Assembly: GCF_017916505.1 (NCBI RefSeq)
Contig: NZ_JAFMSZ010000005.1
Span: forward strand, 1 to 64,000
Reading direction: 5' to 3'
DNA from: Naasia sp. SYSU D00057
GTDB lineage: Bacteria > Actinomycetota > Actinomycetes > Actinomycetales > Microbacteriaceae
DNA length: 64,000 nucleotides
In this document: positions 1 to 64,000 of the stretch, piece after piece
Layout of the letters: each line of letters starts with the position of its first letter
Position numbering within the stretch: the first letter of the stretch is position 1
Notes under the pieces: model-generated
The model's input: the letters and a program-made list of their open reading frames with translations, nothing else
The model's database searches: none
Told to the model about the DNA's origin: nothing
Made by a program: the position numbers and the translations under genes

Positions 1-82
1 CATTCCGAACCCGGAAGCTAAGACTCTCAGCGCCGATGGTACTGCGGGGGCGACCCCGTGGGAGAGTAGGACACCGCCGGAC
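1..82 (+). rRNA. rrf: 5S ribosomal RNA, 3' part
   Basis: The sequence matches the conserved 3' two-thirds of bacterial 5S rRNA, including CATTCCGAACCCGGAAGCTA near the start and GGGAGAGTAGGACACCGCC near the end. The 5' part lies outside the window. It is therefore the last gene of an rrn operon, and a strong intrinsic terminator follows directly. The exact 3' end is uncertain by a few bases. Confidence 0.95.
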
Positions 83-95
83 TTCTTCGAAGGAA

Positions 96-122
96 GGGCC
101 ACCCATAGCCGGGTGGCCCTTT
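96..122 (+). terminator. Intrinsic terminator of the rRNA operon
   Basis: A perfect 9-bp stem, GGGCCACCC (96-104) with GGGTGGCCC (111-119), encloses a 6-nt loop and is followed by a T-rich tail (TTTCTCGTTT). It lies about 14 bases past the 5S end and would terminate the rrn transcript. Confidence 0.9.
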
Positions 123-166
123 CTCGTTTAACCCGCGGCTGCTGCGCCGCATCGGGAGGGGGCGGG

Positions 167-586
167 ATGTTCTCGCTGATCTACACCAGCACCGAGACCC
201 AGCCGTTCGACGGTGAGCAGCTCGAGGAGCTCCTCACCGTCAGCCGGCGCCGCAACGGCGCGCACGGCATCTCGGGCATGCTGCTCTACAACGACGGCCG
301 GTTCATGCAGGCGCTGGAGGGCGACGAGCAGACCGTGCGCGATGCATACGCCCTGATCTCCGCGGACGAGCGTCACGACAGTCTCAAGGTGGTCACGCAG
401 GGCGCAGTCGAGGGACGATCGTTTCCGGAATGGACGATGGGCTATCGACGAGTCGGCGACGAGGATCTGCGTGAGGTGGCCGGATACGACGGCTTCCTCG
501 ACTCGAGCGGCTTCGGTGACGAATCATGGTCGTCCCCGTCTGCCGCGAAGCTCCTTCTGGACTGGTTCCGCGTTCAGGGCCTGTGA
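167..586 (+). CDS. BLUF-domain blue-light sensor
   Basis: A 139-residue stand-alone BLUF (blue light using FAD) protein. The family signature residues are visible: Tyr6 in LIYTS, Asn30 in RRRNGAHGISGMLLY, Gln48 in RFMQALEG, and Trp89/Met91 in FPEWTMGY. In the family these form the flavin hydrogen-bond switch. No output domain is fused, so signalling would pass to a separate partner. I chose the ATG after the purine-rich GGGAGGGGG because the longer frame upstream runs through the rRNA terminator. The gene lies directly downstream of an rRNA operon and converges with a membrane-protein gene 10 nt away. The partner is unknown. Confidence 0.9.
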   Translation: MFSLIYTSTETQPFDGEQLEELLTVSRRRNGAHGISGMLLYNDGRFMQALEGDEQTVRDAYALISADERHDSLKVVTQGAVEGRSFPEWTMGYRRVGDEDLREVAGYDGFLDSSGFGDESWSSPSAAKLLLDWFRVQGL

Positions 587-596
587 TCGAGCGCCG

Positions 597-1091
597 TCAG
601 CGGAGGATCTCGACGAGCAGCACCCAGGCGTTCGTCATCGAGAGCACCAGCACCGCGAGGAAGCCGGCGAGCAGCAGGTAGAGCGCAACCGGCAGTCCCG
701 CGATGAGGAGCGCCCCGGCCACCAGGAACGGCAGGAGCTGAACCTGACCGGTCAGCACCTCCACGATGGCCTCGCTTCGCGGCCGCCGGTTCTGCCGGTC
801 CGCGCGGATGCCCGCGAGTGAGGCGCGCGCCTGGAGATACCAGGCCACGGCGCCGAGGCCCAGCACCTCGAGTCCGAACGCGAGTGCGGTCTGGTCGGCG
901 AGGCCGGCGAGGCTCACGGTCAGGACCAGCACGAGGGCGGCGACCGTGGCGGCGGCGCGCGGCGGCAGCTGCGGGTACTTGAGGATGCGCTCCACGTTGA
1001 CGGAGATCGCGACGATCACGAGGCCCGCGAGCGCGGCGGCGGCGCCCGCGGCGGCGACGAAGAACTCATGCCACGCCTCGACCTCCCGCAT
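597..1091 (-). CDS. Small multi-pass membrane protein of unknown function
   Basis: A 164-residue hydrophobic protein with about four or five membrane spans (roughly residues 10-32, 46-66, 69-89, 118-140 and 142-160). A short basic segment around residues 97-107 (RADRQNRRPR) separates the two halves and probably faces the cytoplasm. I recognise no family motif. The start chosen is the ATG giving MREVEAWHEFF. The frame extends upstream but only through sequence antisense to the next gene. The gene converges with the BLUF gene; whether they share a function is unknown. Confidence 0.75.
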   Translation of the reverse strand: MREVEAWHEFFVAAAGAAAALAGLVIVAISVNVERILKYPQLPPRAAATVAALVLVLTVSLAGLADQTALAFGLEVLGLGAVAWYLQARASLAGIRADRQNRRPRSEAIVEVLTGQVQLLPFLVAGALLIAGLPVALYLLLAGFLAVLVLSMTNAWVLLVEILR

Positions 1092-1256
1092 GGGCGCACA
1101 CGGTACCGGCCCCAGGTCACCGAGCGGGCCGGTTCTCCACCGGGGTGAGCGACCTGTTGGAGGCAACCCACGATCGCAGCGCCCCTCGAGCACTGCAGCC
1201 TTCATGTGACCTACAGTCGACGGGCGCCGGCGCGAGTGAAGAGGCAGACTGCCGTC

Positions 1257-2015
1257 ATGGAAGCGGTGCAGCGCGTCGCCATCGTGACCGGGGGAGCCCG
1301 TGGGATCGGGGCGGCCGTCGCGCTTCGGCTCGGCGCAGACGGGCGGGCGGTCGCCGTGCTCGACCTCGCGGAGGAGGCCGCCCAGGACACCGCCGGCGCC
1401 ATCCGCGCCGCGGGCGGGCGCGCCATCGGAGTGGGGGCCGACGTCGTGGATGGCGACGAGGTGCAGCGCGCCGTCGACCGCGTGACCGCCGAGCTCGGCG
1501 CGCCGACCATCCTCGTCAACAATGCGGGGATCCTCCGCGACAACCTGCTGTTCAGGATGAGCGACGACGACTGGGACTCCGTCATCGCGGTGCATCTCCG
1601 CGGCGCGTTCCTGATGACGAGAGCCGTGCAGGCGCATCAGGTCGAGGCGAGGTGGGGGCGGATCGTGAACCTGTCGTCGACGAGTGCCCTCGGCAACCGC
1701 GGGCAGGCGAACTACTCGGCGGCGAAGGCGGGACTGCAGGGCTTCACGAAGACGCTCGCGATCGAGCTCGGCCCGTTCGGCATCACGGCCAACGCGATCG
1801 CACCGGGCTTCATCGCCACCGACATGCTGCGCTCGGCGGCCGACCGGATGGGCGTGCCGTTCGAGGAGTACCTGACCAGGGCGGCCGAGGGGATTCCGGT
1901 CGGTCGGACGGGTGTGCCGGAGGATGTGGCCGCCGCGGCCGCCTACTTCACCTCGGACGAGGCCTCGTTCGTCACCGGACAGGTCCTCTATGTGGCCGGA
2001 GGTCCGGCAGCGTGA
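1257..2015 (+). CDS. Short-chain dehydrogenase/reductase, FabG-like
   Basis: A 252-residue classical SDR. It has the cofactor motif TGGARGIG (residues 11-18), NNAG at 88-91, and the catalytic set Ser140, Tyr153 and Lys157 in NYSAAKAG. An acidic residue at the end of beta-2 (VLDLAEE) suggests NAD(H) over NADP(H), as inferred from family knowledge. It resembles 3-oxoacyl-ACP/CoA reductases. It is followed by an acyl-CoA dehydrogenase and a thiolase on the same strand, so it probably reduces or oxidises a 3-oxoacyl or 3-hydroxyacyl-CoA in the same pathway. The ATG chosen sits 17 codons inside a longer frame whose extension has no SDR-like content. Confidence 0.88.
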   Translation: MEAVQRVAIVTGGARGIGAAVALRLGADGRAVAVLDLAEEAAQDTAGAIRAAGGRAIGVGADVVDGDEVQRAVDRVTAELGAPTILVNNAGILRDNLLFRMSDDDWDSVIAVHLRGAFLMTRAVQAHQVEARWGRIVNLSSTSALGNRGQANYSAAKAGLQGFTKTLAIELGPFGITANAIAPGFIATDMLRSAADRMGVPFEEYLTRAAEGIPVGRTGVPEDVAAAAAYFTSDEASFVTGQVLYVAGGPAA

Positions 2016-2112
2016 ACCGCGCGAGACTGGACGGGGCGACGGACGAGACCGCGACCGCCCGACGCTCCGCAGACACTTCTCCCGGAGATTCCGGGCCGCT
2101 CGAGGAGGAGCC

Positions 2113-3348
2113 ATGACCGGTGCGGCAACCGCCCCACGTGCCCACGCCGGTGTCGGCGTCGCCGAGCCCGACTACGCACTGACCGAGCCGCTCGACCCCG
2201 ACATGGCGGGCGTCTTCCGCCGCCTGCCCGCGGAGGCGCTGGAGTACCGCGCCCGCGCCCGCCGCTTCGTGCAGGACGAGGTCCTGCCCACCATCCAGGG
2301 GTTCTGGGACCGCGCCGAGTACCCGCTGCACCTCGTCCGACGCCTCGGCGAGCTCGACCTCCTGCGCGACGGCATCGACGTGCCCGGCTTCCCCCGCCAG
2401 AGCCTTCTCGCCGCCTGCCTGGTGCAGGCCGAGCTGAGCCGCGGCGACGGGTCCGTCGCCACCATGCTCGGCGTGCAGGGCGCCCTGACGATGCGCTCGA
2501 TCGCACTGCTCGGCTCGGCGGAGCAGAAGGAGCGCTGGCTGGAGCCGCTCTCGCGCGCCACCGAGTTCGGCGCGTTCGCCCTCACCGAGCCGACCCACGG
2601 GTCCGACTCCGTGAGCCTCGAGACCCGCGCCACCACGGTCGACGGCGGCTTCCTCCTGAACGGCGAGAAGAAGTGGATCGGCAACGGCTCCATCGGCGGC
2701 GTCACCGTGGTGTGGGCGCGCGGCGACGATGAGGCGGTGCACGCCTACCTCGTGCCGCAGGACACCTCCGGGTACAGCGCCGAGGTGATCCCCGGGAAGC
2801 TGGCCCTGCGGGCCATCTGGCAGGCGCACATCCGGCTCCACGACGTGTTCGTCCCCGCCGAGGCGCGGCTTCCGGAGGCGCGCAGCTTCGGAGACACCTC
2901 GCGCGTCCTGCGCGCGACGCGGCTCGGGGTGGCCTGGTCGGCGCTCGGCCACGCGACCGCCTGCTACGAGTCGGCGGTGCACTACACCCGCCAGCGCATG
3001 CAGTTCGGCCGGCCGCTCGCCGCGTCCCAGGTGGTGCAGGAGCGGCTGACACGGATGCTCAGCGAGCTCACCCGGATTCAGACGCTGCTGATGGCGCTCA
3101 CCGGACTCGAGGAGGACGGCGGGCTGACCGGCCCCCAGGCATCCCTCGCCAAGTACAGCGCGACCCGCGCCGCGCGGACCATCGCGGCGGAGGCCCGCGA
3201 CCTGCTCGGCGGCAACGGCATCCTGCTCGCGAACCGGGTCGCGCGGCACTTCGCCGACATCGAAGCCCTGCACACGTACGAGGGCACCGAGACGGTGCAG
3301 GCCCTCATCATCGGCCGGGACATCACCGGCATCTCCGCCTTCGCCTGA
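2113..3348 (+). CDS. Acyl-CoA dehydrogenase (glutaryl-CoA dehydrogenase-like)
   Basis: A 411-residue flavoenzyme of the acyl-CoA dehydrogenase family. Visible signatures are the FAD segment FALTEPTHGSDS, the C-terminal signature QFGRPLAASQVVQERL, and the catalytic-base motif HTYEGTETVQ with Glu390. The YEGT context and the overall layout fit the glutaryl-CoA dehydrogenase subgroup, but the substrate is not proven. The ATG is preceded by GAGGAGGAG at ideal spacing, which decides the start over a longer frame. It lies between an SDR and a thiolase, 20 nt before the latter, so the three probably form an operon for beta-oxidation-type breakdown of a short-chain or dicarboxylic acyl-CoA. Confidence 0.9.
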   Translation: MTGAATAPRAHAGVGVAEPDYALTEPLDPDMAGVFRRLPAEALEYRARARRFVQDEVLPTIQGFWDRAEYPLHLVRRLGELDLLRDGIDVPGFPRQSLLAACLVQAELSRGDGSVATMLGVQGALTMRSIALLGSAEQKERWLEPLSRATEFGAFALTEPTHGSDSVSLETRATTVDGGFLLNGEKKWIGNGSIGGVTVVWARGDDEAVHAYLVPQDTSGYSAEVIPGKLALRAIWQAHIRLHDVFVPAEARLPEARSFGDTSRVLRATRLGVAWSALGHATACYESAVHYTRQRMQFGRPLAASQVVQERLTRMLSELTRIQTLLMALTGLEEDGGLTGPQASLAKYSATRAARTIAAEARDLLGGNGILLANRVARHFADIEALHTYEGTETVQALIIGRDITGISAFA

Positions 3349-3368
3349 CGACACCGAGGAAGCGAACC

Positions 3369-4562
3369 ATGACCGACGACACCACGCCCGTCCTCCTCGG
3401 CGGTGCCCGCACGCCGTTCGCGAAGTTCAACGGCGCCTTCGCGCCGCTCAGCTCGACCGAGCTCGGCGCCCACGCCATCCGGGCCGCACTGGAGCGCACC
3501 GGTGTGCAGGCCGACGCCATCGACGCCGTCATCCTCGGCCAGGTGATCCAGGCGGGCGCCGGACAGGGTCCCGCGCGCCAGGCGAGCATCGGCGCCGGCA
3601 TCGGCTGGGACGTGCCCGCCATCACGATCAACAAGCTGTGCCTGTCCGGCCTCACCTCCGTGATCGACGCCGCGCGTCTCATCCGCACCGGCGAGGCGTC
3701 CGTCGTGGTGGCCGGGGGCCAGGAGTCGATGACGAACACCCCGCATCTGCTTCTGGGGTCCAGGGAGCCGTTCGGCATCGGGAATCGGGCGCTCGAGGAC
3801 TCCCTCAATCACGACGGCCTGCTCGATCCCTTCGACCACCTGCTCATGGGGCGAGCGACCGACGAGGGCAACGAGGGTCGGCGCATCCCGCGCGAGCGCC
3901 AGGACGAGTACGCCGCACAGTCCCAGCAACGTGCCGCCGCGGCTCGCGAGCGGGGCGACTTCGACGCGGAGATCACCCCCGTTCCCGTCCCGCAGCGACG
4001 AGGGGAGCCTGTGCTCATCCGCCACGACGACGGCATCCGGCCCGACACGACGGTCGAGAGCCTGGCTCGGCTGCGTCCCGCGTTCCGGGAGGGCGGGACG
4101 GTGACGGCGGGCAACGCGTCGCAGCTGACCGACGGCGCCGCCGCCGTCGTCGTCGCCAGCAAGGCGTGGGCTCTCGCACACGGGCTCGAGTGGCTGGCCG
4201 AGATCGGAGCGGCGGGGCAGGTCGCAGGCCCGGACCGGTCCCTGCACTCCCAGCCGGCGAACGCCATCCGCCGCGCGCTCGACCGGCAGGGTCTCCGCGT
4301 CGAGGATCTCACCGCGATCGAGATCAACGAGGCGTTCGCGTCGGTCGTGCTGCAGTCCGCGGACGACCTCGGCGTCAGCCCGGAGCGCATCAACGAGGCG
4401 GGCGGAGCCATCGCACTCGGGCACCCGGTCGGGGCGTCCGGAGCCCGGCTCGCGCTCCACCTCGCACACGTCGTCTCCCGCGACGGCGGCCTCGGCGTCG
4501 CGGCGCTCTGCGGCGGCGGCGGGCAGGGCGAGGCGCTCATCCTCACGGCGCCCGGCGCCTGA
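3369..4562 (+). CDS. Acetyl-CoA acetyltransferase (thiolase)
   Basis: A 397-residue biosynthetic- or degradative-type thiolase that joins or cleaves 3-oxoacyl-CoA with CoA. The acyl-carrying Cys91 is in INKLCLSG, His352 in IALGHPVGASGA, and the second active cysteine Cys381 in AALCGGGGQG. Length is standard. It is the last gene of the SDR, acyl-CoA dehydrogenase and thiolase set and ends before a strong hairpin. The context suggests it cleaves the 3-oxoacyl-CoA formed by the two preceding enzymes. Confidence 0.93.
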   Translation: MTDDTTPVLLGGARTPFAKFNGAFAPLSSTELGAHAIRAALERTGVQADAIDAVILGQVIQAGAGQGPARQASIGAGIGWDVPAITINKLCLSGLTSVIDAARLIRTGEASVVVAGGQESMTNTPHLLLGSREPFGIGNRALEDSLNHDGLLDPFDHLLMGRATDEGNEGRRIPRERQDEYAAQSQQRAAAARERGDFDAEITPVPVPQRRGEPVLIRHDDGIRPDTTVESLARLRPAFREGGTVTAGNASQLTDGAAAVVVASKAWALAHGLEWLAEIGAAGQVAGPDRSLHSQPANAIRRALDRQGLRVEDLTAIEINEAFASVVLQSADDLGVSPERINEAGGAIALGHPVGASGARLALHLAHVVSRDGGLGVAALCGGGGQGEALILTAPGA

Positions 4563-4602
4563 GCCGCTCCCAGGAGGGCGCGCTCGCGAGGGAGAGGGAA
4601 CG

Positions 4603-4637
4603 AAGCGAGGCGGCGCCCGTCGGACGCCGCCTCGCTT
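4603..4637. terminator. Bidirectional hairpin terminator between convergent genes
   Basis: AAGCGAGGCGGCG (4603-4615) pairs perfectly with CGCCGCCTCGCTT (4625-4637) around a 9-nt loop. The 13-bp GC-rich stem has A/T ends on both sides. It lies between the convergent thiolase and dehydrogenase genes and could stop transcription from either side. Confidence 0.75.
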
Positions 4638-4647
4638 CCGTCGCTCC

Positions 4648-5787
4648 TCAGGCGGCGGGGTGCAGCAGGACCTTCGTGTAGCCGTCGATCCGCTTGTCGA
4701 ACTTGTCGTAGGCGTTCGGAGCCTCGTCGAGCCCCACCTCGTGCGACACGATGAGCGACGGATTCGCCCGCCCGCGGATGATGAGGTCGCGCAGCTCCCG
4801 GTTGTACTTCTTCACCGGGCACTGGCCCGACCCGATGCTGATGCCCTTCGTGAACGCCGTGCCGTAGTCGAAGGCGATGCGTCCCTCCTTCGCCAGGTCG
4901 TTGGCGGCGTCCGGGTCCTGCGGGTTGTAGACGCCGACGACGCCGATGTGCCCGGTCGCGCGGACCGTCTTCACCAGGTTGTCGAGCACCATCTCGGGAT
5001 GCTCCTCGCCGACCGCGTCGTGGGCCTGGTAGCCGACCGCCTCCACGCCGCAGTCGGCGCCGAACCCGTCGGTCAGGTCCATCACGGCCTCCTCGACGTC
5101 GGTCTTCGAGAAGTCGATGGCGGTGGCGCCGAACTTCTCGGCCAGCGCCAGGCGATCGGCCTCCTTGTCGACGACGAACACCTGCGCGGCCCCCCGGAGC
5201 ATGGCGCTGTGGGCGGCCATGAGTCCGACCGGGCCGGCGCCGAAGATGACGACCGACTTGCCGGGTGCCACGTGTGCGAGCTCCGTGCCGTGGTAGCCGG
5301 TGGGGAAGATGTCGCTCAGCATCGCGAAGTCGGACTCGTGCTCATCGCCTGCGGGCAGCTCCAGCAGGTTGAAGTCGGCCCACGGCACGCGGAGCAGCTC
5401 GGCCTGGCCGCCCCAGTACGGACCCATCATCGGATAGCCGTAGCCGGCGCCCGGCATGCCGGACGGGTTCGCCCGCAGGCAGGCGGACGTGTATCCGTCG
5501 TTGCAGTTGCGGCAGGTGCCGCAGGCGAGGTTGAACGGCACCGAGACGCGGTCGCCGACCTTGATCCGGTCGACTCCCGGGCCAATCTCCTCGACGATGC
5601 CCATGTTCTCGTGACCGATGACCATGCCCGACTCCATGTCGGCGCGCCCCTCGTACGGGTGCAGGTCCGAGCCGCAGATGTTCGCGGTGGTGATGCGGAT
5701 GACGGCGTCGAGCGGCGCCTCGATCTTCGGGTCGTCGACGTTCTCGACACGGACGTCGTACGGTCCGCGGTAGACGACTGCCTTCAT
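4648..5787 (-). CDS. Zinc-dependent dehydrogenase, glutathione-independent formaldehyde dehydrogenase-like
   Basis: A 379-residue medium-chain dehydrogenase. Catalytic zinc ligands are Cys38 (NICGSD) and His59-Glu60 (IGHEN). The structural zinc site is Cys89, Cys92, Cys95 and Cys103 (CGTCRNCNDGYTSAC). NAD(P) binding is at GAGPVGLMA. The segment YPMMGPYWGGQAE is typical of the formaldehyde dehydrogenase/dismutase subgroup. The ATG before KAVVYRGP has AAGGGA upstream. The likely role is oxidation of formaldehyde or another small aldehyde or alcohol in the cytoplasm; the substrate is inferred from the subgroup only. It converges with the thiolase gene and shares its terminator. Confidence 0.9.
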   Translation of the reverse strand: MKAVVYRGPYDVRVENVDDPKIEAPLDAVIRITTANICGSDLHPYEGRADMESGMVIGHENMGIVEEIGPGVDRIKVGDRVSVPFNLACGTCRNCNDGYTSACLRANPSGMPGAGYGYPMMGPYWGGQAELLRVPWADFNLLELPAGDEHESDFAMLSDIFPTGYHGTELAHVAPGKSVVIFGAGPVGLMAAHSAMLRGAAQVFVVDKEADRLALAEKFGATAIDFSKTDVEEAVMDLTDGFGADCGVEAVGYQAHDAVGEEHPEMVLDNLVKTVRATGHIGVVGVYNPQDPDAANDLAKEGRIAFDYGTAFTKGISIGSGQCPVKKYNRELRDLIIRGRANPSLIVSHEVGLDEAPNAYDKFDKRIDGYTKVLLHPAA

Positions 5788-6013
5788 GTGGTGTCCCTTC
5801 GGTGCTTCGAGTGGTGGACAGGCCGGTCGCTGCTCCGGAAACGCGGTCGGGGAGCCGATCAGGAGCGGGAGCATGCGTGCCGACGCCCCTCCAGCCGACA
5901 CCTCCGATGCCGCTCCGGCAAGAGCGGGCGGGGAGGTTGACCATGCGGGCCTCGTCCGATACGCCGCGGATGCGCGGTCGGCTTCTCGGTTCCCGGACGG
6001 CGCCGCCGGGAGG

Positions 6014-7732
6014 TCAGCGGGCCGCGATCAGGTCCTCGCGCACGACGCGGCGCAGCACCTTGCCGATCAGCGAGCGGGGCAGGTCGTCGCGGACCACGAT
6101 CCGCTTGGGCACCTTGTACGCGGCGAGGTGGCTGCGGCAGAACTCGCGCACTGCGTCGGGCGAGGCGGCGGCGCCTTCCCGGAGGACGATGGCCGCGACG
6201 ACGTCCTCGCCGCCCGCGGGCCGCGGCAGTCCGACCACGGCCGCGTCCGCGATGTCCGGGTGGGAGACGAGCACACCCTCGACCTCCGACGGCGACACGT
6301 TGAAGCCGCCCGTGATGATCAGCTCCTTTCGGCGGTCGACGATCGTCACGAACCCGTCCGGGGCGACGGTGACCAGGTCGCCGCTGCGCAGCCAGCCGCC
6401 CTCGAGCAGCGTCTCCGCCGTCTCGAGGGGGCGGTTCCAGTAGCCCTGGAACACCTGGGGGCCGCGGAGCAGCAGCTCGCCCTGCTCGCCGGGCGGCACG
6501 TCCACGGTCGGGTCGTCGGGGTCGACCACCCGCATCTCGGTGCTGGGGAAGGGCACGCCGACGGTGCCCGGGCGGCGCGACGGTCCGATCGGGTTGCCGA
6601 GGGCGACCGGCGAGGACTCGGTCATGCCGTAGCCCTCCACGAGCAGGCCCCCGGTGGCCTCCTCCCAGCGCGCCACGGTCGCGACCGGCAGGTTCATGGC
6701 GCCGGAGATCGCGAAGCGGACGCTCGACAGGTCGGCGCCCCGGCGGCCGGCCGCCCGGACCAGCGCGTCGTAGATGGGCGGGACGGCGGGCAGGAACGTC
6801 GGCGGCGACTTCTCAGCCGCCGAGAGGACGAGGTCGACGTCGAACTTCGGGAAGAGCACGAGCCGCGCGCCGATGCTCATCGCGAACGTGAGGCACAGCG
6901 TCATGCCGTAGGCATGGAAGAACGGCAGGACGCCGTAGAAGATCTCGCGCCCCGGGGCGAGCCCCGGCACCCAGGCCCGCCCCTGCTCCGCGTTGGCGAG
7001 GAGGTTGCGGTGCGTGAGGACGGCGCCCTTCGGCGATCCGGTCGTGCCGCTCGTGTACTGCAGCAGCGCGACATCGTGGGGGGCGGGCTGCGGATGCCGT
7101 CGGCTGAGCGGCCGTGCCGTCACCAGCTCCTTCCACGGCCGCACCCGCCGGGACTCCGGGCGGGCGGTGAGGGCCGCGCGGCTCTCCCGCGCCTTCCGCA
7201 CCGGCAGCTGCAGCGCGAGCCGCGTGCGCAGGGGGAGGGCTCGGGTGACGTCCACCGCGATGATCTGCTCGGGCCGGACGTCGTCGGGGAACGCGGCGAC
7301 GGTGTCCGCGACCTTGTCCCAGGTGATGGCGACGCGCGCGCCGTGGTCCTCGAACTGATGGCGGAGCTCGCGTGCCGTGTAGAGCGGGTTGTGCTCGACG
7401 ACGATCGCGCCGAGGCGGAGCGCCGCGTAGAAGGCCACGACGTGCTGCGGGCAGTTGGGCAGCACGAGGGCGACCCGGTCGCCCCGGTGCACCCCGAGCC
7501 GGCGGAGCCCTCCCGCGACCCGCTCGATCTGCTCGCCCAGCTCGGCGTAGGTCGTCTCGGCGCCGAAGAACTCGAGCGCGGTGTTCCGCCGGTACCGGCG
7601 GACGGCGGAGGCGATCATCTCGGGCAGCGACAGGTCCGGCACGTCGATGTCGGTGGGCACCCCCTCGGCGTAGGAGGCGAGCCACGGGCGTGAGGCGAGC
7701 GGGGAGTCGGGGGCGGCGGAGGAGTCGGGCAT
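6014..7732 (-). CDS. Acyl-CoA ligase (AMP-forming), FadD-like
   Basis: A 572-residue adenylate-forming enzyme. The AMP-binding P-loop is YTSGTTGSPKG, followed by EGYGMTESSP, SGDLVTVAPDGFVTIVDRRK (the A8 hinge region) and a C-terminal lysine in RSLIGKVLRR. It activates a carboxylic acid, probably a fatty acid, to its CoA thioester. The adjacent acyl-CoA dehydrogenase and thiolase fit this. The ATG start lies 7 nt after a TACGAT -10 box (7740-7745), pointing to a leaderless transcript. It is divergent from the M20 peptidase gene. A 226-nt gap downstream holds nothing I can identify. Confidence 0.9.
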   Translation of the reverse strand: MPDSSAAPDSPLASRPWLASYAEGVPTDIDVPDLSLPEMIASAVRRYRRNTALEFFGAETTYAELGEQIERVAGGLRRLGVHRGDRVALVLPNCPQHVVAFYAALRLGAIVVEHNPLYTARELRHQFEDHGARVAITWDKVADTVAAFPDDVRPEQIIAVDVTRALPLRTRLALQLPVRKARESRAALTARPESRRVRPWKELVTARPLSRRHPQPAPHDVALLQYTSGTTGSPKGAVLTHRNLLANAEQGRAWVPGLAPGREIFYGVLPFFHAYGMTLCLTFAMSIGARLVLFPKFDVDLVLSAAEKSPPTFLPAVPPIYDALVRAAGRRGADLSSVRFAISGAMNLPVATVARWEEATGGLLVEGYGMTESSPVALGNPIGPSRRPGTVGVPFPSTEMRVVDPDDPTVDVPPGEQGELLLRGPQVFQGYWNRPLETAETLLEGGWLRSGDLVTVAPDGFVTIVDRRKELIITGGFNVSPSEVEGVLVSHPDIADAAVVGLPRPAGGEDVVAAIVLREGAAASPDAVREFCRSHLAAYKVPKRIVVRDDLPRSLIGKVLRRVVREDLIAAR

Positions 7733-7739
7733 CGTCCCG

Positions 7740-7745
7740 ATCGTA
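7740..7745 (-). promoter_or_regulatory. -10 box of a leaderless promoter for the acyl-CoA ligase
   Basis: Read on the minus strand the box is TACGAT (TAnnnT), 7 nt before the ATG. Transcription would start at or next to the start codon, and there is no Shine-Dalgarno sequence. No clear -35 box is seen. Confidence 0.45.
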
Positions 7746-7856
7746 GGAGCATTCGCCGGGACGAGGCCGAGGGATTGCGGCCGCCCCTTCTCGGGGGCGC
7801 CGTCAAGGGTCTGCCCCGGAGGGCGCACCGTTCGTAGCGTTGCCGTCGGAGGCACA

Positions 7857-9281
7857 GTGATCGACGACGAGACCGACCGAGCAGCCGGACCCGCGAGCCC
7901 CGACGACGACCGGGTGCATGCGTTCCTCGCCGAGCACGCCGACCGGCTGGTCGCACAGCTCGCCGAGTGGGTGCGCATCCCCTCAGTGGCCGGATCGGAT
8001 CGGGACACCGCCCTGGTCCAGTCCGCCAACTGGCTCGCCGGCGCGCTGAGGGACCTCGGGTTCCCCCGCGTGGAGGTCTGGAAGGCGGGGGACTCGCCTG
8101 CCGTCTTCGCGGAGTGGATCTCGTCGCCGGCCGCGCCGACCGTGCTCGTCTACAGCCACCACGACGTGCGCGCGGTGAAGGGGCAGAACTGGTCCGAGAC
8201 TGAGCCGTTCGAGCCGGTCGTGCGCGGCGGGCGGATGTACGGCCGCGGCACGTCGGACGCGAAGGGGCAGATCCTCGCGCACCTCTGGGGGCTGCGCGCA
8301 CACCTGGCGTCCCGTCCCGCGCCGGCGGTCAACCTCAGATTCCTCGTCGAGGGCGAGGAGGAACTCGGCTCACCCTCGCTCGCGGCTCTCCTCGAGGAGA
8401 AGCGGGAGGAGCTGGCGGCCGATGTCGTCGTCTTCTCGGACACGCTGCTCTGGCGAGAGGACCATCCGGCGATCTGCACGAGCGTCCGCGGCATGATCAG
8501 CGCGAGCATCGAGGTGCGCGGGCCGCGCAAGGACATCCACAGCGGCGCCGCCTCCGGCTCGGCGCCGAACCCGGCGCTGGAGCTCGCCCGGCTGCTCGGG
8601 TCGCTGGTCGACGAGGAGGGACGCATCGCCCTGCCCGGCTTCTACGACGACGTGCCGCCTCCTCTCGAGGAGCGCCGGCGGGAGCTCGCGGCCCTGCCCT
8701 TCGATGAGGAGGACTGGCTCACCCGGTCGCACACGCGGAGCGTGGGGGGCGAGCCGGGCTGGACCGTGCTCGAGCGGCTGTGGCTGCGCCCCTCCACCGA
8801 GGTGATCTCGATGATCGCGGGCGACCCGATCGGCGCGACGCGGGCCGCCATCCCCGCCGTCGCGTCCGCGGACATCTCGGTGCGGACCGTTCCGGGCCAG
8901 CGCGGCGAACGGGTCGCCGAGCAGATTCGGCGCTGGGTGGACGACGGTCTGCCCGACAGGGTCGAGTACACGGTGGCCGTCGCCGAGGAGACCGCGCAAC
9001 AGCCGTACGAGACCCCTGCCGGGCCGGCCGTCGCCGCCCTCGACCGGGCGATGCGCCGAGGCTTCCGGACACCATGGGTGGGCCGGATGGGCAACGCGGG
9101 CGGCGGCCCCGCCGAGCTCCTCGCCCGGACGCTGGATGCGCCCGTCGTGTTCTTCGGCACGGGACTGATCGAGGACGACTGGCACGACAGTGACGAGAGC
9201 GTCCGGCTCGCCACGCTGGCGGATGGCGCGGCGACCCTCGCCTTCCTCTGGGAGGAGCTGCGCGCCGCGATTCGCGGCTGA
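7857..9281 (+). CDS. M20-family dipeptidase (metallopeptidase)
   Basis: A 474-residue zinc peptidase of the M20 family. Metal-site motifs are YSHHDV (His101, Asp103), GRGTSDAKGQ with the bridging Asp134, EGEEELGS with the catalytic base Glu and a ligand Glu, and a C-terminal His in EDDWHDSDE. The segment ARTLDAPVVFFGTGL follows the lid domain. It would hydrolyse dipeptides or N-acyl amino acids in the cytoplasm. The GTG start is preceded by GGAGG. It is divergent from the acyl-CoA ligase and converges with the flavoprotein gene 29 nt downstream. Confidence 0.9.
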   Translation: MIDDETDRAAGPASPDDDRVHAFLAEHADRLVAQLAEWVRIPSVAGSDRDTALVQSANWLAGALRDLGFPRVEVWKAGDSPAVFAEWISSPAAPTVLVYSHHDVRAVKGQNWSETEPFEPVVRGGRMYGRGTSDAKGQILAHLWGLRAHLASRPAPAVNLRFLVEGEEELGSPSLAALLEEKREELAADVVVFSDTLLWREDHPAICTSVRGMISASIEVRGPRKDIHSGAASGSAPNPALELARLLGSLVDEEGRIALPGFYDDVPPPLEERRRELAALPFDEEDWLTRSHTRSVGGEPGWTVLERLWLRPSTEVISMIAGDPIGATRAAIPAVASADISVRTVPGQRGERVAEQIRRWVDDGLPDRVEYTVAVAEETAQQPYETPAGPAVAALDRAMRRGFRTPWVGRMGNAGGGPAELLARTLDAPVVFFGTGLIEDDWHDSDESVRLATLADGAATLAFLWEELRAAIRG

Positions 9282-9310
9282 GCCTCGAGCCGCGGGCGTG
9301 TGAGCAGGGA

Positions 9311-10243
9311 TCAGCCGGCCGCCAGGGCCGTCCGGATCTCCTCCTCGACGAGGTCGGCGTTGATCATCGCTCCCGCCGTGCTGCCCGCGGCCGCGGCGAC
9401 CGGGACCGTCGCCCCGGGATTGACCACGTTGCCGGCAGCCCAGAGCCCCGGCACGGTGGTCCGGCCCGTGGCGTCCACCGTCACCCAGCGGCCGTCGCCG
9501 AACGCGTCGGCCGTTCCGGCGCCGAGGGCGAGGAGGTGCCCGTCGTTCGGAACAGCGCGCGGGCGCACGAAGACGGCGTCGATCGGAAGGAGGTCGCCGG
9601 TCCGCAGGCGGAGACCGGACAGCCTCCCGCCCTCCTCGACGACGGCCCCCACGGGACGCGACTCGACGGCGATCCCGCGAGCGCTCAGCGCGCGGCGCTC
9701 GTCGCCGGAGATGCTCGTCCCGTTCGGGAAGTAGGTCACCCGGTCCGACAGCTGACGCACCAGCTGCGCCTGATGGATGCTCATCGGCCCGGACGAGAGG
9801 ACGGCGATCCGCTGATCCCGCACCTCCCAGCCGTGGCAGTACGGGCAGTGCGCCACCCCGACGCCCCACTGCTCGGCGAGCCCGGGCAACTCGGGCAGCT
9901 CATCGCGGAGCCCGGTCGCGACCAGTACCCTGCCGGCCGTGTAGACCTCGCCCGACTCGAGCGTGACGGCGAAGCCTGCGCCGCCGCGTTCGGCCTTCGC
10001 CGCGGAGGCCCGGCGGACCACCCCGCCATACCGCTCCACCTCTCCGCGTCCGGTCGCGAGCAGATCGAGCGGGGACCACCCATCCCGCCCGAGCACGCCG
10101 TGCATCGCGTCGGCCACGCGATTGCGCGGCGCCCCTTCGTCGATCACGAGCACGCGGCGCCGGGAGCGCGCCAGCATGAGCGCCCCGCTGAGTCCGGCGC
10201 TTCCGCCGCCGAGGATGATCGCGTCCCACTTCTCGCTGTCCAT
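9311..10243 (-). CDS. Thioredoxin reductase-like flavoprotein
   Basis: A 310-residue FAD/NAD(P)H pyridine nucleotide-disulfide oxidoreductase of thioredoxin-reductase size. It has GGGSAG near residue 12 for FAD, the redox pair CPYC (Cys133, Cys136) in AHCPYCHGWE, and the FAD-associated GLWAAGNVVNPG near the C-terminus. The ATG has GGAGG directly upstream. It shares a 64-bp divergent promoter region with an XRE-cupin regulator, a common pairing in actinobacteria, so that regulator probably controls it. The dithiol partner is unknown; no thioredoxin is encoded nearby. Confidence 0.88.
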   Translation of the reverse strand: MDSEKWDAIILGGGSAGLSGALMLARSRRRVLVIDEGAPRNRVADAMHGVLGRDGWSPLDLLATGRGEVERYGGVVRRASAAKAERGGAGFAVTLESGEVYTAGRVLVATGLRDELPELPGLAEQWGVGVAHCPYCHGWEVRDQRIAVLSSGPMSIHQAQLVRQLSDRVTYFPNGTSISGDERRALSARGIAVESRPVGAVVEEGGRLSGLRLRTGDLLPIDAVFVRPRAVPNDGHLLALGAGTADAFGDGRWVTVDATGRTTVPGLWAAGNVVNPGATVPVAAAAGSTAGAMINADLVEEEIRTALAAG

Positions 10244-10307
10244 GCCTCCACCGTGCGCATAGTGTGTCCTCAGCGCAACACGATTTGCCGAAACAGCAAG
10301 GAGAGAC

Positions 10308-10901
10308 GTGGCGGAGGACCTCGAGGCGGTGCTGGACAGGGTCGCGCCCCGACTGCGGGAGCTGCGGCGCCGGACCGGATGGACTCTCGCCGACCTGGCG
10401 GGAAAGACCGGCATCTCGACGAGCACGCTGTCCCGGCTGGAGTCGGGGCTGCGCCGGCCGACGCTCGACCTGCTCATCCGGCTCGCCGTCGCCTACGGAG
10501 CGAGCCTCGACGATCTGGTGGGTGCACCGCAGATCGCCGACCCGCGCATCCACCCGAAGCCGTTCTACCGGGAGGGGCGCGCCATCATCCCGCTCACCCG
10601 CAGCAACCCCGGCATCCAGGCGTTCAAGATCGTGCTGCCCGGCCATCCGCCCGATGCCCCGGTGCCGCGGCGGCGGCACGAGGGGTACGACTGGCTCTAC
10701 GTGCTGAGCGGACGGGTGCGGCTCGCCCTCGGCGACAGCGAGATCGTGCTCGAGGCGGGAGAGGCGGCCGAGTTCGACACCCGCGAGCCGCACGGGCATG
10801 TGAGCGCCTCGATGGAGCCGGCCGAGGTCCTCAACCTGCTGAGCACTCAGGGCGAGCGCGTGCACCTGCGTGACGCGCCGGGCGAAGAGCCTCCTTCCTG
10901 A
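10308..10901 (+). CDS. XRE-family regulator with cupin sensor domain
   Basis: A 197-residue regulator. Residues about 13-68 are a Cro/CI-type helix-turn-helix (WTLADLAGKTGISTSTLSRLESG). Residues about 105-180 are a cupin barrel (YDWLYVLSGRVRLALGDSE, then EAAEFDTREPHG). The cupin presumably binds a small ligand or metal. The GTG start follows AAGGAGAGA. Being divergent from the thioredoxin-reductase-like gene, it most likely controls that gene and itself. The gap holds a weak GTGT-N12-ACAC element whose role is unproven. Confidence 0.88.
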   Translation: MAEDLEAVLDRVAPRLRELRRRTGWTLADLAGKTGISTSTLSRLESGLRRPTLDLLIRLAVAYGASLDDLVGAPQIADPRIHPKPFYREGRAIIPLTRSNPGIQAFKIVLPGHPPDAPVPRRRHEGYDWLYVLSGRVRLALGDSEIVLEAGEAAEFDTREPHGHVSASMEPAEVLNLLSTQGERVHLRDAPGEEPPS

Positions 10902-10969
10902 GTCCCTCCGCCGCTGGCGATGACCCCTCCGGTCGCAGTAGAAGTGACGGGCGGAACGGGAGGCGCGGG

Positions 10970-11833
10970 ATGGGAACAGCGGCGGGAACCGCCTGGATCT
11001 GCCGGACCTGCGGGAACCAGTACCCGCCGACGCCCACCCCGCCGAAGGAGTGCCGGATCTGCGTGGACGACCGTCAGTACGTCCCCGCCGGCGGCCAGGA
11101 GTGGACGAGCCTCCAGCAGCTGGCCGGCGAGCGGCGCCGCACCGAGTGGGCCGAGCTCGAGCCGGGGCTGTTCCAGCTGACGATCCATCCCTCGATCGGC
11201 ATCGGGCACCGGGGCCTGCTCGTGCGGACGCCGGGCGGCGGGATCCTCTGGGATCCGCCAGGCTACCTCGACGCGAGCGCAGAGGCCTTCGTCCGCGAGC
11301 GCGGCGGCCTCGCCGGCCTCGCCCGCAGCCACCCGCACCTCTGCGGCGTGCTCGCCGAATGGAGTGCGCGGTTCCCCGATGCCGATGGGGCGGGCGCCCC
11401 GATGTGGCTGCCGCGGCGCGACGCCGCCTGGGTGCTCCGGCCCGGCGACGCCGTCCGGTGGTGGGACGATCGGCAGGAGGTGGCGCCGGGCGTGACGCTG
11501 ATCCGCTGCGGCGGCCACTTCGCCGGCAGCGCCGTGCTGCACCTCGCCGACGCGGCCGATGGACGCGGCGCGCTCCTCGTCGGCGACACGATGATGGTGC
11601 TCGCGGGAAACCGTCGGGTGTCGTTCATGCGCAGCTACCCCATGCTGCTGCCCCTGCCGGAGCGGTACCTCGACGCGCTGCTCGCCGCCCTCGAGGGCGT
11701 TCGCTACGACCGCATCTACGGCGCGTGGGCGGGGCTCGTCGTGCCGGAAGGTGCGCGGGAAGTGGTGGCGCGGAGTGCGCAGCTGTATCGGTCCTGGCTG
11801 ACCGGCGCGGCCCGGGACCCGGACCAGGACTGA
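10970..11833 (+). CDS. Metallo-beta-lactamase-fold protein with N-terminal zinc ribbon
   Basis: A 287-residue two-domain protein. Residues 11-31 form a zinc ribbon with two CxxC knuckles (Cys11/Cys14, Cys28/Cys31). The rest is a metallo-beta-lactamase fold with a SHPH ligand segment, a His in GGHFAGSAVLH and an Asp in LVGDTMMV. The canonical HxHxDH is shortened to HPHLCG, so metal binding or activity may differ from true hydrolases. Substrate is unknown. The ATG follows GGGAGG. It converges with the GNAT gene, with 12 nt between them. Confidence 0.82.
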   Translation: MGTAAGTAWICRTCGNQYPPTPTPPKECRICVDDRQYVPAGGQEWTSLQQLAGERRRTEWAELEPGLFQLTIHPSIGIGHRGLLVRTPGGGILWDPPGYLDASAEAFVRERGGLAGLARSHPHLCGVLAEWSARFPDADGAGAPMWLPRRDAAWVLRPGDAVRWWDDRQEVAPGVTLIRCGGHFAGSAVLHLADAADGRGALLVGDTMMVLAGNRRVSFMRSYPMLLPLPERYLDALLAALEGVRYDRIYGAWAGLVVPEGAREVVARSAQLYRSWLTGAARDPDQD

Positions 11834-11845
11834 GCGCGCGGGCGG

Positions 11846-12370
11846 TCAGACGAGGCCGGCGACCGAGCTGCGCCGCTCGAGGAGCACCGTGTCCCGCCAT
11901 CGGCCGGCCATCGGCCCGTAGGTCATCTTCGCGATGCCCTCCCGGGTGCCGACGCGGCGGAAGCCCACGGACTCGTGCAGGATCAGGCTGATCCCGTTCT
12001 CGGGGAAGATCGAGGCCTGCAGCGTCCAGATGCCCGCCCGCTCGGTGGACTCGATGAGCGCCGTGAGGAGCAGTCGCCCGATGCCCCGGCCCTGCGCCTG
12101 CTCGCCGACGTACACCGCGTGCTCGACCACGCCGGAGTACACCGCGCGGGACGAGACCGGGGCTGCCGCGATCCAGCCGACGACGTGGGCGCTCTCGACG
12201 GCGACGAACCGGTGCGCGGGGAGACGGGTGGCGAAGAACTCCTCGGCCGTCGGGGGCGCCGACTCGAACGTCGCGTTCCCCGTCGCGATGCCCTCCTGGT
12301 AGATCCGCTCCACGGCGCGCCAGTGCTCGCGCGCGAGCGGCGCGACGACCACCCCGGCTCCGACTCCCAC
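11846..12370 (-). CDS. GNAT acetyltransferase, phosphinothricin N-acetyltransferase-like
   Basis: A 174-residue GCN5-type N-acetyltransferase. The acetyl-CoA pyrophosphate loop is QAQGRGIGRLLL. IYQEGIATGNATFE near residue 25 and HESVGFRRVGTREG near 135 are typical of the Pat/Bar/YncA branch. It would acetylate a small amine such as a toxic amino-acid analogue; the substrate is inferred from the branch only. The GTG start lies 6 nt after a TAGCCT -10 box, consistent with leaderless expression. Confidence 0.85.
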   Translation of the reverse strand: MGVGAGVVVAPLAREHWRAVERIYQEGIATGNATFESAPPTAEEFFATRLPAHRFVAVESAHVVGWIAAAPVSSRAVYSGVVEHAVYVGEQAQGRGIGRLLLTALIESTERAGIWTLQASIFPENGISLILHESVGFRRVGTREGIAKMTYGPMAGRWRDTVLLERRSSVAGLV

Positions 12371-12376
12371 AGCACG

Positions 12377-12382
12377 AGGCTA
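12377..12382 (-). promoter_or_regulatory. -10 box of a leaderless promoter for the GNAT gene
   Basis: TAGCCT on the minus strand, 6 nt before the GTG start, with no Shine-Dalgarno sequence in between. Confidence 0.45.
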
Positions 12383-12436
12383 GGGGAGTGGCGCGCCCCG
12401 CGGGTCGCGAACCGTCGGTCCCGGCCAAACCCCGGC

Positions 12437-12991
12437 TCAGTCGTGCGCGGGCGTCTCCCGTGCGACGTGCGATTCATCGACGGTGTGCGGCTCGTCGAGT
12501 GGCTCGTATCCGCCGGCCGCGAGTCGGAGGAACTCGTTGGCCGTTGAGACCGCGTCGCTCGGCATCGACTGGACCGCGGCGAGGAGCCGGGCCTGGAACG
12601 TCCCGAACGCCGTGCCGATCACCGCGGCGCCCTCGTCGGTCAACTCGAGCTGAATGCTCCGCCGATCGTGAGGGTGCGGGGTCCGGCGGATGAGCGCCGC
12701 CTGCTCGAGCCGGTCGAGCAGCGGGGTCACCGATCCGGTGGTGAGCCCGAGCTGGTCGGCGAGGGCACGCGGAGTGAGGCCGTCCATCTGGCCGATGCGT
12801 CCGAGTGCCCGCAGTTCGGTCACGCTCACGCCGAGGCCGTGTGAGAGGCGACGTCGGTAGCTCTCGACGTTCCGGATGAGGCTCATCACGGTGCCGGCGC
12901 TCTCCTGCAGTCGCTCCCGGACGTCCTCCGGCAGCGGGAGTCCGGTGCGCGGATCGACTTCGAGCGGCGCGAACGGCTCACGGTCGGCCAT
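12437..12991 (-). CDS. MarR-family transcriptional regulator
   Basis: A 184-residue winged-helix regulator. The DNA-binding core is LTPRALADQLGLTTGSVTPL and the wing is RTPHPHDRRSIQLELTDEG, a textbook MarR signature. It is divergent from a TetR regulator. Its predicted promoter (TTGGCT-N17-TAGAGT) overlaps a CTTG-N5-CAAG dyad at 13046-13058, suggesting autoregulation. The target beyond itself is likely the neighbouring TetR gene; the inducer is unknown. Confidence 0.88.
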   Translation of the reverse strand: MADREPFAPLEVDPRTGLPLPEDVRERLQESAGTVMSLIRNVESYRRRLSHGLGVSVTELRALGRIGQMDGLTPRALADQLGLTTGSVTPLLDRLEQAALIRRTPHPHDRRSIQLELTDEGAAVIGTAFGTFQARLLAAVQSMPSDAVSTANEFLRLAAGGYEPLDEPHTVDESHVARETPAHD

Positions 12992-13028
12992 GGTTCCCCC
13001 ATTCCGAGTCTGCGCTGGCTCGCAGGCA

Positions 13029-13091
13029 CTCTAGCACCGAGCATCTTGACAGCCAAGCATCTTGATTCCTGTCATGTGACGGCGTACGGTT
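13029..13091. promoter_or_regulatory. Divergent promoters and putative operator between marR-like and tetR-like genes
   Basis: On the minus strand TTGGCT (13052-13057) and TAGAGT (13029-13034) are 17 bp apart. On the plus strand TTGATT (13063-13068) and TACGGT (13086-13091) are also 17 bp apart. The dyad CTTG-ACAGC-CAAG (13046-13058) covers the minus-strand -35 box, and the motif GCATCTTGA occurs twice (13042-13050 and 13058-13066). One regulator could control both genes from here. Confidence 0.6.
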
Positions 13092-13127
13092 CAACGAGTT
13101 GCCGTTCGCGGCGGAGATGAGGAAGAC

Positions 13128-13832
13128 ATGGACACCCTGCAGGAGCGCATCGTCGATGCGGCCTACCCCCTCATCACCCACCGCGGGATCCGAGGAGTGT
13201 CGCTCGACGACGTGCGACGGGACGCGGCGGTCAGCTCGGCCGAGTTCGATGCCTCTTTCTCATCGATGACGGAGATCGCGGAGGCCTGCCTCGCTCGTCG
13301 GGAGCAGGAGTGGACGATCGACATGGTCGAGTCCGGCGCCCGGAAGCGCGGGAAGACCGGGGAGGGGCGGCTGCTCGGCATCTTCGATGTGCTGGACGAG
13401 TGGTTCCGGCGCGACGACTACGAGGCGTGCACCTTCATCAACACCCTGCTCGAGCTGGGCCGGGACCACCCGCTCGGCCATGTCAGCACCCGCCACCTCG
13501 AGCGCGTCCGGTCGATGGTCGCCCACCTCGCCGAGGAGGCACGGCTCGAGCGGATCGACGACTTCGCCCGCTCGCTGCACATCCTCATGAAAGGCGCGAT
13601 CGTCAGCGCCGCCGAGGGGGACCAGGACGCCGCACGGCGGGCACGGCAGATGGCGGAGCTGCTGGTCGTCCAGCATCGGAGCGCCGCGCCGGTGATCGTG
13701 ACGGAAGTCGACCTCGACTGGATCGAGCTGGACGCCGCCGACCTCGGCGGAGAGCGCACCGTCCGCGGGTCCGCATCGTCCGAGGCGGAGGTCCTCGACT
13801 GGCTGGACCTCGCCGACCTCGAGCTCAGCTGA
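13128..13832 (+). CDS. TetR-family transcriptional regulator
   Basis: A 234-residue regulator. The N-terminal HTH spans about residues 4-50 (QERIVDAAYPLITHRGIRGV, then LDDVRRDAAVSSAEFDASF), with an all-helical ligand domain after it. An acidic tail of about 40 residues (VDLDWIELDAADLGGE and onward) is longer than usual and of unknown role. It is transcribed away from the MarR-like gene from a TTGATT-N17-TACGGT promoter. The ligand and targets cannot be read from sequence. Confidence 0.85.
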   Translation: MDTLQERIVDAAYPLITHRGIRGVSLDDVRRDAAVSSAEFDASFSSMTEIAEACLARREQEWTIDMVESGARKRGKTGEGRLLGIFDVLDEWFRRDDYEACTFINTLLELGRDHPLGHVSTRHLERVRSMVAHLAEEARLERIDDFARSLHILMKGAIVSAAEGDQDAARRARQMAELLVVQHRSAAPVIVTEVDLDWIELDAADLGGERTVRGSASSEAEVLDWLDLADLELS

Positions 13833-13844
13833 GCCGAGGCGGCG

Positions 13845-14195
13845 TTATCCCGTGACGAGCAGCTTCGACACCGCGTCGAGGGAGCCGGGCACCAGCCGGT
13901 AGTACGCCCAGGTTCCGCGGCGGCTGCGGGTCAGGTAGCCCGCGTCCACCAGCACCTTGAGGTGGTGCGACACCGTCGGCTGGCTGAGGCCGACCGGCTC
14001 GGTGAGATCGCACACGCACGCCTCGTCCTCGGGTGACGCCGCCACGATCGAGAGCAGGCGGAGCCGCGCGGGGTCCGCGAGCGCCTTCAGCTTCCGCGCC
14101 AGCAGGTCGGCCTGCTCGGCCGGCATGGCCTCGCGGGTGATGGGCGCGCAGCGCGCCGTCACATCGGTGAGTGCGAGCAGGGTCGGGGAGGACAT
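13845..14195 (-). CDS. ArsR/SmtB-family metalloregulator
   Basis: A 116-residue winged-helix repressor. The alpha-3 segment ACVCDLTEPVGLSQPTVSHH carries the CxC pair typical of ArsR-type sensors of arsenic/antimony or other thiophilic metals, followed by the wing SRRGTWAYYRL. A third cysteine (Cys16) may complete the site. No arsenic efflux or reductase gene is adjacent, so its target lies elsewhere or is itself. The ATG sits 6 nt after a TAGGAT -10 box (leaderless). Confidence 0.88.
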   Translation of the reverse strand: MSSPTLLALTDVTARCAPITREAMPAEQADLLARKLKALADPARLRLLSIVAASPEDEACVCDLTEPVGLSQPTVSHHLKVLVDAGYLTRSRRGTWAYYRLVPGSLDAVSKLLVTG

Positions 14196-14201
14196 GCGGC
14201 G

Positions 14202-14207
14202 ATCCTA
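14202..14207 (-). promoter_or_regulatory. -10 box of a leaderless promoter for the ArsR-type gene
   Basis: TAGGAT on the minus strand, exactly 6 nt before the ATG, with no ribosome-binding site in between. Confidence 0.5.
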
Positions 14208-14255
14208 GCGGCCGCATCGACCATCATCGATCCCCTCCGCGGTCGGCGCGGCCGC

Positions 14256-14978
14256 CTACGCCAGCAGCCGCCGGAGCATGGCGCGCTCGCCGAGGGTCCA
14301 CGCCGCGCTCGCCGTGAGATAGAGGGCGGCGGCGAACGGAGCGATCGCGGCGAACGCGACGCTCGCGAACGGCAGGACCCGGGCGAGCGTCGCCATTCCC
14401 GGGACCGCCTGCTGTGCCGACGCGTCGAATCCCGTGAAGCGCGCGTTGGCACGGCGGCTCAGCTCGACGACGACCACCAGGACGACGAGCAGCGCGAGGA
14501 GCGGCCAGGCCGACGCGGCGCCGCTCAGAACCGGGAGCAGGTTCGCCCCGAGCGGCATGCCCCACAGGGAGTGCCCGAGGAGGGCGTTCGCCTGCCCGGC
14601 GAGCACGGGATGCGTGAACAGCGAGTACACCGCCGTCAGCACGGGCGCCTGCGCGATCGTCGGCAGGCAGCCCGCCAGCGGCGACACCTTCTCGTCGGTG
14701 TACAGCTTCAGCACGGCGCGGTTCAGCGCCTCGGGGTTGCGGATGCGGCGCCGCAGGTCGGCGATCCGCGGCGCGAGCCGGCGCCGTGCGATCTCGGCCC
14801 TCACCTGGGACACGGCGACGGGGAGCAGGGCGAGCCGCACCAGGACGGTGAGCAGCACGATCGCGAGCGCCCACGCCCCGCCGCCCGCGACGGGCGCGGT
14901 GAGCTGGGCGAGCAGGGCGACGAGGGACGAGAGGCCGTCGAGCACGACGGCGAACGGTGGGAAGAGGGACAGGTCCAC
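14256..14978 (-). CDS. YidC/Oxa1-family membrane insertase (paralog)
   Basis: A 240-residue YidC-family protein of the short type lacking a periplasmic domain. A first span is near residues 35-55, then a cytoplasmic coiled segment (SQVRAEIARRRLAPRIADLR) and the family signature GCLPTIAQAPVLTAVYSLF. Further spans lie around 155-172 and 195-225. The conserved hydrophilic-groove Arg is probably Arg48 in VRLALLPVAV. It follows an LtrA-like gene and a DUF6412 gene on one transcript, so it is probably a specialised second copy rather than the housekeeping yidC beside rpmH. The GTG start is not certain. Confidence 0.82.
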   Translation of the reverse strand: MDLSLFPPFAVVLDGLSSLVALLAQLTAPVAGGGAWALAIVLLTVLVRLALLPVAVSQVRAEIARRRLAPRIADLRRRIRNPEALNRAVLKLYTDEKVSPLAGCLPTIAQAPVLTAVYSLFTHPVLAGQANALLGHSLWGMPLGANLLPVLSGAASAWPLLALLVVLVVVVELSRRANARFTGFDASAQQAVPGMATLARVLPFASVAFAAIAPFAAALYLTASAAWTLGERAMLRRLLA

Positions 14979-15038
14979 GGCGGACTCCAGGGGTTCGGTG
15001 CGGGCGGAGGGAACGACGACCGCCCGGCGCCGGAGCGC

Positions 15039-15332
15039 CTAGACGGCCGGGATCCCCCGCCCCGGCGCCCGCGAGCGCACGTGTCCTGCCGCATCCGGAT
15101 TGCGGTGCCAGACGAGGATGCGCGTCTCCGCCGCCTCCACCAGCGCGGCTGCCGAGCAGGCGTGCCGCACGGTCGCCATCCCGAGCACGACGAGCACGAC
15201 GGCGAGGGCGACGAGCGAGGTCGCGGCGCCGAGCAGGCCCGCGAGGACGACCGCCGACAGCGGACCGCCCGCAGCGAGGGCTCCGTCGAGCAGCGCGACC
15301 AGCGGCGCGAGCAGGACGAGAGCGGACCTCAC
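15039..15332 (-). CDS. Small membrane protein, DUF6412-like
   Basis: A 97-residue protein with two hydrophobic spans (about residues 3-22 and 26-52) and a short polar C-terminal tail (ETRILVWHRNPDAAGHVRSR). The tail fits the DUF6412 family as I recall it; its function is unknown. The GTG start overlaps the stop of the LtrA-like gene in a GTGA junction, and a YidC-family gene follows 60 nt downstream. The arrangement suggests co-translation and a shared role in membrane-protein handling, which is an inference. Confidence 0.72.
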   Translation of the reverse strand: MRSALVLLAPLVALLDGALAAGGPLSAVVLAGLLGAATSLVALAVVLVVLGMATVRHACSAAALVEAAETRILVWHRNPDAAGHVRSRAPGRGIPAV

Positions 15333-16615
15333 GAGCCGACCCTATCGCCCCGGCTGCGGGGGCGCGGCTCGGCGAGGAGAGCGGCGATGGCCGCCTCCTG
15401 GTGCCGGTAGCCCACCCACTCGTAGCCGATCACCACCACGGCCGGCGAGGCGACGACGAGCAGCAGCGTGACCGTGAGCGACGCACCGAGCGCGGCGAGC
15501 GCGATGCCCGCGACGAGGGCGAGCACGGAGAGTGCGAAGAGCAGGATGTGGAACCGGTCGAAGGCTCGGAGCAGGACGCTGTAGAGCACGATCACCGTGA
15601 CCGTCAGCACGAGGACCGGCACCGCGACGGTCAGCGCCGCCCCGACACGGCTCAGAGAACTGTCGCCTTCGATCGCGTACGCGAGCACGTGCAGTCCGGC
15701 ACCCGTCGCCGCGATCGATGCGAAGACGAGGATGTGGCTGAAGGCCCAGAACAGGACCCGCTCCCGATGCCGCGCGAGGAACTCCGCGGCAGGGGTGATG
15801 TAGTACTCCCACCACAGGCCGAAGGCGAGGGCGGTGCCGGTGACGGCGACGACGCCCGCCTCGAACGACCAGCCCTGCTCCTGCACCACAGCGGTCAGGG
15901 CGGTGACGGTGCCGAACACCACCTCGCCGAGCGTGATGATCACGAGCAGTCCGAACCGCTCCGCCAAGTGGTGCGGGTGCCACGGAAGCGGGTCGAGCCG
16001 CCGCTCGGTGATGACCGGGCCGGCGAGCTCGAACAGGATCAGCGCGAGGGTGCAGGCGACGAGCACCACCGCGTCCTCGATGAACACCGCCAGCAGCACC
16101 CAGCCGACCTGGGCGAGCGAGATGGTGATCGCGAAGAAGCGCGCGGTCCGCCGGCGCTGCGGATCGTCGCGAGCGGCTCGGAGCCACAGCGGCACGAGGG
16201 CGGCCCGCATGACGACGTAGCCGGCCACGATCAGGCCGTTCTCGAGGGGTGCGCCGGAGTCGAGTGAGGCGAACGCGTCGGGGATCCCGAAGGTCAGGAG
16301 CAGCACACCGACCATCTGCACCAGCGTCGCGAGGCGCATCAGCCAGTCGTCGTTGTCGTACGCCGACGCGAACCAGGAGTAGTTGATCCACGCCCAGCCG
16401 ACCGCGAAGCCGGCGAACGCGAAGCCTGCGAGACCGGAGCCGACGTGCCCCTCCGCCAGCGCGTGGGCGAGCTCGTTGGCGGCCACTCCGTAGGCGACCA
16501 CGAACGTGAGGTCGAACAGCAGCTCCAGCGGCGTCGCGGTCCGGTGTCGCTCGTCGGGATCGCGTCCGATCATCCGGACGAGATGATGGCTGCGTCCGCG
16601 CTCCGCAATCGTCAT
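15329..16615 (-). CDS. Low temperature requirement A (LtrA)-family membrane protein
   Basis: A 428-residue polytopic protein with about 10-12 membrane spans. The N-terminal family signature is ATPLELLFDLTFVVAYG, with later conserved ERFGLLVIITLGEVVFGT and WWEYY. The biochemical role of LtrA proteins is not established. The ATG lies 7 nt after a TACCGT -10 box (leaderless). Its stop overlaps the start of the DUF6412-like gene, and YidC follows, forming a three-gene membrane operon. It is divergent from an AraC regulator. Confidence 0.87.
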   Translation of the reverse strand: MTIAERGRSHHLVRMIGRDPDERHRTATPLELLFDLTFVVAYGVAANELAHALAEGHVGSGLAGFAFAGFAVGWAWINYSWFASAYDNDDWLMRLATLVQMVGVLLLTFGIPDAFASLDSGAPLENGLIVAGYVVMRAALVPLWLRAARDDPQRRRTARFFAITISLAQVGWVLLAVFIEDAVVLVACTLALILFELAGPVITERRLDPLPWHPHHLAERFGLLVIITLGEVVFGTVTALTAVVQEQGWSFEAGVVAVTGTALAFGLWWEYYITPAAEFLARHRERVLFWAFSHILVFASIAATGAGLHVLAYAIEGDSSLSRVGAALTVAVPVLVLTVTVIVLYSVLLRAFDRFHILLFALSVLALVAGIALAALGASLTVTLLLVVASPAVVVIGYEWVGYRHQEAAIAALLAEPRPRSRGDRVGS

Positions 16616-16622
16616 GCACCAC

Positions 16623-16628
16623 ACGGTA
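16623..16628 (-). promoter_or_regulatory. -10 box of a leaderless promoter for the LtrA operon
   Basis: TACCGT on the minus strand, 7 nt before the ATG, without a Shine-Dalgarno sequence. Confidence 0.4.
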
Positions 16629-16729
16629 GGGGCGAGGAGGGGGGAGCCGGAAGCGCGGCTCGGGAGGGGAACGGGGGCTCGCCTCGCGAGAAGCCGCCCG
16701 AGGCCCCAGAATTGACGCAGGATGCGGTC

Positions 16730-17686
16730 ATGACGGGGGAGCCCTACTCGCGGGTGCGCCTCGAGGCCGAGGGGCGGGACACCGAGCAGGCCCTGCACGA
16801 GCTCGCGCCCTTCTACGACGGGTCCGGCTGGGAGGCCGCGCGCACGGACGGCGACTACTCGTACCGCTATGCCGCCATCGGCGACACCTCGATGACTCTG
16901 CGGACGTCGCGCATCCAGGGACGCTTGCAGGGAGTCGTGCAGCCCGGACGTGACTACGTCGTGCAGTGGATCCTCGCGGGCTCCGCAGTCGTCGACAAGG
17001 GGCGGGACAATGTGCCGCTCGAGGTGGGGCAGCCGATGCTCTTCCCGGCGCACCGGCCGTTCCTCTTCGACTTCCGCGACTACGACCAGAAGATCATGCA
17101 CCTCGAGCGGGGGCAGGTGGACCGCATCGCGGGGGAGCGGAACGCGATCGCGCCGGGTTCCGTGCGCTTCGACCACCTCGAGCAGCCCTCGGATGCGTCG
17201 GTGCAGCTCTGGCACGACACCGTGACCCTCGTGTCCCGCACGCTCGCGAGGGGAGAGGTCAGCCCGCTCCTCTGGAGCGAGCTCACCCGCATGACCGCCG
17301 TCGCCTTCCTCGAGATGTACTCGCCGCGCTCCGACGAGCTTCCCGCCGCGCTGCTGCACCCTCGGCAGGCCCGGCTGCGCGCCGCCGTCGAGCACATCCA
17401 CGAGCGGGCCCACCTGCCGGTCACCGTGACGGAGCTCGCTCAGATCGCCGAGCTCGGCGTCCGCGCCCTGCAGGAGGCGTTCCAGCGCGAGCTCGGGATG
17501 CCGCCGCTGGCCTACCTCCGGCAGGTGCGGCTCGATCGGGTGCGGCAGGAGCTCGCACAGGCGGATCCCTCGCGCATCAGCGTCGCCGAAGTCGCCGGAC
17601 GCTGGGGGTTCGCCCACCTGGGCCGCTTCGCCGCCGCCTACTTCCGCCGGTTCGGGGAGTACCCGAAGGAGACGCTACACGGCTGA
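16730..17686 (+). CDS. AraC-family transcriptional regulator
   Basis: A 318-residue regulator. The N-terminal half (about 1-200) is a ligand domain of the AraC-binding-like type with FPAHRPFLFDF. The C-terminal 100 residues hold two HTH motifs: VTVTELAQIAELGVRALQEA and ISVAEVAGRWGFAHLGRFAA, followed by FRRFGEYPKETL. The ATG is preceded by CAGGAT six bases upstream, a possible leaderless -10 box. It is divergent from the LtrA operon, a plausible target. The inducer is unknown. Confidence 0.87.
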   Translation: MTGEPYSRVRLEAEGRDTEQALHELAPFYDGSGWEAARTDGDYSYRYAAIGDTSMTLRTSRIQGRLQGVVQPGRDYVVQWILAGSAVVDKGRDNVPLEVGQPMLFPAHRPFLFDFRDYDQKIMHLERGQVDRIAGERNAIAPGSVRFDHLEQPSDASVQLWHDTVTLVSRTLARGEVSPLLWSELTRMTAVAFLEMYSPRSDELPAALLHPRQARLRAAVEHIHERAHLPVTVTELAQIAELGVRALQEAFQRELGMPPLAYLRQVRLDRVRQELAQADPSRISVAEVAGRWGFAHLGRFAAAYFRRFGEYPKETLHG

Positions 17687-17859
17687 GGTGGTTCCGCCGC
17701 CGCCCGACCGGCTCATCCGCTGAGCGCGGATGCGGTTCCCTGGACCGCGCCTGCTGGACACGCGCCCGGCGCAGGCCGCGGAGCGCGACCTACTGTTCCA
17801 GGGATGGCTGCCGCCTCGATCGACGGGAACCTCGGCGGCCAGGACAAAGAGAAGACACC

Positions 17860-18210
17860 ATGGGCAAGCTCATCTACGGCACCGACGCCGGCATCGACAT
17901 CGAGGATCGCGTGCTCGCGCATCTGCAGGTCGTGATCCTGTCGAAGATGCGGCGCAGCGAATCGTTCGCCTTCTCCTGGGAGTACGGCCGCGAGGCCGGC
18001 AGCGGGCGCACCACCATCTGGGTGCACCCGAGCATGAACCTGCGCTTCCGCTACAACGGCAGCCGCGCGCCCGAGCTCAACCGTGCCTGGCTCGAGGAGC
18101 TCAGCGTCCTCGCCAACTCGGCGAACGGCCTCCGGCTCATTCCCGAGCCCGAGGTGGCGCCGACCAGCGCCGAGCGGGGCCTGCGCAAGAAGTTCGCGAC
18201 CGCGATCTGA
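17860..18210 (+). CDS. Conserved small protein, DUF7882-like
   Basis: A 116-residue soluble protein beginning MGKLIYGTDAGIDIEDR, with HLQVVILSKMRRSESFAFSW and a terminal GLRKKFATAI. This matches a small family frequent in Microbacteriaceae (DUF7882, sometimes mislabelled as ATP-dependent DNA ligase) as I remember it. Function is unknown. The gap upstream (17687-17859) holds a 7-bp CATCCGC/GCGGATG hairpin at 17714-17732 and a possible -10 box TACTGT at 17791-17796. The ATG follows AAAGAGAAG. Confidence 0.78.
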   Translation: MGKLIYGTDAGIDIEDRVLAHLQVVILSKMRRSESFAFSWEYGREAGSGRTTIWVHPSMNLRFRYNGSRAPELNRAWLEELSVLANSANGLRLIPEPEVAPTSAERGLRKKFATAI

Positions 18211-18239
18211 CCACCGCGATCTGATCCGAGCCGCGGGGC

Positions 18240-18923
18240 TCAGCCTTCGACGTTCGTCTCGGCGTGCGGAGCCCCGACCGGCTTCGATTCCGGCGACCCG
18301 CGCTCACGGAGGTAGACGGACAGCACGACCATGCTGCCGACCGCCAGGAACTCGGACTGCCAGTTCTGGAACGTGCGGTTCCAGAAGTCCGCCGACCCCA
18401 GATACTCGGCGAGCGTGAGCGGGTCCTGATAGTCGATCAGCTGCTGCTCGTTGTAGGCGGCGTGGCCCGCGATCCACTGCACGGCCCACGATGCGACGAA
18501 GATCGCGCCCATGGTCCACAGCAGGGAGTGCGAGTAGAGGCTGCGCCGCCACCCGGTGGCCTTCGCCCAGGAGGGGGAGTCCTTCCGCACGTGCCGGCCG
18601 AGCATCTGCTGCTCGTCCGTGCCGCGGCCGACCTCGTCGAGGTCCTTCGACTCGGGCGAGCCGCGGTGCACGAGCCACACCGTCGCCCCGATGAAGAGCA
18701 GGAACTGCAGGTACTCGGACTGCCAGTTCTCGGTCACGTCCGCGGCGAAGCTCGCCGAGGTGACGTAGTCGAGGTAGCTGATCGGGAACAGATGGGCCGC
18801 GGTCTGCTCGTCGTTGAACGCGTTCCAGCCCGCCAGCGACTGCGCGATCAGGGTGACGGCGAAGATTCCGCCGAAGAAGAGCCCGAGCCCGATGGGGCGG
18901 ATCCGGTCGAGGAGAGCTCTCAT
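18240..18923 (-). CDS. Membrane protein with duplicated module, DUF6766-like
   Basis: A 227-residue protein built of two similar halves. Each has a span followed by a lumenal loop, then NWQSEYLQFLLF... or NWQSEFLAVGSM... leading into a second span and a cytoplasmic RGSPESK end. Four spans are predicted (about 9-29, 66-88, 130-150 and 192-212). I assign it to DUF6766 from memory of the family; the function is not known. Its ATG overlaps the stop of a 27-residue peptide gene by 4 nt, and a lipoprotein gene precedes that, so all three are one translationally coupled operon. Confidence 0.75.
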   Translation of the reverse strand: MRALLDRIRPIGLGLFFGGIFAVTLIAQSLAGWNAFNDEQTAAHLFPISYLDYVTSASFAADVTENWQSEYLQFLLFIGATVWLVHRGSPESKDLDEVGRGTDEQQMLGRHVRKDSPSWAKATGWRRSLYSHSLLWTMGAIFVASWAVQWIAGHAAYNEQQLIDYQDPLTLAEYLGSADFWNRTFQNWQSEFLAVGSMVVLSVYLRERGSPESKPVGAPHAETNVEG

Positions 18924-19003
18924 CGGCCGAGGATCCCCAGCACCGCGAAGTAGACGAGCCCGGCGGCGATGACCGTGACGTACACGACGAAGGTCGCCTT
19001 CAT
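18920..19003 (-). CDS. 27-residue single-span membrane peptide
   Basis: A very short gene encoding MKATFVVYVTVIAAGLVYFA followed by VLGILGR, a single hydrophobic span with basic ends. The reading frame is bracketed tightly. The upstream lipoprotein gene stops 3 nt before this ATG, and this stop overlaps the next ATG in an ATGA junction. Such packing is hard to explain unless the peptide is made. It may be a subunit or regulator of the DUF6766-like protein (inference). Confidence 0.7.
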   Translation of the reverse strand: MKATFVVYVTVIAAGLVYFAVLGILGR

Positions 19004-19006
19004 GTC

Positions 19007-19426
19007 TCAGCCGCCCTCCACCGTGCAGTCGTAGGGGCCGTCCGGAACAGGGGAGCACCCCGCGGCGCGCACGGCCCAGCTCTCCCCGGTGCGGGCGAGG
19101 AACAGGGTGTCCCCGTCCAGCTCGACGATGGCCGCCCGTCCCCAGGCCTGCACGCTCGCCATCTCGCCCCCGGGCGGGATCCCGAGCATCGCGAGGGCGT
19201 CCGGGCACGCCTGTCCGCTGCCGCTCTCCACCTGGGTGACGGCCTCCGGGGTGAGGAGGTCGCACGCAGCGCCGTAGTCCCCGCCGCCGAGCGCCGCCTC
19301 GAAGTCCGCCGCCGCCGTGGCCGGTGACGCCATCGCTCCCGAGCAGCCGGTGAGCAGTGCCGAGGTCGCGAGCAGCCCGGCCACCGTCGGGGCCAGGGCC
19401 CGTCGTCCTCCGCGCACGATGACCAT
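19007..19426 (-). CDS. Putative lipoprotein
   Basis: A 139-residue secreted protein. It has an N-terminal signal peptide with a lipobox LLTG-Cys28 and a small folded domain containing cysteines in AACDLLTP, QACPDAL, AAGCSP and YDCTV that could form two disulfides. The size and the AADFEAALGGGDYGAACDLL pattern resemble small actinobacterial lipoproteins with an NTF2-like fold, but I cannot name a family. It leads the operon with the 27-residue peptide and the DUF6766-like protein. The ATG giving MVIVRGGRR was preferred over one 12 codons upstream. Confidence 0.75.
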   Translation of the reverse strand: MVIVRGGRRALAPTVAGLLATSALLTGCSGAMASPATAAADFEAALGGGDYGAACDLLTPEAVTQVESGSGQACPDALAMLGIPPGGEMASVQAWGRAAIVELDGDTLFLARTGESWAVRAAGCSPVPDGPYDCTVEGG

Positions 19427-19511
19427 GCCTTCAATGTGAGCGGGGCTCACCCGCGAGCGCAACCCCCTTGCGGGGGCGCGAGCGGGGGCGCGGGGCGCAC
19501 GGCCGCGCGGG

Positions 19512-19517
19512 TAGGGT
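19512..19517 (+). promoter_or_regulatory. -10 box of a leaderless promoter for the epimerase
   Basis: TAGGGT lies 7 nt before the GTG at 19525. No -35 box is evident. It supports the GTG at 19525 over the one at 19516, which lies inside the box. Confidence 0.4.
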
Positions 19518-19524
19518 GACCTCC

Positions 19525-20421
19525 GTGGAGAGCGCGAAGAGGCGGGTCGTCGTCACCGGGGGAAGCGGCAAGCTGGGGCGGGCGGTGGTCCGGCACTTCG
19601 CGGAGAACGGCTACGCGGTCACGAACGTGGACAGGGTCCCGCCGCCGGAGCTGCCGGACGGCGCGCGCTATCTGCAGGCCGACCTCACCGACTACGGCCA
19701 GGCGGTCCAGGTGCTCACCCACGTCGACGAGCACTACGGCACGCTGCCGGTGGGATCGGGCGACGGCGTCGACGCCGTGGTGCACCTCGCGGCGATCCCC
19801 GCGCCCGGCATGATGCCGGACTCCGCGATCTTCCGGAACAACACCGCGATCACGTACAACGTGTTCTCGGCCGCTCGCCTGGCAGGCATCCGCCGGGTGG
19901 TCTTCGCCTCGAGCGAGACGGTGCTCGGGCTGTCCTTCGACACCACGCCGCCGCCCTACTTCCCCGTCGACGAGGAGTACGCCGTCCGGCCCCAGTCGTC
20001 CTACTCGCTCGGCAAGGCCGCCGATGAGGAGCTCGCCCGCCACTTCGCCCGGTGGTGCCCCGACTCGGCGTTTCTCGGCCTGCGCTTCTCGAACGTGATG
20101 CATCCCGAGCACTACGCGGACTTCCCGGCCTTTGACGCCGACGCCCGGTCGCGCTCGTGGAACGCCTGGGGCTACATCGACGCCCGCGACGGCGGCCTCG
20201 CCTGCCGCCTCGCGATCGAGAGCGACCTGGTCGGCGCCGAGAACTTCATCATCGCGAACGCGGACACCGTCATGTCGCGGCCGTCCGCGGAGCTGATCGC
20301 CGAGGTGTTCCCCGGCATCCCCGTGAATCGGGAGCTGAGCGGCACGGAGACGGTGCTGTCGATCGACAAGGCGCGCCGCCTCCTCGGCTACGAGCCCCAG
20401 CACTCCTGGCGCGACGCCTGA
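19525..20421 (+). CDS. NAD-dependent epimerase/dehydratase
   Basis: A 298-residue extended SDR. The Rossmann motif is TGGSGKLG, and the active site contains a Ser in FASSET and the YxxxK equivalent SYSLGKAADE. The segment LRFSNVMHPEHY follows as in sugar epimerases. It probably oxidises or epimerises a sugar or sugar nucleotide, and the neighbouring alpha-glucosidase fits carbohydrate metabolism. The start is uncertain; I chose the GTG immediately after a leaderless -10 box. A 31-nt gap separates it from the glucosidase gene, so they may be co-transcribed. Confidence 0.82.
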   Translation: MESAKRRVVVTGGSGKLGRAVVRHFAENGYAVTNVDRVPPPELPDGARYLQADLTDYGQAVQVLTHVDEHYGTLPVGSGDGVDAVVHLAAIPAPGMMPDSAIFRNNTAITYNVFSAARLAGIRRVVFASSETVLGLSFDTTPPPYFPVDEEYAVRPQSSYSLGKAADEELARHFARWCPDSAFLGLRFSNVMHPEHYADFPAFDADARSRSWNAWGYIDARDGGLACRLAIESDLVGAENFIIANADTVMSRPSAELIAEVFPGIPVNRELSGTETVLSIDKARRLLGYEPQHSWRDA

Positions 20422-20452
20422 CGGTGGGAGCTCCGACGAAGAGGGGGAGGCG

Positions 20453-22150
20453 ATGACCGAGCCGGAGTGGTGGAAGACGGCGGTCGTCTACCAGGTCTAC
20501 CCGCGCAGCTTCGCGGACTCCGACGGGGACGGCATCGGCGACCTCCGCGGCGTGCGGCAGAAGCTCGACCACCTCGTCGACCTCGGCATCGATGTGGTGT
20601 GGCTCTCGCCGATCTACGCGTCCCCGCACGACGACAACGGCTACGACATCTCCGACTACCAGGCGATCGATCCGCTGTTCGGGACCCTCGAGGACTTCGA
20701 CGAGCTGGTCGCGGAGCTGCACCGGCGCGGGCTGAAGCTGATGATGGACCTCGTCGTCAACCACACCTCCGACGAGCATCCGTGGTTCGTCGAGTCCGCG
20801 TCGAGCCGCGACAGCGCCAAGCGCGACTGGTACTGGTGGCGCGACCCGAAGCCCGATGGAGCGGCGCCGAACAACTGGGGCTCGTTCTTCTCGGGCCCGG
20901 TCTGGGAGCTCGACGAGCGTACGGGCCAGTACTACCTGCACCTGTTCTCGAAGAAGCAGCCCGACCTCAACTGGGAGAACCCGGAAGTCCGGGCCGCGGT
21001 CTACGAGATGATGCGCTGGTGGCTCGACCGGGGCGTCGACGGCTTCCGGATGGACGTCATCAACTTCATCTCCAAGGACCCGGCGCTGCCCGACGGTGTG
21101 CAGGATCCGGTGTCCGGGCTGGGTGACGGCTTCCCGCACTTCGGCTCAGGGCCGCGCATCCACGAGTTCCTGCAGGAGATGCACCGCGAGGTGTTCGAGA
21201 ATCGGGACGCGGCCCTCGTGACGGTGGGCGAGATGCCCGGCGTCACCACCGAGCAGGCGCGCCTGTACACCGACCCTGCCCGCCGCGAGGTCGACATGGT
21301 GTTCCAGTTCGAGCACGTCGGCCTCGACCACGGCCCGGGCGGCAAGTTCACGCGGCGGGCCCTCGACCTCGCCGAGCTGAAGCACTCCTTCGCGCGCTGG
21401 CAGGAGGCGCTCGCCGACGTCGGCTGGAACAGCCTCTACTGGAACAACCACGACCAGCCGCGGGTCGTCAGCCGGTTCGGCAACGACCGGGAGCACTGGT
21501 ACGAGTCGGCGACCGCCCTCGCCACCCTGCTCCACCTGATGCGCGGGACGCCGTACGTCTACCAGGGCGAGGAGCTCGGGATGACGAACGCGCCGTTCAG
21601 CGCCGTCGACGACCTGCGGGACATCGAGAGCCTCAACTACTACAACGCGACGGTCGCGGTCGACGAGGAGACGCCGATCGACGTGCTCGCGCGCGTCGCC
21701 GTCGGCAGCCGCGACAACGCTCGCACGCCCGTGCAGTGGGACGACAGCCCGGGCGCCGGCTTCACGGATGGCCGACCGTGGATCGCGGTGAACCCGAACG
21801 CCTCGTGGCTCAACGCCCGCGCTCAGGAGGGCGACGACCGCTCGGTGCTCGCCTGGTACCGGCGCCTCATCGCCCTTCGGCACGAAGAGCCGTTGCTTCG
21901 GGACGGCCGCTTCGAGCTGCTGCTGCCGTCCGACCCGCGGCTCTGGGTCTACACCCGCACGGCCGAGCGGCGTCAGCTGCTCGTCGCGGGCAACTGCTCC
22001 GACGGCCCCGTCACCGTGCCCGAGGACCTGCTGGGGGAGTGGGCGGACGCGGCGGTCGTGCTCGCCAACGCACCCGGCCGCGAGCGCCTCACGGCTTCCC
22101 TCGGGCCCTGGGAGGTCGCGGTCCTGGAGCGGAGTGTGCCCGTCACGTAG
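20453..22150 (+). CDS. GH13 alpha-glucosidase (oligo-1,6-glucosidase type)
   Basis: A 565-residue glycoside hydrolase of family 13. Catalytic residues are the nucleophile Asp201 in GFRMDVIN, the acid/base Glu260 in VTVGEMPG, and Asp334 in NNHDQPR. The DSDGDGIGDLRG calcium loop is near residue 23. The residue after the nucleophile is Val202. In this subfamily Val there is associated with alpha-1,6 preference and Ala/Thr with alpha-1,4, so isomaltose-type substrates are predicted. No signal peptide is seen, so the enzyme is cytoplasmic. The ATG follows GAGGGGGAGG. A hairpin and a palindromic repeat lie just after the stop. Confidence 0.92.
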   Translation: MTEPEWWKTAVVYQVYPRSFADSDGDGIGDLRGVRQKLDHLVDLGIDVVWLSPIYASPHDDNGYDISDYQAIDPLFGTLEDFDELVAELHRRGLKLMMDLVVNHTSDEHPWFVESASSRDSAKRDWYWWRDPKPDGAAPNNWGSFFSGPVWELDERTGQYYLHLFSKKQPDLNWENPEVRAAVYEMMRWWLDRGVDGFRMDVINFISKDPALPDGVQDPVSGLGDGFPHFGSGPRIHEFLQEMHREVFENRDAALVTVGEMPGVTTEQARLYTDPARREVDMVFQFEHVGLDHGPGGKFTRRALDLAELKHSFARWQEALADVGWNSLYWNNHDQPRVVSRFGNDREHWYESATALATLLHLMRGTPYVYQGEELGMTNAPFSAVDDLRDIESLNYYNATVAVDEETPIDVLARVAVGSRDNARTPVQWDDSPGAGFTDGRPWIAVNPNASWLNARAQEGDDRSVLAWYRRLIALRHEEPLLRDGRFELLLPSDPRLWVYTRTAERRQLLVAGNCSDGPVTVPEDLLGEWADAAVVLANAPGRERLTASLGPWEVAVLERSVPVT

Positions 22151-22157
22151 GTCGCCT

Positions 22158-22181
22158 GAGGAGCCGCCGGCGGCGCTCCTC
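22158..22181. terminator. Hairpin after the alpha-glucosidase gene
   Basis: GAGGAGC (22158-22164) pairs with GCTCCTC (22175-22181), and the interior CGCC/GGCG can also pair. There is no T-tract. It lies 8 nt past the glucosidase stop and precedes palindromic repeat A. Confidence 0.5.
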
Positions 22182-22191
22182 CAGGGCGTCG

Positions 22192-22268
22192 GCTCAGCAG
22201 GAGCGGAACCTCTTCAGCAGGCGCTCGAGAGCCTTGAGTGCCTGCTGAAGGAGTGGAGTGCCTGCTCA
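22192..22268. repeat. Palindromic quartet repeat A (class I)
   Basis: Forward half-sites TCAGCAGG start at 22194 and 22214 (step 20). Reverse half-sites CCTGCTGA and CCTGCTCA start at 22241 and 22261 (step 20). The inner stem CTTCAGCAGGC (22212-22222) pairs perfectly with GCCTGCTGAAG (22240-22250). It is near-identical to the first part of repeat B at 30774 and lies between convergent genes. Confidence 0.85.
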
Positions 22269-22290
22269 AGGGGGCGAGAGTACGTCGCTG

Positions 22291-22316
22291 GTCTCGAGAC
22301 GCGGCTGCGCCGCTCC
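22291..22316. terminator. GTCTCGAGACGCGGC-type hairpin
   Basis: GCGGC (22301-22305) pairs with GCCGC (22309-22313) inside a GTCTCGAGAC...CTCCTCATCCAG context, directly after the stop of the serine hydrolase. I recall this intergenic sequence type as common in Microbacteriaceae. It may act as a terminator on the minus strand. Confidence 0.5.
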
Positions 22317-23438
22317 TCATCCAGCCGAGGCGTGCAGGGCGATCGTGCGGGCCGCCTGAGCCACGCGGAGGGCGCGCGCGTCCGCCTTCGCCGGGGTCGG
22401 GACGCGCTCGGGGAGGTAGCCGAAGGCGAGCCCGGTGATCGGGTCGGCGAAGCCGATGCCGCCGCCCGCGCCGTCGTGGCCGAACGCGCGCGCCGTGCCG
22501 AAGTCGTGGTCGTCGGCGGGCTTCTGGAAGAGGAGCGAGTAGCGCCGATGACCGCCGAGCACCAGGTCCTCGCCCGCACTGCGCAGCTGCGCGATCCGCG
22601 CCACCGTGCCGGACGACAGCAGCGGGGAGCGCCCGTCGGAGCCGATGGCGAGGGCGTACGCGTCCGCGATGCCGCGCGCGCTGCCGACGCCGGACACGGA
22701 CGCGACGCCGGCCTCGAGCAGCCGCGGGGAGTTTAGCCACGGATCGCCGTCGCCCAGCCAGTCGAAGGGAGCGACGGCGAGGCGGGTGACGTCGCCGGTC
22801 GGGTCGGCCGAGCCGACGGCCGCCCCCGGCATGACCTTGCGCAGTCGCGGCCGCTCACGATCCGGTAGGCGCAGCCAGAAGTCCACGCCGTGCCGGTCGG
22901 CGACCTCCGCCGCCCAGAACTCGGCCGTCGCGGCTCCCGTGATGCGGCGGACCAGCTCGTCGGCCAGGGTGCCGATGGTGAAGGCGTGGTAGCCGTGGGC
23001 GGCGCCGGGCGGCCAGGCCGGCCGCTGAGCGGCGAGATCCGCGGCGCCCGCCGGGCCGGTCGCGTCCGCCCAGGAGAGCCCGGGGGAGAAGCCGGGCAGG
23101 CCGGCGCGGTGCGAGAGCAGCTCGGCGACGGTCATCGCCTCCTTGCCCCCTCGCCCGAACTCAGGCCAGTAGTCGGCGACCGGCCGCTCCTCGTCGAGCG
23201 CTCCGCGCTCGATCAGCAGCCCGAGAGCGATCCCCGTGATCCCCTTCGACACCGACGCGACGGGCTGGATGCGGTCGGGCTCGTCGTCGCCGAAGGTGTG
23301 GGCATCGAGGAGGGTCCCGGCCGGGCCGTGCAGGACGAGCCGGAAGCGCCACGAGGGATCCTCGGCGAGGAACCGGTCGAGAATGCGGAGCAGGTCCTCG
23401 TAGCCGGAATCGAGCGTCGCGACGGTGACGGGCGTCAC
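22317..23438 (-). CDS. Serine hydrolase, beta-lactamase (class C/EstB) fold
   Basis: A 373-residue penicillin-binding-protein-like enzyme. The nucleophile motif is Ser62-x-x-Lys65 in ASVSKG. The tyrosine motif is HGYHAF, a YxN variant. The third motif is HDGAGGG in place of KTG, the pattern of EstB-type esterases and D-aminopeptidases rather than true beta-lactamases. No signal peptide is seen, so it is probably cytoplasmic. The GTG start overlaps the stop of the AraC gene (GTGA), so the two are co-translated. The substrate may be an acyl ester of the compound handled by the neighbouring operon (inference). Confidence 0.82.
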   Translation of the reverse strand: MTPVTVATLDSGYEDLLRILDRFLAEDPSWRFRLVLHGPAGTLLDAHTFGDDEPDRIQPVASVSKGITGIALGLLIERGALDEERPVADYWPEFGRGGKEAMTVAELLSHRAGLPGFSPGLSWADATGPAGAADLAAQRPAWPPGAAHGYHAFTIGTLADELVRRITGAATAEFWAAEVADRHGVDFWLRLPDRERPRLRKVMPGAAVGSADPTGDVTRLAVAPFDWLGDGDPWLNSPRLLEAGVASVSGVGSARGIADAYALAIGSDGRSPLLSSGTVARIAQLRSAGEDLVLGGHRRYSLLFQKPADDHDFGTARAFGHDGAGGGIGFADPITGLAFGYLPERVPTPAKADARALRVAQAARTIALHASAG

Positions 23439-24487
23439 GCGAGCTGGCGCTCGCGGCGCAGCTGCGCCGGCTGCATCCCGGTGGCCCGGCGGAAGCTCGT
23501 CGAGAAGTACTGGCTCGACTGGAACCCGCAGAGCTGCGCGACGTCCGAGACGAGCAGGTCCGTCGTCGTCAGCAGGTGCTTCGCCTGCTCGACGCGCAGC
23601 AGCGACAGGTACTCGAGCGGCGTGAGATTCACCATCTTCTTGCAGTAGTGCACGAAGCGGGTCCGTCCGAGGCCGCACTCCTCGGCCATGCGGTCCACCG
23701 ACCACTGCTCCTGCGTGCGCTCGCGCAGCCGCTGCAGGAACAGGGACACGGTCCGCTCCGTCGACGACAGATACGGGTCGAGGATCGGCTCCTGCTGCTC
23801 GAGGAGGTCGCCCAGCTCGATGAAGATCTCCGCGATGCTCGTCGCGATGCGAGCCATCGGCTGGCTGACCTGACCGCGCAGGGTGCGCTCCAGGGTGTCG
23901 ACCGCCGCGAGCAGCGTCTTGCTCGCCCGCCATACCGGACGCTCGTTGAGGCTCAGCAGCTCGGTCAGCCGCGCGAGGTCGGGCGCGGGGATCGGCAGCC
24001 AGGACGGCCACACCCACTCCTGGTTCGGGCGGCGCACGTCCACGTCGACGATGAACCAGGTGAGCGTCGACGACGAGACGTTCGGCCGGCCCACCCGGTG
24101 CAGCTGCCAGGGCCGGGTGACGGTGATGTGGCCGGCGGTGAGATCGAACTCCTCGTTCTCGCAGGAGAACGGAATCGAACCCGCCGAGACGCACGTGAAC
24201 TCGATGCCCTCGTTGCGGTGCCAGTCGAGGCCCCAGTCCTGGTCGCTCGTGATCTCCCAGCCGCCGACGCTCTTCAGCTGCGGCAGGATCTCGGGCGGAA
24301 TCGGCTCGCCCGGGTAGGTGCCGCGCCCGTACGCCCAGAGCCCGATGTCCCCGGAATCGCCCGCATCCCGCAGGGGAGCGCAGGTGTCAGCGACGAATGT
24401 GCCGCCCGGGCCGATGAAGCGCGGAGCCTCCGCAACGCCGACTGCCGCCGGGCCCTGCCCCTCGCCCATCGCTCTGTCGACCAGCAC
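23435..24487 (-). CDS. AraC-family regulator of a carbohydrate operon
   Basis: A 350-residue regulator. The N-terminal part is a cupin-like effector domain (WHRNEGIEFTCVSAGSIPF, then TAGHITVTRPWQLHRVG). The C-terminal 100 residues hold two HTH motifs, WSVDRMAEECGLGRTRFVHY and LLVSDVAQLCGFQSSQYFST, followed by FRRATGMQPAQLRRER. The GTG chosen has GAGGAGG at 5-nt spacing; the ATG six codons further in has none. It is divergent from a six-gene sugar operon and close to a 31-bp dyad, its likely binding site. It is coupled to the serine hydrolase gene. Confidence 0.87.
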   Translation of the reverse strand: MLVDRAMGEGQGPAAVGVAEAPRFIGPGGTFVADTCAPLRDAGDSGDIGLWAYGRGTYPGEPIPPEILPQLKSVGGWEITSDQDWGLDWHRNEGIEFTCVSAGSIPFSCENEEFDLTAGHITVTRPWQLHRVGRPNVSSSTLTWFIVDVDVRRPNQEWVWPSWLPIPAPDLARLTELLSLNERPVWRASKTLLAAVDTLERTLRGQVSQPMARIATSIAEIFIELGDLLEQQEPILDPYLSSTERTVSLFLQRLRERTQEQWSVDRMAEECGLGRTRFVHYCKKMVNLTPLEYLSLLRVEQAKHLLTTTDLLVSDVAQLCGFQSSQYFSTSFRRATGMQPAQLRRERQLA

Positions 24488-24561
24488 CCGCGCCTCCTCA
24501 TCGAGATCGTCCGTGCTGGAGACCCTACGTAGCGGACCGCCCCGGCGGCAATGGCTCGGAT

Positions 24562-24592
24562 GTTCACAATCCGTCGCTGACGGATCGTGAAC
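24562..24592. promoter_or_regulatory. 31-bp dyad operator for the AraC regulator
   Basis: The arms GTTCACAATCCGTC (24562-24575) and GACGGATCGTGAAC (24579-24592) are inverted repeats with 13 of 14 matches around the 3-nt centre GCT. The right arm abuts the predicted -35 box of the sugar operon. Placement is right for an activator of the ABC-transporter operon. Confidence 0.7.
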
Positions 24593-24619
24593 GACACGCG
24601 CGCCGTCCTCATCTACTGT
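24591..24619 (+). promoter_or_regulatory. Predicted promoter of the sugar operon
   Basis: ACGACA (24591-24596) and TACTGT (24614-24619) are separated by 17 bp. The weak -35 box, adjoining the dyad, fits an activator-dependent promoter. The 5' leader would be about 50 nt. Confidence 0.5.
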
Positions 24620-24675
24620 CGGCGACAACCCCGCGGGCCCACGTGCCTCGCCTCGATGAAGAGGAGATCTGATCC

Positions 24676-25527
24676 GTGCCTATCAAAATCGGTTGCTTCG
24701 CGCTGGTCGACCCGTTCTCCACGCTGGACCACCAGCTGGACCGGATCCGCGACTGGGGGTTCCAGTACGCGGACGTCACCGACACGGGTGACGGCGCCGT
24801 GCTCGGCAACCACTTCGGCTTCAGCGCCGTGGCGAGCCTCGACGCGAACCCGTTCGAGATGCAGCGCCTGTTCCGCTCCCGCGGACTCGAGATCACGTCG
24901 TACTGCGCGCACGCCGACCTTCTCGACGCGTCGGCGCCGTGGCGGTACGGCACGGTAGAGATCATCAAGGCGGTGCGCGCCGCCGGCGCAATCGGCGTGA
25001 AGCACGTCGTCACCACCGAGGGGGAGCCGGTCACCCCGTTCGGTCACGGCCTCACCCGGGAGGAGGCGGTGTTCACCATCGCCGAGAAGCTGCACGAGCC
25101 GCTGCAGGTCGCCGCCGACTACGGTGTCACCATCCTCCTCGAGCCGCACGGCCCGATCACCGGCACGATCGACGGCACCTCCGCCCTGCTGGAGCGCATC
25201 GACTCGCCCGCCCTCGCCCTCAACTTCGACACGGGCAACAGCTGGCTCGCCGGCACCGACCCCGTCGAGTACGTGAAGACGTTCGGCGAGAAGATCCAGC
25301 ACGTGCACTGGAAGGACCTCGGCGCCGAGTGGGAGGCGAAGCGGGGCGACATCTACGGCTGCGGGATGTCGACCATCGCGCTCGGCTCGGGCGTCATCGA
25401 CATCGAGGGCTCCTTCCGGGCCCTCGAGAAGGCCGGCTTCGACGGCTACTCCACCCTCGAGATCGGCGGCGACGACGCGGTTCTCGCGTCCGCGGAGTAC
25501 CTGCAGGGCCTCGGGGCGGTGCGCTGA
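24676..25527 (+). CDS. Sugar phosphate isomerase/epimerase (TIM barrel)
   Basis: A 283-residue xylose-isomerase-like TIM barrel protein. Metal-ligand segments are visible as EPHGPITGT, NFDTGNSW, HVHWKDLG and the final STLEIGG. It would isomerise or epimerise a keto- or aldose sugar in the cytoplasm. It is the first gene of a tightly packed operon with two oxidoreductase/unknown enzymes and an ABC importer, so it acts on the imported sugar or its oxidised form (inference). The GTG start follows GAAGAGGAGA. Confidence 0.87.
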   Translation: MPIKIGCFALVDPFSTLDHQLDRIRDWGFQYADVTDTGDGAVLGNHFGFSAVASLDANPFEMQRLFRSRGLEITSYCAHADLLDASAPWRYGTVEIIKAVRAAGAIGVKHVVTTEGEPVTPFGHGLTREEAVFTIAEKLHEPLQVAADYGVTILLEPHGPITGTIDGTSALLERIDSPALALNFDTGNSWLAGTDPVEYVKTFGEKIQHVHWKDLGAEWEAKRGDIYGCGMSTIALGSGVIDIEGSFRALEKAGFDGYSTLEIGGDDAVLASAEYLQGLGAVR

Positions 25528-26657
25528 TGGCGGACGAGCTCGGGATCGGCCAGGTCGGCCTCGGCAGCATCACCACCGCCCACCGGCAGGGCTACCGGCT
25601 CTACGGCCAGCCGGTGGTGGCCGGCTTCGACCCGAACCCGGAGGCGCGCGCGCGCTTCGCGGCGGAGGAGCCGGACGCGACTGTGCACGAGACCCTCGAG
25701 TCGCTGCTCGCCGATCCGCGCGTCGGCGTCATCGACCTCGCCACCCCGCACCACGCCGACACGCGCCTCCCGGTCGTGCAGCAGATCGCGGCGGCGGGCA
25801 AGCCGATGCTCATCCAGAAGCCCTTCGCCTACACCTATGGCGACGCGGTGCAGATGATCGAGGCGATCGAGGCAGCCGGCGTGACCGCCATGGTCAACCA
25901 GAACATGTGCTTCGTGCCCGGCTCCCTCCGCCTGATCGACGCCGTGATGAAGGACCAGGCGATCGGCCGGCCCACCTTCGCGCAGGTCACCGTCCAGTAC
26001 GTCTTCGACCTGCCCGACCATCCCTGGTTCGGCAAGGACGACCGCTGGTGGACGGGGGCCCTCACGGTGCACCACTTCGGCCTCCTGCAGCTGCTCTTCG
26101 GCCCGCCCGAGACGGTGTACGCGGTCACCGGCCGGGACGAGAACCAGCCCGGCATCACGGTGGACGGCTACGGTCACCTTCTGCTGCGCTACCGGAGCGG
26201 CCTCACCGTCGCGATCACGTCGACCGGCACCTACTACGGCACCGAACCCGTCCCGCACGGCAACGAGAAGATCTGGATCCAGGGCACGGACGGCATCGCC
26301 GACTGGCGCCCCGAGGGCGGCCTGTCGATCACGCGGCGCGCCGGCGCCGAGTTCGAGACGACCCGCACCGAGTGGGACTCGGAGCGCCGCTGGTTCCCGG
26401 ACGCGTTCGGGCTCACCATGGCGCACTTCCGCCAGGCGCTCGCCGCGGGCCGGGAGCCGCTCAGCTCGGTGCAGGACAACCTGCACGTCATGGCGCTGAT
26501 CGAGGCCGCGTACCTCTCCAGTGCCGAGAACCGGGTGGTCCCGCTCGCCGAGATCATGGGCGACCGCTGGAACCCGGACTACGGCACCGGCTGGTCGCAC
26601 GGCTTCGGCGACTGGACCGCGCCGGGCGTGCAGACGGTCGAGGCGGTGCCGGCGTGA
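25527..26657 (+). CDS. Gfo/Idh/MocA-family oxidoreductase
   Basis: A 376-residue NAD(P)-dependent sugar or cyclitol dehydrogenase. The Rossmann start is GIGQVGLGSITTAH, the usual EKP signature appears as IQKPF, and HHFGLLQLLFG supplies a conserved His region. Its ATG shares one base with the previous stop. It probably oxidises or reduces the same substrate as the adjoining isomerase. Replacement of Glu by Gln in the EKP motif occurs in some family members and its effect here is unknown. Confidence 0.87.
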   Translation: MADELGIGQVGLGSITTAHRQGYRLYGQPVVAGFDPNPEARARFAAEEPDATVHETLESLLADPRVGVIDLATPHHADTRLPVVQQIAAAGKPMLIQKPFAYTYGDAVQMIEAIEAAGVTAMVNQNMCFVPGSLRLIDAVMKDQAIGRPTFAQVTVQYVFDLPDHPWFGKDDRWWTGALTVHHFGLLQLLFGPPETVYAVTGRDENQPGITVDGYGHLLLRYRSGLTVAITSTGTYYGTEPVPHGNEKIWIQGTDGIADWRPEGGLSITRRAGAEFETTRTEWDSERRWFPDAFGLTMAHFRQALAAGREPLSSVQDNLHVMALIEAAYLSSAENRVVPLAEIMGDRWNPDYGTGWSHGFGDWTAPGVQTVEAVPA

Positions 26658-27613
26658 CGTCGCTGCAGTGGACCGAGACGGCGCCCGGCTCGGGCTCCGT
26701 CTCGACCGCGGACGGCAGGCCGCTCGCCCGCTACAGCTGGTCGGCGGAGAAGAACCACCCCTACTTCTCCGAGGTGCGCCCGCTGCAGCACACCGGCGTG
26801 CTCACGAACACGGCGCCGTGGGACCACCGCTGGCATCACGGGCTCTGGTGGTCGTGGAAGCACATCAACGGCGTCCTGTACTGGGAGGACCACGAGGACT
26901 ACGGCGGGGGCGGCGACGGGCTCGGCCGGTCCCTCGTCGTCGAGCACGAGGTCGACGAGGAGGACGGTGACCTGGCCATCCGCGAGACCCTCTCCTGGAG
27001 CCCGGTGGCGACAGGCCGGCCGGTGCTCGAGGAGCGCCGGATCCTGCACCTCCACACCGACCTCGACGGCGTCCTGGGCTGGGCCCTCGACTGGGACTCG
27101 GAGTGGACCGCCCTCGAGCAGGCCGCGCTGACCGTCACCTCGTATCCGGAGCACTGGTGGGGCGGCTACGCGGGCCTCAACTACCGCGCGGCGCGGTCGA
27201 TGGCAGCGGGCGAGACGATCCTCGCCTCCGGCGACCGGACCGGCCGGGAGGCGATCCACTCGCACCCGGGCGAGTGGGGCGCGCTGCTCGGCAAGGTCGA
27301 CGGCGCGGGCACCGACGAGCCGAACGCCCCGGCGTTCGGCGGCGTGGCGCTGCTCGTCCATCCGGGGAACCCGCTCACCCCCACCCCGCTCTACGTGTTC
27401 TCGGCGGAGGACGAGTTCGGCTTCCTCGCCTCCGCACCCCTCATGCACCAGCCGCTGCAGCTCGCCCAGGGGGAGACCCTCCGGCTGCGGCACCGGGCCG
27501 TCGTCCTCGGCGACGCCGTCGATCACGCGGCCCTCGACAGGCTTTCCCGCCAGTACGGCGGGGAGGAAACAAGCACAGCTCACAACCCGGCATCGAGAAA
27601 GGTACGTCAATGA
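26654..27613 (+). CDS. DUF6807 (PmoA-like) protein
   Basis: A 319-residue protein with the signature HPYFSEVRPL, then NTAPWDHRWHHGLWWSW, later YPEHWWGGYAGLNYRAARSM. It matches the DUF6807 family, often annotated PmoA by mistake and unrelated to particulate methane monooxygenase. Several His/Trp residues suggest a sugar-binding or metal site. The family regularly neighbours Gfo/Idh enzymes and sugar transporters, as here. The GTG start overlaps the preceding stop (GTGA). Its reaction is unknown. Confidence 0.8.
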   Translation: MTSLQWTETAPGSGSVSTADGRPLARYSWSAEKNHPYFSEVRPLQHTGVLTNTAPWDHRWHHGLWWSWKHINGVLYWEDHEDYGGGGDGLGRSLVVEHEVDEEDGDLAIRETLSWSPVATGRPVLEERRILHLHTDLDGVLGWALDWDSEWTALEQAALTVTSYPEHWWGGYAGLNYRAARSMAAGETILASGDRTGREAIHSHPGEWGALLGKVDGAGTDEPNAPAFGGVALLVHPGNPLTPTPLYVFSAEDEFGFLASAPLMHQPLQLAQGETLRLRHRAVVLGDAVDHAALDRLSRQYGGEETSTAHNPASRKVRQ

Positions 27614-28857
27614 CGACACACCGCAGGAAGAGGCTCAGCGCGCTGGCAGCGGCCGCCGCTCTCCCCATCGTCCTCCTGTCCGCCTGCGCGAGCGGCGGCG
27701 GAGGAGGCGCCGGAGCCTCCGAGGACGAGGAGCTCACCCTCACCGCCTTCGACTACTACACCGACGAGCCCAGCCACACGAACATGGGCGACCGGCTCAA
27801 CGCGTGCGCCGCCGAGGTGAACGCCACGGTCGAGCACCGCAGCGTGCCGTCGAACCAGTACAACCAGCAGGTGCTGCAGGCGATCCAGAGCAAGGACCTG
27901 CCGGACATCCTGATGGTCAACAACCCCGATCTCCCGCAGTTCGCGGAGACCGGGGCCCTCCGGCCGCTCACCGAGCTCGACATCGACACGAGCGCCTACT
28001 ACGAGTCGGTGCTCAACGTCGGCAAGTACGAGGACGAGCTCTACGGTCTCGCCCCCAACGTCAACAGCCTCGTCCTCTTCTACAACGAGGCGATGCTGGC
28101 GGAGGCGGGCATCCAGCCGCCGACCACGTGGGCCGAGCTCGAGGCCGCGGCCGCGGCGCTCACCACCCCCGACCGCTACGGCTTCGTGTACGCGGGCCAG
28201 GCGGGAACAGAGGGTACCTGGACCTTCATCCCCTTCCTCTGGTCGAACGGCGGGTCGCAGCTCGAGCTCGACGCTCCGGAGGCGGTCGAGGCCCTCGAGT
28301 TCTACACCGGTCTCGCGCTGAAGGGCTACGTCACGACGGACGTCGTCAACTACACCCAGGCCGACGCGAAGGACCAGTTCGCGGCCGGGCGGGCCGCGAT
28401 GATGATCAACGGTCCGTGGCAGATCCCGAGCCTCAACGAGACCGAGGGCCTCGAGTGGGCGAGCGTGCCGATCCCGGTGCCGAACGCCGGCGACGACGTC
28501 GTTGCGCCGCTCGGCGGCGAGCTGTGGACCGTGCCCGTCACCGACGACGAGCGCGAGCGCCGCGCCGCGCACATCGTCGAGTGCCTCAACAGCCCCGAGA
28601 CCCAGCTCGAGACCGCGCTCACGAACAACACGGTCCCGAGCAACGAGGAGGTCGCGCAGCAGCTGATCGAGGAGCAGCCCGAGATGGAGTCGATCGTCCA
28701 GACGGTCTCCACGGCGTACCCGCTCACGGGTGACTCCGGCACCAAGTGGCCGATCGTCAACGAGCAGATCTCGGTCGCGCTCCAGTCCGTCATCACGGGT
28801 CAGGCCGACCCGCAGACCGCCATGGAGTCCGCCCAGGCGGCCGTGAGCGCGGAGTGA
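27610..28857 (+). CDS. ABC transporter sugar-binding lipoprotein
   Basis: A 415-residue solute-binding protein of the family-1 (maltose-type) class. A lipoprotein signal ends at the lipobox LLSA-Cys26, followed by a glycine-rich linker. Family segments include NQYNQQVLQAIQSKDLPDIL, GLAPNVNSLVLFYNEAML and PPTTWAELEAAA. It captures a carbohydrate outside the membrane and delivers it to the two permeases. The ATG overlaps the preceding stop by 4 nt. No ATPase gene is in the operon. Confidence 0.92.
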   Translation: MTTHRRKRLSALAAAAALPIVLLSACASGGGGGAGASEDEELTLTAFDYYTDEPSHTNMGDRLNACAAEVNATVEHRSVPSNQYNQQVLQAIQSKDLPDILMVNNPDLPQFAETGALRPLTELDIDTSAYYESVLNVGKYEDELYGLAPNVNSLVLFYNEAMLAEAGIQPPTTWAELEAAAAALTTPDRYGFVYAGQAGTEGTWTFIPFLWSNGGSQLELDAPEAVEALEFYTGLALKGYVTTDVVNYTQADAKDQFAAGRAAMMINGPWQIPSLNETEGLEWASVPIPVPNAGDDVVAPLGGELWTVPVTDDERERRAAHIVECLNSPETQLETALTNNTVPSNEEVAQQLIEEQPEMESIVQTVSTAYPLTGDSGTKWPIVNEQISVALQSVITGQADPQTAMESAQAAVSAE

Positions 28858-28867
28858 TCCGGCGATC

Positions 28868-29869
28868 ATGACCAACTCGTCACTCACGGGTGACCGCACC
28901 GGCGTTCCCCGCCGCGCTCCCGGCGCGGCGGGGGACGCCCCGCGTCCGCCCCTCGAGACGCAGGGCGGCCGGCGCGGAATGCGGCCGCGCACCCGGTCGG
29001 CGATCGTGACGTGGGCCTTCATCCTGCCCGCGGCCGTCTACCTGCTGGTGTTCTTCGGGTACCCGATCGTCAGCAACCTGACGATGAGCTTCCAGGACTT
29101 CACCACCGCGACCTTCTTCACGGGCGAGGCGCCGTGGGTGGGCTTCGACAACTACGTGGCGGTCGTCGGCTCCGGACTGTTCGCCAAGCTGACCGCCAAC
29201 ACCGCGATCTTCACGATCGTGTCGCTGACGGTCACCTTCCTCATCGGGCTCGGACTGGCGCTGTTCTTCAACCGGTACTTCCCGCTCAACAAGGTGCTCC
29301 GCGCACTGCTCCTGCTGCCGTGGCTGCTGCCGCTCATCATCTCCTCGGCCGTGTGGCGGCGGATGATGGAGGGCGAGACCGGCATCCTCAACGTCGTGCT
29401 GGAGGGGCTCGGGCTGTCCGGTGTCTCCTGGCTGACGAACCCGGATATCGCGCTCTACTCGATCATCATCGTCAACATCTGGGTCGGCATCCCGTTCGTG
29501 ATGGTCATCATCTACGGCGGGCTGCAGGAGATCCCGAAGGACTACTACGAGGCGGCGTCGCTCGACGGCGCCACCGGGTGGCGCTCGTTCGCGAGCATCA
29601 CGTGGCCGCTGCTGCGGCCCGTCGTCGTCGTCGTGCTGATGCTCGGCTTCATCTACACGATCCGGGTGCTCGACATCATCCTCGCCCTCACCGGCGGCGG
29701 GCCGGCGAACGCGACCGAGACGTACGCCTCCCGCGCGTACCACCTGTCGTTCGTCAACTTCGAGTTCGGGCGCGGCGCCGCGCTCAGCAACATTCTCATC
29801 ATCGTCTCGCTGATCGTCGCGGCCTTCCAGCTGCGGGCGAACAAGCGGGCGAGCGACCTGGCGGGATGA
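28868..29869 (+). CDS. ABC sugar transporter permease (MalF-type)
   Basis: A 333-residue permease with six spans. A long N-terminal cytoplasmic extension of about 40 residues (RAPGAAGDAPRPPLETQGGR) precedes the first span. The EAA loop that contacts the ATPase is DYYEAASLDGATGWRSFASI. It pairs with the next gene's product. The gap to the binding-protein gene is 10 nt. Confidence 0.92.
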   Translation: MTNSSLTGDRTGVPRRAPGAAGDAPRPPLETQGGRRGMRPRTRSAIVTWAFILPAAVYLLVFFGYPIVSNLTMSFQDFTTATFFTGEAPWVGFDNYVAVVGSGLFAKLTANTAIFTIVSLTVTFLIGLGLALFFNRYFPLNKVLRALLLLPWLLPLIISSAVWRRMMEGETGILNVVLEGLGLSGVSWLTNPDIALYSIIIVNIWVGIPFVMVIIYGGLQEIPKDYYEAASLDGATGWRSFASITWPLLRPVVVVVLMLGFIYTIRVLDIILALTGGGPANATETYASRAYHLSFVNFEFGRGAALSNILIIVSLIVAAFQLRANKRASDLAG

Positions 29870-30693
29870 GGACCATGCCCCACGCACTAGCGAACTACTC
29901 CCGCACGGCGATCGGGATCGTGATCGTCGCCCTGCTGCTGTTCCCCGTCTACTGGATGCTCAACACGTCGCTGCAGGGCAGTGAGAACCTCCTCGAGACC
30001 GAGTGGTTCCCGTTCGACCTCAGCCTGGAGGGGTACCAGCGCGCCATCGACTCGCAGCTCGGCAACCTCGCGACCAGCCTGCTCATCTCGATCGGGGCGG
30101 TGATCGTGTGCCTCGCCATCGCGGCGCCCGCCGCCTACGGGCTGTCGCGGACGAACATCGGCGGCCGCAGCGTCGCCGTGTTCATCGTCCTGCTGCTCAT
30201 CACGCAGATGATCCCCGGCATCGTCATCGCGAACGGCCTGTACCCGCTCTACAACTCGGCGGGGCTCCTCAACACGATCCCCGGGCTGATCCTCGCGGAC
30301 GCCTCGCACGGCATCCCGTTCTGCATCCTGCTCATCCGTGCCTTCATGCAGAACATCCCGCACTCGCTGCTCGAGGCGGCGCGGATCGACGGGGCCGGCG
30401 AGGTGCGGGTGTTCCTGTCGGTCGTGCTGCCGCTCAGCCGCAACGCACTCGTGACCGCCGCCGTCTTCTCGTTCCTGTTCGCGTGGAGCGACTTCCTGTT
30501 CGCGCTCACGCTCACCAACGGGTCGACCGTCGTGCCGATCACGCTCAGCATGTACGTCTTCGTCGGCGCGCACACGCAGAGCTGGGCGGCCCTCATGGCG
30601 ACCGCCACGCTCGCGAGCATCCCGGCGGCCGTGCTGCTCGTGATCGCACAGAAGTACATCGCCTCCGGAGTGACCGGCGGCGCCGTGAAGTGA
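29866..30693 (+). CDS. ABC sugar transporter permease (MalG-type)
   Basis: A 275-residue permease with six spans. The EAA loop is LLEAARIDGAGEVRVFLSVV. The ATG overlaps the previous stop by 4 nt (ATGA); a second ATG lies three codons in. It is the last gene of the operon and is followed by palindromic repeat B. Since no nucleotide-binding subunit is encoded here, the transporter probably borrows a shared MsmK/UgpC-type ATPase. Confidence 0.92.
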   Translation: MRTMPHALANYSRTAIGIVIVALLLFPVYWMLNTSLQGSENLLETEWFPFDLSLEGYQRAIDSQLGNLATSLLISIGAVIVCLAIAAPAAYGLSRTNIGGRSVAVFIVLLLITQMIPGIVIANGLYPLYNSAGLLNTIPGLILADASHGIPFCILLIRAFMQNIPHSLLEAARIDGAGEVRVFLSVVLPLSRNALVTAAVFSFLFAWSDFLFALTLTNGSTVVPITLSMYVFVGAHTQSWAALMATATLASIPAAVLLVIAQKYIASGVTGGAVK

Positions 30694-30773
30694 CGCTGCG
30701 CTGGGTCTGGGGAGGGCGGGCTCGGATCGGCGAAGCCGCCCGTGCGCCGTCGCGCCGCGCTGCTAACGGATCG

Positions 30774-30914
30774 GTTCAGCAGGAGCCGGACCCCTTCAGC
30801 AGGCACTCGAGAGCCTTCAGTGCCTGCTGAAGGAGAAAAGTGCCTGCTGAAGAGGGCCGGGTGCCTGCTGAAGGAAAGAAGTGCCTGCTGAAGAGGGCCG
30901 AGTGCCTGCTGAGC
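30774..30914. repeat. Palindromic repeat B (class I) with a five-copy direct array
   Basis: Forward half-sites TCAGCAGG start at 30776 and 30796. Reverse half-sites CCTGCTGA start at 30823, 30843, 30864, 30884 and 30905, with steps of 20, 21, 20 and 21 bp. The central stem CCTTCAGCAGGCACT (30793-30807) pairs perfectly with AGTGCCTGCTGAAGG (30819-30833). Compared with repeat A, the reverse half-site has been amplified from two to five copies. Confidence 0.9.
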
Positions 30915-30951
30915 GGGACCGCCGGACGCGGTCATGCCCGGGACGAGTGGG

Positions 30952-31098
30952 TTACGCCAGGAAGACGAGGTTGCAGGAGCGACACGACCAGTAGTGGCTG
31001 GCCCCGTCCTCTTGGAGCGAGAGCGGAGCGGAGCAGTGCGGGCATGCGGGAGCCTTGTGCCGCGAAGAGCCGCTGTCGGTCGGAGTCGTTGTCGTCAT
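30952..31098 (-). CDS. 48-residue zinc-ribbon protein
   Basis: A small protein with a Thr/Ser-rich start (MTTTTPTDSGSSRHK) and a compact zinc ribbon of two CxxC knuckles, CPHC and CRSC (Cys19, Cys22, Cys39, Cys42), separated by 16 residues. A ribosome-binding AAAGG lies upstream, and a TTGATC-N17-TAACGT promoter lies at 31149-31177. It may bind nucleic acid or a protein partner; I know no function. Repeat B is just downstream of its stop. Confidence 0.75.
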   Translation of the reverse strand: MTTTTPTDSGSSRHKAPACPHCSAPLSLQEDGASHYWSCRSCNLVFLA

Positions 31099-31148
31099 CT
31101 GAGGCGCCTTTCGTGCTCGGCGGAGGTCCCTTGCCGGGCGATCTGCTT

Positions 31149-31177
31149 ACGTTAGACCCGGTTATCTCGACGATCAA
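31149..31177 (-). promoter_or_regulatory. Promoter of the zinc-ribbon gene
   Basis: On the minus strand TTGATC (31172-31177) and TAACGT (31149-31154) are 17 bp apart. An AT-rich perfect palindrome ATATGCATAT (31187-31196) sits just upstream and could act as an UP element or a regulator site in this GC-rich DNA. Confidence 0.6.
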
Positions 31178-31271
31178 GCCTGTTGCATATGCATATTCTC
31201 GTGGTGCGATCGGGGAGATGCGCGGTGCGGCATACGCGCCGGACGCCGGGAGGGACGCCCGGCGCGCGCCG

Positions 31272-31797
31272 TCAGCGGATCGCCTCGCCGCTCGGCGAGA
31301 CCACCCACCAGACGTCCTGCACCGCCTGCCCGTTCACGTCCCCGGGCGCGGAGTCGCCCTTGAAGTAGTAGAGCGGCAGCCCGTTCAGGGTGAGCTGCGT
31401 GCTGCCGTCCGTCGCCGTGATGGTGCCCACCTCGCCCGTCACGCCCTCGACGGCCGGCGGATCGGCGCTCGGGGGCACGGGCGGCCAGTTGACCAGGCAC
31501 TGACCCGAGCAGGAGCTGGTGCCCGAGCCTGCCGTGTCGTTGTCGAAGGAGTAGACGGTCATTCCCTTCCCATCGACCACGATTGTCGCCGAGCGAGGAG
31601 GAGGCGACCATGAGGTCCGGGGAACCCGCGTCGGGCGACTCCGCGGGCGCCGACTCGCTGGGCGCCGGACTCTCCGAGGTGGTGCCGGCTCCGGCGTCCG
31701 GGGAGCCGCCGGAGTCGGTCGTCGAGCCGGCGCATCCGGCGAGGACGAGGGCCGCCGCCGCGAGGGCGACCGCGAGCCGGGGCATTCGGGTGTTCAT
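31272..31797 (-). pseudogene. Frameshifted lipoprotein with Yx(F/W/Y)xxD repeats (COG4315-like)
   Basis: The N-terminal part (from the ATG at 31797) encodes a signal peptide with lipobox LVLAG-Cys and a Ser/Pro/Ala linker ending DLMVASSSLGDN. The C-terminal part lies in another frame and encodes GMTVYSFDNDTAGSG, CSGQCLVNWPP and LPLYYFKGDSAPGDVNGQAV, the family's Yx(F/W/Y)xxD motif twice. The frames join near 31584, where one extra base (or a two-base deletion) separates CTCGGCGAC from ATCGTGGTCGAT. Rejoined, the protein would be about 174 residues, normal for the family. This is either a true lesion or a sequencing error. It follows the anti-sigma gene under a matching ECF promoter. Confidence 0.8.
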
Positions 31798-31837
31798 GCG
31801 AGGCCTCCGTTCCCCCGCGCGCGCGGGGACGGAGAGA

Positions 31838-31865
31838 GGCACGACGGAGGGGCCCCGCAGGTTCA
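31838..31865 (-). promoter_or_regulatory. ECF-type promoter of the lipoprotein gene
   Basis: On the minus strand TGAACC (31860-31865) is followed after 16 bp by CGTGCC (31838-31843). The TGA of the -35 box is also the stop codon of the anti-sigma gene. It matches the promoter in front of the sigma gene, TGAACC-N16-CGTGCT. A CCCCGCG/CGCGGGG hairpin follows in the leader. Confidence 0.7.
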
Positions 31866-32570
31866 CCCGGCCGAGGAATTCGCCACTCGCGCACTCAGCA
31901 GCACGTCTCCCGTGCGCGTGGACCGCACCGCGATCGAGGTGATGTCGTCGATGGGGAGGTCAACCGTGCCCGTCGTGTGCACGGTCTCGCCGGGCCCGGC
32001 CTCCCAGCTGGAGACGACCGTCTCCTCCCCGTCCTTCGATGTGACGGTGAGCGCATACCGCCACGGCGGCGGGCTGCCGTACGGGCCGCTCCCGCGGTAC
32101 GAGCAGGTCATCTCGACCCGCGTGCCCCAGTCCTCCGCGACGAGCTCCACGTCGGCCGACAGCGGACTCGACTCGCCGGCGGCCTCGAGGGACACGCCGA
32201 CCGGCTCGAAAGCGGGGCGCAGTGCGCCGGAGAGGACGAGGAGGAGCGCGGCGACGGCCGCGGCGACGGCGGCGCCGATCCCGGCCCACCAGCGCCGCCG
32301 GCGCCGGCCGGTCCGCACCGCGGCGAGCAGCCCCGGCAGCGGATCGGGGGCCGGTTCGGTCGCGGGACGGTCCTCGGCGAGCAGCGCGAGCGCCTCGTCG
32401 GCCGGCACCCGGGCGAGGAGCGGAGGCACGGCGGCGAGCTCGGCCACCGCGGCCGCGCACCGCTCGCAGCCGCGCAGGTGCGTCTCGTACTCGCGCCGTT
32501 CGGCCGACGAGAGCGCACCGAGGACGTAGGCCGCGTCCCAGTCCTCGTACGGGTCGCGCTCCGCAGTCAT
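31863..32570 (-). CDS. Anti-sigma factor with zinc-binding domain
   Basis: A 235-residue membrane protein. The N-terminal zinc-binding anti-sigma (ZAS) motif is His31-x3-Cys35-x2-Cys38 in THLRGCERC, which can sense redox or zinc status. One span lies at about residues 93-116, and the extracytoplasmic domain (about 120 residues) resembles RskA/RslA types. It would hold the partner sigma factor inactive until a signal releases it. The ATG overlaps the sigma stop by 4 nt. Its own stop codon forms part of the next promoter. Confidence 0.88.
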   Translation of the reverse strand: MTAERDPYEDWDAAYVLGALSSAERREYETHLRGCERCAAAVAELAAVPPLLARVPADEALALLAEDRPATEPAPDPLPGLLAAVRTGRRRRRWWAGIGAAVAAAVAALLLVLSGALRPAFEPVGVSLEAAGESSPLSADVELVAEDWGTRVEMTCSYRGSGPYGSPPPWRYALTVTSKDGEETVVSSWEAGPGETVHTTGTVDLPIDDITSIAVRSTRTGDVLLSARVANSSAG

Positions 32571-33073
32571 CCCGTCACCCCCTTCTCCTCGAGGGCGAGG
32601 CGCAGCGCACGAAGCCCGTAGTGCAGCCGCGACTTCACCGTGCCGGCCGGGATGCCGAGCTCGGCCGCCGTCTCGGCGATCGACCGCCCGCCGTAGTAGA
32701 CGTGCGCGACGACCGCCCGGTGCTCCGGCGACAGTGCGGCGAGCGCGTCGGCGATCAGCCAGGAGTCGAGCATGGCGTCGATGCGGTCGGCGTCGGGCTT
32801 CTCCGGCAGCGTCTCGACCGCCAGCTCGTGGCGGTGCCGCGCGCTCCGGCGGTCGTCGATCACGAGATTGCGCGCGACGGTGAAGAGCCAGACCCGGGCC
32901 GACGACGCGGACTGGTCCAGCACCGAGGGGCGCCGCCACGCTCGCAGCAGGGTCTCCTGCACCACGTCCTCCGCCAGAGCCCGGTCGCCGGTCAGGGAGA
33001 CGACGTAGCGCCACAGCGGCCCGGCGTACTCGTCTCGGAGGGCACGAAGCAGCCGGGTCTCGTCGGAATCCAT
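32567..33073 (-). CDS. ECF RNA polymerase sigma factor (SigK/SigL-like)
   Basis: A 168-residue ECF sigma factor. Region 2 contains YVVSLTGDRALAEDVVQETL and VWLFTVARNLVIDDRR. Region 4 contains LSPEHRAVVAHVYYGGRSIA and IPAGTVKSRLHYGLRAL. It directs RNA polymerase to TGAACC-N16/17-CGTGCY promoters, judging from three copies of that motif at its own gene, the lipoprotein gene and DUF2231. This resembles the Mycobacterium SigL consensus as I recall it. GGAGG precedes the ATG. It is co-translated with its anti-sigma factor. Confidence 0.9.
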   Translation of the reverse strand: MDSDETRLLRALRDEYAGPLWRYVVSLTGDRALAEDVVQETLLRAWRRPSVLDQSASSARVWLFTVARNLVIDDRRSARHRHELAVETLPEKPDADRIDAMLDSWLIADALAALSPEHRAVVAHVYYGGRSIAETAAELGIPAGTVKSRLHYGLRALRLALEEKGVTG

Positions 33074-33091
33074 GCCCCTCCTTCCCGGGAG

Positions 33092-33149
33092 AGCACGAGC
33101 CGGGGCGGCCGCAGGTTCAGTGAACCGGAGCCGGGGGCGCCGACGTGCT
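33092..33149. promoter_or_regulatory. Divergent ECF promoters sharing a palindromic -35 region
   Basis: GGTTCA-G-TGAACC (33114-33126) supplies TGAACC on both strands. On the minus strand, 16 bp later, CGTGCT (33092-33097) completes the sigma-gene promoter. On the plus strand, 17 bp later, CGTGCT (33144-33149) completes the DUF2231 promoter, whose start point would fall at the ATG (33156). Both genes would therefore be under the sigma factor itself. Confidence 0.75.
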
Positions 33150-33155
33150 CTGTCC

Positions 33156-33620
33156 ATGGACTTCTCGGTGAACGGCTTACCACTGCACCCCCTCCTCGTG
33201 CACTCGGTGATCGCGCTCGTGCCCCTCACCGCGATCGCGGTCGTGCTCCACGTCCTCTGGCCGGCGGCCCGGCGGCGGCTCGGCGCGGTCACGCCCCTCC
33301 TCGGACTCGCGCTCGCCGTCGCGACGCCGGTCACGGTGCTCGCGGGCCGGGACCTGCGGGCGCAGGTCGGCCCGATCCCGGCGGTGGATCGGCACGCCGC
33401 CCTCGGCGAGACGATGACGTTCTGGGCGGTGGGACTGCTCGCCGTGTCCGCAGCCGCCTACGCCTGGTTCCGCTGGCGAGATCGACTGCGGCTGTCCCGC
33501 AGCACGGTCGTCGTGCTGACCGCGGTGCTTGCGGTGGTCTCCATCGGGGTCTCGATCGGCGCGCTCGCGATGGTGGTCCTCGTGGGCGACTCCGGCGCCC
33601 GGGCGGTCTGGGGCACCTGA
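33156..33620 (+). CDS. DUF2231 membrane protein
   Basis: A 154-residue protein with four membrane spans and the family signature NGLPLHPLLVHSVIALVPL near the N-terminus. DUF2231 proteins are of unknown function and sometimes occur with redox or heme-linked systems. The ATG lies 7 nt after an ECF -10 box and no Shine-Dalgarno sequence is seen, so the mRNA is probably leaderless and under the adjacent sigma factor. Confidence 0.85.
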   Translation: MDFSVNGLPLHPLLVHSVIALVPLTAIAVVLHVLWPAARRRLGAVTPLLGLALAVATPVTVLAGRDLRAQVGPIPAVDRHAALGETMTFWAVGLLAVSAAAYAWFRWRDRLRLSRSTVVVLTAVLAVVSIGVSIGALAMVVLVGDSGARAVWGT

Positions 33621-33626
33621 CGCGCC

Positions 33627-33663
33627 GTTGCACTCTGCGCGACACAGTGCAAGACTGCACTCT

Positions 33664-33680
<17 letters not shown>
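33627..33680. promoter_or_regulatory. Tandem TetR operators overlapping the tetR start
   Basis: Two copies of TGCACT-N11-AGTGCA occur: TTGCACT (33628-33634) with AGTGCAA (33646-33652), then TGCACT (33656-33661) with AGTGCA (33673-33678). The second copy spans the GTG start codon at 33664. The arrangement implies tight autorepression and control of the downstream efflux gene. Confidence 0.75.
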
Positions 33681-35969
<2,289 letters not shown>

Positions 35970-35983
35970 TCGCTCAACCTCGG

Positions 35984-36031
35984 GATCGAGGAGCCGCCGC
36001 AGGCGACGCCCGCTTCGCGGGCTCCTCGATC
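35984..36031. terminator. Two-tier hairpin between convergent exporter and SulP genes
   Basis: GATCGAGGAGCC (35984-35995) pairs perfectly with GGCTCCTCGATC (36020-36031). Inside it CCCGC (36009-36013) pairs with GCGGG (36017-36021) around TTC. It probably acts as a terminator for both strands. No T-tract is present. Confidence 0.6.
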
Positions 36032-36050
36032 ACCGGGGTGGTCGGAAGGG

Positions 36051-37637
36051 TCAGGCGGCGCCGCCGAGCCGGCCCGCGAGGCGCTCGTGCATGCGGGTGC
36101 TCGCCTCATTGAGCCCGGTGATCTCGGCGCGCTTGCCGTGCTGGGCGTACTTCCAGGTGATCGCGTCGAGGGCGGCGACGGTCGAGGCGTCCCAGATGTG
36201 CGAGCGGCTCATGTCGATCACGACGCGCTCCGGGTCCTCCGAATAGGAGAACTGGGTGGTCAGGTCGTTGCTTGAGGCGAAGAACAGCTCCCCGTCCACC
36301 GTGTAGTGCGCGACGGGCTCACCGTCCTCGGTGCGCAGGCTCCGCGCGACGGTCGCGAAGTGCGCCACACGCCGTACGAACGCCACCATCGCGGTCAGCA
36401 CGCCGGCGATCACGCCGACCGCCAGGTTGTTGGTGGCGACGACGACAGCCACCGTCACCACGAGCACCGTCGTCTCGCTCTTCGGCATGCGACGGAGCGT
36501 CGACCAGCGCACGCTGTGCCAGTCGAAGGTGCCGACCGAGACCATGATCATGACGGCGACGAGCGCCGCCATCGGGATGATCCCCACCACGTCCCCGAGC
36601 ACCACGACCAGGATCAGTAGGAACACCCCTGCGAGGAAGGTCGAGATGCGCGTGCGCGCGCCGGACGCCTTCACGTTGATCATCGTCTGGCCGATCATCG
36701 CGCAGCCGCCCATGCCGCCGAACAGGCCGGACAGGACGTTGGAGACGCCCTGGCCCCACGCCTCCCGCGTCTTCCGGGAGGGGGTGTCGGTGTTGTCGTC
36801 GACGAGCTTCGCGGTCATCAGCGACTCGAGCAGTCCGACCAGCGCCATCGCGAGCGCGTACGGGCCGATCTTCGCGACCGTGTCCCAGGTCAGCGGCACC
36901 TGCGGGAGGAAGAACTCCGGCAGGCTGCTCGGCAGCTCGCCCTGATCGCCGACGGTGGGAACCGCGATCGAGGCGCTCACCGTCAGCGTGGTGAGCAGCA
37001 CGATCGCGACCAGCGGGGCGGGCACGACGCGGGTCACCCTCGGCAGGAGGACCAGGATGAGGATCCCCGCCGCGGTGAGCGGATAGACGAGCCACGGGAC
37101 GCCGACCAGGTGAGGCAGCTGGGCGAGGAAGATCAGGATGGCGAGCGAGTTCACGAAGCCGACCATCACGCTGCGCGGGATGAACCGCATGAGGCGAGCC
37201 ACTCCGAGCATGGCGAGCGCGACCTGCAGGATGCCGGCGAGGATCACGGTCGCGAAGAAGTAGTCGAGCCCGTAGTCCCGGGCGACCGGGGCGATGACGA
37301 GCGCGACCGCGCCCGTCGCCGCCGAGATCATGGCCGGGCGCCCTCCGAGCACCGCGATCGAGACGGCCATGATGAACGACGAGAACAGCCCGACCTGGGG
37401 ATCGACGCCCGCGATGATCGAGAACGAGATCGCTTCGGGGATGAGGGCCAGCGCGACGACGAGTCCGGCGAGCACTTCCCGGGTGAGGACGCGGGGACTG
37501 CGCAGCGCGCCCAGGACGGACGGGCGGGCAAGGTCGGCGGCGGGCGTGACGGGAGGCATGCGGAAGCTCCGGGAGAGGGGCAGGACCGGCGCATCCTTGC
37601 GCGCGAGGGAACGCTCGCGGGACGGAAGAAGGGCCAC
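36051..37637 (-). CDS. SulP-family anion transporter with STAS domain
   Basis: A 528-residue SLC26/SulP transporter. The transmembrane core starts at GLVVALALIPEAISFSIIAG, with GGMGGCAMIGQTMINVKASG in the middle. A C-terminal STAS domain (about 430-520) contains VVIDMSRSHIWDASTVAALD. Substrates in the family are sulfate, bicarbonate or dicarboxylates; none can be chosen here. The GTG start has GGGAGG at 5-nt spacing; an ATG 26 codons in (37559) is the alternative. It converges with the MFS gene. Confidence 0.9.
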   Translation of the reverse strand: MALLPSRERSLARKDAPVLPLSRSFRMPPVTPAADLARPSVLGALRSPRVLTREVLAGLVVALALIPEAISFSIIAGVDPQVGLFSSFIMAVSIAVLGGRPAMISAATGAVALVIAPVARDYGLDYFFATVILAGILQVALAMLGVARLMRFIPRSVMVGFVNSLAILIFLAQLPHLVGVPWLVYPLTAAGILILVLLPRVTRVVPAPLVAIVLLTTLTVSASIAVPTVGDQGELPSSLPEFFLPQVPLTWDTVAKIGPYALAMALVGLLESLMTAKLVDDNTDTPSRKTREAWGQGVSNVLSGLFGGMGGCAMIGQTMINVKASGARTRISTFLAGVFLLILVVVLGDVVGIIPMAALVAVMIMVSVGTFDWHSVRWSTLRRMPKSETTVLVVTVAVVVATNNLAVGVIAGVLTAMVAFVRRVAHFATVARSLRTEDGEPVAHYTVDGELFFASSNDLTTQFSYSEDPERVVIDMSRSHIWDASTVAALDAITWKYAQHGKRAEITGLNEASTRMHERLAGRLGGAA

Positions 37638-37683
37638 CGGAGCCTCCCGATCCTACCCGCGGGAGACGGAAGGGAGGCCCGCG

Positions 37684-38940
37684 TCAGGCCGGGACGGTCT
37701 CTCGCTCGACAGCGGCAACGCGGGCCAGCTCCCGCTGGACGAGCTTCGCCAGGTCGCGCAGGACGCGTGCCGTCTCCGGGTCGGCCGGCCGGGCGGCGTC
37801 GTCGAGCACGCAGAGCGCGCCGATGCGGTAGCCGTCCGGTGACTCCACCGGGAAGCCGGCGTAGAAGCGGGCGCCCTGCTCCAGGTGGGGGAAGCCGGCG
37901 AAGCGGGGATCGAGCAGCGCGTCCGGCACGATCAGGGCCCCCGAGCTGCCGATCGTGCGTGCGCAGAAGGACAGCGCGCGGTCGATCTCGCCTCGCCGGC
38001 CGGCGCCGTCCTGAGCCAGCTGCCACTGGACGTTCCGGTCGATGACCGTGATGGCGGCATACGAGGTGCCGAGCAGCGTTCGCGCGAGAGCGGTGATGCG
38101 CTGCAGGGCCGGGTCGTCGGACAGGCCTGCGGCGCGGATCCGGTCGACGGCGCGCTGGCGGGCGCCCTCCTCATCCGGTCGGTCGCGCAGCCGGCGCGCG
38201 CTGGTCGCGTGGTCCGCCGGCGCCACGCCCGGCAGTGCCTCCGCAACGGAAGGGGCGAGGACGCGGGCCCATTCCTCGTACATCTCGGGACAGCCGCCGT
38301 TGCGGTCCGGCGACGGCAGGGCGGGGTCAGGGAGCTCGACGTAGGAGGTCCGCGCGTACTGCAGGCAGAGGAGGCGCGTGACGCGGTTCATCCGACGGCC
38401 GTGCACGTCGACGAGCCGGCCGAAAGGGCCGTCGACGCCCTTCAGCGCGGAGACCGGGTGCACGCCGGCCACCACGACCCGCGTTCCGGACGCGGTGCTC
38501 GCGACGAGCAGGCGGAGCAGCGAGCTCATCAGCTCCTCCCAGTCGGCGAGGGGCACGAGTCGCAGGACGTCCTCATAGCCGACGGTGACGACGACCGCGT
38601 CGTAGCGCCAGAGCCGCACGTCGGCGAGGGTGCGTCCGACGGCCGCGACGGGAAGGCTCGTGCGGGCCAGGAGGTCGACGTCCGCGCCTCGGCCGGTGAG
38701 CCCGGAGAGCGCACGGGCGAGCTGCCCGGCGAGAGCCAGGTCGAGGCTCCGGACTCCGAAGCCGACCGCCGGGCCGCTGCCGAGCAGGAGCACGCGATCC
38801 GGGTCGGGACCGGACGCGAAGGCCGACGTGCCGTCGACCGGGCGGGGCAGTGCCGACCGCGTCCTCCGCCCCCGTGAGCGCCACGGCGCGAGCGCGGGGG
38901 CGAGCAGAGCGGCCAGGGGCGCCCGCGGAACGCTCGACAT
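37684..38940 (-). CDS. Fusion of a degenerate SGNH-hydrolase-like domain and a GAF domain
   Basis: A 418-residue two-domain protein. Residues about 48-235 follow the SGNH/GDSL fold (VLLLGSGPAVGFGV, VVVTVGYEDVL, VVVAGVHPV). Where active enzymes have an Asp-x-x-His near the end of the domain, this one reads NGGCPEMYEEWARVL, so the catalytic His appears lost. Residues about 265-410 are a GAF domain (SYAAITVIDRNVQWQLAQDG, then GFPVESPDGYRIGALCVLDD). It is probably a sensory or binding protein rather than an esterase. GGGAGGGGGAT precedes the ATG. It is divergent from a two-component cluster. Confidence 0.78.
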   Translation of the reverse strand: MSSVPRAPLAALLAPALAPWRSRGRRTRSALPRPVDGTSAFASGPDPDRVLLLGSGPAVGFGVRSLDLALAGQLARALSGLTGRGADVDLLARTSLPVAAVGRTLADVRLWRYDAVVVTVGYEDVLRLVPLADWEELMSSLLRLLVASTASGTRVVVAGVHPVSALKGVDGPFGRLVDVHGRRMNRVTRLLCLQYARTSYVELPDPALPSPDRNGGCPEMYEEWARVLAPSVAEALPGVAPADHATSARRLRDRPDEEGARQRAVDRIRAAGLSDDPALQRITALARTLLGTSYAAITVIDRNVQWQLAQDGAGRRGEIDRALSFCARTIGSSGALIVPDALLDPRFAGFPHLEQGARFYAGFPVESPDGYRIGALCVLDDAARPADPETARVLRDLAKLVQRELARVAAVERETVPA

Positions 38941-39163
38941 GATCCCCCTCCCGGCATGCGGCTCGACGTGCGGCTATCGAAGCGGCCGCTCCGGCGATAC
39001 TCCGTTGCGCACCGGGGGACAGCAAGCGGGCCCCGGGTGTGCGGGTTCGGATAGCGAACATGGCGGTGAACCGCGCGGCGGCGGAACCCGTGCGCACGCT
39101 CGGGTTACCTTTTCCTGTCCTCGCATCCGTCGGTGGTCGGGGTACAGCAGAGGGGGAACGGTC

Positions 39164-39526
39164 ATGGACGCGGTGCTCATCGCCGACGACGATCTGCTCC
39201 TGCGCATGGTCCTCCGCACCGCTCTCGAGCGGCGCGGATTCGCCGTGGAGGAGGCGGCCGACGGCGACGCCATGCTCCGGCTCCTCGGGTCCCGGCGGTA
39301 CTCGCTGTGCCTCATGGACGCCGGGATGCCAGGGCCGGCTCTCGAGGACCGCTGCGAGTGGCTGCGCACGACCGCCCCGGACCTGCCGGTCGTGATGCTC
39401 ACCGGCCAGGCGGACGTCCCGTGCCGCACCCAGTGCCCCGACATGCGCTACGCGAGCAAGCCGATCGACCTCGGCGCCCTCGACGCGCTGCTCGCCGATG
39501 CCGGCCTCATCGGAGGCCAGGGGTGA
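39164..39526 (+). CDS. Stand-alone response-regulator receiver domain
   Basis: A 120-residue CheY-like receiver with the acidic pair Asp8-Asp9, phospho-acceptor Asp52 in LCLMDAGMPG, Thr in VVMLTGQ, and Lys in YASKPID. No output domain is present, so it probably acts in a phosphorelay with the hybrid kinase encoded next, whose GTG overlaps this stop (GTGA). The ATG follows AGGGGGA. Confidence 0.88.
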   Translation: MDAVLIADDDLLLRMVLRTALERRGFAVEEAADGDAMLRLLGSRRYSLCLMDAGMPGPALEDRCEWLRTTAPDLPVVMLTGQADVPCRTQCPDMRYASKPIDLGALDALLADAGLIGGQG

Positions 39527-41784
39527 AGGCGGCGCAGCTCTCCGCCGCGCCCGCCGCCGAGCTGGCCGCACGCGCAGCGCGCCTGCTCGGCGCCGCAGCG
39601 TGGTCCTATGACGCGGACTCCGGGATCTTCCGCACCTCCGGGTCGTTCACGACGGTCTTCGGCGAGGGTGACGAGTCCGCGGCCGTCCTGTCCGAGACGC
39701 TCGCGCTCCTTCCCGAACCGCAGCGGTCCGTGCTGCGGCTGTCCCTCGAGCACTGCCTGAGCACGGGCGAGCCGTTCGACTTCACGACCGCCCTCGGCGG
39801 TCCCACCGGACGGGAGCGGCAGGTCCGCTACGTCGGCGAGGCGGTCCGGGACGAGGACGGCGAGGTGACGGGAGCCGCCGGCGCGGTGCACGACGTCACG
39901 CCGATCCTCGCGCAGGCCTCGAGCCGGGACATCCTGGAGGAGCACGTCCGCTCCCGTCTCGACCAGATGCCGACGGGCATGGCCTTCCTCGGCCCGGACT
40001 GGCGCTTCACCTACATCAACGAGAGCGCGCAGCGCTATCTGCAGCGCCCGGGCGCGGTGCTCCTCGGCGGCGTGCTCTGGGAGCTCTTCCCCGAGATCGA
40101 GGGCACGGCGTTCGGCATCGCGTACCGCCGGGCGATGGAGGACCGGGTCGTGGCCTCGGTGCGGGGCTACTTCGCGCCGATCGCGATGTGGTTCCTCGTC
40201 ACCGCGTATCCGGTGGGCGAGGGCATCGGCTTCCACGTGCAGGACGTGACCGACGACCAGCGGAACGTGGAACGCCTCGAGGAGTCCGCCGGCCGGCTCC
40301 GCGCCCAGGCGGCGCTGCTCGATGCGGCCCGGGACGCGATGCACGTGCGCACGCTCGAGGGCGAAATCCTCTACTGGAACGCCGGCGCCGAGCGCGTGTA
40401 CGGGTGGGCTGCCGAGAGCATGGTCGGACGGACGGTGTGCGGCCTCGTCGCGGCGGACCGCAGCGCGTACGACGCCGCGATGGAGACGACCCTCCGGACC
40501 GGGCACTGGAGCGGCGAGCTCGCGATGCGCACGCGGGACGGGCGCACGATCCTCGTCGACTGCCGCTGGCAGCTCACGAGCGCGGAGGACGGGCACGTGA
40601 GCGCCGTCTTCGCCGTCGAGTCGGACATCACCGAGATGCGGCACGCCGAGCAGGAGCGCTACCGGGCCCAGCGGATGGAGAGCCTGGGGGTGCTCGCCGG
40701 CGGCATCGCCCACGACCTCAACAACGTTCTGACGCCGGTCCTCCTCTCGGCCCAGCTGCTCGGGGACAGCGTCCGCGATCCGCAGGAGGTCGAGCTGCTC
40801 GGGTCCATCGAGGCCGGCGCGCGCCGCGGTGCCGACCTCATCCGGCAGGTGCTGCTGTTCGCGCGCGGCGAGGAGGCCGAGCGTCGCGTCCTCGACGTCG
40901 ACAGCCTGCTCGCCGAGCTCGCCGACTTCTGCCGGAAGACCGCGCCGAGGAGCATCGACGTCGAGTTCCTCGCGCCGAGCCGCCCACTGCGCGTCACCGC
41001 CGATCGCACCCAGCTGATGCAGGTCCTCGTCAACCTGGTGACGAACGCGGTCGACGCGATGCCGGGCGGTGGAGCGCTGACCATCGGCGCCGCGCCGGTG
41101 GACGGCGGGCGGGGCCGGGTGGGCTTCACCGTCGAGGACACGGGCCACGGGATGGACGCCGAGGTCTGCGGGCGCATCTTCGAGCCGTTCTACTCGACGA
41201 AGGGACCGGGACGGGGGACTGGACTGGGCCTCCCCACGTCCCTCGCCATAGCCCGGCGTCACGACGGCGGAATCGACGTCGTGAGCGCCCCGGGCCGCGG
41301 CTCGCGGTTCACGCTGTGGCTGCCCGCGGCGGACGCCCCGGCGGACTCCGGCGAGGGGATCCGTCCCACTCCGCAGGAGGCGCCGGCGGGAGCGGGGCTT
41401 CTGGTCCTCGTCGTCGACGACGAGGAGCCGGTCCGCGACGCCGTTCGCCGGGTGCTCGAGACCCACGGCTATCGCACGGTCGAGGCGGCCGACGGCCGCG
41501 CGGGGCTCGAGCTCCTCGAGCGGTGCGAGGCGAGCGGCGACCCCGTGGCGGCGGTCGTGATCGACCTGATGATGCCCGTGCTCGGAGGGGCGAACACGCT
41601 CGACCGGATCCGCTCGGAACGGCCCGAGCTCCCCGTCATCCTGACCAGCGGCTTCGATCCGAGCGCCGGGAACGAGAGCCGCCCGGCGGACGCGGCGGTC
41701 CGATTCCTCCGGAAGCCGTTCGCCGAGGCGGAGCTGCTCGGTCTGCTGGGCGAGCTGCGCTCGCGGAGGAGGGTCCTGCTGTGA
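39523..41784 (+). CDS. PAS-domain hybrid histidine kinase with C-terminal receiver
   Basis: A 753-residue soluble kinase without membrane spans. It has an N-terminal PAS-like region (about 20-130), a second PAS (about 145-250, TGMAFLGPDWRFTYINESAQ), and a third PAS (about 260-385, ILYWNAGAERVYGWAAESMV). The DHp domain carries His397 in GGIAHDLNN. The ATPase domain has VNLVTNAVDAMPGGG, DTGHGMD and GTGLGLPTS. The receiver (about 630-750) has Asp681 in VVIDLMMPV. It likely senses a cytoplasmic redox, light or small-molecule cue. It is coupled to the receivers on both sides. Confidence 0.92.
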   Translation: MKAAQLSAAPAAELAARAARLLGAAAWSYDADSGIFRTSGSFTTVFGEGDESAAVLSETLALLPEPQRSVLRLSLEHCLSTGEPFDFTTALGGPTGRERQVRYVGEAVRDEDGEVTGAAGAVHDVTPILAQASSRDILEEHVRSRLDQMPTGMAFLGPDWRFTYINESAQRYLQRPGAVLLGGVLWELFPEIEGTAFGIAYRRAMEDRVVASVRGYFAPIAMWFLVTAYPVGEGIGFHVQDVTDDQRNVERLEESAGRLRAQAALLDAARDAMHVRTLEGEILYWNAGAERVYGWAAESMVGRTVCGLVAADRSAYDAAMETTLRTGHWSGELAMRTRDGRTILVDCRWQLTSAEDGHVSAVFAVESDITEMRHAEQERYRAQRMESLGVLAGGIAHDLNNVLTPVLLSAQLLGDSVRDPQEVELLGSIEAGARRGADLIRQVLLFARGEEAERRVLDVDSLLAELADFCRKTAPRSIDVEFLAPSRPLRVTADRTQLMQVLVNLVTNAVDAMPGGGALTIGAAPVDGGRGRVGFTVEDTGHGMDAEVCGRIFEPFYSTKGPGRGTGLGLPTSLAIARRHDGGIDVVSAPGRGSRFTLWLPAADAPADSGEGIRPTPQEAPAGAGLLVLVVDDEEPVRDAVRRVLETHGYRTVEAADGRAGLELLERCEASGDPVAAVVIDLMMPVLGGANTLDRIRSERPELPVILTSGFDPSAGNESRPADAAVRFLRKPFAEAELLGLLGELRSRRRVLL

Positions 41785-42425
41785 CGGCCGGCTCCATCCG
41801 GGTCGTCGTGGCCGACGACGATCCGTTCACCGTGTCCCTCGTCGCCGGCGGACTCGAGGCACAGGGATTCAGCGTGCACACCGCGGCGACGGTCGAGCAG
41901 GCGTGGGAGCTGGTCGTGGCGGAGGAGCCGCACGCCCTCATCAGCGACCTCGACTTCGGGGGCGGGGTGTCCGCGGCCCCGCTGCTCGCTCGTGCGGCCG
42001 CCGACTATCCGTGGATGGGGCTCGTCGTCCTCACCGCGCACCGGTCGCCGGAGCTCGCCGTGGACGCTCCCGGTGACATCCCCGCGGGCGCCGTCTACCT
42101 CGTGAAGTCCACCCTCCGGCGGGTCGAGGACCTCGGCGACGCTGTGCGGCGCTCGATCTCGGGTGATCCCGTCCCGGACGGCACGGCAGCGGCGGAGGAC
42201 ACCCCGACCGTGCTCCTCACGCAGGGGCAGGCCGAGGTGCTGCGCATGCTCGCCGCCGGCGCGTCCACCCGGGCGGTCGCCGAGCACCGCGGCACGACCG
42301 TGCGCGCCGCCGAGACGATGCTCACGCGCCTCTACGCGGCGCTCGGGCTCGAGGTCACCGAGCAGTCGAACCCGCGCATCGACGCGGTCCGCCTCTGGCA
42401 GCAGGGCCGTGTCGGCGTCCGCTGA
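41781..42425 (+). CDS. Response regulator with LuxR-type HTH
   Basis: A 214-residue regulator. The receiver (about 6-120) has the acidic residues ADDDPF, phospho-acceptor Asp56 in LISDLDFG, and Lys in YLVKST. The C-terminal HTH (about 148-195) reads LTQGQAEVLRMLAAGASTRA, then GTTVRAAETMLTRLYAAL, a LuxR/FixJ-like DNA-binding domain. It is the probable output of the phosphorelay. Its GTG overlaps the kinase stop by 4 nt. Confidence 0.87.
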   Translation: MTAGSIRVVVADDDPFTVSLVAGGLEAQGFSVHTAATVEQAWELVVAEEPHALISDLDFGGGVSAAPLLARAAADYPWMGLVVLTAHRSPELAVDAPGDIPAGAVYLVKSTLRRVEDLGDAVRRSISGDPVPDGTAAAEDTPTVLLTQGQAEVLRMLAAGASTRAVAEHRGTTVRAAETMLTRLYAALGLEVTEQSNPRIDAVRLWQQGRVGVR

Positions 42426-43866
42426 GCGGGAGCAGCGGACGCTCGGATTCCGGGAGGCCCTCGGCAGCCACTGGGGCTTCGGCCAGACCGCGCGGCTCCT
42501 GACCATTCCGCCCGCCGCAGCGCTTGTCGTGCTGCAGGAGGTGAGCGTCCCGTTCTCCTCGCCGGCACTCGTGCTGCTGTCCGTCCTCGCGCAGACGGCT
42601 CTCGTCACGCTGATCGCCGCTCCGCTCGCGGGTCACCTCCGGCGGACCGGCCGGACCCTGCCGGTCTGGCTCGTGCTCACGGCCTGGGCGGGCATCGGCG
42701 CCGGACGGGGGTTCGCCGGCGGCGCCGCCGCCCTGCTCGACGGCAGCGATCCCGACTTCGGGTTCCGGGTGGTCTTCTGGGCGCTCACCGCGGCCCTCTG
42801 GATGCCGCTCCTGGCCTACGTGCTCGCCCAGCTCGCGCACCGCCGGCTGCTGCTCACCACGCTCGCCGACGCCGAGGAGGATCTGCAGCTCGCGCGGGTG
42901 CGGGCCGCCCGCACCCAGCGCCAGGTGCGCGATCGCGTCGTCTCCGCGCTGCACGCGACGGTGACGCCCGCCATCCGGGAGATCCGGTCGCGGCTCGCGG
43001 CCGTCGCGCAGGACCCCACCCGGTTCACCGAGATCGGGTCGCGCCTCGGCACCGCGTCGCACGACGTGAGCCGCATCGTCGAGACCCTCTCCGCCGACTC
43101 GGGGCTCGGCTCCGTCTCCGCCGCACGGCGCCCTGCGCCGATGGCGGCGGCACTCGCCTTCGAGCGGCGGCGGCCCCTGCTCTGGGCGACGGGCGCGGCG
43201 ACCGGCGTCGCGCTGGCCCTCGGACCGCTGGCCGCGCGCTCGGGCAACGTCGACCTGCTCCTCGAGCTGGCGGCGGCCATCACCACGTCCACCATCGCGC
43301 TGGTGGCCACCTCCGAGGTCTCTGGCCGCTCGAGCAGGCTGCGCCGCTCCGTCCGCGTCCGCGACCTGGCGCCGCAGGCCCTCGCCGCGTCGGCGGGTTC
43401 ACTGGTGCTCGCCGGGTTCCAGGGGGACCGGCCGGAGGCATTCCCGCTGCTGCTGCTCGTCGCGCTTCCGCTCACCCTGCTGTTCGCCGTGGGCCTGATC
43501 TCCATCACCGTGGGCAGCGGCACGGCCAACGCGGATCTCGCCGCGCTCCTCGACCGGGTGGAGGATGAGCGCCGCTGCACCGACGCGCGGACGACGGAGG
43601 AGGAGTCGCGCATCCGACGGCAGCTGACCACCCTCACGCACGGGCCGATCCAGGGGCGGCTCGCCGCCTGCTCGATGGCGCTCAGCTTCCACGCCGCGGA
43701 AGGGGAGTCCGCGTCGCCCGAACGCACGGCCTACATCGCCGGGGCGGTCCTCGCGCACCTGGATGACGTGATGACGGACCTCGCGGACCTTCGGCGAGCC
43801 GCCCGCGTCCCCAATACGCGGCTCATTGCGCCCGCGCCCGTTGTCTCCGGGGTGCTCTCCTCGTAG
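42409..43866 (+). CDS. Membrane protein with kinase-like HGPIQGRL motif but no ATPase domain
   Basis: A 485-residue protein. There are about four N-terminal spans (residues 30-145), a cytoplasmic helical segment (about 145-235), and three or four further spans (about 255-375). A C-terminal helical region contains RIRRQLTTLTHGPIQGRLAA. The HGPIQGRL segment resembles the phospho-acceptor helix of HisKA_3 kinases, yet no ATP-binding domain follows. It may be a phosphotransfer or dimerisation partner of the upstream phosphorelay. The GTG start lies 17 nt inside the preceding gene. Confidence 0.7.
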   Translation: MSASAEREQRTLGFREALGSHWGFGQTARLLTIPPAAALVVLQEVSVPFSSPALVLLSVLAQTALVTLIAAPLAGHLRRTGRTLPVWLVLTAWAGIGAGRGFAGGAAALLDGSDPDFGFRVVFWALTAALWMPLLAYVLAQLAHRRLLLTTLADAEEDLQLARVRAARTQRQVRDRVVSALHATVTPAIREIRSRLAAVAQDPTRFTEIGSRLGTASHDVSRIVETLSADSGLGSVSAARRPAPMAAALAFERRRPLLWATGAATGVALALGPLAARSGNVDLLLELAAAITTSTIALVATSEVSGRSSRLRRSVRVRDLAPQALAASAGSLVLAGFQGDRPEAFPLLLLVALPLTLLFAVGLISITVGSGTANADLAALLDRVEDERRCTDARTTEEESRIRRQLTTLTHGPIQGRLAACSMALSFHAAEGESASPERTAYIAGAVLAHLDDVMTDLADLRRAARVPNTRLIAPAPVVSGVLSS

Positions 43867-43951
43867 CTTGGGGGACAAGGTCGCGGGGGTCGCGGCCGCG
43901 CTGAGCGTCCGGGGGCGGATGCCGGCCGACGCTGTTGGGGGACATCGACCG

Positions 43952-44602
43952 ATGCGGCGAACGAGACGTGGCGCCATCGCCGTGCTGTTCGGCGCCGCCG
44001 TGGTCGCGGGCGCCCTCGTCGGCGCCGTGCCCGCGCTGCCCGTACTCGTCGCGCAGATGCCGACGATCGCTCCGGCCGCCGAGACCGTCGCCGTCTCCGC
44101 AGATGCGGCATCGTGCCCCTCCGGCGCCGAGCCGGTCGGAAGCGATGCTCCCGCGCGCACCTACGCCGACGGCGGAATCGCGGGCACCTCCACGGCCGAC
44201 CTGCGCGCGTTCGCGGTCCGCTTCAACGAGATCCGCACGCAGCACTGCCTCGAGCCGATACCCGCCGAGAACTTCGCCTGGTCGGAGTGCCTGGAGGACC
44301 GCCTGGTCTGGATGGCGGAGGACCCCAGCACCGACCCGCTGAGCGCATGGGGCCACGAGGGAACCCCCCGCAGCGACGGAGCGCCGAGCGAGGGCTGCGA
44401 CGGGAACCTGGCCGGCGGTGCCGACAACACCGGCGCGACCGTCGCCCAGAAGTGGTGGCAGTCGCTGCCGCACCGCACGTCCCTCTACCGGCCCGGAGAG
44501 GACGTCGGCGGCGCGTGCATCGCGTTCGCCATGACGCACGGCGGCCTGCCCGACGAGCCGAGCTCGTTCGCCCGCGCCGCCGCCCGCTGGACCGACTGCT
44601 GA
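43952..44602 (+). CDS. Secreted CAP/SCP-like domain protein
   Basis: A 216-residue exported protein. A signal anchor (RRGAIAVLFGAAVVAGALVG) precedes a CAP-type domain with RFNEIRTQHCLEPIPAENFA, WSECLEDRLVWMAED and QKWWQSLPHRTSLYRPGEDV, the last matching the family's W-x-x-S-x-x-H box. Cysteines suggest two or three disulfides. Function outside the cell is unknown. The ATG chosen gives a short basic N-terminus; an ATG 11 codons upstream is possible. Confidence 0.72.
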   Translation: MRRTRRGAIAVLFGAAVVAGALVGAVPALPVLVAQMPTIAPAAETVAVSADAASCPSGAEPVGSDAPARTYADGGIAGTSTADLRAFAVRFNEIRTQHCLEPIPAENFAWSECLEDRLVWMAEDPSTDPLSAWGHEGTPRSDGAPSEGCDGNLAGGADNTGATVAQKWWQSLPHRTSLYRPGEDVGGACIAFAMTHGGLPDEPSSFARAAARWTDC

Positions 44603-44659
44603 GGCGATCCGCCGATCGATAGTCTTCGGGAGGCAATCGATTCTCGAAGGGACGGCGCG

Positions 44660-45652
44660 ATGGCGGAGACGATCGGCTGGGGGATCCTCGCGACGGGCGG
44701 CATCGCCGGAGCCTTCACGAAGGACCTCGCGGTCGCCGGCCTCCGAGCCGCCGCGGTCGGCAGCCGCACTCAGGAGTCCGCGGACGACTTCGGGGAGCGC
44801 TACGGCATCCCGAACCGGCACGGCAGCTACGAGGCTCTCGTCGCCGACCCCGACGTCGACATCGTCTACATCTCGACGCCGCACTCGCACCACGCCGAGG
44901 CCGCGCTGCTGGCCCTCGAGGCGGGCAAGCACGTCCTCGTCGAGAAGCCGTTCACCTTGAACGCCGCACAGGCACGGCAGGTCGTCGCGCTCGCCGCCGA
45001 GAAGAACCTGCTCGTGCTCGAGGCGATGTGGACCCGTTTCCTGCCGCACATGCTGCGCCTGCACGAGATCCTCGACGCCGGAACGCTCGGCGATGTGCGC
45101 ACCGTGATCGCCGACCACAACCAGGACACCCCCAAGGACCCCGCGCACCGGATGAACAACCCGGAGCTCGGCGGCGGTGCCCTCCTCGACCTCGGCGTCT
45201 ACCCGGTCAGCTTCGCCGTCGACGTGCTGGGTGGGCCCACCTCCGTGACGGCCGTCGCCACCTTCACCGAGACCGGAGTCGACCGCCAGACGGCGATCAT
45301 CCTCGAGCACGCCGGCGGCCGGCAGTCGGTGCTGCACACGGCGCTCGACACCCGCGGCCCGAATCGTGCCGCCGTCATCGGCGCGCTCGGCCGCATCGAG
45401 CTCGACGCGGTCTGGTACTCGCCCACGTCCTTCACGGTGTACGACAACACCGGCGAGGTCGTCGAGCGGTACGAGACCGCCATCGAGGGCCGCGGCATGC
45501 AGTTCCAGGCGCTCGAGGCGGAGCGGCTCATCCGGGTCGGGGAGACGGCGAGCCCGCGGCTCTCGCCCGCCGAGAGCGTGCTCGTCATGGACGTCCTCGA
45601 CGACGTGCGCCGCCGGATCGGCCTCACCTACCCCGGCGAGACGCCTGCTTAG
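44660..45652 (+). CDS. Gfo/Idh/MocA-family oxidoreductase
   Basis: A 330-residue NAD(P)-dependent dehydrogenase. The Rossmann start is GWGILATGGIAGAF, the EKP signature is intact in VLVEKPFTLN, and MWTRFLPHM and GGGALLDLGVYP are typical of the dimeric dihydrodiol dehydrogenase-like branch. It probably acts on a sugar or polyol; the substrate is unknown. The ATG follows GAAGGGA. It ends 9 nt before dacB, whose leaderless promoter overlaps this stop codon. Confidence 0.88.
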   Translation: MAETIGWGILATGGIAGAFTKDLAVAGLRAAAVGSRTQESADDFGERYGIPNRHGSYEALVADPDVDIVYISTPHSHHAEAALLALEAGKHVLVEKPFTLNAAQARQVVALAAEKNLLVLEAMWTRFLPHMLRLHEILDAGTLGDVRTVIADHNQDTPKDPAHRMNNPELGGGALLDLGVYPVSFAVDVLGGPTSVTAVATFTETGVDRQTAIILEHAGGRQSVLHTALDTRGPNRAAVIGALGRIELDAVWYSPTSFTVYDNTGEVVERYETAIEGRGMQFQALEAERLIRVGETASPRLSPAESVLVMDVLDDVRRRIGLTYPGETPA

Positions 45653-45655
45653 ACT
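45650..45655 (+). promoter_or_regulatory. -10 box of a leaderless promoter for dacB
   Basis: TAGACT lies 6 nt before the GTG of dacB; its TAG is the stop codon of the preceding oxidoreductase gene. No Shine-Dalgarno sequence is present. Confidence 0.5.
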
Positions 45656-45661
45656 GTCCCG

Positions 45662-47080
45662 GTGCCGCTGACCCGACGGACCCGCCTCGTCTCCGCGATC
45701 ACCGCGGGCGCTGTCGCGTACGCCGCCGCGCTCGGCGGCGCCGTCGCCGGCGGTGCCGCCGCCGCCGACCCCCGACCGGTGCCCGCGCCCACCCCCACCG
45801 CGTCGAGCGCCGCTCCGACGCCCACCCCCACGCCGACGGAGGTCGCGCGGCCCGTCCCCGCTGCTCCCGCCGCGCCCTCGCCCATCCGCACCTGCTCGGT
45901 GTCGGCAGAGGCGGCCGACGGGCGGCTGGGCAGCTTCCAGGGCCGCGTCGTCAACGCGGTCACCGGCGAGGTGCTGTTCGACCGCGGGGGCGACATCCCC
46001 TCGCGCGCCGCGAGCGTGATGAAGGTGCTCACGAGCGCCGCCGCGCTCTCCGTCCTCGGCCCCGACCATCGCCTCGCCACCCGCGTCGTGCGCGGCGCGG
46101 AGCCCGGAACGGTCGTCCTCGTCGGCGGCGGGGATCCGACGCTCTCGCGCACCCCGTCCGGCAGCACGACCGCGTATCCGGGAGCGGCGCACCTCGACGA
46201 CCTCGCCGCCCAGGTGCGCGCCGCGTGGAGCGCGGATCCCGCCACCGCCGGCACGCCCATCACGACCGTCGTGCTCGACGCCTCCTACTTCGCGGGCGAC
46301 GACTGGGAGCCGAGCTGGGCGCGCTCCGAGCTGACCGGCGGCTACATGCCCGAGATCACCGCGCTCATGGTCGACGGCGACCGCAGCGACCCGTACGCGA
46401 ACACCTCGGTCCGCAGCGACGACCCCGTTCAGCGCGCCGGCGACGCGTTCGCTGCCGCACTCGGCGCGGGCGGCACGGTCCGCGGCACGGCACCGGCCGG
46501 CGCGCCGGTGCTCGGTCAGGTGGAGTCGCAGCCGGTGTCGACGCTCGTGCAGCAGAGCCTCCTCGTGTCGGACAACGCCCTCGCGGAGGCGCTCGCCCGC
46601 GTCACCGCCATCGAGGCGGGGGCGGGGAACACGTTCGGGTCCCTTCAGGCGGGCGTCACGAGCGGACTCGCCGCCTACGGGGTCGACAGCTCCGCACTCC
46701 GCATCGTCGACGGCTCAGGGCTGAGCGACAACAACGCCATCCCGCCCTCGTACCTGACCTCGCTGCTGATCAAGGTGCAGAACCGCGAGGGCGCCCTGTG
46801 GGCGGTGTACGACGGGCTGCCGATCTCCGGACAGACGGGGTCGCTGCGCTACAGCGACCGCTTCTCGGGCGCCGCCTCCCGGGCCGACGGGGCGGTGCAC
46901 GCCAAGACGGGCTGGATCGAGACCGGCTACACGCTCGCGGGAACCATCGACGCCGCCGACGGCACGCCGCTCACCTTCGCGATCTACGCGCTCGGCGACG
47001 TCCGCGACAACGCGAAGCAGGCGATCGACACCTGGACCGCCGCCGTGTGGGACTGCGGCAACAACCTCGCCAACCACTGA
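45662..47080 (+). CDS. dacB: D-alanyl-D-alanine carboxypeptidase/endopeptidase (PBP4 type)
   Basis: A 472-residue class C low-molecular-weight penicillin-binding protein. A signal sequence is followed by a Pro/Thr-rich linker (about 38-75). The SxxK motif is Ser118-V-M-Lys121, the SxN motif is SDN in LLVSDNALAEAL, and the KTG motif is in VHAKTGWIE. It trims or cleaves peptidoglycan cross-links outside the membrane. The GTG start is leaderless in appearance. Confidence 0.92.
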   Translation: MPLTRRTRLVSAITAGAVAYAAALGGAVAGGAAAADPRPVPAPTPTASSAAPTPTPTPTEVARPVPAAPAAPSPIRTCSVSAEAADGRLGSFQGRVVNAVTGEVLFDRGGDIPSRAASVMKVLTSAAALSVLGPDHRLATRVVRGAEPGTVVLVGGGDPTLSRTPSGSTTAYPGAAHLDDLAAQVRAAWSADPATAGTPITTVVLDASYFAGDDWEPSWARSELTGGYMPEITALMVDGDRSDPYANTSVRSDDPVQRAGDAFAAALGAGGTVRGTAPAGAPVLGQVESQPVSTLVQQSLLVSDNALAEALARVTAIEAGAGNTFGSLQAGVTSGLAAYGVDSSALRIVDGSGLSDNNAIPPSYLTSLLIKVQNREGALWAVYDGLPISGQTGSLRYSDRFSGAASRADGAVHAKTGWIETGYTLAGTIDAADGTPLTFAIYALGDVRDNAKQAIDTWTAAVWDCGNNLANH

Positions 47081-47140
47081 CGGCAACCGAAGCGACATCC
47101 GGCGACCGCTGCCGGTGTCGCCCCCGTTGGCGGTCCGGCG

Positions 47141-47977
47141 CTACAGCGTGACGGTGCCGCGGACCACGGTGGTGCTCGGGCCGCCGACCCAGATGCTGTC
47201 GCCCTCGGGACGCACGCTGACCCGGCCGTCCCGGAGCAGCGCGGTGCCCTGGCGGGCCGTGTAGGCGCCGGCGGCGACGCCCTCCTGCAGGAACCATCGG
47301 GCGAGGCCGGCGTTGAGGCTGCCGGTCACCGGGTCCTCGGGAACGCCGATGCCGGGCACGAAGGCGCGCACCTCCCAGTCCGCGGGGCCGCCCTCCGGGT
47401 GCGGTCCGGCGGCGCCCACCTTGAGCGACCCCATCGCCGCGAAATCGGGCTCGAGGGCCAGCACCGTGTCGGCGCTGTCGAGCAGCACCGCGATCCAGCC
47501 GGGCCCGTTGTCCGCCCATTGCACGTCGCGCACCCGGGCCGGGTCCACCCGGAGCGCGCGCAGCGCCGCGCCGCGCTCCTCGTCGGTGGCGGGCCCGCCC
47601 TTCCGCAGCGGCGGAGCCTCGAAGGCGATTCCGTCGTGCTCGACCCGCAGGCGGACGAGGCCGATGCCGCACTCCTGCACCACCTCGCCCGCGGTGCGCG
47701 GGGTGCCGCCCGCCTCGAGCCAGGCGTGGCAGCTGCCGAGGGTGGGGTGGCCGGCGAACGGGAGCTCGCCGCCGGGCGTGAAGATGCGCAGCAGGTAGTC
47801 GGCGCCCGGGACGGTCGGCGGCAGCAGGAACGTCGTCTCGGACAGGTTGGTCCACCGCGCGAAGGCCTGCATCTCGTCGTCCGCGAGCCCCTCGCCCTCG
47901 AGGACCACCGCCACCGGGTTGCCGCGCAGCGGAGTGGGGGAGAAGACGTCGACCTGGGCGAAGGGACGGGAGCGCAT
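47141..47977 (-). CDS. PhzF-family isomerase/epimerase
   Basis: A 278-residue protein of the PhzF/diaminopimelate-epimerase fold. FAQVDVFSPTPLRGNPVAVV starts the first half, with the catalytic Glu in TNLSETTFLLPP, then FTPGGELPFAGHPTLGSCHA. The second half has GIGVPEDPVTGSLNAGLARW. Members isomerise small metabolites; the substrate here is unknown. An upstream GTG (47995) is possible, but the ATG has GGAGG immediately before it. It is divergent from pncA. Confidence 0.88.
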   Translation of the reverse strand: MRSRPFAQVDVFSPTPLRGNPVAVVLEGEGLADDEMQAFARWTNLSETTFLLPPTVPGADYLLRIFTPGGELPFAGHPTLGSCHAWLEAGGTPRTAGEVVQECGIGLVRLRVEHDGIAFEAPPLRKGGPATDEERGAALRALRVDPARVRDVQWADNGPGWIAVLLDSADTVLALEPDFAAMGSLKVGAAGPHPEGGPADWEVRAFVPGIGVPEDPVTGSLNAGLARWFLQEGVAAGAYTARQGTALLRDGRVSVRPEGDSIWVGGPSTTVVRGTVTL

Positions 47978-48026
47978 CCTCCGATCATCCCGCACCGCCC
48001 GGCCTGGTCGCCGTCGGGGCCGCCGT

Positions 48027-48032
48027 TAGGAT
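48027..48032 (+). promoter_or_regulatory. -10 box of a leaderless promoter for pncA
   Basis: TAGGAT lies 6 nt before the ATG, with no Shine-Dalgarno sequence between. Confidence 0.5.
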
Positions 48033-48038
48033 TCCGGC

Positions 48039-48617
48039 ATGACCTCGGCGCTGTTCATCATCGACGTCCAGAACGACTTCACCGAGGGCGGCGCCCTAGG
48101 GGTGGACGGCGGCGCGGCGGTCGCGGCAGGCATCTCCCGGTACCTGGACGAGCACCCCGGCAAATACGACGTGGTGCTCGCCTCCCGCGACTGGCACGAC
48201 GGGACGAACGACAACGGCGGCCACTTCGCGACGGACGACGCGCCCGACTTCGTGGCCACCTGGCCCGCGCACTGCGTTGCGGGCACCCCGGGCGCCGAGT
48301 ACCACCCCGACCTCGACACCGAGGACGTGCATGTCCACATCCGCAAGGGGCAGGGCAAGCCGGCCTACTCGATCTACGAGGGCGAGACGCCCGAGGGCGT
48401 CCCGCTGCCCGAGGTCCTCGCGGAGCACGGGGTGACGGACGTCGACGTCGTCGGCATCGCGACCGACTACTGCGTGCGGGCGTCCGCCCTCGACGCCCGG
48501 CACGACGGCAAGCGCGTCCGCGTCCTCACCGACCTGATCGCGGGCGTCGCGCCGGAGTCGAGCACAGCCGCGCTCGCCGAGCTCGAATCCGAGGGCATCG
48601 AAGTCACGCACTCCTAG
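48039..48617 (+). CDS. pncA: Nicotinamidase
   Basis: A 192-residue isochorismatase-fold amidase converting nicotinamide to nicotinate in NAD salvage. The catalytic triad is Asp9 (FIIDVQNDF), Lys103 (IRKGQG) and Cys145 (ATDYCVRAS). Metal ligands are Asp51, His53 and His62 (RDWHDGTNDNGGHF), with His78 in WPAHCV equivalent to the fourth ligand of M. tuberculosis PncA. Palindromic repeat C lies between its stop and the convergent ABC exporter gene. Confidence 0.92.
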   Translation: MTSALFIIDVQNDFTEGGALGVDGGAAVAAGISRYLDEHPGKYDVVLASRDWHDGTNDNGGHFATDDAPDFVATWPAHCVAGTPGAEYHPDLDTEDVHVHIRKGQGKPAYSIYEGETPEGVPLPEVLAEHGVTDVDVVGIATDYCVRASALDARHDGKRVRVLTDLIAGVAPESSTAALAELESEGIEVTHS

Positions 48618-48641
48618 GTCGCCGTTCCCGGCTCGCGGTCG

Positions 48642-48722
48642 GCGCTCGGCAGGACTTTCGGCGTTGAGCAGGACATCCAGGCCCCGAAAGTCCTGCCTAC
48701 TGCAGAAAGTCCTGCCGAGCGC
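48642..48722. repeat. Palindromic quartet repeat C (class II)
   Basis: Forward GCAGGAC starts at 48649 and 48668. Reverse GTCCTGC starts at 48690 and 48709. The spacing is 19-22-19. The outer stem GCGCTCGGCAGGACTTTC (48642-48659) pairs perfectly over 18 bp with 48705-48722. It lies between convergent genes. Confidence 0.92.
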
Positions 48723-48740
48723 GCCGCCGACGGCCGTGAC

Positions 48741-50591
48741 TTAGACCAGGAGCTGGTGCTTCGCGAGCTCTCGGTAGACCGGCACGGTGCTGACGAGCTC
48801 GGAGTGCGTGCCGATGCCGAGGACGCGGCCGTGATCGAGCACGACGATCTGGTCGGAGTCGACCACCGTGGACAGCCGGTGCGCGATGACCACGAGGGTG
48901 CGGTCCTCGGCGACGGCGTCGATCGCCTCGCGCATCCGCTGCTCGTTCACTCCGTCGAGGCTCGACGTCGACTCGTCGAGCAGCAGGATGGGCGGCGCGG
49001 CGAGCAGCGTGCGCGCGATCGCGAGCCGCTGGCGCTCCCCGCCGGACAGCATGATGCCGTCCTCGCCCACCTGAGCGTCGAGTCCCGCCGGGTCACGGTC
49101 GAGGACGTCGGCGAGGTTCACCCGGTGCAGCACCTCGGCGCACTGCTCGTCGGTGGCATCGGAAGCGGCGAGCAGCAGGTTGTCCCGCAGGGATCCGGCC
49201 AGCACCGGCGCATCCTGCTCGACGTAGCCGATCTGTGCCCGCAGGCTCTCCCGGGCGAGGCCGCGGATGTCGATGCCGCCGAGGCGGATGACGCCGGAGT
49301 CCGGGTCGTAGAACCGCTCGACGAGGGCGAGGATCGTGCTCTTGCCCGCCCCCGACGGGCCGACGATCGCGGTGCGCGACCCGCGGGGCACGCGGAAGCT
49401 GACGCCGTGCAGCACAGGCTGGCGCACGATCTCGGCCGGGGACTCCTGCCCCGGCTCCTGCTCGGCGAGGGCGGTGTAGCCGAAGCGGACGTCCTCGAAC
49501 TCGAGGGCCGGCGCATCCGGCCGCACCGCCGAGTTGGCCGCGCCGACCACGACGGCCAGGGGCGCGATGTCGCGGTCGTGCTCGGTCTCGGTCGGCAGGG
49601 CGAGGACCTCCTGGATGCGCCCCAGCGCGCCGAGCGCCTGGTTCACCGCGTTGACGGCGCCGAAGAACTGGGCGAGCGGCATGATCATCATGAACAGGAA
49701 GAGGATGAACGCGACGAGGCTCGCGACGGTGATCGCGCCGCTCGCGACGCGGAAGCCGCCGACGCCGAGGACGACGAGGAACGACACCTGCATCGCGATG
49801 CCGGCGATCGGCACGATGAGCGCGGAGATGCGGGCCACCTTGATGCCCTGCCGCCAGGCGCCCTCGGCCTCCTCGCTGATGGCGTCCACCTCGCGCTCAG
49901 TGGCACCGGCGGCGCGGACGGTGCGGATCGCGCTGATTGCGCGCTCCACCGCGGCCGCGAGGTCGCCCACCTTCTTCTGCCCCTCCTGGACGGCGGGCCG
50001 GATGCGGGCGGACAGGGCGACCACGGTGACGACGGCCACCGCGACGACGAGCAGGGTGAGCAGCAGGAGCACCGGATCGAGGATCGCCATCGCGATGAGG
50101 GCGCCCACGAACGTGATCGCGCCGCCGACGGACTCGACCGCGCCCTGCGTGAGCACTGCGCGCAGCAGGGTGGTGTCCGAGCCGACGCGGGACACGAGGT
50201 CGCCGACGCGGCGGGTGTCGAACTCGCGGATCGGCAGGTGGAGCATCCGGTGGATCAGGTGCCGCCGGGAGCTGAGGACGACGCCCTCACCGGTGCGCTG
50301 GAGCAGGTAGTGCTCGTAGCCGTCGAGCAGTGCCGCGACGATGACGAGCAGGACGAGCAGCCAGACGAGCGGGCCGAGCGGCTCGCCGGCCTCGACGACC
50401 GTGATGACCTGACTGACGAGCAGCGGCTGCGCGAGCGAGGCGACGGCGCCGAGGACGCTGAGGGTGAGGATCAGCACGAGGACCGGGCGGTGCTCGAACA
50501 GGTAGGGGAGGAGCTGGCGCAGGGAGGCGCGCGGACCGGAGTCGGCGCGGGAGCGGCGACCGAGACGCGGCCGTGCGGCGGAAGAACTCAT
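48741..50591 (-). CDS. ABC exporter half-transporter (fused membrane and ATPase domains)
   Basis: A 616-residue MsbA/LmrA-type exporter. Six spans lie in residues about 30-320. The ATPase domain follows with Walker A GPSGAGKST, signature LSGGERQ, Walker B ILLLDEST and the switch IAHRLSTV. It would work as a homodimer exporting lipid, drug or peptide. A small HTH gene lies 7 nt upstream on the same strand, with paired operators ahead of it, so the exporter is under local repression. Confidence 0.92.
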   Translation of the reverse strand: MSSSAARPRLGRRSRADSGPRASLRQLLPYLFEHRPVLVLILTLSVLGAVASLAQPLLVSQVITVVEAGEPLGPLVWLLVLLVIVAALLDGYEHYLLQRTGEGVVLSSRRHLIHRMLHLPIREFDTRRVGDLVSRVGSDTTLLRAVLTQGAVESVGGAITFVGALIAMAILDPVLLLLTLLVVAVAVVTVVALSARIRPAVQEGQKKVGDLAAAVERAISAIRTVRAAGATEREVDAISEEAEGAWRQGIKVARISALIVPIAGIAMQVSFLVVLGVGGFRVASGAITVASLVAFILFLFMMIMPLAQFFGAVNAVNQALGALGRIQEVLALPTETEHDRDIAPLAVVVGAANSAVRPDAPALEFEDVRFGYTALAEQEPGQESPAEIVRQPVLHGVSFRVPRGSRTAIVGPSGAGKSTILALVERFYDPDSGVIRLGGIDIRGLARESLRAQIGYVEQDAPVLAGSLRDNLLLAASDATDEQCAEVLHRVNLADVLDRDPAGLDAQVGEDGIMLSGGERQRLAIARTLLAAPPILLLDESTSSLDGVNEQRMREAIDAVAEDRTLVVIAHRLSTVVDSDQIVVLDHGRVLGIGTHSELVSTVPVYRELAKHQLLV

Positions 50592-50598
50592 CGAGACC

Positions 50599-50814
50599 TC
50601 ATTTTCGTCCGTACTTCTTGTGAACCGCCTGCCGGGAGACCCCGAGCGCGAGCGCGATGATCTGCCAGGACAGCCCGGCGTTGCGTGCGCGGCGGACGGT
50701 CACGGTCTCGATCGCGTCGAGCTCGCGGCGCAGCTCGGCGATCGCCCGCAGCGCGGCGTAGGGGTCGTCGGAGTCCGCGTTCCCGACGAGGGTGCGGATC
50801 GAGTCGATGCTCAC
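50599..50814 (-). CDS. 71-residue HTH regulator of the ABC exporter
   Basis: A small basic DNA-binding protein. An N-terminal helical part contains DDPYAALRAIAELRRELDAI. The C-terminal HTH is GLSWQIIALALGVSRQAVHK, followed by KYGRK. Two perfect dyads, GTCAAC-N4-GTTGAC, overlap its own promoter, so it is probably an autorepressor that also governs the exporter 7 nt downstream. The GTG start is 7 nt after the -10 box TAGCGT (leaderless). Confidence 0.85.
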   Translation of the reverse strand: MSIDSIRTLVGNADSDDPYAALRAIAELRRELDAIETVTVRRARNAGLSWQIIALALGVSRQAVHKKYGRK

Positions 50815-50817
50815 AAT

Positions 50818-50862
50818 GTCAACGCTAGTTGACAGCGAGGGCTGTTGTCAACCTGTGTTGAC
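50818..50862 (-). promoter_or_regulatory. Promoter with two GTCAAC-N4-GTTGAC operators
   Basis: The dyads are at 50818-50833 and 50847-50862, centres 29 bp apart. On the minus strand the -35 box TTGACA (50846-50851) lies in the distal dyad and the -10 box TAGCGT (50822-50827) in the proximal dyad, with an 18-bp spacer. Both boxes would be covered by bound repressor. Confidence 0.8.
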
Positions 50863-50880
50863 GCAGCCCGAGGCGCGACG

Positions 50881-51312
50881 TCAGTCGAAGACGACGCCCT
50901 TCTGCAGGATGAAGCAGCCGTAGGGACGGCTCTCGAGGGTCTTCACCACCGCGTACACGCCCTTGGCGCGCTCGTAGAACTCGAGGCGCGGCACGATGCC
51001 GTACTCGAGCGGCTTCTCGTGGCCGGCGCGGGCGACCTCGAGAACCTCGTCCTGGACCTCGACGACGATGGACGGGTCGTCGTCGACCTCCATGCGCTCG
51101 AGCGGCCGCTCCACGAACGTGTCGAGGGGGAAGACGGAGAGGATCGCCTCCGCGGCGCGCGTCTGCGTGATGTCGCCCAGGTGGATGACCGGCTTGCCGC
51201 TCGCGTGTGCGGGGTAGTTGCGGTCGACGAGCAGCAGCGTGTCGCCGTGGCCCATCTCGTCGAGCACCTTCAGCAGCTCGCCGGTGAGGACCGGGTCGAC
51301 TCCCTTCAGCAT
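50881..51312 (-). CDS. RbsD/FucU-family sugar mutarotase
   Basis: A 143-residue protein of the RbsD/FucU fold, which interconverts sugar anomers. Signatures are LDEMGHGDTLLLVDRNYPAH with the catalytic His, and a C-terminal RLEFYERAKGVYAVVKT and YGCFILQKGVV. The sequence looks closer to FucU. It follows an MHS transporter gene by 10 nt and lies near a ribokinase gene, suggesting pentose or deoxysugar use. Confidence 0.87.
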   Translation of the reverse strand: MLKGVDPVLTGELLKVLDEMGHGDTLLLVDRNYPAHASGKPVIHLGDITQTRAAEAILSVFPLDTFVERPLERMEVDDDPSIVVEVQDEVLEVARAGHEKPLEYGIVPRLEFYERAKGVYAVVKTLESRPYGCFILQKGVVFD

Positions 51313-51322
51313 GAGCCGAGCC

Positions 51323-52696
51323 CTACGGGGCGAGGGAGCCGGCGCTGCCGAGCTCCTGCTCCGGCTCGCCCGTGAGGTCGCGGTCACGCGTCTCGCGGGT
51401 GAGGATCAGGGCGATGAGGGTGAGGACCGCGGCGCCCGTCAGGTAGAGGCCGACGAGAAAGATGTTCCCCTCCGCCGACCACAGGCTGAGCGCGATCGTC
51501 GGGGCGAGCGAGGCGCCCAGGATGCTGGCGACGTTGTAGGCGATCGCCGATCCCGTGTATCGCGTGTTCGTGGGGAACAGCTCGGGCAGCAGGGCGCCCA
51601 TCGGGCCGAAGGTGAGACCCATGAGCGCGAGCCCGGCGATGAGGAACAGGGCGACGACCGCGGGGTCGCGCGCCTCGGCGAACCAGGATTGGAAGGTGAG
51701 GCCGAACACCGCGATGAGGATGGTGGTCGCAATCAGCGTGCGACGGCGGCCGTAGCGGTCCGCGAGGATGCCGGCGAGGGGGGTCAGCAGGCCGAAGAAC
51801 ACGACGCCGATGAGCAGCAGCACGAGGAACTCGGGGCGGGTGTAGCCGAGGCCGACCTTGACGCCTTCGCCCGGCTCCGTCGGAGCGGTGCCGTAGGTGA
51901 GGGTGAACGTGGTCATGAAGTAGAAGAGCACGTAGGTCGCGAGCATCACGAAGGTGCCGAGGATGAGCGGCCGCCAGCTGTGGCGGAACACCGTCGCGAG
52001 CGGCAGCTTCACGCGCTCGCCGCGGTCGACCGACTGCTGGTAGACGGGCGTCTCGACGAGCTTGAGGCGGACGTACAGGCCGACGACGACGAGCACCGCG
52101 CTCAGCAGGAACGGCACGCGCCAGCCCCAGGCGGCGAAGGCCTCCGGGTCCATGCTGAGCGAGAGGGCGAGGAACAGGCCGTTCGCCATGATGAAGCCGA
52201 TGGGAGCGCCCAGCTGCGGGAAGGTGCCGTAGATGGCGCGGCGGTTCTGGGGCGCGTTCTCGATGGCGAGGAGGGCGGCGCCGCTCCACTCGCCGCCGAG
52301 GCCGAGGCCCTGGCCGAAGCGGAGGAGCGCGAGGATCGCGGGCGCCCAGAGGCCCCAGGTCTCGAAGGTCGGCAGCAGGCCGATGAGGAACGTCGCGATG
52401 CCCATGACGAGCAGGGAGGCGACCAGCGTGACCTTGCGCCCGTGGCGGTCGCCGAAGTGGCCGAAGATCACCGATCCGACGGGGCGCGCGAAGAACGCGA
52501 GCGCGAAGGTCGCGAACGAGGACAGCTGGGCGGCCGTCGCGTTCTCGTTCGGGAAGAACAGCGCGGGGAACACGAGCACCGCGGCCGTCGCGTAGATGTA
52601 GAAGTCGTAGAACTCGATCGACGTTCCGATGAGGCTCGCGACGATCACCCGTGAGCGGGGATTGACGGGGGTGACTGTTCCGGCGGTCGACGTCAT
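51323..52696 (-). CDS. MHS-family major facilitator transporter
   Basis: A 457-residue 12-span symporter of the metabolite:H+ symporter group. GTSIEFYDFYIYATAAVLVF marks the first span, GHFGDRHGRKVTL the loop 2-3 motif, and RFGQGLGLGGEWSGAALL the fourth span. Family substrates include citrate, alpha-ketoglutarate, shikimate and betaines; here the RbsD/FucU and ribokinase neighbours argue for a sugar or sugar acid. It is divergent from rbsK, with a 95-bp shared gap. Confidence 0.87.
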   Translation of the reverse strand: MTSTAGTVTPVNPRSRVIVASLIGTSIEFYDFYIYATAAVLVFPALFFPNENATAAQLSSFATFALAFFARPVGSVIFGHFGDRHGRKVTLVASLLVMGIATFLIGLLPTFETWGLWAPAILALLRFGQGLGLGGEWSGAALLAIENAPQNRRAIYGTFPQLGAPIGFIMANGLFLALSLSMDPEAFAAWGWRVPFLLSAVLVVVGLYVRLKLVETPVYQQSVDRGERVKLPLATVFRHSWRPLILGTFVMLATYVLFYFMTTFTLTYGTAPTEPGEGVKVGLGYTRPEFLVLLLIGVVFFGLLTPLAGILADRYGRRRTLIATTILIAVFGLTFQSWFAEARDPAVVALFLIAGLALMGLTFGPMGALLPELFPTNTRYTGSAIAYNVASILGASLAPTIALSLWSAEGNIFLVGLYLTGAAVLTLIALILTRETRDRDLTGEPEQELGSAGSLAP

Positions 52697-52779
52697 CTTC
52701 AGTCCTCGTTCACGTGTACGGCGTCCCGTCCGGCGGAGAGGGACCGAACGAGTTTACGCCTTTCCTGCGAAGAGGCTGA

Positions 52780-52785
52780 CAGGAT
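52780..52785 (+). promoter_or_regulatory. Possible leaderless -10 box of rbsK
   Basis: CAGGAT lies 6 nt before the GTG. The first base departs from TAnnnT, and the GGGGG between could serve as a ribosome site, so the reading is uncertain. Confidence 0.3.
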
Positions 52786-52791
52786 GGGGGC

Positions 52792-53607
52792 GTGGGACGT
52801 GTCGTCGTGGTCGGTTCGCTCAACGTCGACTCCGTGGTGACCGTCGAGCGCCATCCGCGGCCGGGCGAGACCGTACTGGGCGGCGACCTCCGCACCCTCT
52901 TCGGCGGCAAGGGCGCGAACCAGGCCGTGGCAGCGGCGCGCGCGGGCGCCCCGGTCGCGATGATCGGGCGGGTCGGCAGCGACTCGTCCGGCGCCGGCTA
53001 CCTGGAGCGGCTGGCCGACCTCGGCATCGACGCGTCCGGGGTGACGCGTGACCCCGAACGAGGCACCGGGCACGCGGCGATCGCCGTCGCTGCGGACGGC
53101 GAGAACACGATCATCGTGTCGCCGGGCGCGAACGCCGGTGTCGGAGTCGACGACCTCGCGCCGCTCTCCGCCCTCGCTCCCGGCGACGTGCTGCTCGTGC
53201 AGCTCGAGCTCCAGCTCGACGTGGTCGCGGAGGCGGTGCGCCGGGCCGCATCCGCGGGCGCGCGAGTCGTCCTCAACGCGGCCCCCTACGCGGATCTGCC
53301 CGCCGATGTGCTCGCGCTCGCCGACCCGGTGGTCGTCAACGAGCACGAGGGGGAGCTGCTCGCCGCCGCCGGGCTCGACGCATCCTCGCTGCTGACGACG
53401 CTCGGCGGGGAGGGCGCCCGCTGGGGCGACCTCTCAGTCCCCGCCGCCCGCGTGGAGCGGGTCGTGGACACCACGGGAGCCGGTGACGCGTTCTGCGGAG
53501 CCCTCGCCGCCGCGCTGGCGGGGGGCGCGTCCCGTGAGGGCGCCCTCCGGGCTGCGGCCGCCGCGGGCGCGGAGGCGGTCGGCTGGCCGGGAGCTCAGCC
53601 CGCCTGA
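52792..53607 (+). CDS. rbsK: Ribokinase
   Basis: A 271-residue PfkB-family sugar kinase. The N-terminal VVGSLNVDSVVTVERHPRPG and GGKGANQAVAAARAG bind the sugar, and DTTGAGDAFCGALAAAL holds the catalytic Asp. It phosphorylates ribose or a related sugar. It is some 30 residues shorter than typical RbsK, mostly near the end of the ATP domain. The neighbouring mutarotase and transporter fit a sugar uptake unit. Palindromic repeat D follows the stop. Confidence 0.88.
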   Translation: MGRVVVVGSLNVDSVVTVERHPRPGETVLGGDLRTLFGGKGANQAVAAARAGAPVAMIGRVGSDSSGAGYLERLADLGIDASGVTRDPERGTGHAAIAVAADGENTIIVSPGANAGVGVDDLAPLSALAPGDVLLVQLELQLDVVAEAVRRAASAGARVVLNAAPYADLPADVLALADPVVVNEHEGELLAAAGLDASSLLTTLGGEGARWGDLSVPAARVERVVDTTGAGDAFCGALAAALAGGASREGALRAAAAAGAEAVGWPGAQPA

Positions 53608-53621
53608 GCCGGCTGTTCCCT

Positions 53622-53704
53622 GTCCCTCAACAGGCATTTCTCCCGCCAACAGGCGGAATCCGGTCGATTCTGCCTGTTGGCGGGATTTGCGCCTGTTGAG
53701 GGAC
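53622..53704. repeat. Palindromic quartet repeat D (class III)
   Basis: Forward CAACAGGC starts at 53628 and 53647. Reverse GCCTGTTG starts at 53672 and 53691. Steps are 19, 25 and 19. The outer stem GTCCCTCAACAGGC pairs perfectly with 53691-53704. The inner stem CCCGCCAACAGGC (53642-53654) pairs with 53672-53684, extended by GAAT/ATTC. Same architecture as class II with a different arm sequence. It lies between convergent genes. Confidence 0.92.
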
Positions 53705-53730
53705 GGGGGCGACCGTGAGGAGCGGGACTT

Positions 53731-54213
53731 CTAGGAGGAGCGGATCTTCCGCACGAGGAGGGCCGCGCGGACGGCGGCCTCCGCCGCCTCGGCGCCCTTG
53801 TCCTCCTTCGACCCGGGGAGCCCGGCCCGGTCGAGGCCCTGCTGCTCGTCGTCGAGGGTGAGCACGCCGAAGCCGACCGGCTTGCCGGTCAGCAGTGCCA
53901 CCTGGGTGAGTCCGCTCGTCGCGGCGTCCGCCACGTAGTCGAAGTGCGGGGTGCCGCCGCGGATGATGACGCCGAGCGCGACCGCCGCATCCGCCCCGCC
54001 GTCGAGCGCCGCCTTGCTGAGCAGGGGCAGCTCGAAGCTGCCGGGGGCGTCGATCTCGACGATCGTCGCGCCCATCGTCTCCAGCGCTCGGCGGGCTCCG
54101 GCGCGCAGGCCGTCGGCGATCTCCGCGTGCCAGGTGCCGGCGACGATCGCGACCTTCAGGCCGCGCGCGTCGATGTCCTTCAGCGACGCCTGGGGCGCGC
54201 CTTTTCCGCTCAT
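53731..54213 (-). CDS. ribH: 6,7-dimethyl-8-ribityllumazine synthase
   Basis: A 160-residue lumazine synthase, the penultimate step of riboflavin synthesis. Family segments are VAIVAGTWHAEIADGL, IDAPGSFELPLLSKAA, ALGVIIRGGTPHFDYVADAA with the catalytic His, and PVGFGVLTLDDEQQGLDRAG. Its ATG overlaps the ribBA stop (ATGA). It is the last gene of the rib operon. Confidence 0.96.
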   Translation of the reverse strand: MSGKGAPQASLKDIDARGLKVAIVAGTWHAEIADGLRAGARRALETMGATIVEIDAPGSFELPLLSKAALDGGADAAVALGVIIRGGTPHFDYVADAATSGLTQVALLTGKPVGFGVLTLDDEQQGLDRAGLPGSKEDKGAEAAEAAVRAALLVRKIRSS

Positions 54214-55487
54214 TGCTGTCCTTCCAGGGTGGAGAGCGGAGCCAGGATGGCTCCGTCGGCGATGGAGTGGCCCATCCTGTCTCTCTTGGTCTCGAGGTAG
54301 CCCTCGTTCTGCGGCGTCACGCCGACGACGAGCGGCACCCGGTCCCGGACGGTGACGCCGTGCTCCTCGAGCTGGCGCACCTTCTCCGGGTTGTTCGTGA
54401 GCAGCCGGACCTCGGTGAGACCGAGGTCGGCGAGGATCGCGCTCGCGGCGCCGTAGTCGCGGGCGTCGGCGGGCAGGCCGAGCGCGAGGTTCGCGTCGAG
54501 GGTGTCGAGGCCCTCCTCCTGCAGTCGGTAGGCGCGCAGCTTGTTGACGAGGCCGATGCCGCGTCCCTCGTGGCCGCGCAGGTAGACGACGACACCGCCC
54601 TCGCGCTGGATCTCCTCGAGCGCGACGTCGAGCTGGGGTCCGCACTCGCACTTCAGGGAGCCGAACGCCTCCCCGGTCAGGCACTCCGAGTGCACGCGGA
54701 CGAGCGCGCCCGCCTGCGGCGTCCCGGAGACGATGGCGACGTGGTCGGCGCCGGTGAGGCCGTCGCGGTAGGCGCGCATCCGGAAGGGGCCGTGCTCGGT
54801 CGGCACGGTGGTCTCCACCTCGAAGCGCACGCGCGGGGAGTCCTCGGCGACGGCAGCCTCGCAGCGGCGCGCCTCGCCCGGATTGGAGCGCAGGTACTCG
54901 AGGAGGATCGCGATGGTCGTGACGACCACGCCCTCCCGCTCCCCGAACTTGATGAGCTCGGGCAGGCGCATCATCTCGCCGTCGTCGGCGACGACCTCGC
55001 CGATCGCCGCGACCGGCTGCAGGCCGGCGAGCTTCATCAGGTCGACGGCCGCCTCGGTGTGGCCCGGCCGCTCGCGGACGCCGCCGTCGACGGCGCGCAG
55101 CGGCAGCACGTGCCCGGGCCGGATCAGCCGGGACGGCGTCGCGGTCGGGTCGGCGAGGGTGCGCAGAGTGTGGGCGCGGTCGGAGGCGCTGATGCCGGTT
55201 GACAGCCGGTCGGCGGCGTCGACCGTGACCGTGTAGTTGGTGCCCCGGGCGTCCTCGCTCACCGCGACCATCACCGGCAGCTCGAGGCGGTCGGCGTACT
55301 CGGCGGGCATCGGGGCGCAGATGAACCCGGAAGTGTGCCGGATGGTCCAGGCCATCGTCTCCTGGGTGACGAGCTCGGCGGCCAGGATGACGTCGCCCTC
55401 GTTCTCGCGGCCCTCGTCGTCCGCCACGAGGACGGGACGACCGGCCCGCAGGGCCTCGAGGACCTGGGGAATGCTCGCGAGACTCAT
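54210..55487 (-). CDS. ribBA: Bifunctional DHBP synthase/GTP cyclohydrolase II
   Basis: A 425-residue fusion. The N-terminal RibB half (about 1-205) has VADDEGRENEGDVILAAELV, the Asp/Glu-rich metal loop, and RPGHVLPLRA and RPGHTEAAVD. The C-terminal RibA half has the zinc cysteines ECLTGEAFGSLKCECGPQL and LRGHEGRGIGL. It makes both precursors of riboflavin, from ribulose 5-phosphate and from GTP. It is overlapped by 4 nt at both ends by ribE and ribH. Confidence 0.96.
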   Translation of the reverse strand: MSLASIPQVLEALRAGRPVLVADDEGRENEGDVILAAELVTQETMAWTIRHTSGFICAPMPAEYADRLELPVMVAVSEDARGTNYTVTVDAADRLSTGISASDRAHTLRTLADPTATPSRLIRPGHVLPLRAVDGGVRERPGHTEAAVDLMKLAGLQPVAAIGEVVADDGEMMRLPELIKFGEREGVVVTTIAILLEYLRSNPGEARRCEAAVAEDSPRVRFEVETTVPTEHGPFRMRAYRDGLTGADHVAIVSGTPQAGALVRVHSECLTGEAFGSLKCECGPQLDVALEEIQREGGVVVYLRGHEGRGIGLVNKLRAYRLQEEGLDTLDANLALGLPADARDYGAASAILADLGLTEVRLLTNNPEKVRQLEEHGVTVRDRVPLVVGVTPQNEGYLETKRDRMGHSIADGAILAPLSTLEGQQ

Positions 55488-56128
55488 CTCGCGCCTCCTT
55501 CTGCTGCGCTCGGTAGGCGGTCGCCGAATGCGACCAGACGGCGGACGTGCCGCGCGAGCACGTCCGTCTCGACGTTGACCACATCGCCCGGCTCGAGGGA
55601 GCCGAGCGTGGTGGCGACGAGGGTCTCGGGGATGAGACTCACCTCGAACCAGGACGGCGCATCCCCGGGCTCGCTGACCGCGGAGACGGTGAGCGAGACG
55701 CCGGCGACGGTGATCGAGCCCTTGTCCACGACGAGCGGGGCGAGGGCGGGGTCGAGCGCGAAGCGCAGGACGCGCCAGTGCTCCTGGTCGCTGCGGGCGA
55801 GGAGCGTCGACGTGCCGTCGACGTGCCCCTGCACGATGTGGCCGCCGAGGCGGTCGCCCACGCGGGCGGCGCGCTCGAGGTTGACCCGCGTGCCGACCGT
55901 CACGCCGGCGAGGGCGGACACGGCGAGGGTCTGGCCCATCACGTCGGCGGTGAACCAGTCCGGCCCCTGCTCGACGACGGTGAGGCAGACGCCGCTGACG
56001 GCGATCGAGTCGCCGTGGCGAGCGTCGGAGACGGCGAGCGGAGCCCGTACGGTGAGGCGGGCGCTGCCGTCGGGCAGGCCGTCGAAGCCGGTGATCTCCC
56101 CGAGCTCCTCGATGATTCCGGTGAACAT
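55484..56128 (-). CDS. ribE: Riboflavin synthase alpha subunit
   Basis: A 214-residue protein made of two similar lumazine-binding barrels. MFTGIIEELGEI opens the first, with GDSIAVSGVCLTVVE; the second has GSITVAGVSLTVSAV. It forms riboflavin by dismutation of two lumazine molecules. The ATG is one base after the ribD stop and its own stop overlaps the ribBA ATG. Confidence 0.95.
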   Translation of the reverse strand: MFTGIIEELGEITGFDGLPDGSARLTVRAPLAVSDARHGDSIAVSGVCLTVVEQGPDWFTADVMGQTLAVSALAGVTVGTRVNLERAARVGDRLGGHIVQGHVDGTSTLLARSDQEHWRVLRFALDPALAPLVVDKGSITVAGVSLTVSAVSEPGDAPSWFEVSLIPETLVATTLGSLEPGDVVNVETDVLARHVRRLVAFGDRLPSAAEGGAR

Positions 56129-56129
56129 G

Positions 56130-57173
56130 TCAGTCCTCCTCGAACTCGCGTCGCGGACGGGCGACGATCCGGACGTCCGCGCCGATCGTGTCGGCGGAGA
56201 CGAGCTCCATGTGCCGGGCGTCGGCGATGCTGCCGATCCCGAGGTCACCCGTGGCGAGGCGGCCGCCGCCGAGCACGACGGGGGCCAGGTAGACGAGGAC
56301 CTCGTCGACGAGGCCCGCGCGCAGCAGCGCGCTCTCGAGCGTCGGCCCGCCCTCGACGAACACGTGGCGCACGCCCTCGTCCCAGAGTGCGGCGAGCACG
56401 GCGCCGAGGTCCCGTCCGTCGAAGGAGCGGAACCCGCCCGGGTGGCGCCGGACGGCGGCGTCCTCCGGTATCGGGCGCTCGCCGAGCGCCACCGCGATCG
56501 GCTGGTGGGGGAGCAGGTCGCCGGCCTCGGTGCGGGCGGTGAGCGCGGGGTCGTCGGCGAGGACCGTGCCGGTGCCGACGAGGATCGCACCCGCCTGGGC
56601 GCGGCGCAGGTGCACGTCGGTGCGGGCGTCCGGCCCGGTGATCCACTTGCTGGTGCCGTCGGCGGCGGCGATGCGGCCGTCCAGGCTCGACGCCCACTTG
56701 GCCGTGACGAACGGTCGGCCGAGCCGGGATGCGGTGAGCCACACGACGAGCGCGTCCTCGACGAGGCCGCGCAGCACTCCGCCGATCACCTCGACGCCCG
56801 CCGCGGCGAGGCGCTCCGCGCCGCCGTCCGCCTGCGGCGACAGGTCGGGCACGGCGTAGACGACGCGGGCGACGCCGGCCGCGATGAGCGCCTCGCTGCA
56901 GGGGCCGGTGAGGCCCGTGTGATTGCAGGGCTCGAGCGTCACGACGGCGGTAGCGCCGCGGGCGCCGCCCTCCGGCAGCTTCGACAGCGCGTCGACCTCT
57001 GCGTGCGGGGTGCCCGCGCCGCGGTGCCAGCCCTCGGCGAGCACCGAGCCGTCCGGGCCGAGGAGGACGCAGCCGACCTGGGGGTTGCGGGTCCAGGCGG
57101 GTCCGCGGAGGCCGAGCTCGAGGGCGCGCGCCATCGCGCGCTCCAGGGGAGCCGTGCCGCTCGCGTCGCTCAT
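56130..57173 (-). CDS. ribD: Bifunctional pyrimidine deaminase/reductase
   Basis: A 347-residue RibD. The deaminase half has the zinc site HAE (His57, Glu59) and PCNHTGLTGPC (Cys83, Cys92). The reductase half begins VTAKWASSLDGRIAAADGTS and contains GTGTVLADDPALTAR and VFVEGGPTLESALL. It carries out two consecutive steps of riboflavin synthesis. It is the first gene of the operon and lies 75 nt after an FMN riboswitch. The ATG chosen gives the usual RibD length; longer frames run into the riboswitch. Confidence 0.95.
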   Translation of the reverse strand: MSDASGTAPLERAMARALELGLRGPAWTRNPQVGCVLLGPDGSVLAEGWHRGAGTPHAEVDALSKLPEGGARGATAVVTLEPCNHTGLTGPCSEALIAAGVARVVYAVPDLSPQADGGAERLAAAGVEVIGGVLRGLVEDALVVWLTASRLGRPFVTAKWASSLDGRIAAADGTSKWITGPDARTDVHLRRAQAGAILVGTGTVLADDPALTARTEAGDLLPHQPIAVALGERPIPEDAAVRRHPGGFRSFDGRDLGAVLAALWDEGVRHVFVEGGPTLESALLRAGLVDEVLVYLAPVVLGGGRLATGDLGIGSIADARHMELVSADTIGADVRIVARPRREFEED

Positions 57174-57248
57174 TCCGCCTCGTCCGTGATCTGGACTCCG
57201 GGGGTGGACGCTGTCGTCGCCGTGGCAGGGCAGCCTCGACGACCCGTG

Positions 57249-57370
57249 CTTCTCCCATCCAGACTGTGACTGTCGGTTCCGGAATTCCACCGGATCGGCC
57301 GGCGCTCGCCCGAAGGCGCTCGCCGGTTCGCGGACTTTGACCGCCGGTTCGGAATTACACCGACCCCGGA
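57249..57370 (-). promoter_or_regulatory. FMN riboswitch (RFN element)
   Basis: On the minus strand the conserved RFN blocks appear in order: GGGGTCGGTGTAATTCCGAA, CCGGCGGTCAAAGTCCGCGA, a variable hairpin CGAGCGCC...GGGCGAGCG, GATCCGGTGGAATTCCGG, ACCGACAGTCACAGTCTGGA and TGGGAGAAG. FMN binding would shut off the downstream rib genes, either by termination or by hiding the ribosome site; which one is unclear. Confidence 0.95.
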
Positions 57371-57389
57371 GCACGTGTTGCTTGCTTCA

Positions 57390-57395
57390 GTTATA
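57390..57395 (-). promoter_or_regulatory. -10 box of the rib operon promoter
   Basis: TATAAC on the minus strand, about 20 bp upstream of the riboswitch. A weak -35 box TTCGAC lies 17 bp further upstream. Position is right for transcription starting just before the aptamer. Confidence 0.6.
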
Positions 57396-57454
57396 CGGCA
57401 ACGCGAGGGCCCGTCGAATATTCCCGGGTGCCCGGGCGGGCGCCCCGTCCGCGC

Positions 57455-58180
57455 TCAGCGGCGCAGGAGCACGTCCGGAACCTCGTCGAGACCCTCGACC
57501 CGCACGACGCCGAGAGCCTCCGCCTCCGCCGCCCGGGCGCTATCGAGGGGCTCGTGCCGCCGGTCGAGCCACACGCCGGTCAGGCCGGCCGCGGCGGCTC
57601 CCATGGCATCCGTGCGCAGCCGGTCGCCCACGTACGCGGCCTTGCCCGGCGCGACGCCGAGCCGCTCGCAGGCGAGCTCGAAGATGCGCCGGTCGGGCTT
57701 CGTGACGCCCACGTCGCCGGAGGCGACGACGACGTCCATGCGGCTGGAGAGGAGCATCGCGTCGAGCTTCGTGGTCTGGAAGTCGAGCTCGCCGTTCGTG
57801 ATGATCCCGAGCCGCTGGCCGGCCGCGGTGAGCGCGTCGAGGCAGGGGAGCGCGTCGTCGTGCAGCCGCCACGCGTCGCGGTACTCCCGCAGGTACGCGG
57901 TCCACCACTCGTCGGCCTCGGCGTCGCTGAGCGGCGGGGCGCCCGACGCCGTCATGAGGTCGGCGGCACGGGCGCGGCGCTGCCCTAGGTAGGTGAGCTC
58001 GCCCGCGAGGTACCGGTGGTAGTGGTGCTCCTCGATGTCCCGCCAGCGGGCGCGGATCAGCTCGGGGTCCTCGACGGCGATCCCCGTGGTCCTGAGGTGC
58101 GCGACGATCGCGGCCTCGACCGCGGAGCGGTGGGCGAAGAGAGTGTCGTCGAGGTCGAAGAGCACCGCGCGGAGCGTCAC
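57455..58180 (-). CDS. HAD-family hydrolase
   Basis: A 241-residue haloacid dehalogenase-superfamily phosphatase. Motif I is LFDLDDTLF, motif II is IITNGELD, motif III Lys is in GVTKPDRRIFE, and motif IV is VGDRLRTDAMGA. A helical cap lies between residues about 20 and 105. It probably dephosphorylates a small metabolite. Location downstream of the rib operon's riboswitch region but transcribed toward it raises the idea of a riboflavin-phosphate phosphatase, which is only a guess. The GTG start is 48 nt after trpS. Confidence 0.87.
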   Translation of the reverse strand: MTLRAVLFDLDDTLFAHRSAVEAAIVAHLRTTGIAVEDPELIRARWRDIEEHHYHRYLAGELTYLGQRRARAADLMTASGAPPLSDAEADEWWTAYLREYRDAWRLHDDALPCLDALTAAGQRLGIITNGELDFQTTKLDAMLLSSRMDVVVASGDVGVTKPDRRIFELACERLGVAPGKAAYVGDRLRTDAMGAAAAGLTGVWLDRRHEPLDSARAAEAEALGVVRVEGLDEVPDVLLRR

Positions 58181-58228
58181 GGCAGCAGCCGGACCCGTCG
58201 CTCGGTGCGCAGCTCGAAGGGGCCCATG

Positions 58229-60134
<1,906 letters not shown>

Positions 60135-60140
60135 CGCTCA

Positions 60141-60146
60141 ATTCTA
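60141..60146 (-). promoter_or_regulatory. -10 box of a leaderless promoter for xthA
   Basis: TAGAAT on the minus strand, 6 nt before the ATG; a good match to TATAAT with no ribosome site between. Confidence 0.55.
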
Positions 60147-60185
60147 GGGAGCGCCACCGACACGCTCTTCGACGCCGGCTGTGCA

Positions 60186-60272
60186 CCTGCACTCGGCAGG
60201 ACTTCCTGCACTGAGCAGGACATCCGGCCCGGAAAGGTCCTGCTGGCTGCAGAACGTCCTGCTGACTGCAGG
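60186..60272. repeat. Palindromic quartet repeat E (class II)
   Basis: Forward GCAGGAC starts at 60196 and 60215. Reverse GTCCTGC starts at 60237 and 60256. Spacing is 19-22-19. The outer stem is GCAGGACTTCCTGCA against TGCAGAACGTCCTGC with two mismatches, plus an extra CCTGCA/TGCAGG pairing outside. It lies upstream of xthA and downstream of the YihY gene's stop. Confidence 0.9.
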
Positions 60273-60283
60273 CGCGGCGACTG

Positions 60284-61486
60284 CTAGTGGGCGCCCTCGT
60301 CCTCGCGCGCGAACTCCTCGGTCGTGGGCACCGCCGCCCGTCGCCGCGCCTCGGCGCGCACGTCGCGCTTGATGCGCCGGCGGAGCGCGAGCCGGCGGAG
60401 GCCGCGGGCGTTGCGGTACTCCTCCTCGGCCTGCCGGTGGTTGGCGTCGGCGACGAGGCGGCGGGCCTCCTCGAGCTTGAGGGCGTCCTCCACCTCCGTC
60501 TCCTCCTTGCTGAGGCTGCGGGGCTCGATGCCGGCGTCCTGCATCCCGACGTCGATCCAGGACGCGGCGATCAGCAGCACCTGGCAGAAGAAGTTGAAGA
60601 AGATGAGGAGACCGATGATCACCGCGAAGCCGGCGAGGAGCGGGTTGTTGCCGACGCCGCCGATGAGGCCCTGCGCGAAGGCCGCCTTGAGGACGCCGAT
60701 GCCGACCGCGCCGATGGCGGCGCCCACCGCGAGCCGCTTGAGGGGGATCGGGACTGCGGACAGGATGCGGTACGCGGCGGCCACCGTGATGAAGTCGACG
60801 AGGAAGACGAGGACGTAGCCGATCACCGTGCTGACGACGACGGCGAACAGCGACTGCTCGTCGATGCCGAGGAAGGTCAGCGTTGCCCGCACGGCTCCGT
60901 TGGTGATGAAGGTGAGGCCCGCGGAGACGAGGATGAGGACGCCGAAGCCGAGGGCGAGCCCCAGGTCGCGCAGCTTCTGCAGCACGATCATGGTGGTGTC
61001 GGGCGGCAGCGCGAAGATGCGGCGGACGGCGTCGCGCATCGAGGCGAGGAAGCCGAGCGCGGTGAGCAGCAGTCCGACGAGGGCGATGGCGCCCGTCCAG
61101 CTGAGCGTGTCGGCGGAGAGCAGGTCGTCGGGGTCGACGGCGCCCTCGCCGTTCTCGCCGAGCAGGCCGGGGACGGTCGTGTTGATGCCGCTGATGAGCC
61201 CGTCACGGAGGACGGGGTTGCCGGCGATGATGAAGCCCGCGATCGAGAAGGTCACCCAGAGCGCGGCGAAGGTCGCGAAGACGGCGTTGTAGCTCATCCC
61301 GGCGGCGAGCAGAGGTCCGCCGTCCTCGTTGTAGTGCTGCAGCACCCGCATGGGGCGCGAGGCGGTTATCCGCTGGATGAGCCCCGCGAACCCGGTCTTC
61401 TGCTCTTCGGGGGTGGGCTTGGCGCTGGGCGCGGTCGCGACGGTCTCCCCGTCCCGCACGGCCAGCGTGTCGGCGTCCTTCGCCAT
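60284..61486 (-). CDS. YihY/virulence factor BrkB family membrane protein
   Basis: A 400-residue protein with six spans and the family pattern GPLLAAGMSYNAVFATFAAL near the start, with the later NPLLAGFAVIIGLLIFFNFF and QVLLIAASWID. A charged cytoplasmic tail of about 80 residues (EETEVEDALKLEEARRLVAD and onward) follows. Function of the family is not settled; it was once taken for RNase BN. The ATG is 6 nt after a TAGGCT -10 box. Confidence 0.88.
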   Translation of the reverse strand: MAKDADTLAVRDGETVATAPSAKPTPEEQKTGFAGLIQRITASRPMRVLQHYNEDGGPLLAAGMSYNAVFATFAALWVTFSIAGFIIAGNPVLRDGLISGINTTVPGLLGENGEGAVDPDDLLSADTLSWTGAIALVGLLLTALGFLASMRDAVRRIFALPPDTTMIVLQKLRDLGLALGFGVLILVSAGLTFITNGAVRATLTFLGIDEQSLFAVVVSTVIGYVLVFLVDFITVAAAYRILSAVPIPLKRLAVGAAIGAVGIGVLKAAFAQGLIGGVGNNPLLAGFAVIIGLLIFFNFFCQVLLIAASWIDVGMQDAGIEPRSLSKEETEVEDALKLEEARRLVADANHRQAEEEYRNARGLRRLALRRRIKRDVRAEARRRAAVPTTEEFAREDEGAH

Positions 61487-61492
61487 GCCGGA

Positions 61493-61498
61493 AGCCTA
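61493..61498 (-). promoter_or_regulatory. -10 box of a leaderless promoter for the YihY-family gene
   Basis: TAGGCT on the minus strand, 6 nt before the ATG, without a Shine-Dalgarno sequence. Confidence 0.5.
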
Positions 61499-61576
61499 TG
61501 GCCGGGCCCCGGTGCCCTGCCGACTGCCGCCCCGCGGTTGCCCCGCCGCCCGCCTCCCTGCTACGGCGCCGCCTCA

Positions 61577-61643
61577 GCAGGACTTTCTGCAAACAGCAGG
61601 ACTTCTGGGCCCGGAATGTCCTGCTCAGTGCAGAAAGTCCTGC
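61577..61643. repeat. Palindromic quartet repeat F (class II), overlapping a gene end
   Basis: Forward GCAGGAC starts at 61577 and 61596. Reverse GTCCTGC starts at 61618 and 61637. Spacing is 19-22-19. The outer stem GCAGGACTTTCTGCA (61577-61591) pairs perfectly with 61629-61643, and the inner AGCAGGAC pairs with GTCCTGCT around GGGCCC. The right outer arm is also the last codons of the DUF559-type gene. Confidence 0.92.
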
Positions 61644-62497
61644 CGAGTGGTGCGAGCTGGGGCGTGCTGCGAAAGGGTCGAGAGGACGGTCGCCTCGACG
61701 GTGGGCCAGTCGTAGACGACGCTGCCGTAGTCGAACTGGAGGGTGAGCTTGCCGTCGCGGTACAGACTGCTGATGCGCCGCCGGTCCTTCGAGAACGAGG
61801 CCGCCTGCGCATGGAACTCCCGGCCATCGAGCTCGACCACCAGCCAGTCGTCGATGAGGAGATCGACCCGGCCGATGCCCGGCAGGACGACCTGCGGCTC
61901 AGCGCGCACTCCGCGAAGGGCGAGACGGTAGCGCGCGATGGATTCGATGCCCGACTCGCTGCGTGCATCGAGAAGGTGGGAGAGCGCGGCCGCGTGAGCC
62001 GAGGTGGACGCCAGCACCGAGCGGAGGCGGTTCTCCGAGATGATCCGCCGCTGCATCAGCGAATCCAGGACGGCCACGGCGAACCAGGACGGCTGGCAGG
62101 ACACGAGGTGACGCACGCTCGCCTCGGGAGGACTGGCCGCGAATCGGGACCCGATCGCGTGACCACCACCGTGCCAGTGCACCGTGACCTCGTCCGATTC
62201 CGCCGTCGCGAGCCGTCGGCCGGACGCGGACGGTGACATCGCGACGTGCAGCCGAGGATCCGGCGGTCGCCACGCTCCGGTTGCGGCCAGAGCCGTGACG
62301 CATCCCGCCCGCCCACCGAGCTGCATTGCACGCACCACATCCGGGTTGGCGCCGACAGCCGCGTACCAGCCGCGCACGACCGGACGGAGGCGTCCTTCTC
62401 GAACGGCCGTCTCGACTCCATGTCGAGTGACCCCCTGCGCTCGGAGGTCCGCTGCGCTGAACACGCCGAAGGCTGACATGGCGACGAGTGTCGGCAT
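61625..62497 (-). CDS. AbiEi-like winged-helix protein with DUF559 (Vsr-like nuclease) domain
   Basis: A 290-residue protein. The N-terminal part (about 5-55) resembles the AbiEi antitoxin/transcriptional-regulator wing (FSAADLRAQGVTRHGVETAV). The C-terminal 100 residues follow the DUF559/very-short-patch-repair nuclease fold: GIGRVDLLIDDWLVVELDG, then FSKDRRRISSLYRDG. Such proteins are abundant orphans in actinobacteria and have no proven toxin partner. The last seven residues, TRQDFLH, come from palindromic repeat F. The start is either 62497 (AGAAG upstream) or 62479. Confidence 0.78.
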   Translation of the reverse strand: MPTLVAMSAFGVFSAADLRAQGVTRHGVETAVREGRLRPVVRGWYAAVGANPDVVRAMQLGGRAGCVTALAATGAWRPPDPRLHVAMSPSASGRRLATAESDEVTVHWHGGGHAIGSRFAASPPEASVRHLVSCQPSWFAVAVLDSLMQRRIISENRLRSVLASTSAHAAALSHLLDARSESGIESIARYRLALRGVRAEPQVVLPGIGRVDLLIDDWLVVELDGREFHAQAASFSKDRRRISSLYRDGKLTLQFDYGSVVYDWPTVEATVLSTLSQHAPARTTRQDFLH

Positions 62498-62571
62498 CGC
62501 AGTGCTTCTGAGGAGCACCGGCGGCTCGACCGTGGGGAGCGCCACCTCACCCGCCGCTGTGGAGGGCCGCG

Positions 62572-62646
62572 GTCAGCAGGATTTTCTGCAACTAGCAGGA
62601 CAAATCAGGCCGAGAAGTCCTGCTGAATGCAGAAAGTCCTGCTGAC
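62572..62646. repeat. Palindromic quartet repeat G (class II)
   Basis: Forward GCAGGA starts at 62576 and 62595. Reverse GTCCTGC starts at 62617 and 62636. Spacing is 19-22-19. The outer stem GTCAGCAGGATTTTCTGCA (62572-62590) pairs with 62628-62646 over 19 bp with one G-T wobble. It lies 11 nt beyond the sdhB stop. Confidence 0.92.
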
Positions 62647-62657
62647 GGCGGGGGCCC

Positions 62658-63455
62658 CTACGGCTTGCCGACGAGGATGGCCTGCTTGACTTCCTTGATC
62701 GCCTTCGTGATCTCGATGCCGCGGGGGCAGGCCTCCGAGCAGTTGAAGGTCGTGCGGCAGCGCCACACGCCCTCCTTGTCGTTGAGGATGTCGAGGCGCA
62801 CCTGAGCGGACTCGTCGCGGTCGTCGAAGATGAACCGGTGCGCGTTCACGATCGCGGCCGGTCCGAAGTACTGGCCGTCGGTCCAGAACACGGGGCAGGA
62901 CGAGGTGCAAGCCGCGCAGAGGATGCACTTCGTGGTGTCGTCGAAGCGCTCGCGAGCGACCGGGCTCTGGGTGCGCTCGCGGCCCCCCGGCGGCGTGCTG
63001 TTCGCGATGAGGAACGGCTGCACCTGGCGGTAGGCCTCGAAGAAGGGCTCCATGTCGACGACGAGGTCCTTCTCGAGCGGCAGGCCCTTCAGCGCCTCGA
63101 CGTAGATCGGCTTCGACGGGTCGAGGTCCTTGATCAGCGTCTTGCACGCGAGGCGGTTGCGGCCGTTGATGCGCATCGCATCCGAGCCGCAGATGCCGTG
63201 CGCGCAGGAGCGGCGGAAGGTCAGCGACCCGTCCTGCTCCCACTTGATCTTGTGCAGCGCGTCGAGGATGCGGTCCGTCGGCAGGACGCGGACGTCGAAG
63301 TCCTGCCAGCGCGGCTCGTCATCCGTCTCCGGGATGTAGCGGCGGATGATCAGCGTGACGACGAAGGAGCCGGGAGGCGCGTCCTCGACCGCGGTGGTCT
63401 CGGTGGTGCGCTCGGGGATCCGCGTCTGCGCGGCTTCGATCGTGACGGTCGACAT
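62658..63455 (-). CDS. sdhB: Succinate dehydrogenase iron-sulfur subunit
   Basis: A 265-residue subunit carrying the three clusters between SdhA and quinone. The 2Fe-2S ligands are in RRSCAHGICGSDAM and RLACKTLI, the 4Fe-4S ligands in CILCAACTSSCPVF, and the 3Fe-4S ligands in CRTTFNCSEACPRGI. It lies 38 nt after sdhA, in the usual order. The N-terminal 30 residues are variable and hydrophilic. Confidence 0.96.
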   Translation of the reverse strand: MSTVTIEAAQTRIPERTTETTAVEDAPPGSFVVTLIIRRYIPETDDEPRWQDFDVRVLPTDRILDALHKIKWEQDGSLTFRRSCAHGICGSDAMRINGRNRLACKTLIKDLDPSKPIYVEALKGLPLEKDLVVDMEPFFEAYRQVQPFLIANSTPPGGRERTQSPVARERFDDTTKCILCAACTSSCPVFWTDGQYFGPAAIVNAHRFIFDDRDESAQVRLDILNDKEGVWRCRTTFNCSEACPRGIEITKAIKEVKQAILVGKP

Positions 63456-63493
63456 CAGTGCTTCCGATCCGTGTCGAGGAGGGAGGGCAGCAT

Positions 63494-64000
63494 CTAGTAC
63501 TTCCGCTCCATCGGCTGGTAGTTGGTGATCACGACGGGCTTCCAGTCGAGCTCGATGTGGTCGTCGGCGTGCGAGCTGTGCGGGTCGCCGGTGAGGTACG
63601 CCATCGTGTGCTTCATGTACTCGGAGTCGTCCCGCTTCGGGAAGTCGTCGCGCATGTGGCCGCCGCGGCTCTCCTTGCGGTTGCGCGCCGAGTAGACGAC
63701 GACCTCGGCGAGGTCGAGGAGGAAGCCGAGCTCGATGGCCTCGAGCAGGTCGGTGTTGAACCGCTTGCCCTTGTCCTGGACGGCGATGTGCTTGTAGCGC
63801 TCGCGCAGCTCGACGATCTTCTCCATCATCTCGCCGAGCGACTCCTCGGTGCGGAACACCTGGGCCTTGCGGTCCATCTCGTCCTGCAGCTCCTTGCGGA
63901 TCGCGGCGATCCGCTCGGTGCCGGTCGACGCCTGCAGCTGCTCGATCAGCTCGCGGATGCCGCGGGCCGGGTCGTGGGGGAGCGGGACGAACTCGGCGTC
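63494..64000 (-). CDS. sdhA: Succinate dehydrogenase flavoprotein subunit, C-terminal part
   Basis: The last 168 residues of SdhA; the gene runs off the window. The segment holds the C-terminal helical and capping domains, with ELRERYKHIAVQDKGKRFNT, EAIELGFLLDLAEVVVYSAR and the conserved NRKESRGGHMRDDFPKRDD, whose His/Arg belong to the substrate region. It ends NYQPMERKY. sdhB follows on the same strand, completing the soluble part of complex II. Confidence 0.96.
   Translation of the reverse strand, partial: DAEFVPLPHDPARGIRELIEQLQASTGTERIAAIRKELQDEMDRKAQVFRTEESLGEMMEKIVELRERYKHIAVQDKGKRFNTDLLEAIELGFLLDLAEVVVYSARNRKESRGGHMRDDFPKRDDSEYMKHTMAYLTGDPHSSHADDHIELDWKPVVITNYQPMERKY

Follow-up and report, generated by a model that had tools for sequence, protein, structure and literature searches.

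The locus raises the question of what maintains a set of long palindromes of one design between the genes of Naasia sp. SYSU D00057, and whether a gene belongs to them. In the window, by which we mean the whole stretch of 64,000 nucleotides that was analysed, the first-pass annotation had described seven such elements, each built of two forward half-sites, a centre and two reverse half-sites (quartets), and inspection of the sequence bears out all seven at their places. Quartets A (22195-22267) and B (30777-30849), delimited by half-site register and motif-blind search, form class I, with an arm period of 20 bp. Class II comprises C (48647-48717) and E (60194-60264), delimited by pattern match and register, together with F (61575-61645) and G (62574-62644). 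Class III is represented by D (53628-53698), whose half-site is CAACAGG and whose stem reaches from about 53618 to 53708; no strand is assigned to any of the seven. In the CARCAGG register a centre spacing of 26 is common to all classes and the arm period alone differs, being 20 in A and B and 19 in C to G. The design was recovered by a motif-blind search of the window for equal arms, which returned exactly the same seven, with periods of 19 or 20, where two controls gave one each. The method still counts CGGATCCG (its own reverse complement) and lets through some doubtful matches. This search replaced a motif-free detector of unequal arms, dropped for its high background (for example 28 in genome G004, against 31 and 19 in controls). 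Matches to GCAGGAC..GCAGGAC..GTCCTGC, seven on the two strands, all fall inside the four class II elements, and 100 shuffles gave none. The start-to-start spacing 19-22-19 of C, E, F and G is exact, but the first half-site of G carries one mismatch (GCAGGAT); and two forward plus two reverse half-sites occur in all seven, but quartet B is followed by extra reverse ones (30862-30912, reverse TCAGCAGGC at 30863, 30883 and 30904). In class I arrays further half-sites follow at steps of 20 and 21 bp in alternation, each step close to two helical turns.

The first-pass annotation had staked the family on a genome search that might find no more copies, or copies placed at random. Run here, the search left the family standing, with 47 copies at 19-bp and 76 at 20-bp arm spacing (up to three mismatches) and none in the reversed control; a search with a family model scored 150 of 1923 candidates in the same genome. 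With all gaps left free, CARCAGG half-sites took the frame 19-26-19 or 20-26-20 in 68 of 70 copies, a set drawn from fetched stretches that were partly picked with a model of the family. By our own gene caller, the genes beside these 70 copies are convergent in 44 cases, tandem in 20, divergent in 4 and undetermined in 2. The quartets lie mostly past stop codons and are sometimes arrayed, and the claim that none sits between divergent starts holds within the window but not genome-wide, given those four. Comparison of orthologous gaps, proposed earlier, often revealed another palindrome or nothing at the same gap. The closest pair of dispersed copies is 0.89 identical, with no near-identical copies, and target-site duplication in classes I, II and III does not exceed that of re-paired flanks, although old copies could have lost it; thus there is no sign of recent movement.

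A candidate partner is the gene at 61625-62545 on the minus strand, which encodes 306 amino acids with an AbiEi-type winged helix at the N-terminus and a Vsr/DUF559/MTES_1575-type nuclease domain at the C-terminus. It is flanked on both sides by class II copies: G forms the 5' bracket, and F, the 3' bracket, contains the stop of the gene and overlaps its last codons. The gene lies inside the very stretch that the first-pass annotation described, where it had been missed. DUF559 and MTES_1575 are both recognised in each of the 8 aligned members of the family, the window protein itself scoring only below the cut-off, and the PADLOC AbiEi models match 8 of 8 as well. A family profile run against the PDB matched 3hrl and 3r3p ('Mobile intron protein', E 0.0073), the latter of which we take to be I-Bth0305I. 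Among 56 homologues E201, D228, H245 and D254 are kept in all, D240 in 55 and E238 in 51, with E197 retained in just 30; judged from this alignment, catalytic-type residues are intact in the nuclease domain family. A single-sequence structure model (mean pLDDT 43) was too poor for use. One neighbour of the gene is BrkB by domain scan and the other is presumably of sdhB type, from its sequence. An AbiEii toxin gene was not reported beside the window copy among the scanned neighbours (25 of 197 families listed). The scan covered 85 neighbours of quartets, and since no family among the 25 of 197 listed has more than two members, it is the brackets and not its number that distinguish the nuclease.

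The bracketing extends to relatives of the gene. Homologue rows numbered 59, from which 49 were used and 10 dropped as weak or as fragments of broken copies (five per search); a phylum search (at least 3 of 246 genomes, 9 candidates scored per genome) contributed nine rows, two being the G000 genes again and seven new, which gives the total of 56. Across the 19 genomes that carry these 56, a palindromic 8-mer common to both 350-nt flanks was present for 32 of them, and for 2 of 503 control genes, one of the two being the gene between quartets E and F. This test replaced a shared 9-mer statistic that overlapped the controls (median 24 versus 7, with 242 of 503 controls reaching 8). The only other homologue in the genome of the window (G000) at E<=1e-5 (C11:21787-22620) is flanked by class I arrays. 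The motifs differ from gene to gene, and several recur in their own genome as solo quartets. Other letters occupy the same frame in G024 (CGTGTAGGT, +19 +26 +19), G188 (CGAGCAGGA, +19 +26 +19) and G127 (TCCGGCAGC, +19 +26). The motif taken from the flanks of the G024 gene finds eight quartets in G024, of which two bracket the gene, one adjoins another homologue and five lie elsewhere, and none in 14 other genomes; a G006 motif, AATCAAGGAGA, recurs at six other places in 160 kb of G006 and nowhere in 813 kb of other genomes. Within Naasia, CARCAGG-type genes and quartets go together: G001 and G002 lack both a CARCAGG-type gene at the syntenic locus and quartets by the 20-bp pattern.

Gene and quartets do not always match. 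The strict two-flank test is failed by 24 of the 56 homologues; little or nothing is seen by eye at G001:64209, G014:330200, G033:557797 and both genes of G041, and G001:292863 has its motif in one flank only. The CAACAGG motif of the syntenic G006 gene has no copy elsewhere in 160 kb, and G006 has 14 CAGCAGG quartets; the motifs of G002:1039954 and G001:377522 have none in 80-kb samples. G007 carries the gene and shows no quartets by the 20-bp pattern and two rows by the model, while CAGCAGG quartets occur in the g72 genomes, whose detected genes bear other motifs. The overall correlation between protein and motif is weak (rho 0.10, reached by 3 of 500 permutations).

We propose, with a probability of about 0.7, that the quartets are the recognition sites, together with dispersed solo derivatives, of winged-helix plus Vsr-like nucleases, 61625-62545(-) being the copy in the window. 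The letters of the quartets point the same way. Across 73 elements the majority letter has a frequency of 0.99 in half-sites and 0.64 in the rest for class I, 0.92 and 0.73 for class II, and 0.98 and 0.72 for class III, so that half-sites are nearly invariant and rigidly spaced while the spacer letters vary. The conserved part looks, in its letters, like recognition sites rather than an RNA stem, and among three options offered at first pass, predicted binding by a dimer of dimers fits best. The same near-invariant half-sites and free spacers would suit a sequence-specific DNA binder such as a regulator, insulator or nucleoid protein, for which quartets are operators or arrays kept for the host, for example as two-way roadblocks between convergent genes, and nuclease activity is unimportant. 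In favour of that reading are also the helical phasing of the class I arrays at 20/21 bp, the age of the copies, the 44 of 70 between convergent genes and the AbiEi matches in all eight aligned members. We consider it improbable, because catalytic-type residues are kept in 51 to 56 of 56 homologues, and because motifs vary by gene and genome and orthologous gaps often hold a different palindrome or none, a variability uncommon in fixed host sites.

Less probable still are two-way intrinsic terminators, or hairpins that stabilise 3' RNA ends, spread by chance or conversion. Stable hairpins at gene ends are common to terminators and quartets: predicted folding energies of the seven run from -51.6 to -86.7 kcal/mol, with z from -3.9 to -14.3, and quartets of the family lie past stop codons and in convergent gaps. 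Unlike terminators, however, quartets lack a T-tract in 72 of 73 elements, the exception being one, and have conserved letters and fixed internal direct repeats, the 19-bp repeat among them, that a terminator does not require. At the seven themselves the reported absence was upheld, no T-tract occurring within 20 nt on either side. Terminator-like calls between 48500 and 63000 numbered 4, against 2.8 in shuffles, and none fell at a quartet; over the window only an FMN riboswitch and 5S rRNA reached the Rfam gathering score, so no quartet matched. Complementarity of the arm spacers is no higher within elements (0.40, 0.59 and 0.52 in classes I, II and III) than between them (0.44, 0.61 and 0.56), and compensatory change was not consistent, a few single pairs reaching z 2 to 2.7 among about 150 column pairs. 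Stem pairing was ruled out as the main constraint on this ground, and the suggestion of structured 3' RNA ends, taken as the main constraint, is left without support by this and by the missing T-tracts. Termination may be a side effect of the quartets.

The suggestion of REP-like palindromes survives in part. As PMC3733652 describes them, REP and REPIN sequences with RAYT are, like quartets, dispersed and mostly intergenic palindromes, often past stop codons and sometimes arrayed, and a REPtron is a DNA-processing gene with the same palindromes on both flanks. Many dispersed extragenic palindromes are present here (the 47 and 76 copies, and the placement of the 70), as is a dedicated gene flanked by repeats, though it is unrelated to RAYT. 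A RAYT partner was ruled out, no Y1_Tnp match turning up in any of the 9 Naasia genomes, in a search that was positive for 5 of 14 control genomes, and GTAG standing at neither end of any of the 73 elements. The candidate partner of the quartets is instead a winged-helix/Vsr-like nuclease and the partner of REP an HUH tyrosine transposase; each quartet spans 71-73 bp and sets its four half-sites in a fixed frame, and REP is a tagged hairpin of 20-40 bp. CGTC-tagged palindromic repeats, dispersed and said to have no dedicated transposase (PMC3733652), are short with CGTC at one end, whereas quartets are longer and symmetric, and just 16 of 73 carry CGTC near an end. A reading of quartets as the REP/REPIN elements of a RAYT, or as miniature elements belonging to a classical DDE transposase, in which the nuclease gene would be a passenger, is very unlikely: the placement, the arrays and the repeat-bracketed gene, as in REPtrons (PMC3733652), speak for it, and the counts for Y1_Tnp, GTAG and CGTC, a target-site duplication not above shuffled pairs, and a single gene family repeatedly bracketed by differing motifs speak against it.

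The recognition-site reading has a parallel in EDxHD homing endonucleases. I-Bth0305I, in the account of PMC3943268, is a Vsr-like nuclease whose DNA target is two-fold and almost 60 bp long, and the candidate shares the nuclease type and, by prediction, a long two-fold target. In contrast to I-Bth0305I, the candidate lies outside introns and phage genes, has an AbiEi-type N-terminal domain, and has its target motif at both gene flanks and in scattered solo copies. AbiEi antitoxins share that domain, which in the candidate is fused to a nuclease-type domain. A published description of a quartet/nuclease system was not found in the literature searched, most subscription journals lying outside it.

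The arrangement is best read as REPtron-like, with neither a RAYT nor a GTAG tag nor a target-site duplication, and from it we infer binding, cleavage and copying. A winged helix would read one half-site, so that four subunits, as two head-to-head dimers, would assemble on each quartet. The nuclease may then cut or nick the DNA there, and over long times cutting could copy, replace or maintain quartets at tolerated places, mostly past stop codons, in a process resembling what is proposed for RAYT and REP. Stopping or blocking transcription between convergent genes would be a possible side effect that makes such slots tolerable, and enzyme and sites would drift together. More tentatively, at somewhat less than even odds, the system may be a new self-maintaining element, in which a winged-helix/EDxHD-type nuclease cuts at or near its own quartets, repair of the break copies and homogenises them chromosome-wide, and specificity and letters co-drift while the protein tetramer keeps the 19-26-19 frame constant; a REP-like population of sequences would then be run by a homing-type enzyme instead of a transposase.

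The recognition-site claim can be tested cheaply, since the predicted target can be read from the flanks of each gene. If it is true, the pairing of palindromes with a dedicated gene, so far known with HUH transposases, arose anew from a different nuclease fold. Proteins known so far only as AbiEi-type and DUF559 would gain concrete DNA targets for tests in the tube, and homologues with differing half-sites in one frame would form a natural series for changes in the DNA code of the winged helix. Furthermore, it would hint at where the partners of other partnerless repeats could be sought.

The seven quartet palindromes (A to G) claimed in the first-pass annotation are all present as described, and they give long hairpins on folding. 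With the half-site CARCAGG as the common register, all three classes have one centre, in which forward and reverse half-sites start 26 bp apart. Class I (A, B) has arms of period 20 bp; in classes II (C, E, F, G) and III (D) the period is 19 bp. A motif-blind search of the window for equal-arm quartets returned only these seven, and none of them is covered by an Rfam family. A riboflavin gene cluster, which includes DMRL synthase, ends at the gap that contains quartet D; an FMN riboswitch lies upstream of the cluster (57243-57377 (-)), and the end of a 5S rRNA gene is found at 1-82 (+).

Across the 3.36 Mb assembly of Naasia sp. SYSU D00057 (G000), fixed-geometry patterns with at most three mismatches gave 47 (19 bp) and 76 (20 bp) copies, and the control pattern read backwards gave zero. 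A covariance model built from six class II copies returned 83 rows at E≤1, both strands counted. One tandem array of class I quartets, of period ~94 bp, lies at L057:3009-3640 (G000 C11:560108-560739). Among 199 Microbacteriaceae genomes the 19-bp pattern occurs in eight, namely three from Naasia (four sampled), two from genus g17 (three sampled) and all three from genus g72, and the 20-bp pattern matches in five of nine Naasia genomes; a locus of the Naasia aerilata chromosome matches the class II pattern. The g72 genomes G081, G150 and G204 have 9, 3 and 3 CAGCAGG quartet matches.

The spacing is a constant feature of the quartets. A 13 x 13 x 13 spacing scan over 296 kb of G000 placed 68 of 70 quartets at (20,26,20) or (19,26,19), in stretches partly picked with the class II model and thus biased towards the same geometry, the window not being so picked. 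In seven other Naasia species (536 kb), a period of 19 or 20 is seen in 21 of 29 equal-arm quartets, compared with 0/23 and 3/8 in two controls; 400 kb from other genera and families yielded six quartets, none with such a period. Quartets of this period with unrelated letters occur in other Naasia, for example GCGAGCGC (G002) and CGGCAACG (G004). Two quartets made of CGGATCCG repeats are weaker evidence, because their letters are self-complementary. Class I arrays frequently carry extra half-sites, spaced alternately 20 and 21 bp apart, close to two DNA turns.

The mean majority-base frequency in the half-sites is 0.99, 0.92 and 0.98 for classes I, II and III, against 0.64, 0.73 and 0.72 at the element's other positions. 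Within the spacers, complementarity between the two arms of an element does not exceed that between arms taken from different elements, and column pairs of the quartets show no consistent covariation, a few reaching z 2 to 2.7. Since a stem under selection would be expected to give a pairing signal, recognition of the half-sites by a protein appears to explain their conservation better than an RNA stem.

Among 70 copies in the G000 stretches, 44 lie in convergent gaps, 20 in tandem gaps and 4 in divergent ones, with 2 undetermined, and the adjoining genes are of mixed kinds. In other Naasia species the orthologous gap frequently contains a different palindrome or none; that of quartet D has a CGGCAAC-type palindrome in G004 and a CCGCATC-type one in G006. 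The copies are old, because the best non-neighbouring pair is only 0.89 identical and the medians are 0.68 to 0.74. No signal of target-site duplication was seen at the quartets.

A candidate partner gene, 61625-62545(-), lies between quartets F and G. Its N-terminus is of AbiEi type (Pfam E 3.4e-5, 24.3 bits against a cut-off of 25), and its C-terminus matches MTES_1575 and DUF559, both below cut-off; across eight aligned homologues these two match in all eight (best E 1.8e-10 and 1.2e-12) and AbiEi_4 in six. The family profile finds 3hrl (1.1e-6) and 3r3p (0.0073) in the PDB. Six catalytic-type residues are conserved in 51 to 56 of 56 proteins, E197 (30) and R255 (46) being less constant. 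At E≤1e-5 there is one other homologue in G000, 52% identical and flanked by two class I arrays. The syntenic gene in G004, G006, G003 and G007 is bracketed by CAACAGG or CAGCAGG palindromes, and in G008 the syntenic copy is broken (L103:17256-17727) yet still lies between two CAGCAGG quartets. A second G004 copy lies between CGGATCCG arrays, and one G001 copy is beside CGGATCCG repeats.

Bracketing was tested on 56 homologues from 19 genomes, with 503 other genes of similar length as controls, by asking for one 8-mer in palindromic arrangement, the same on each side, within 350 nt. Such an 8-mer is shared by both flanks in 32/56 homologues compared with 2/503 controls, one of the two being the gene between quartets E and F; 23 homologues share at least two. 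The other 24 homologues fail, a few with little visible by eye, and the window gene does so because its stop inside F splits the 3' palindrome. The frame recurs with differing motifs (9-mer starts): CGTGTAGGT +19 +26 +19 in G024, CGAGCAGGA +19 +26 +19 in G188 and TCCGGCAGC at +19 +26 in G127. Searched in 15 genomes, the motif from the G024 gene flanks gave eight quartets in G024, of which two bracket the source gene, one is beside another homologue and five lie elsewhere, and none in the other 14. Likewise, six copies of the G006 motif AATCAAGGAGA occur away from its source gene in 160 kb of G006, and 813 kb of other genomes contain none. At least two motif 8-mers are common to 64% of 11 protein pairs at ≥60% identity and to 5 to 8% of pairs below 40%; the overall protein-motif correlation is slight (rho 0.10, reached by 3 of 500 permutations).

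Genes and quartets do not always match: for some gene motifs the DNA sampled contains no copies, and certain quartet families lack a matching gene. No nuclease gene matching the class III (CAACAGG) quartets, such as 53628-53698 in the window and L068:3009, was found in G000; in G004 and G006 it is the syntenic gene that bears CAACAGG, so class III may be a relic in G000, perhaps of an earlier specificity of that gene. G006 has CAGCAGG quartets but a nuclease gene bracketed by CAACAGG, the homologues detected in g72 genomes, which have CAGCAGG quartets, are bracketed by other motifs, and quartets are nearly absent from G007 although it has the gene. None of the homologues found in G002 has a motif matching the period-19 GCGAGCGCG quartets of that genome (L123:2373, L123:14551, L124:16296). 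Another long palindrome family, TGATTGAGGAGCGC...CGTCTCGAAATC, occupies convergent gaps in G006 (L116:11066, L119:13426), and several Naasia species carry a hairpin family around GAGATGCC..CACTTTC-like letters without clear quartets (L125:12901, L122:7585, L104:12978, L107:3775, L111:14232).

Bracketing, gene-specific motifs, solo copies for several motifs, the fixed frame and intact active-site residues are shown by the data. We propose that the winged helix would read the half-site, with four subunits on one quartet, and that the nuclease would act on DNA at the quartet, whose copies repair or replication would spread and maintain; copies may persist after stop codons, where harm would be least. 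I-Bth0305I is reported to dimerise on nearly 60 bp (PMC3943268), which shows that a long two-fold site can serve an EDxHD nuclease. The REPtron, as described in PMC3733652, is alike in organisation, with dispersed palindromes and a gene flanked by them, but the RAYT transposase gene and the GTAG end tag are both absent from the quartet system. Searches of the open-access literature, a coverage that leaves subscription papers mostly outside, turned up no description of palindromes of this kind paired with a Vsr-like gene. We classify the quartet system as a new form of dispersed palindromes with a dedicated gene, and there is a real chance that it represents a class of its own.
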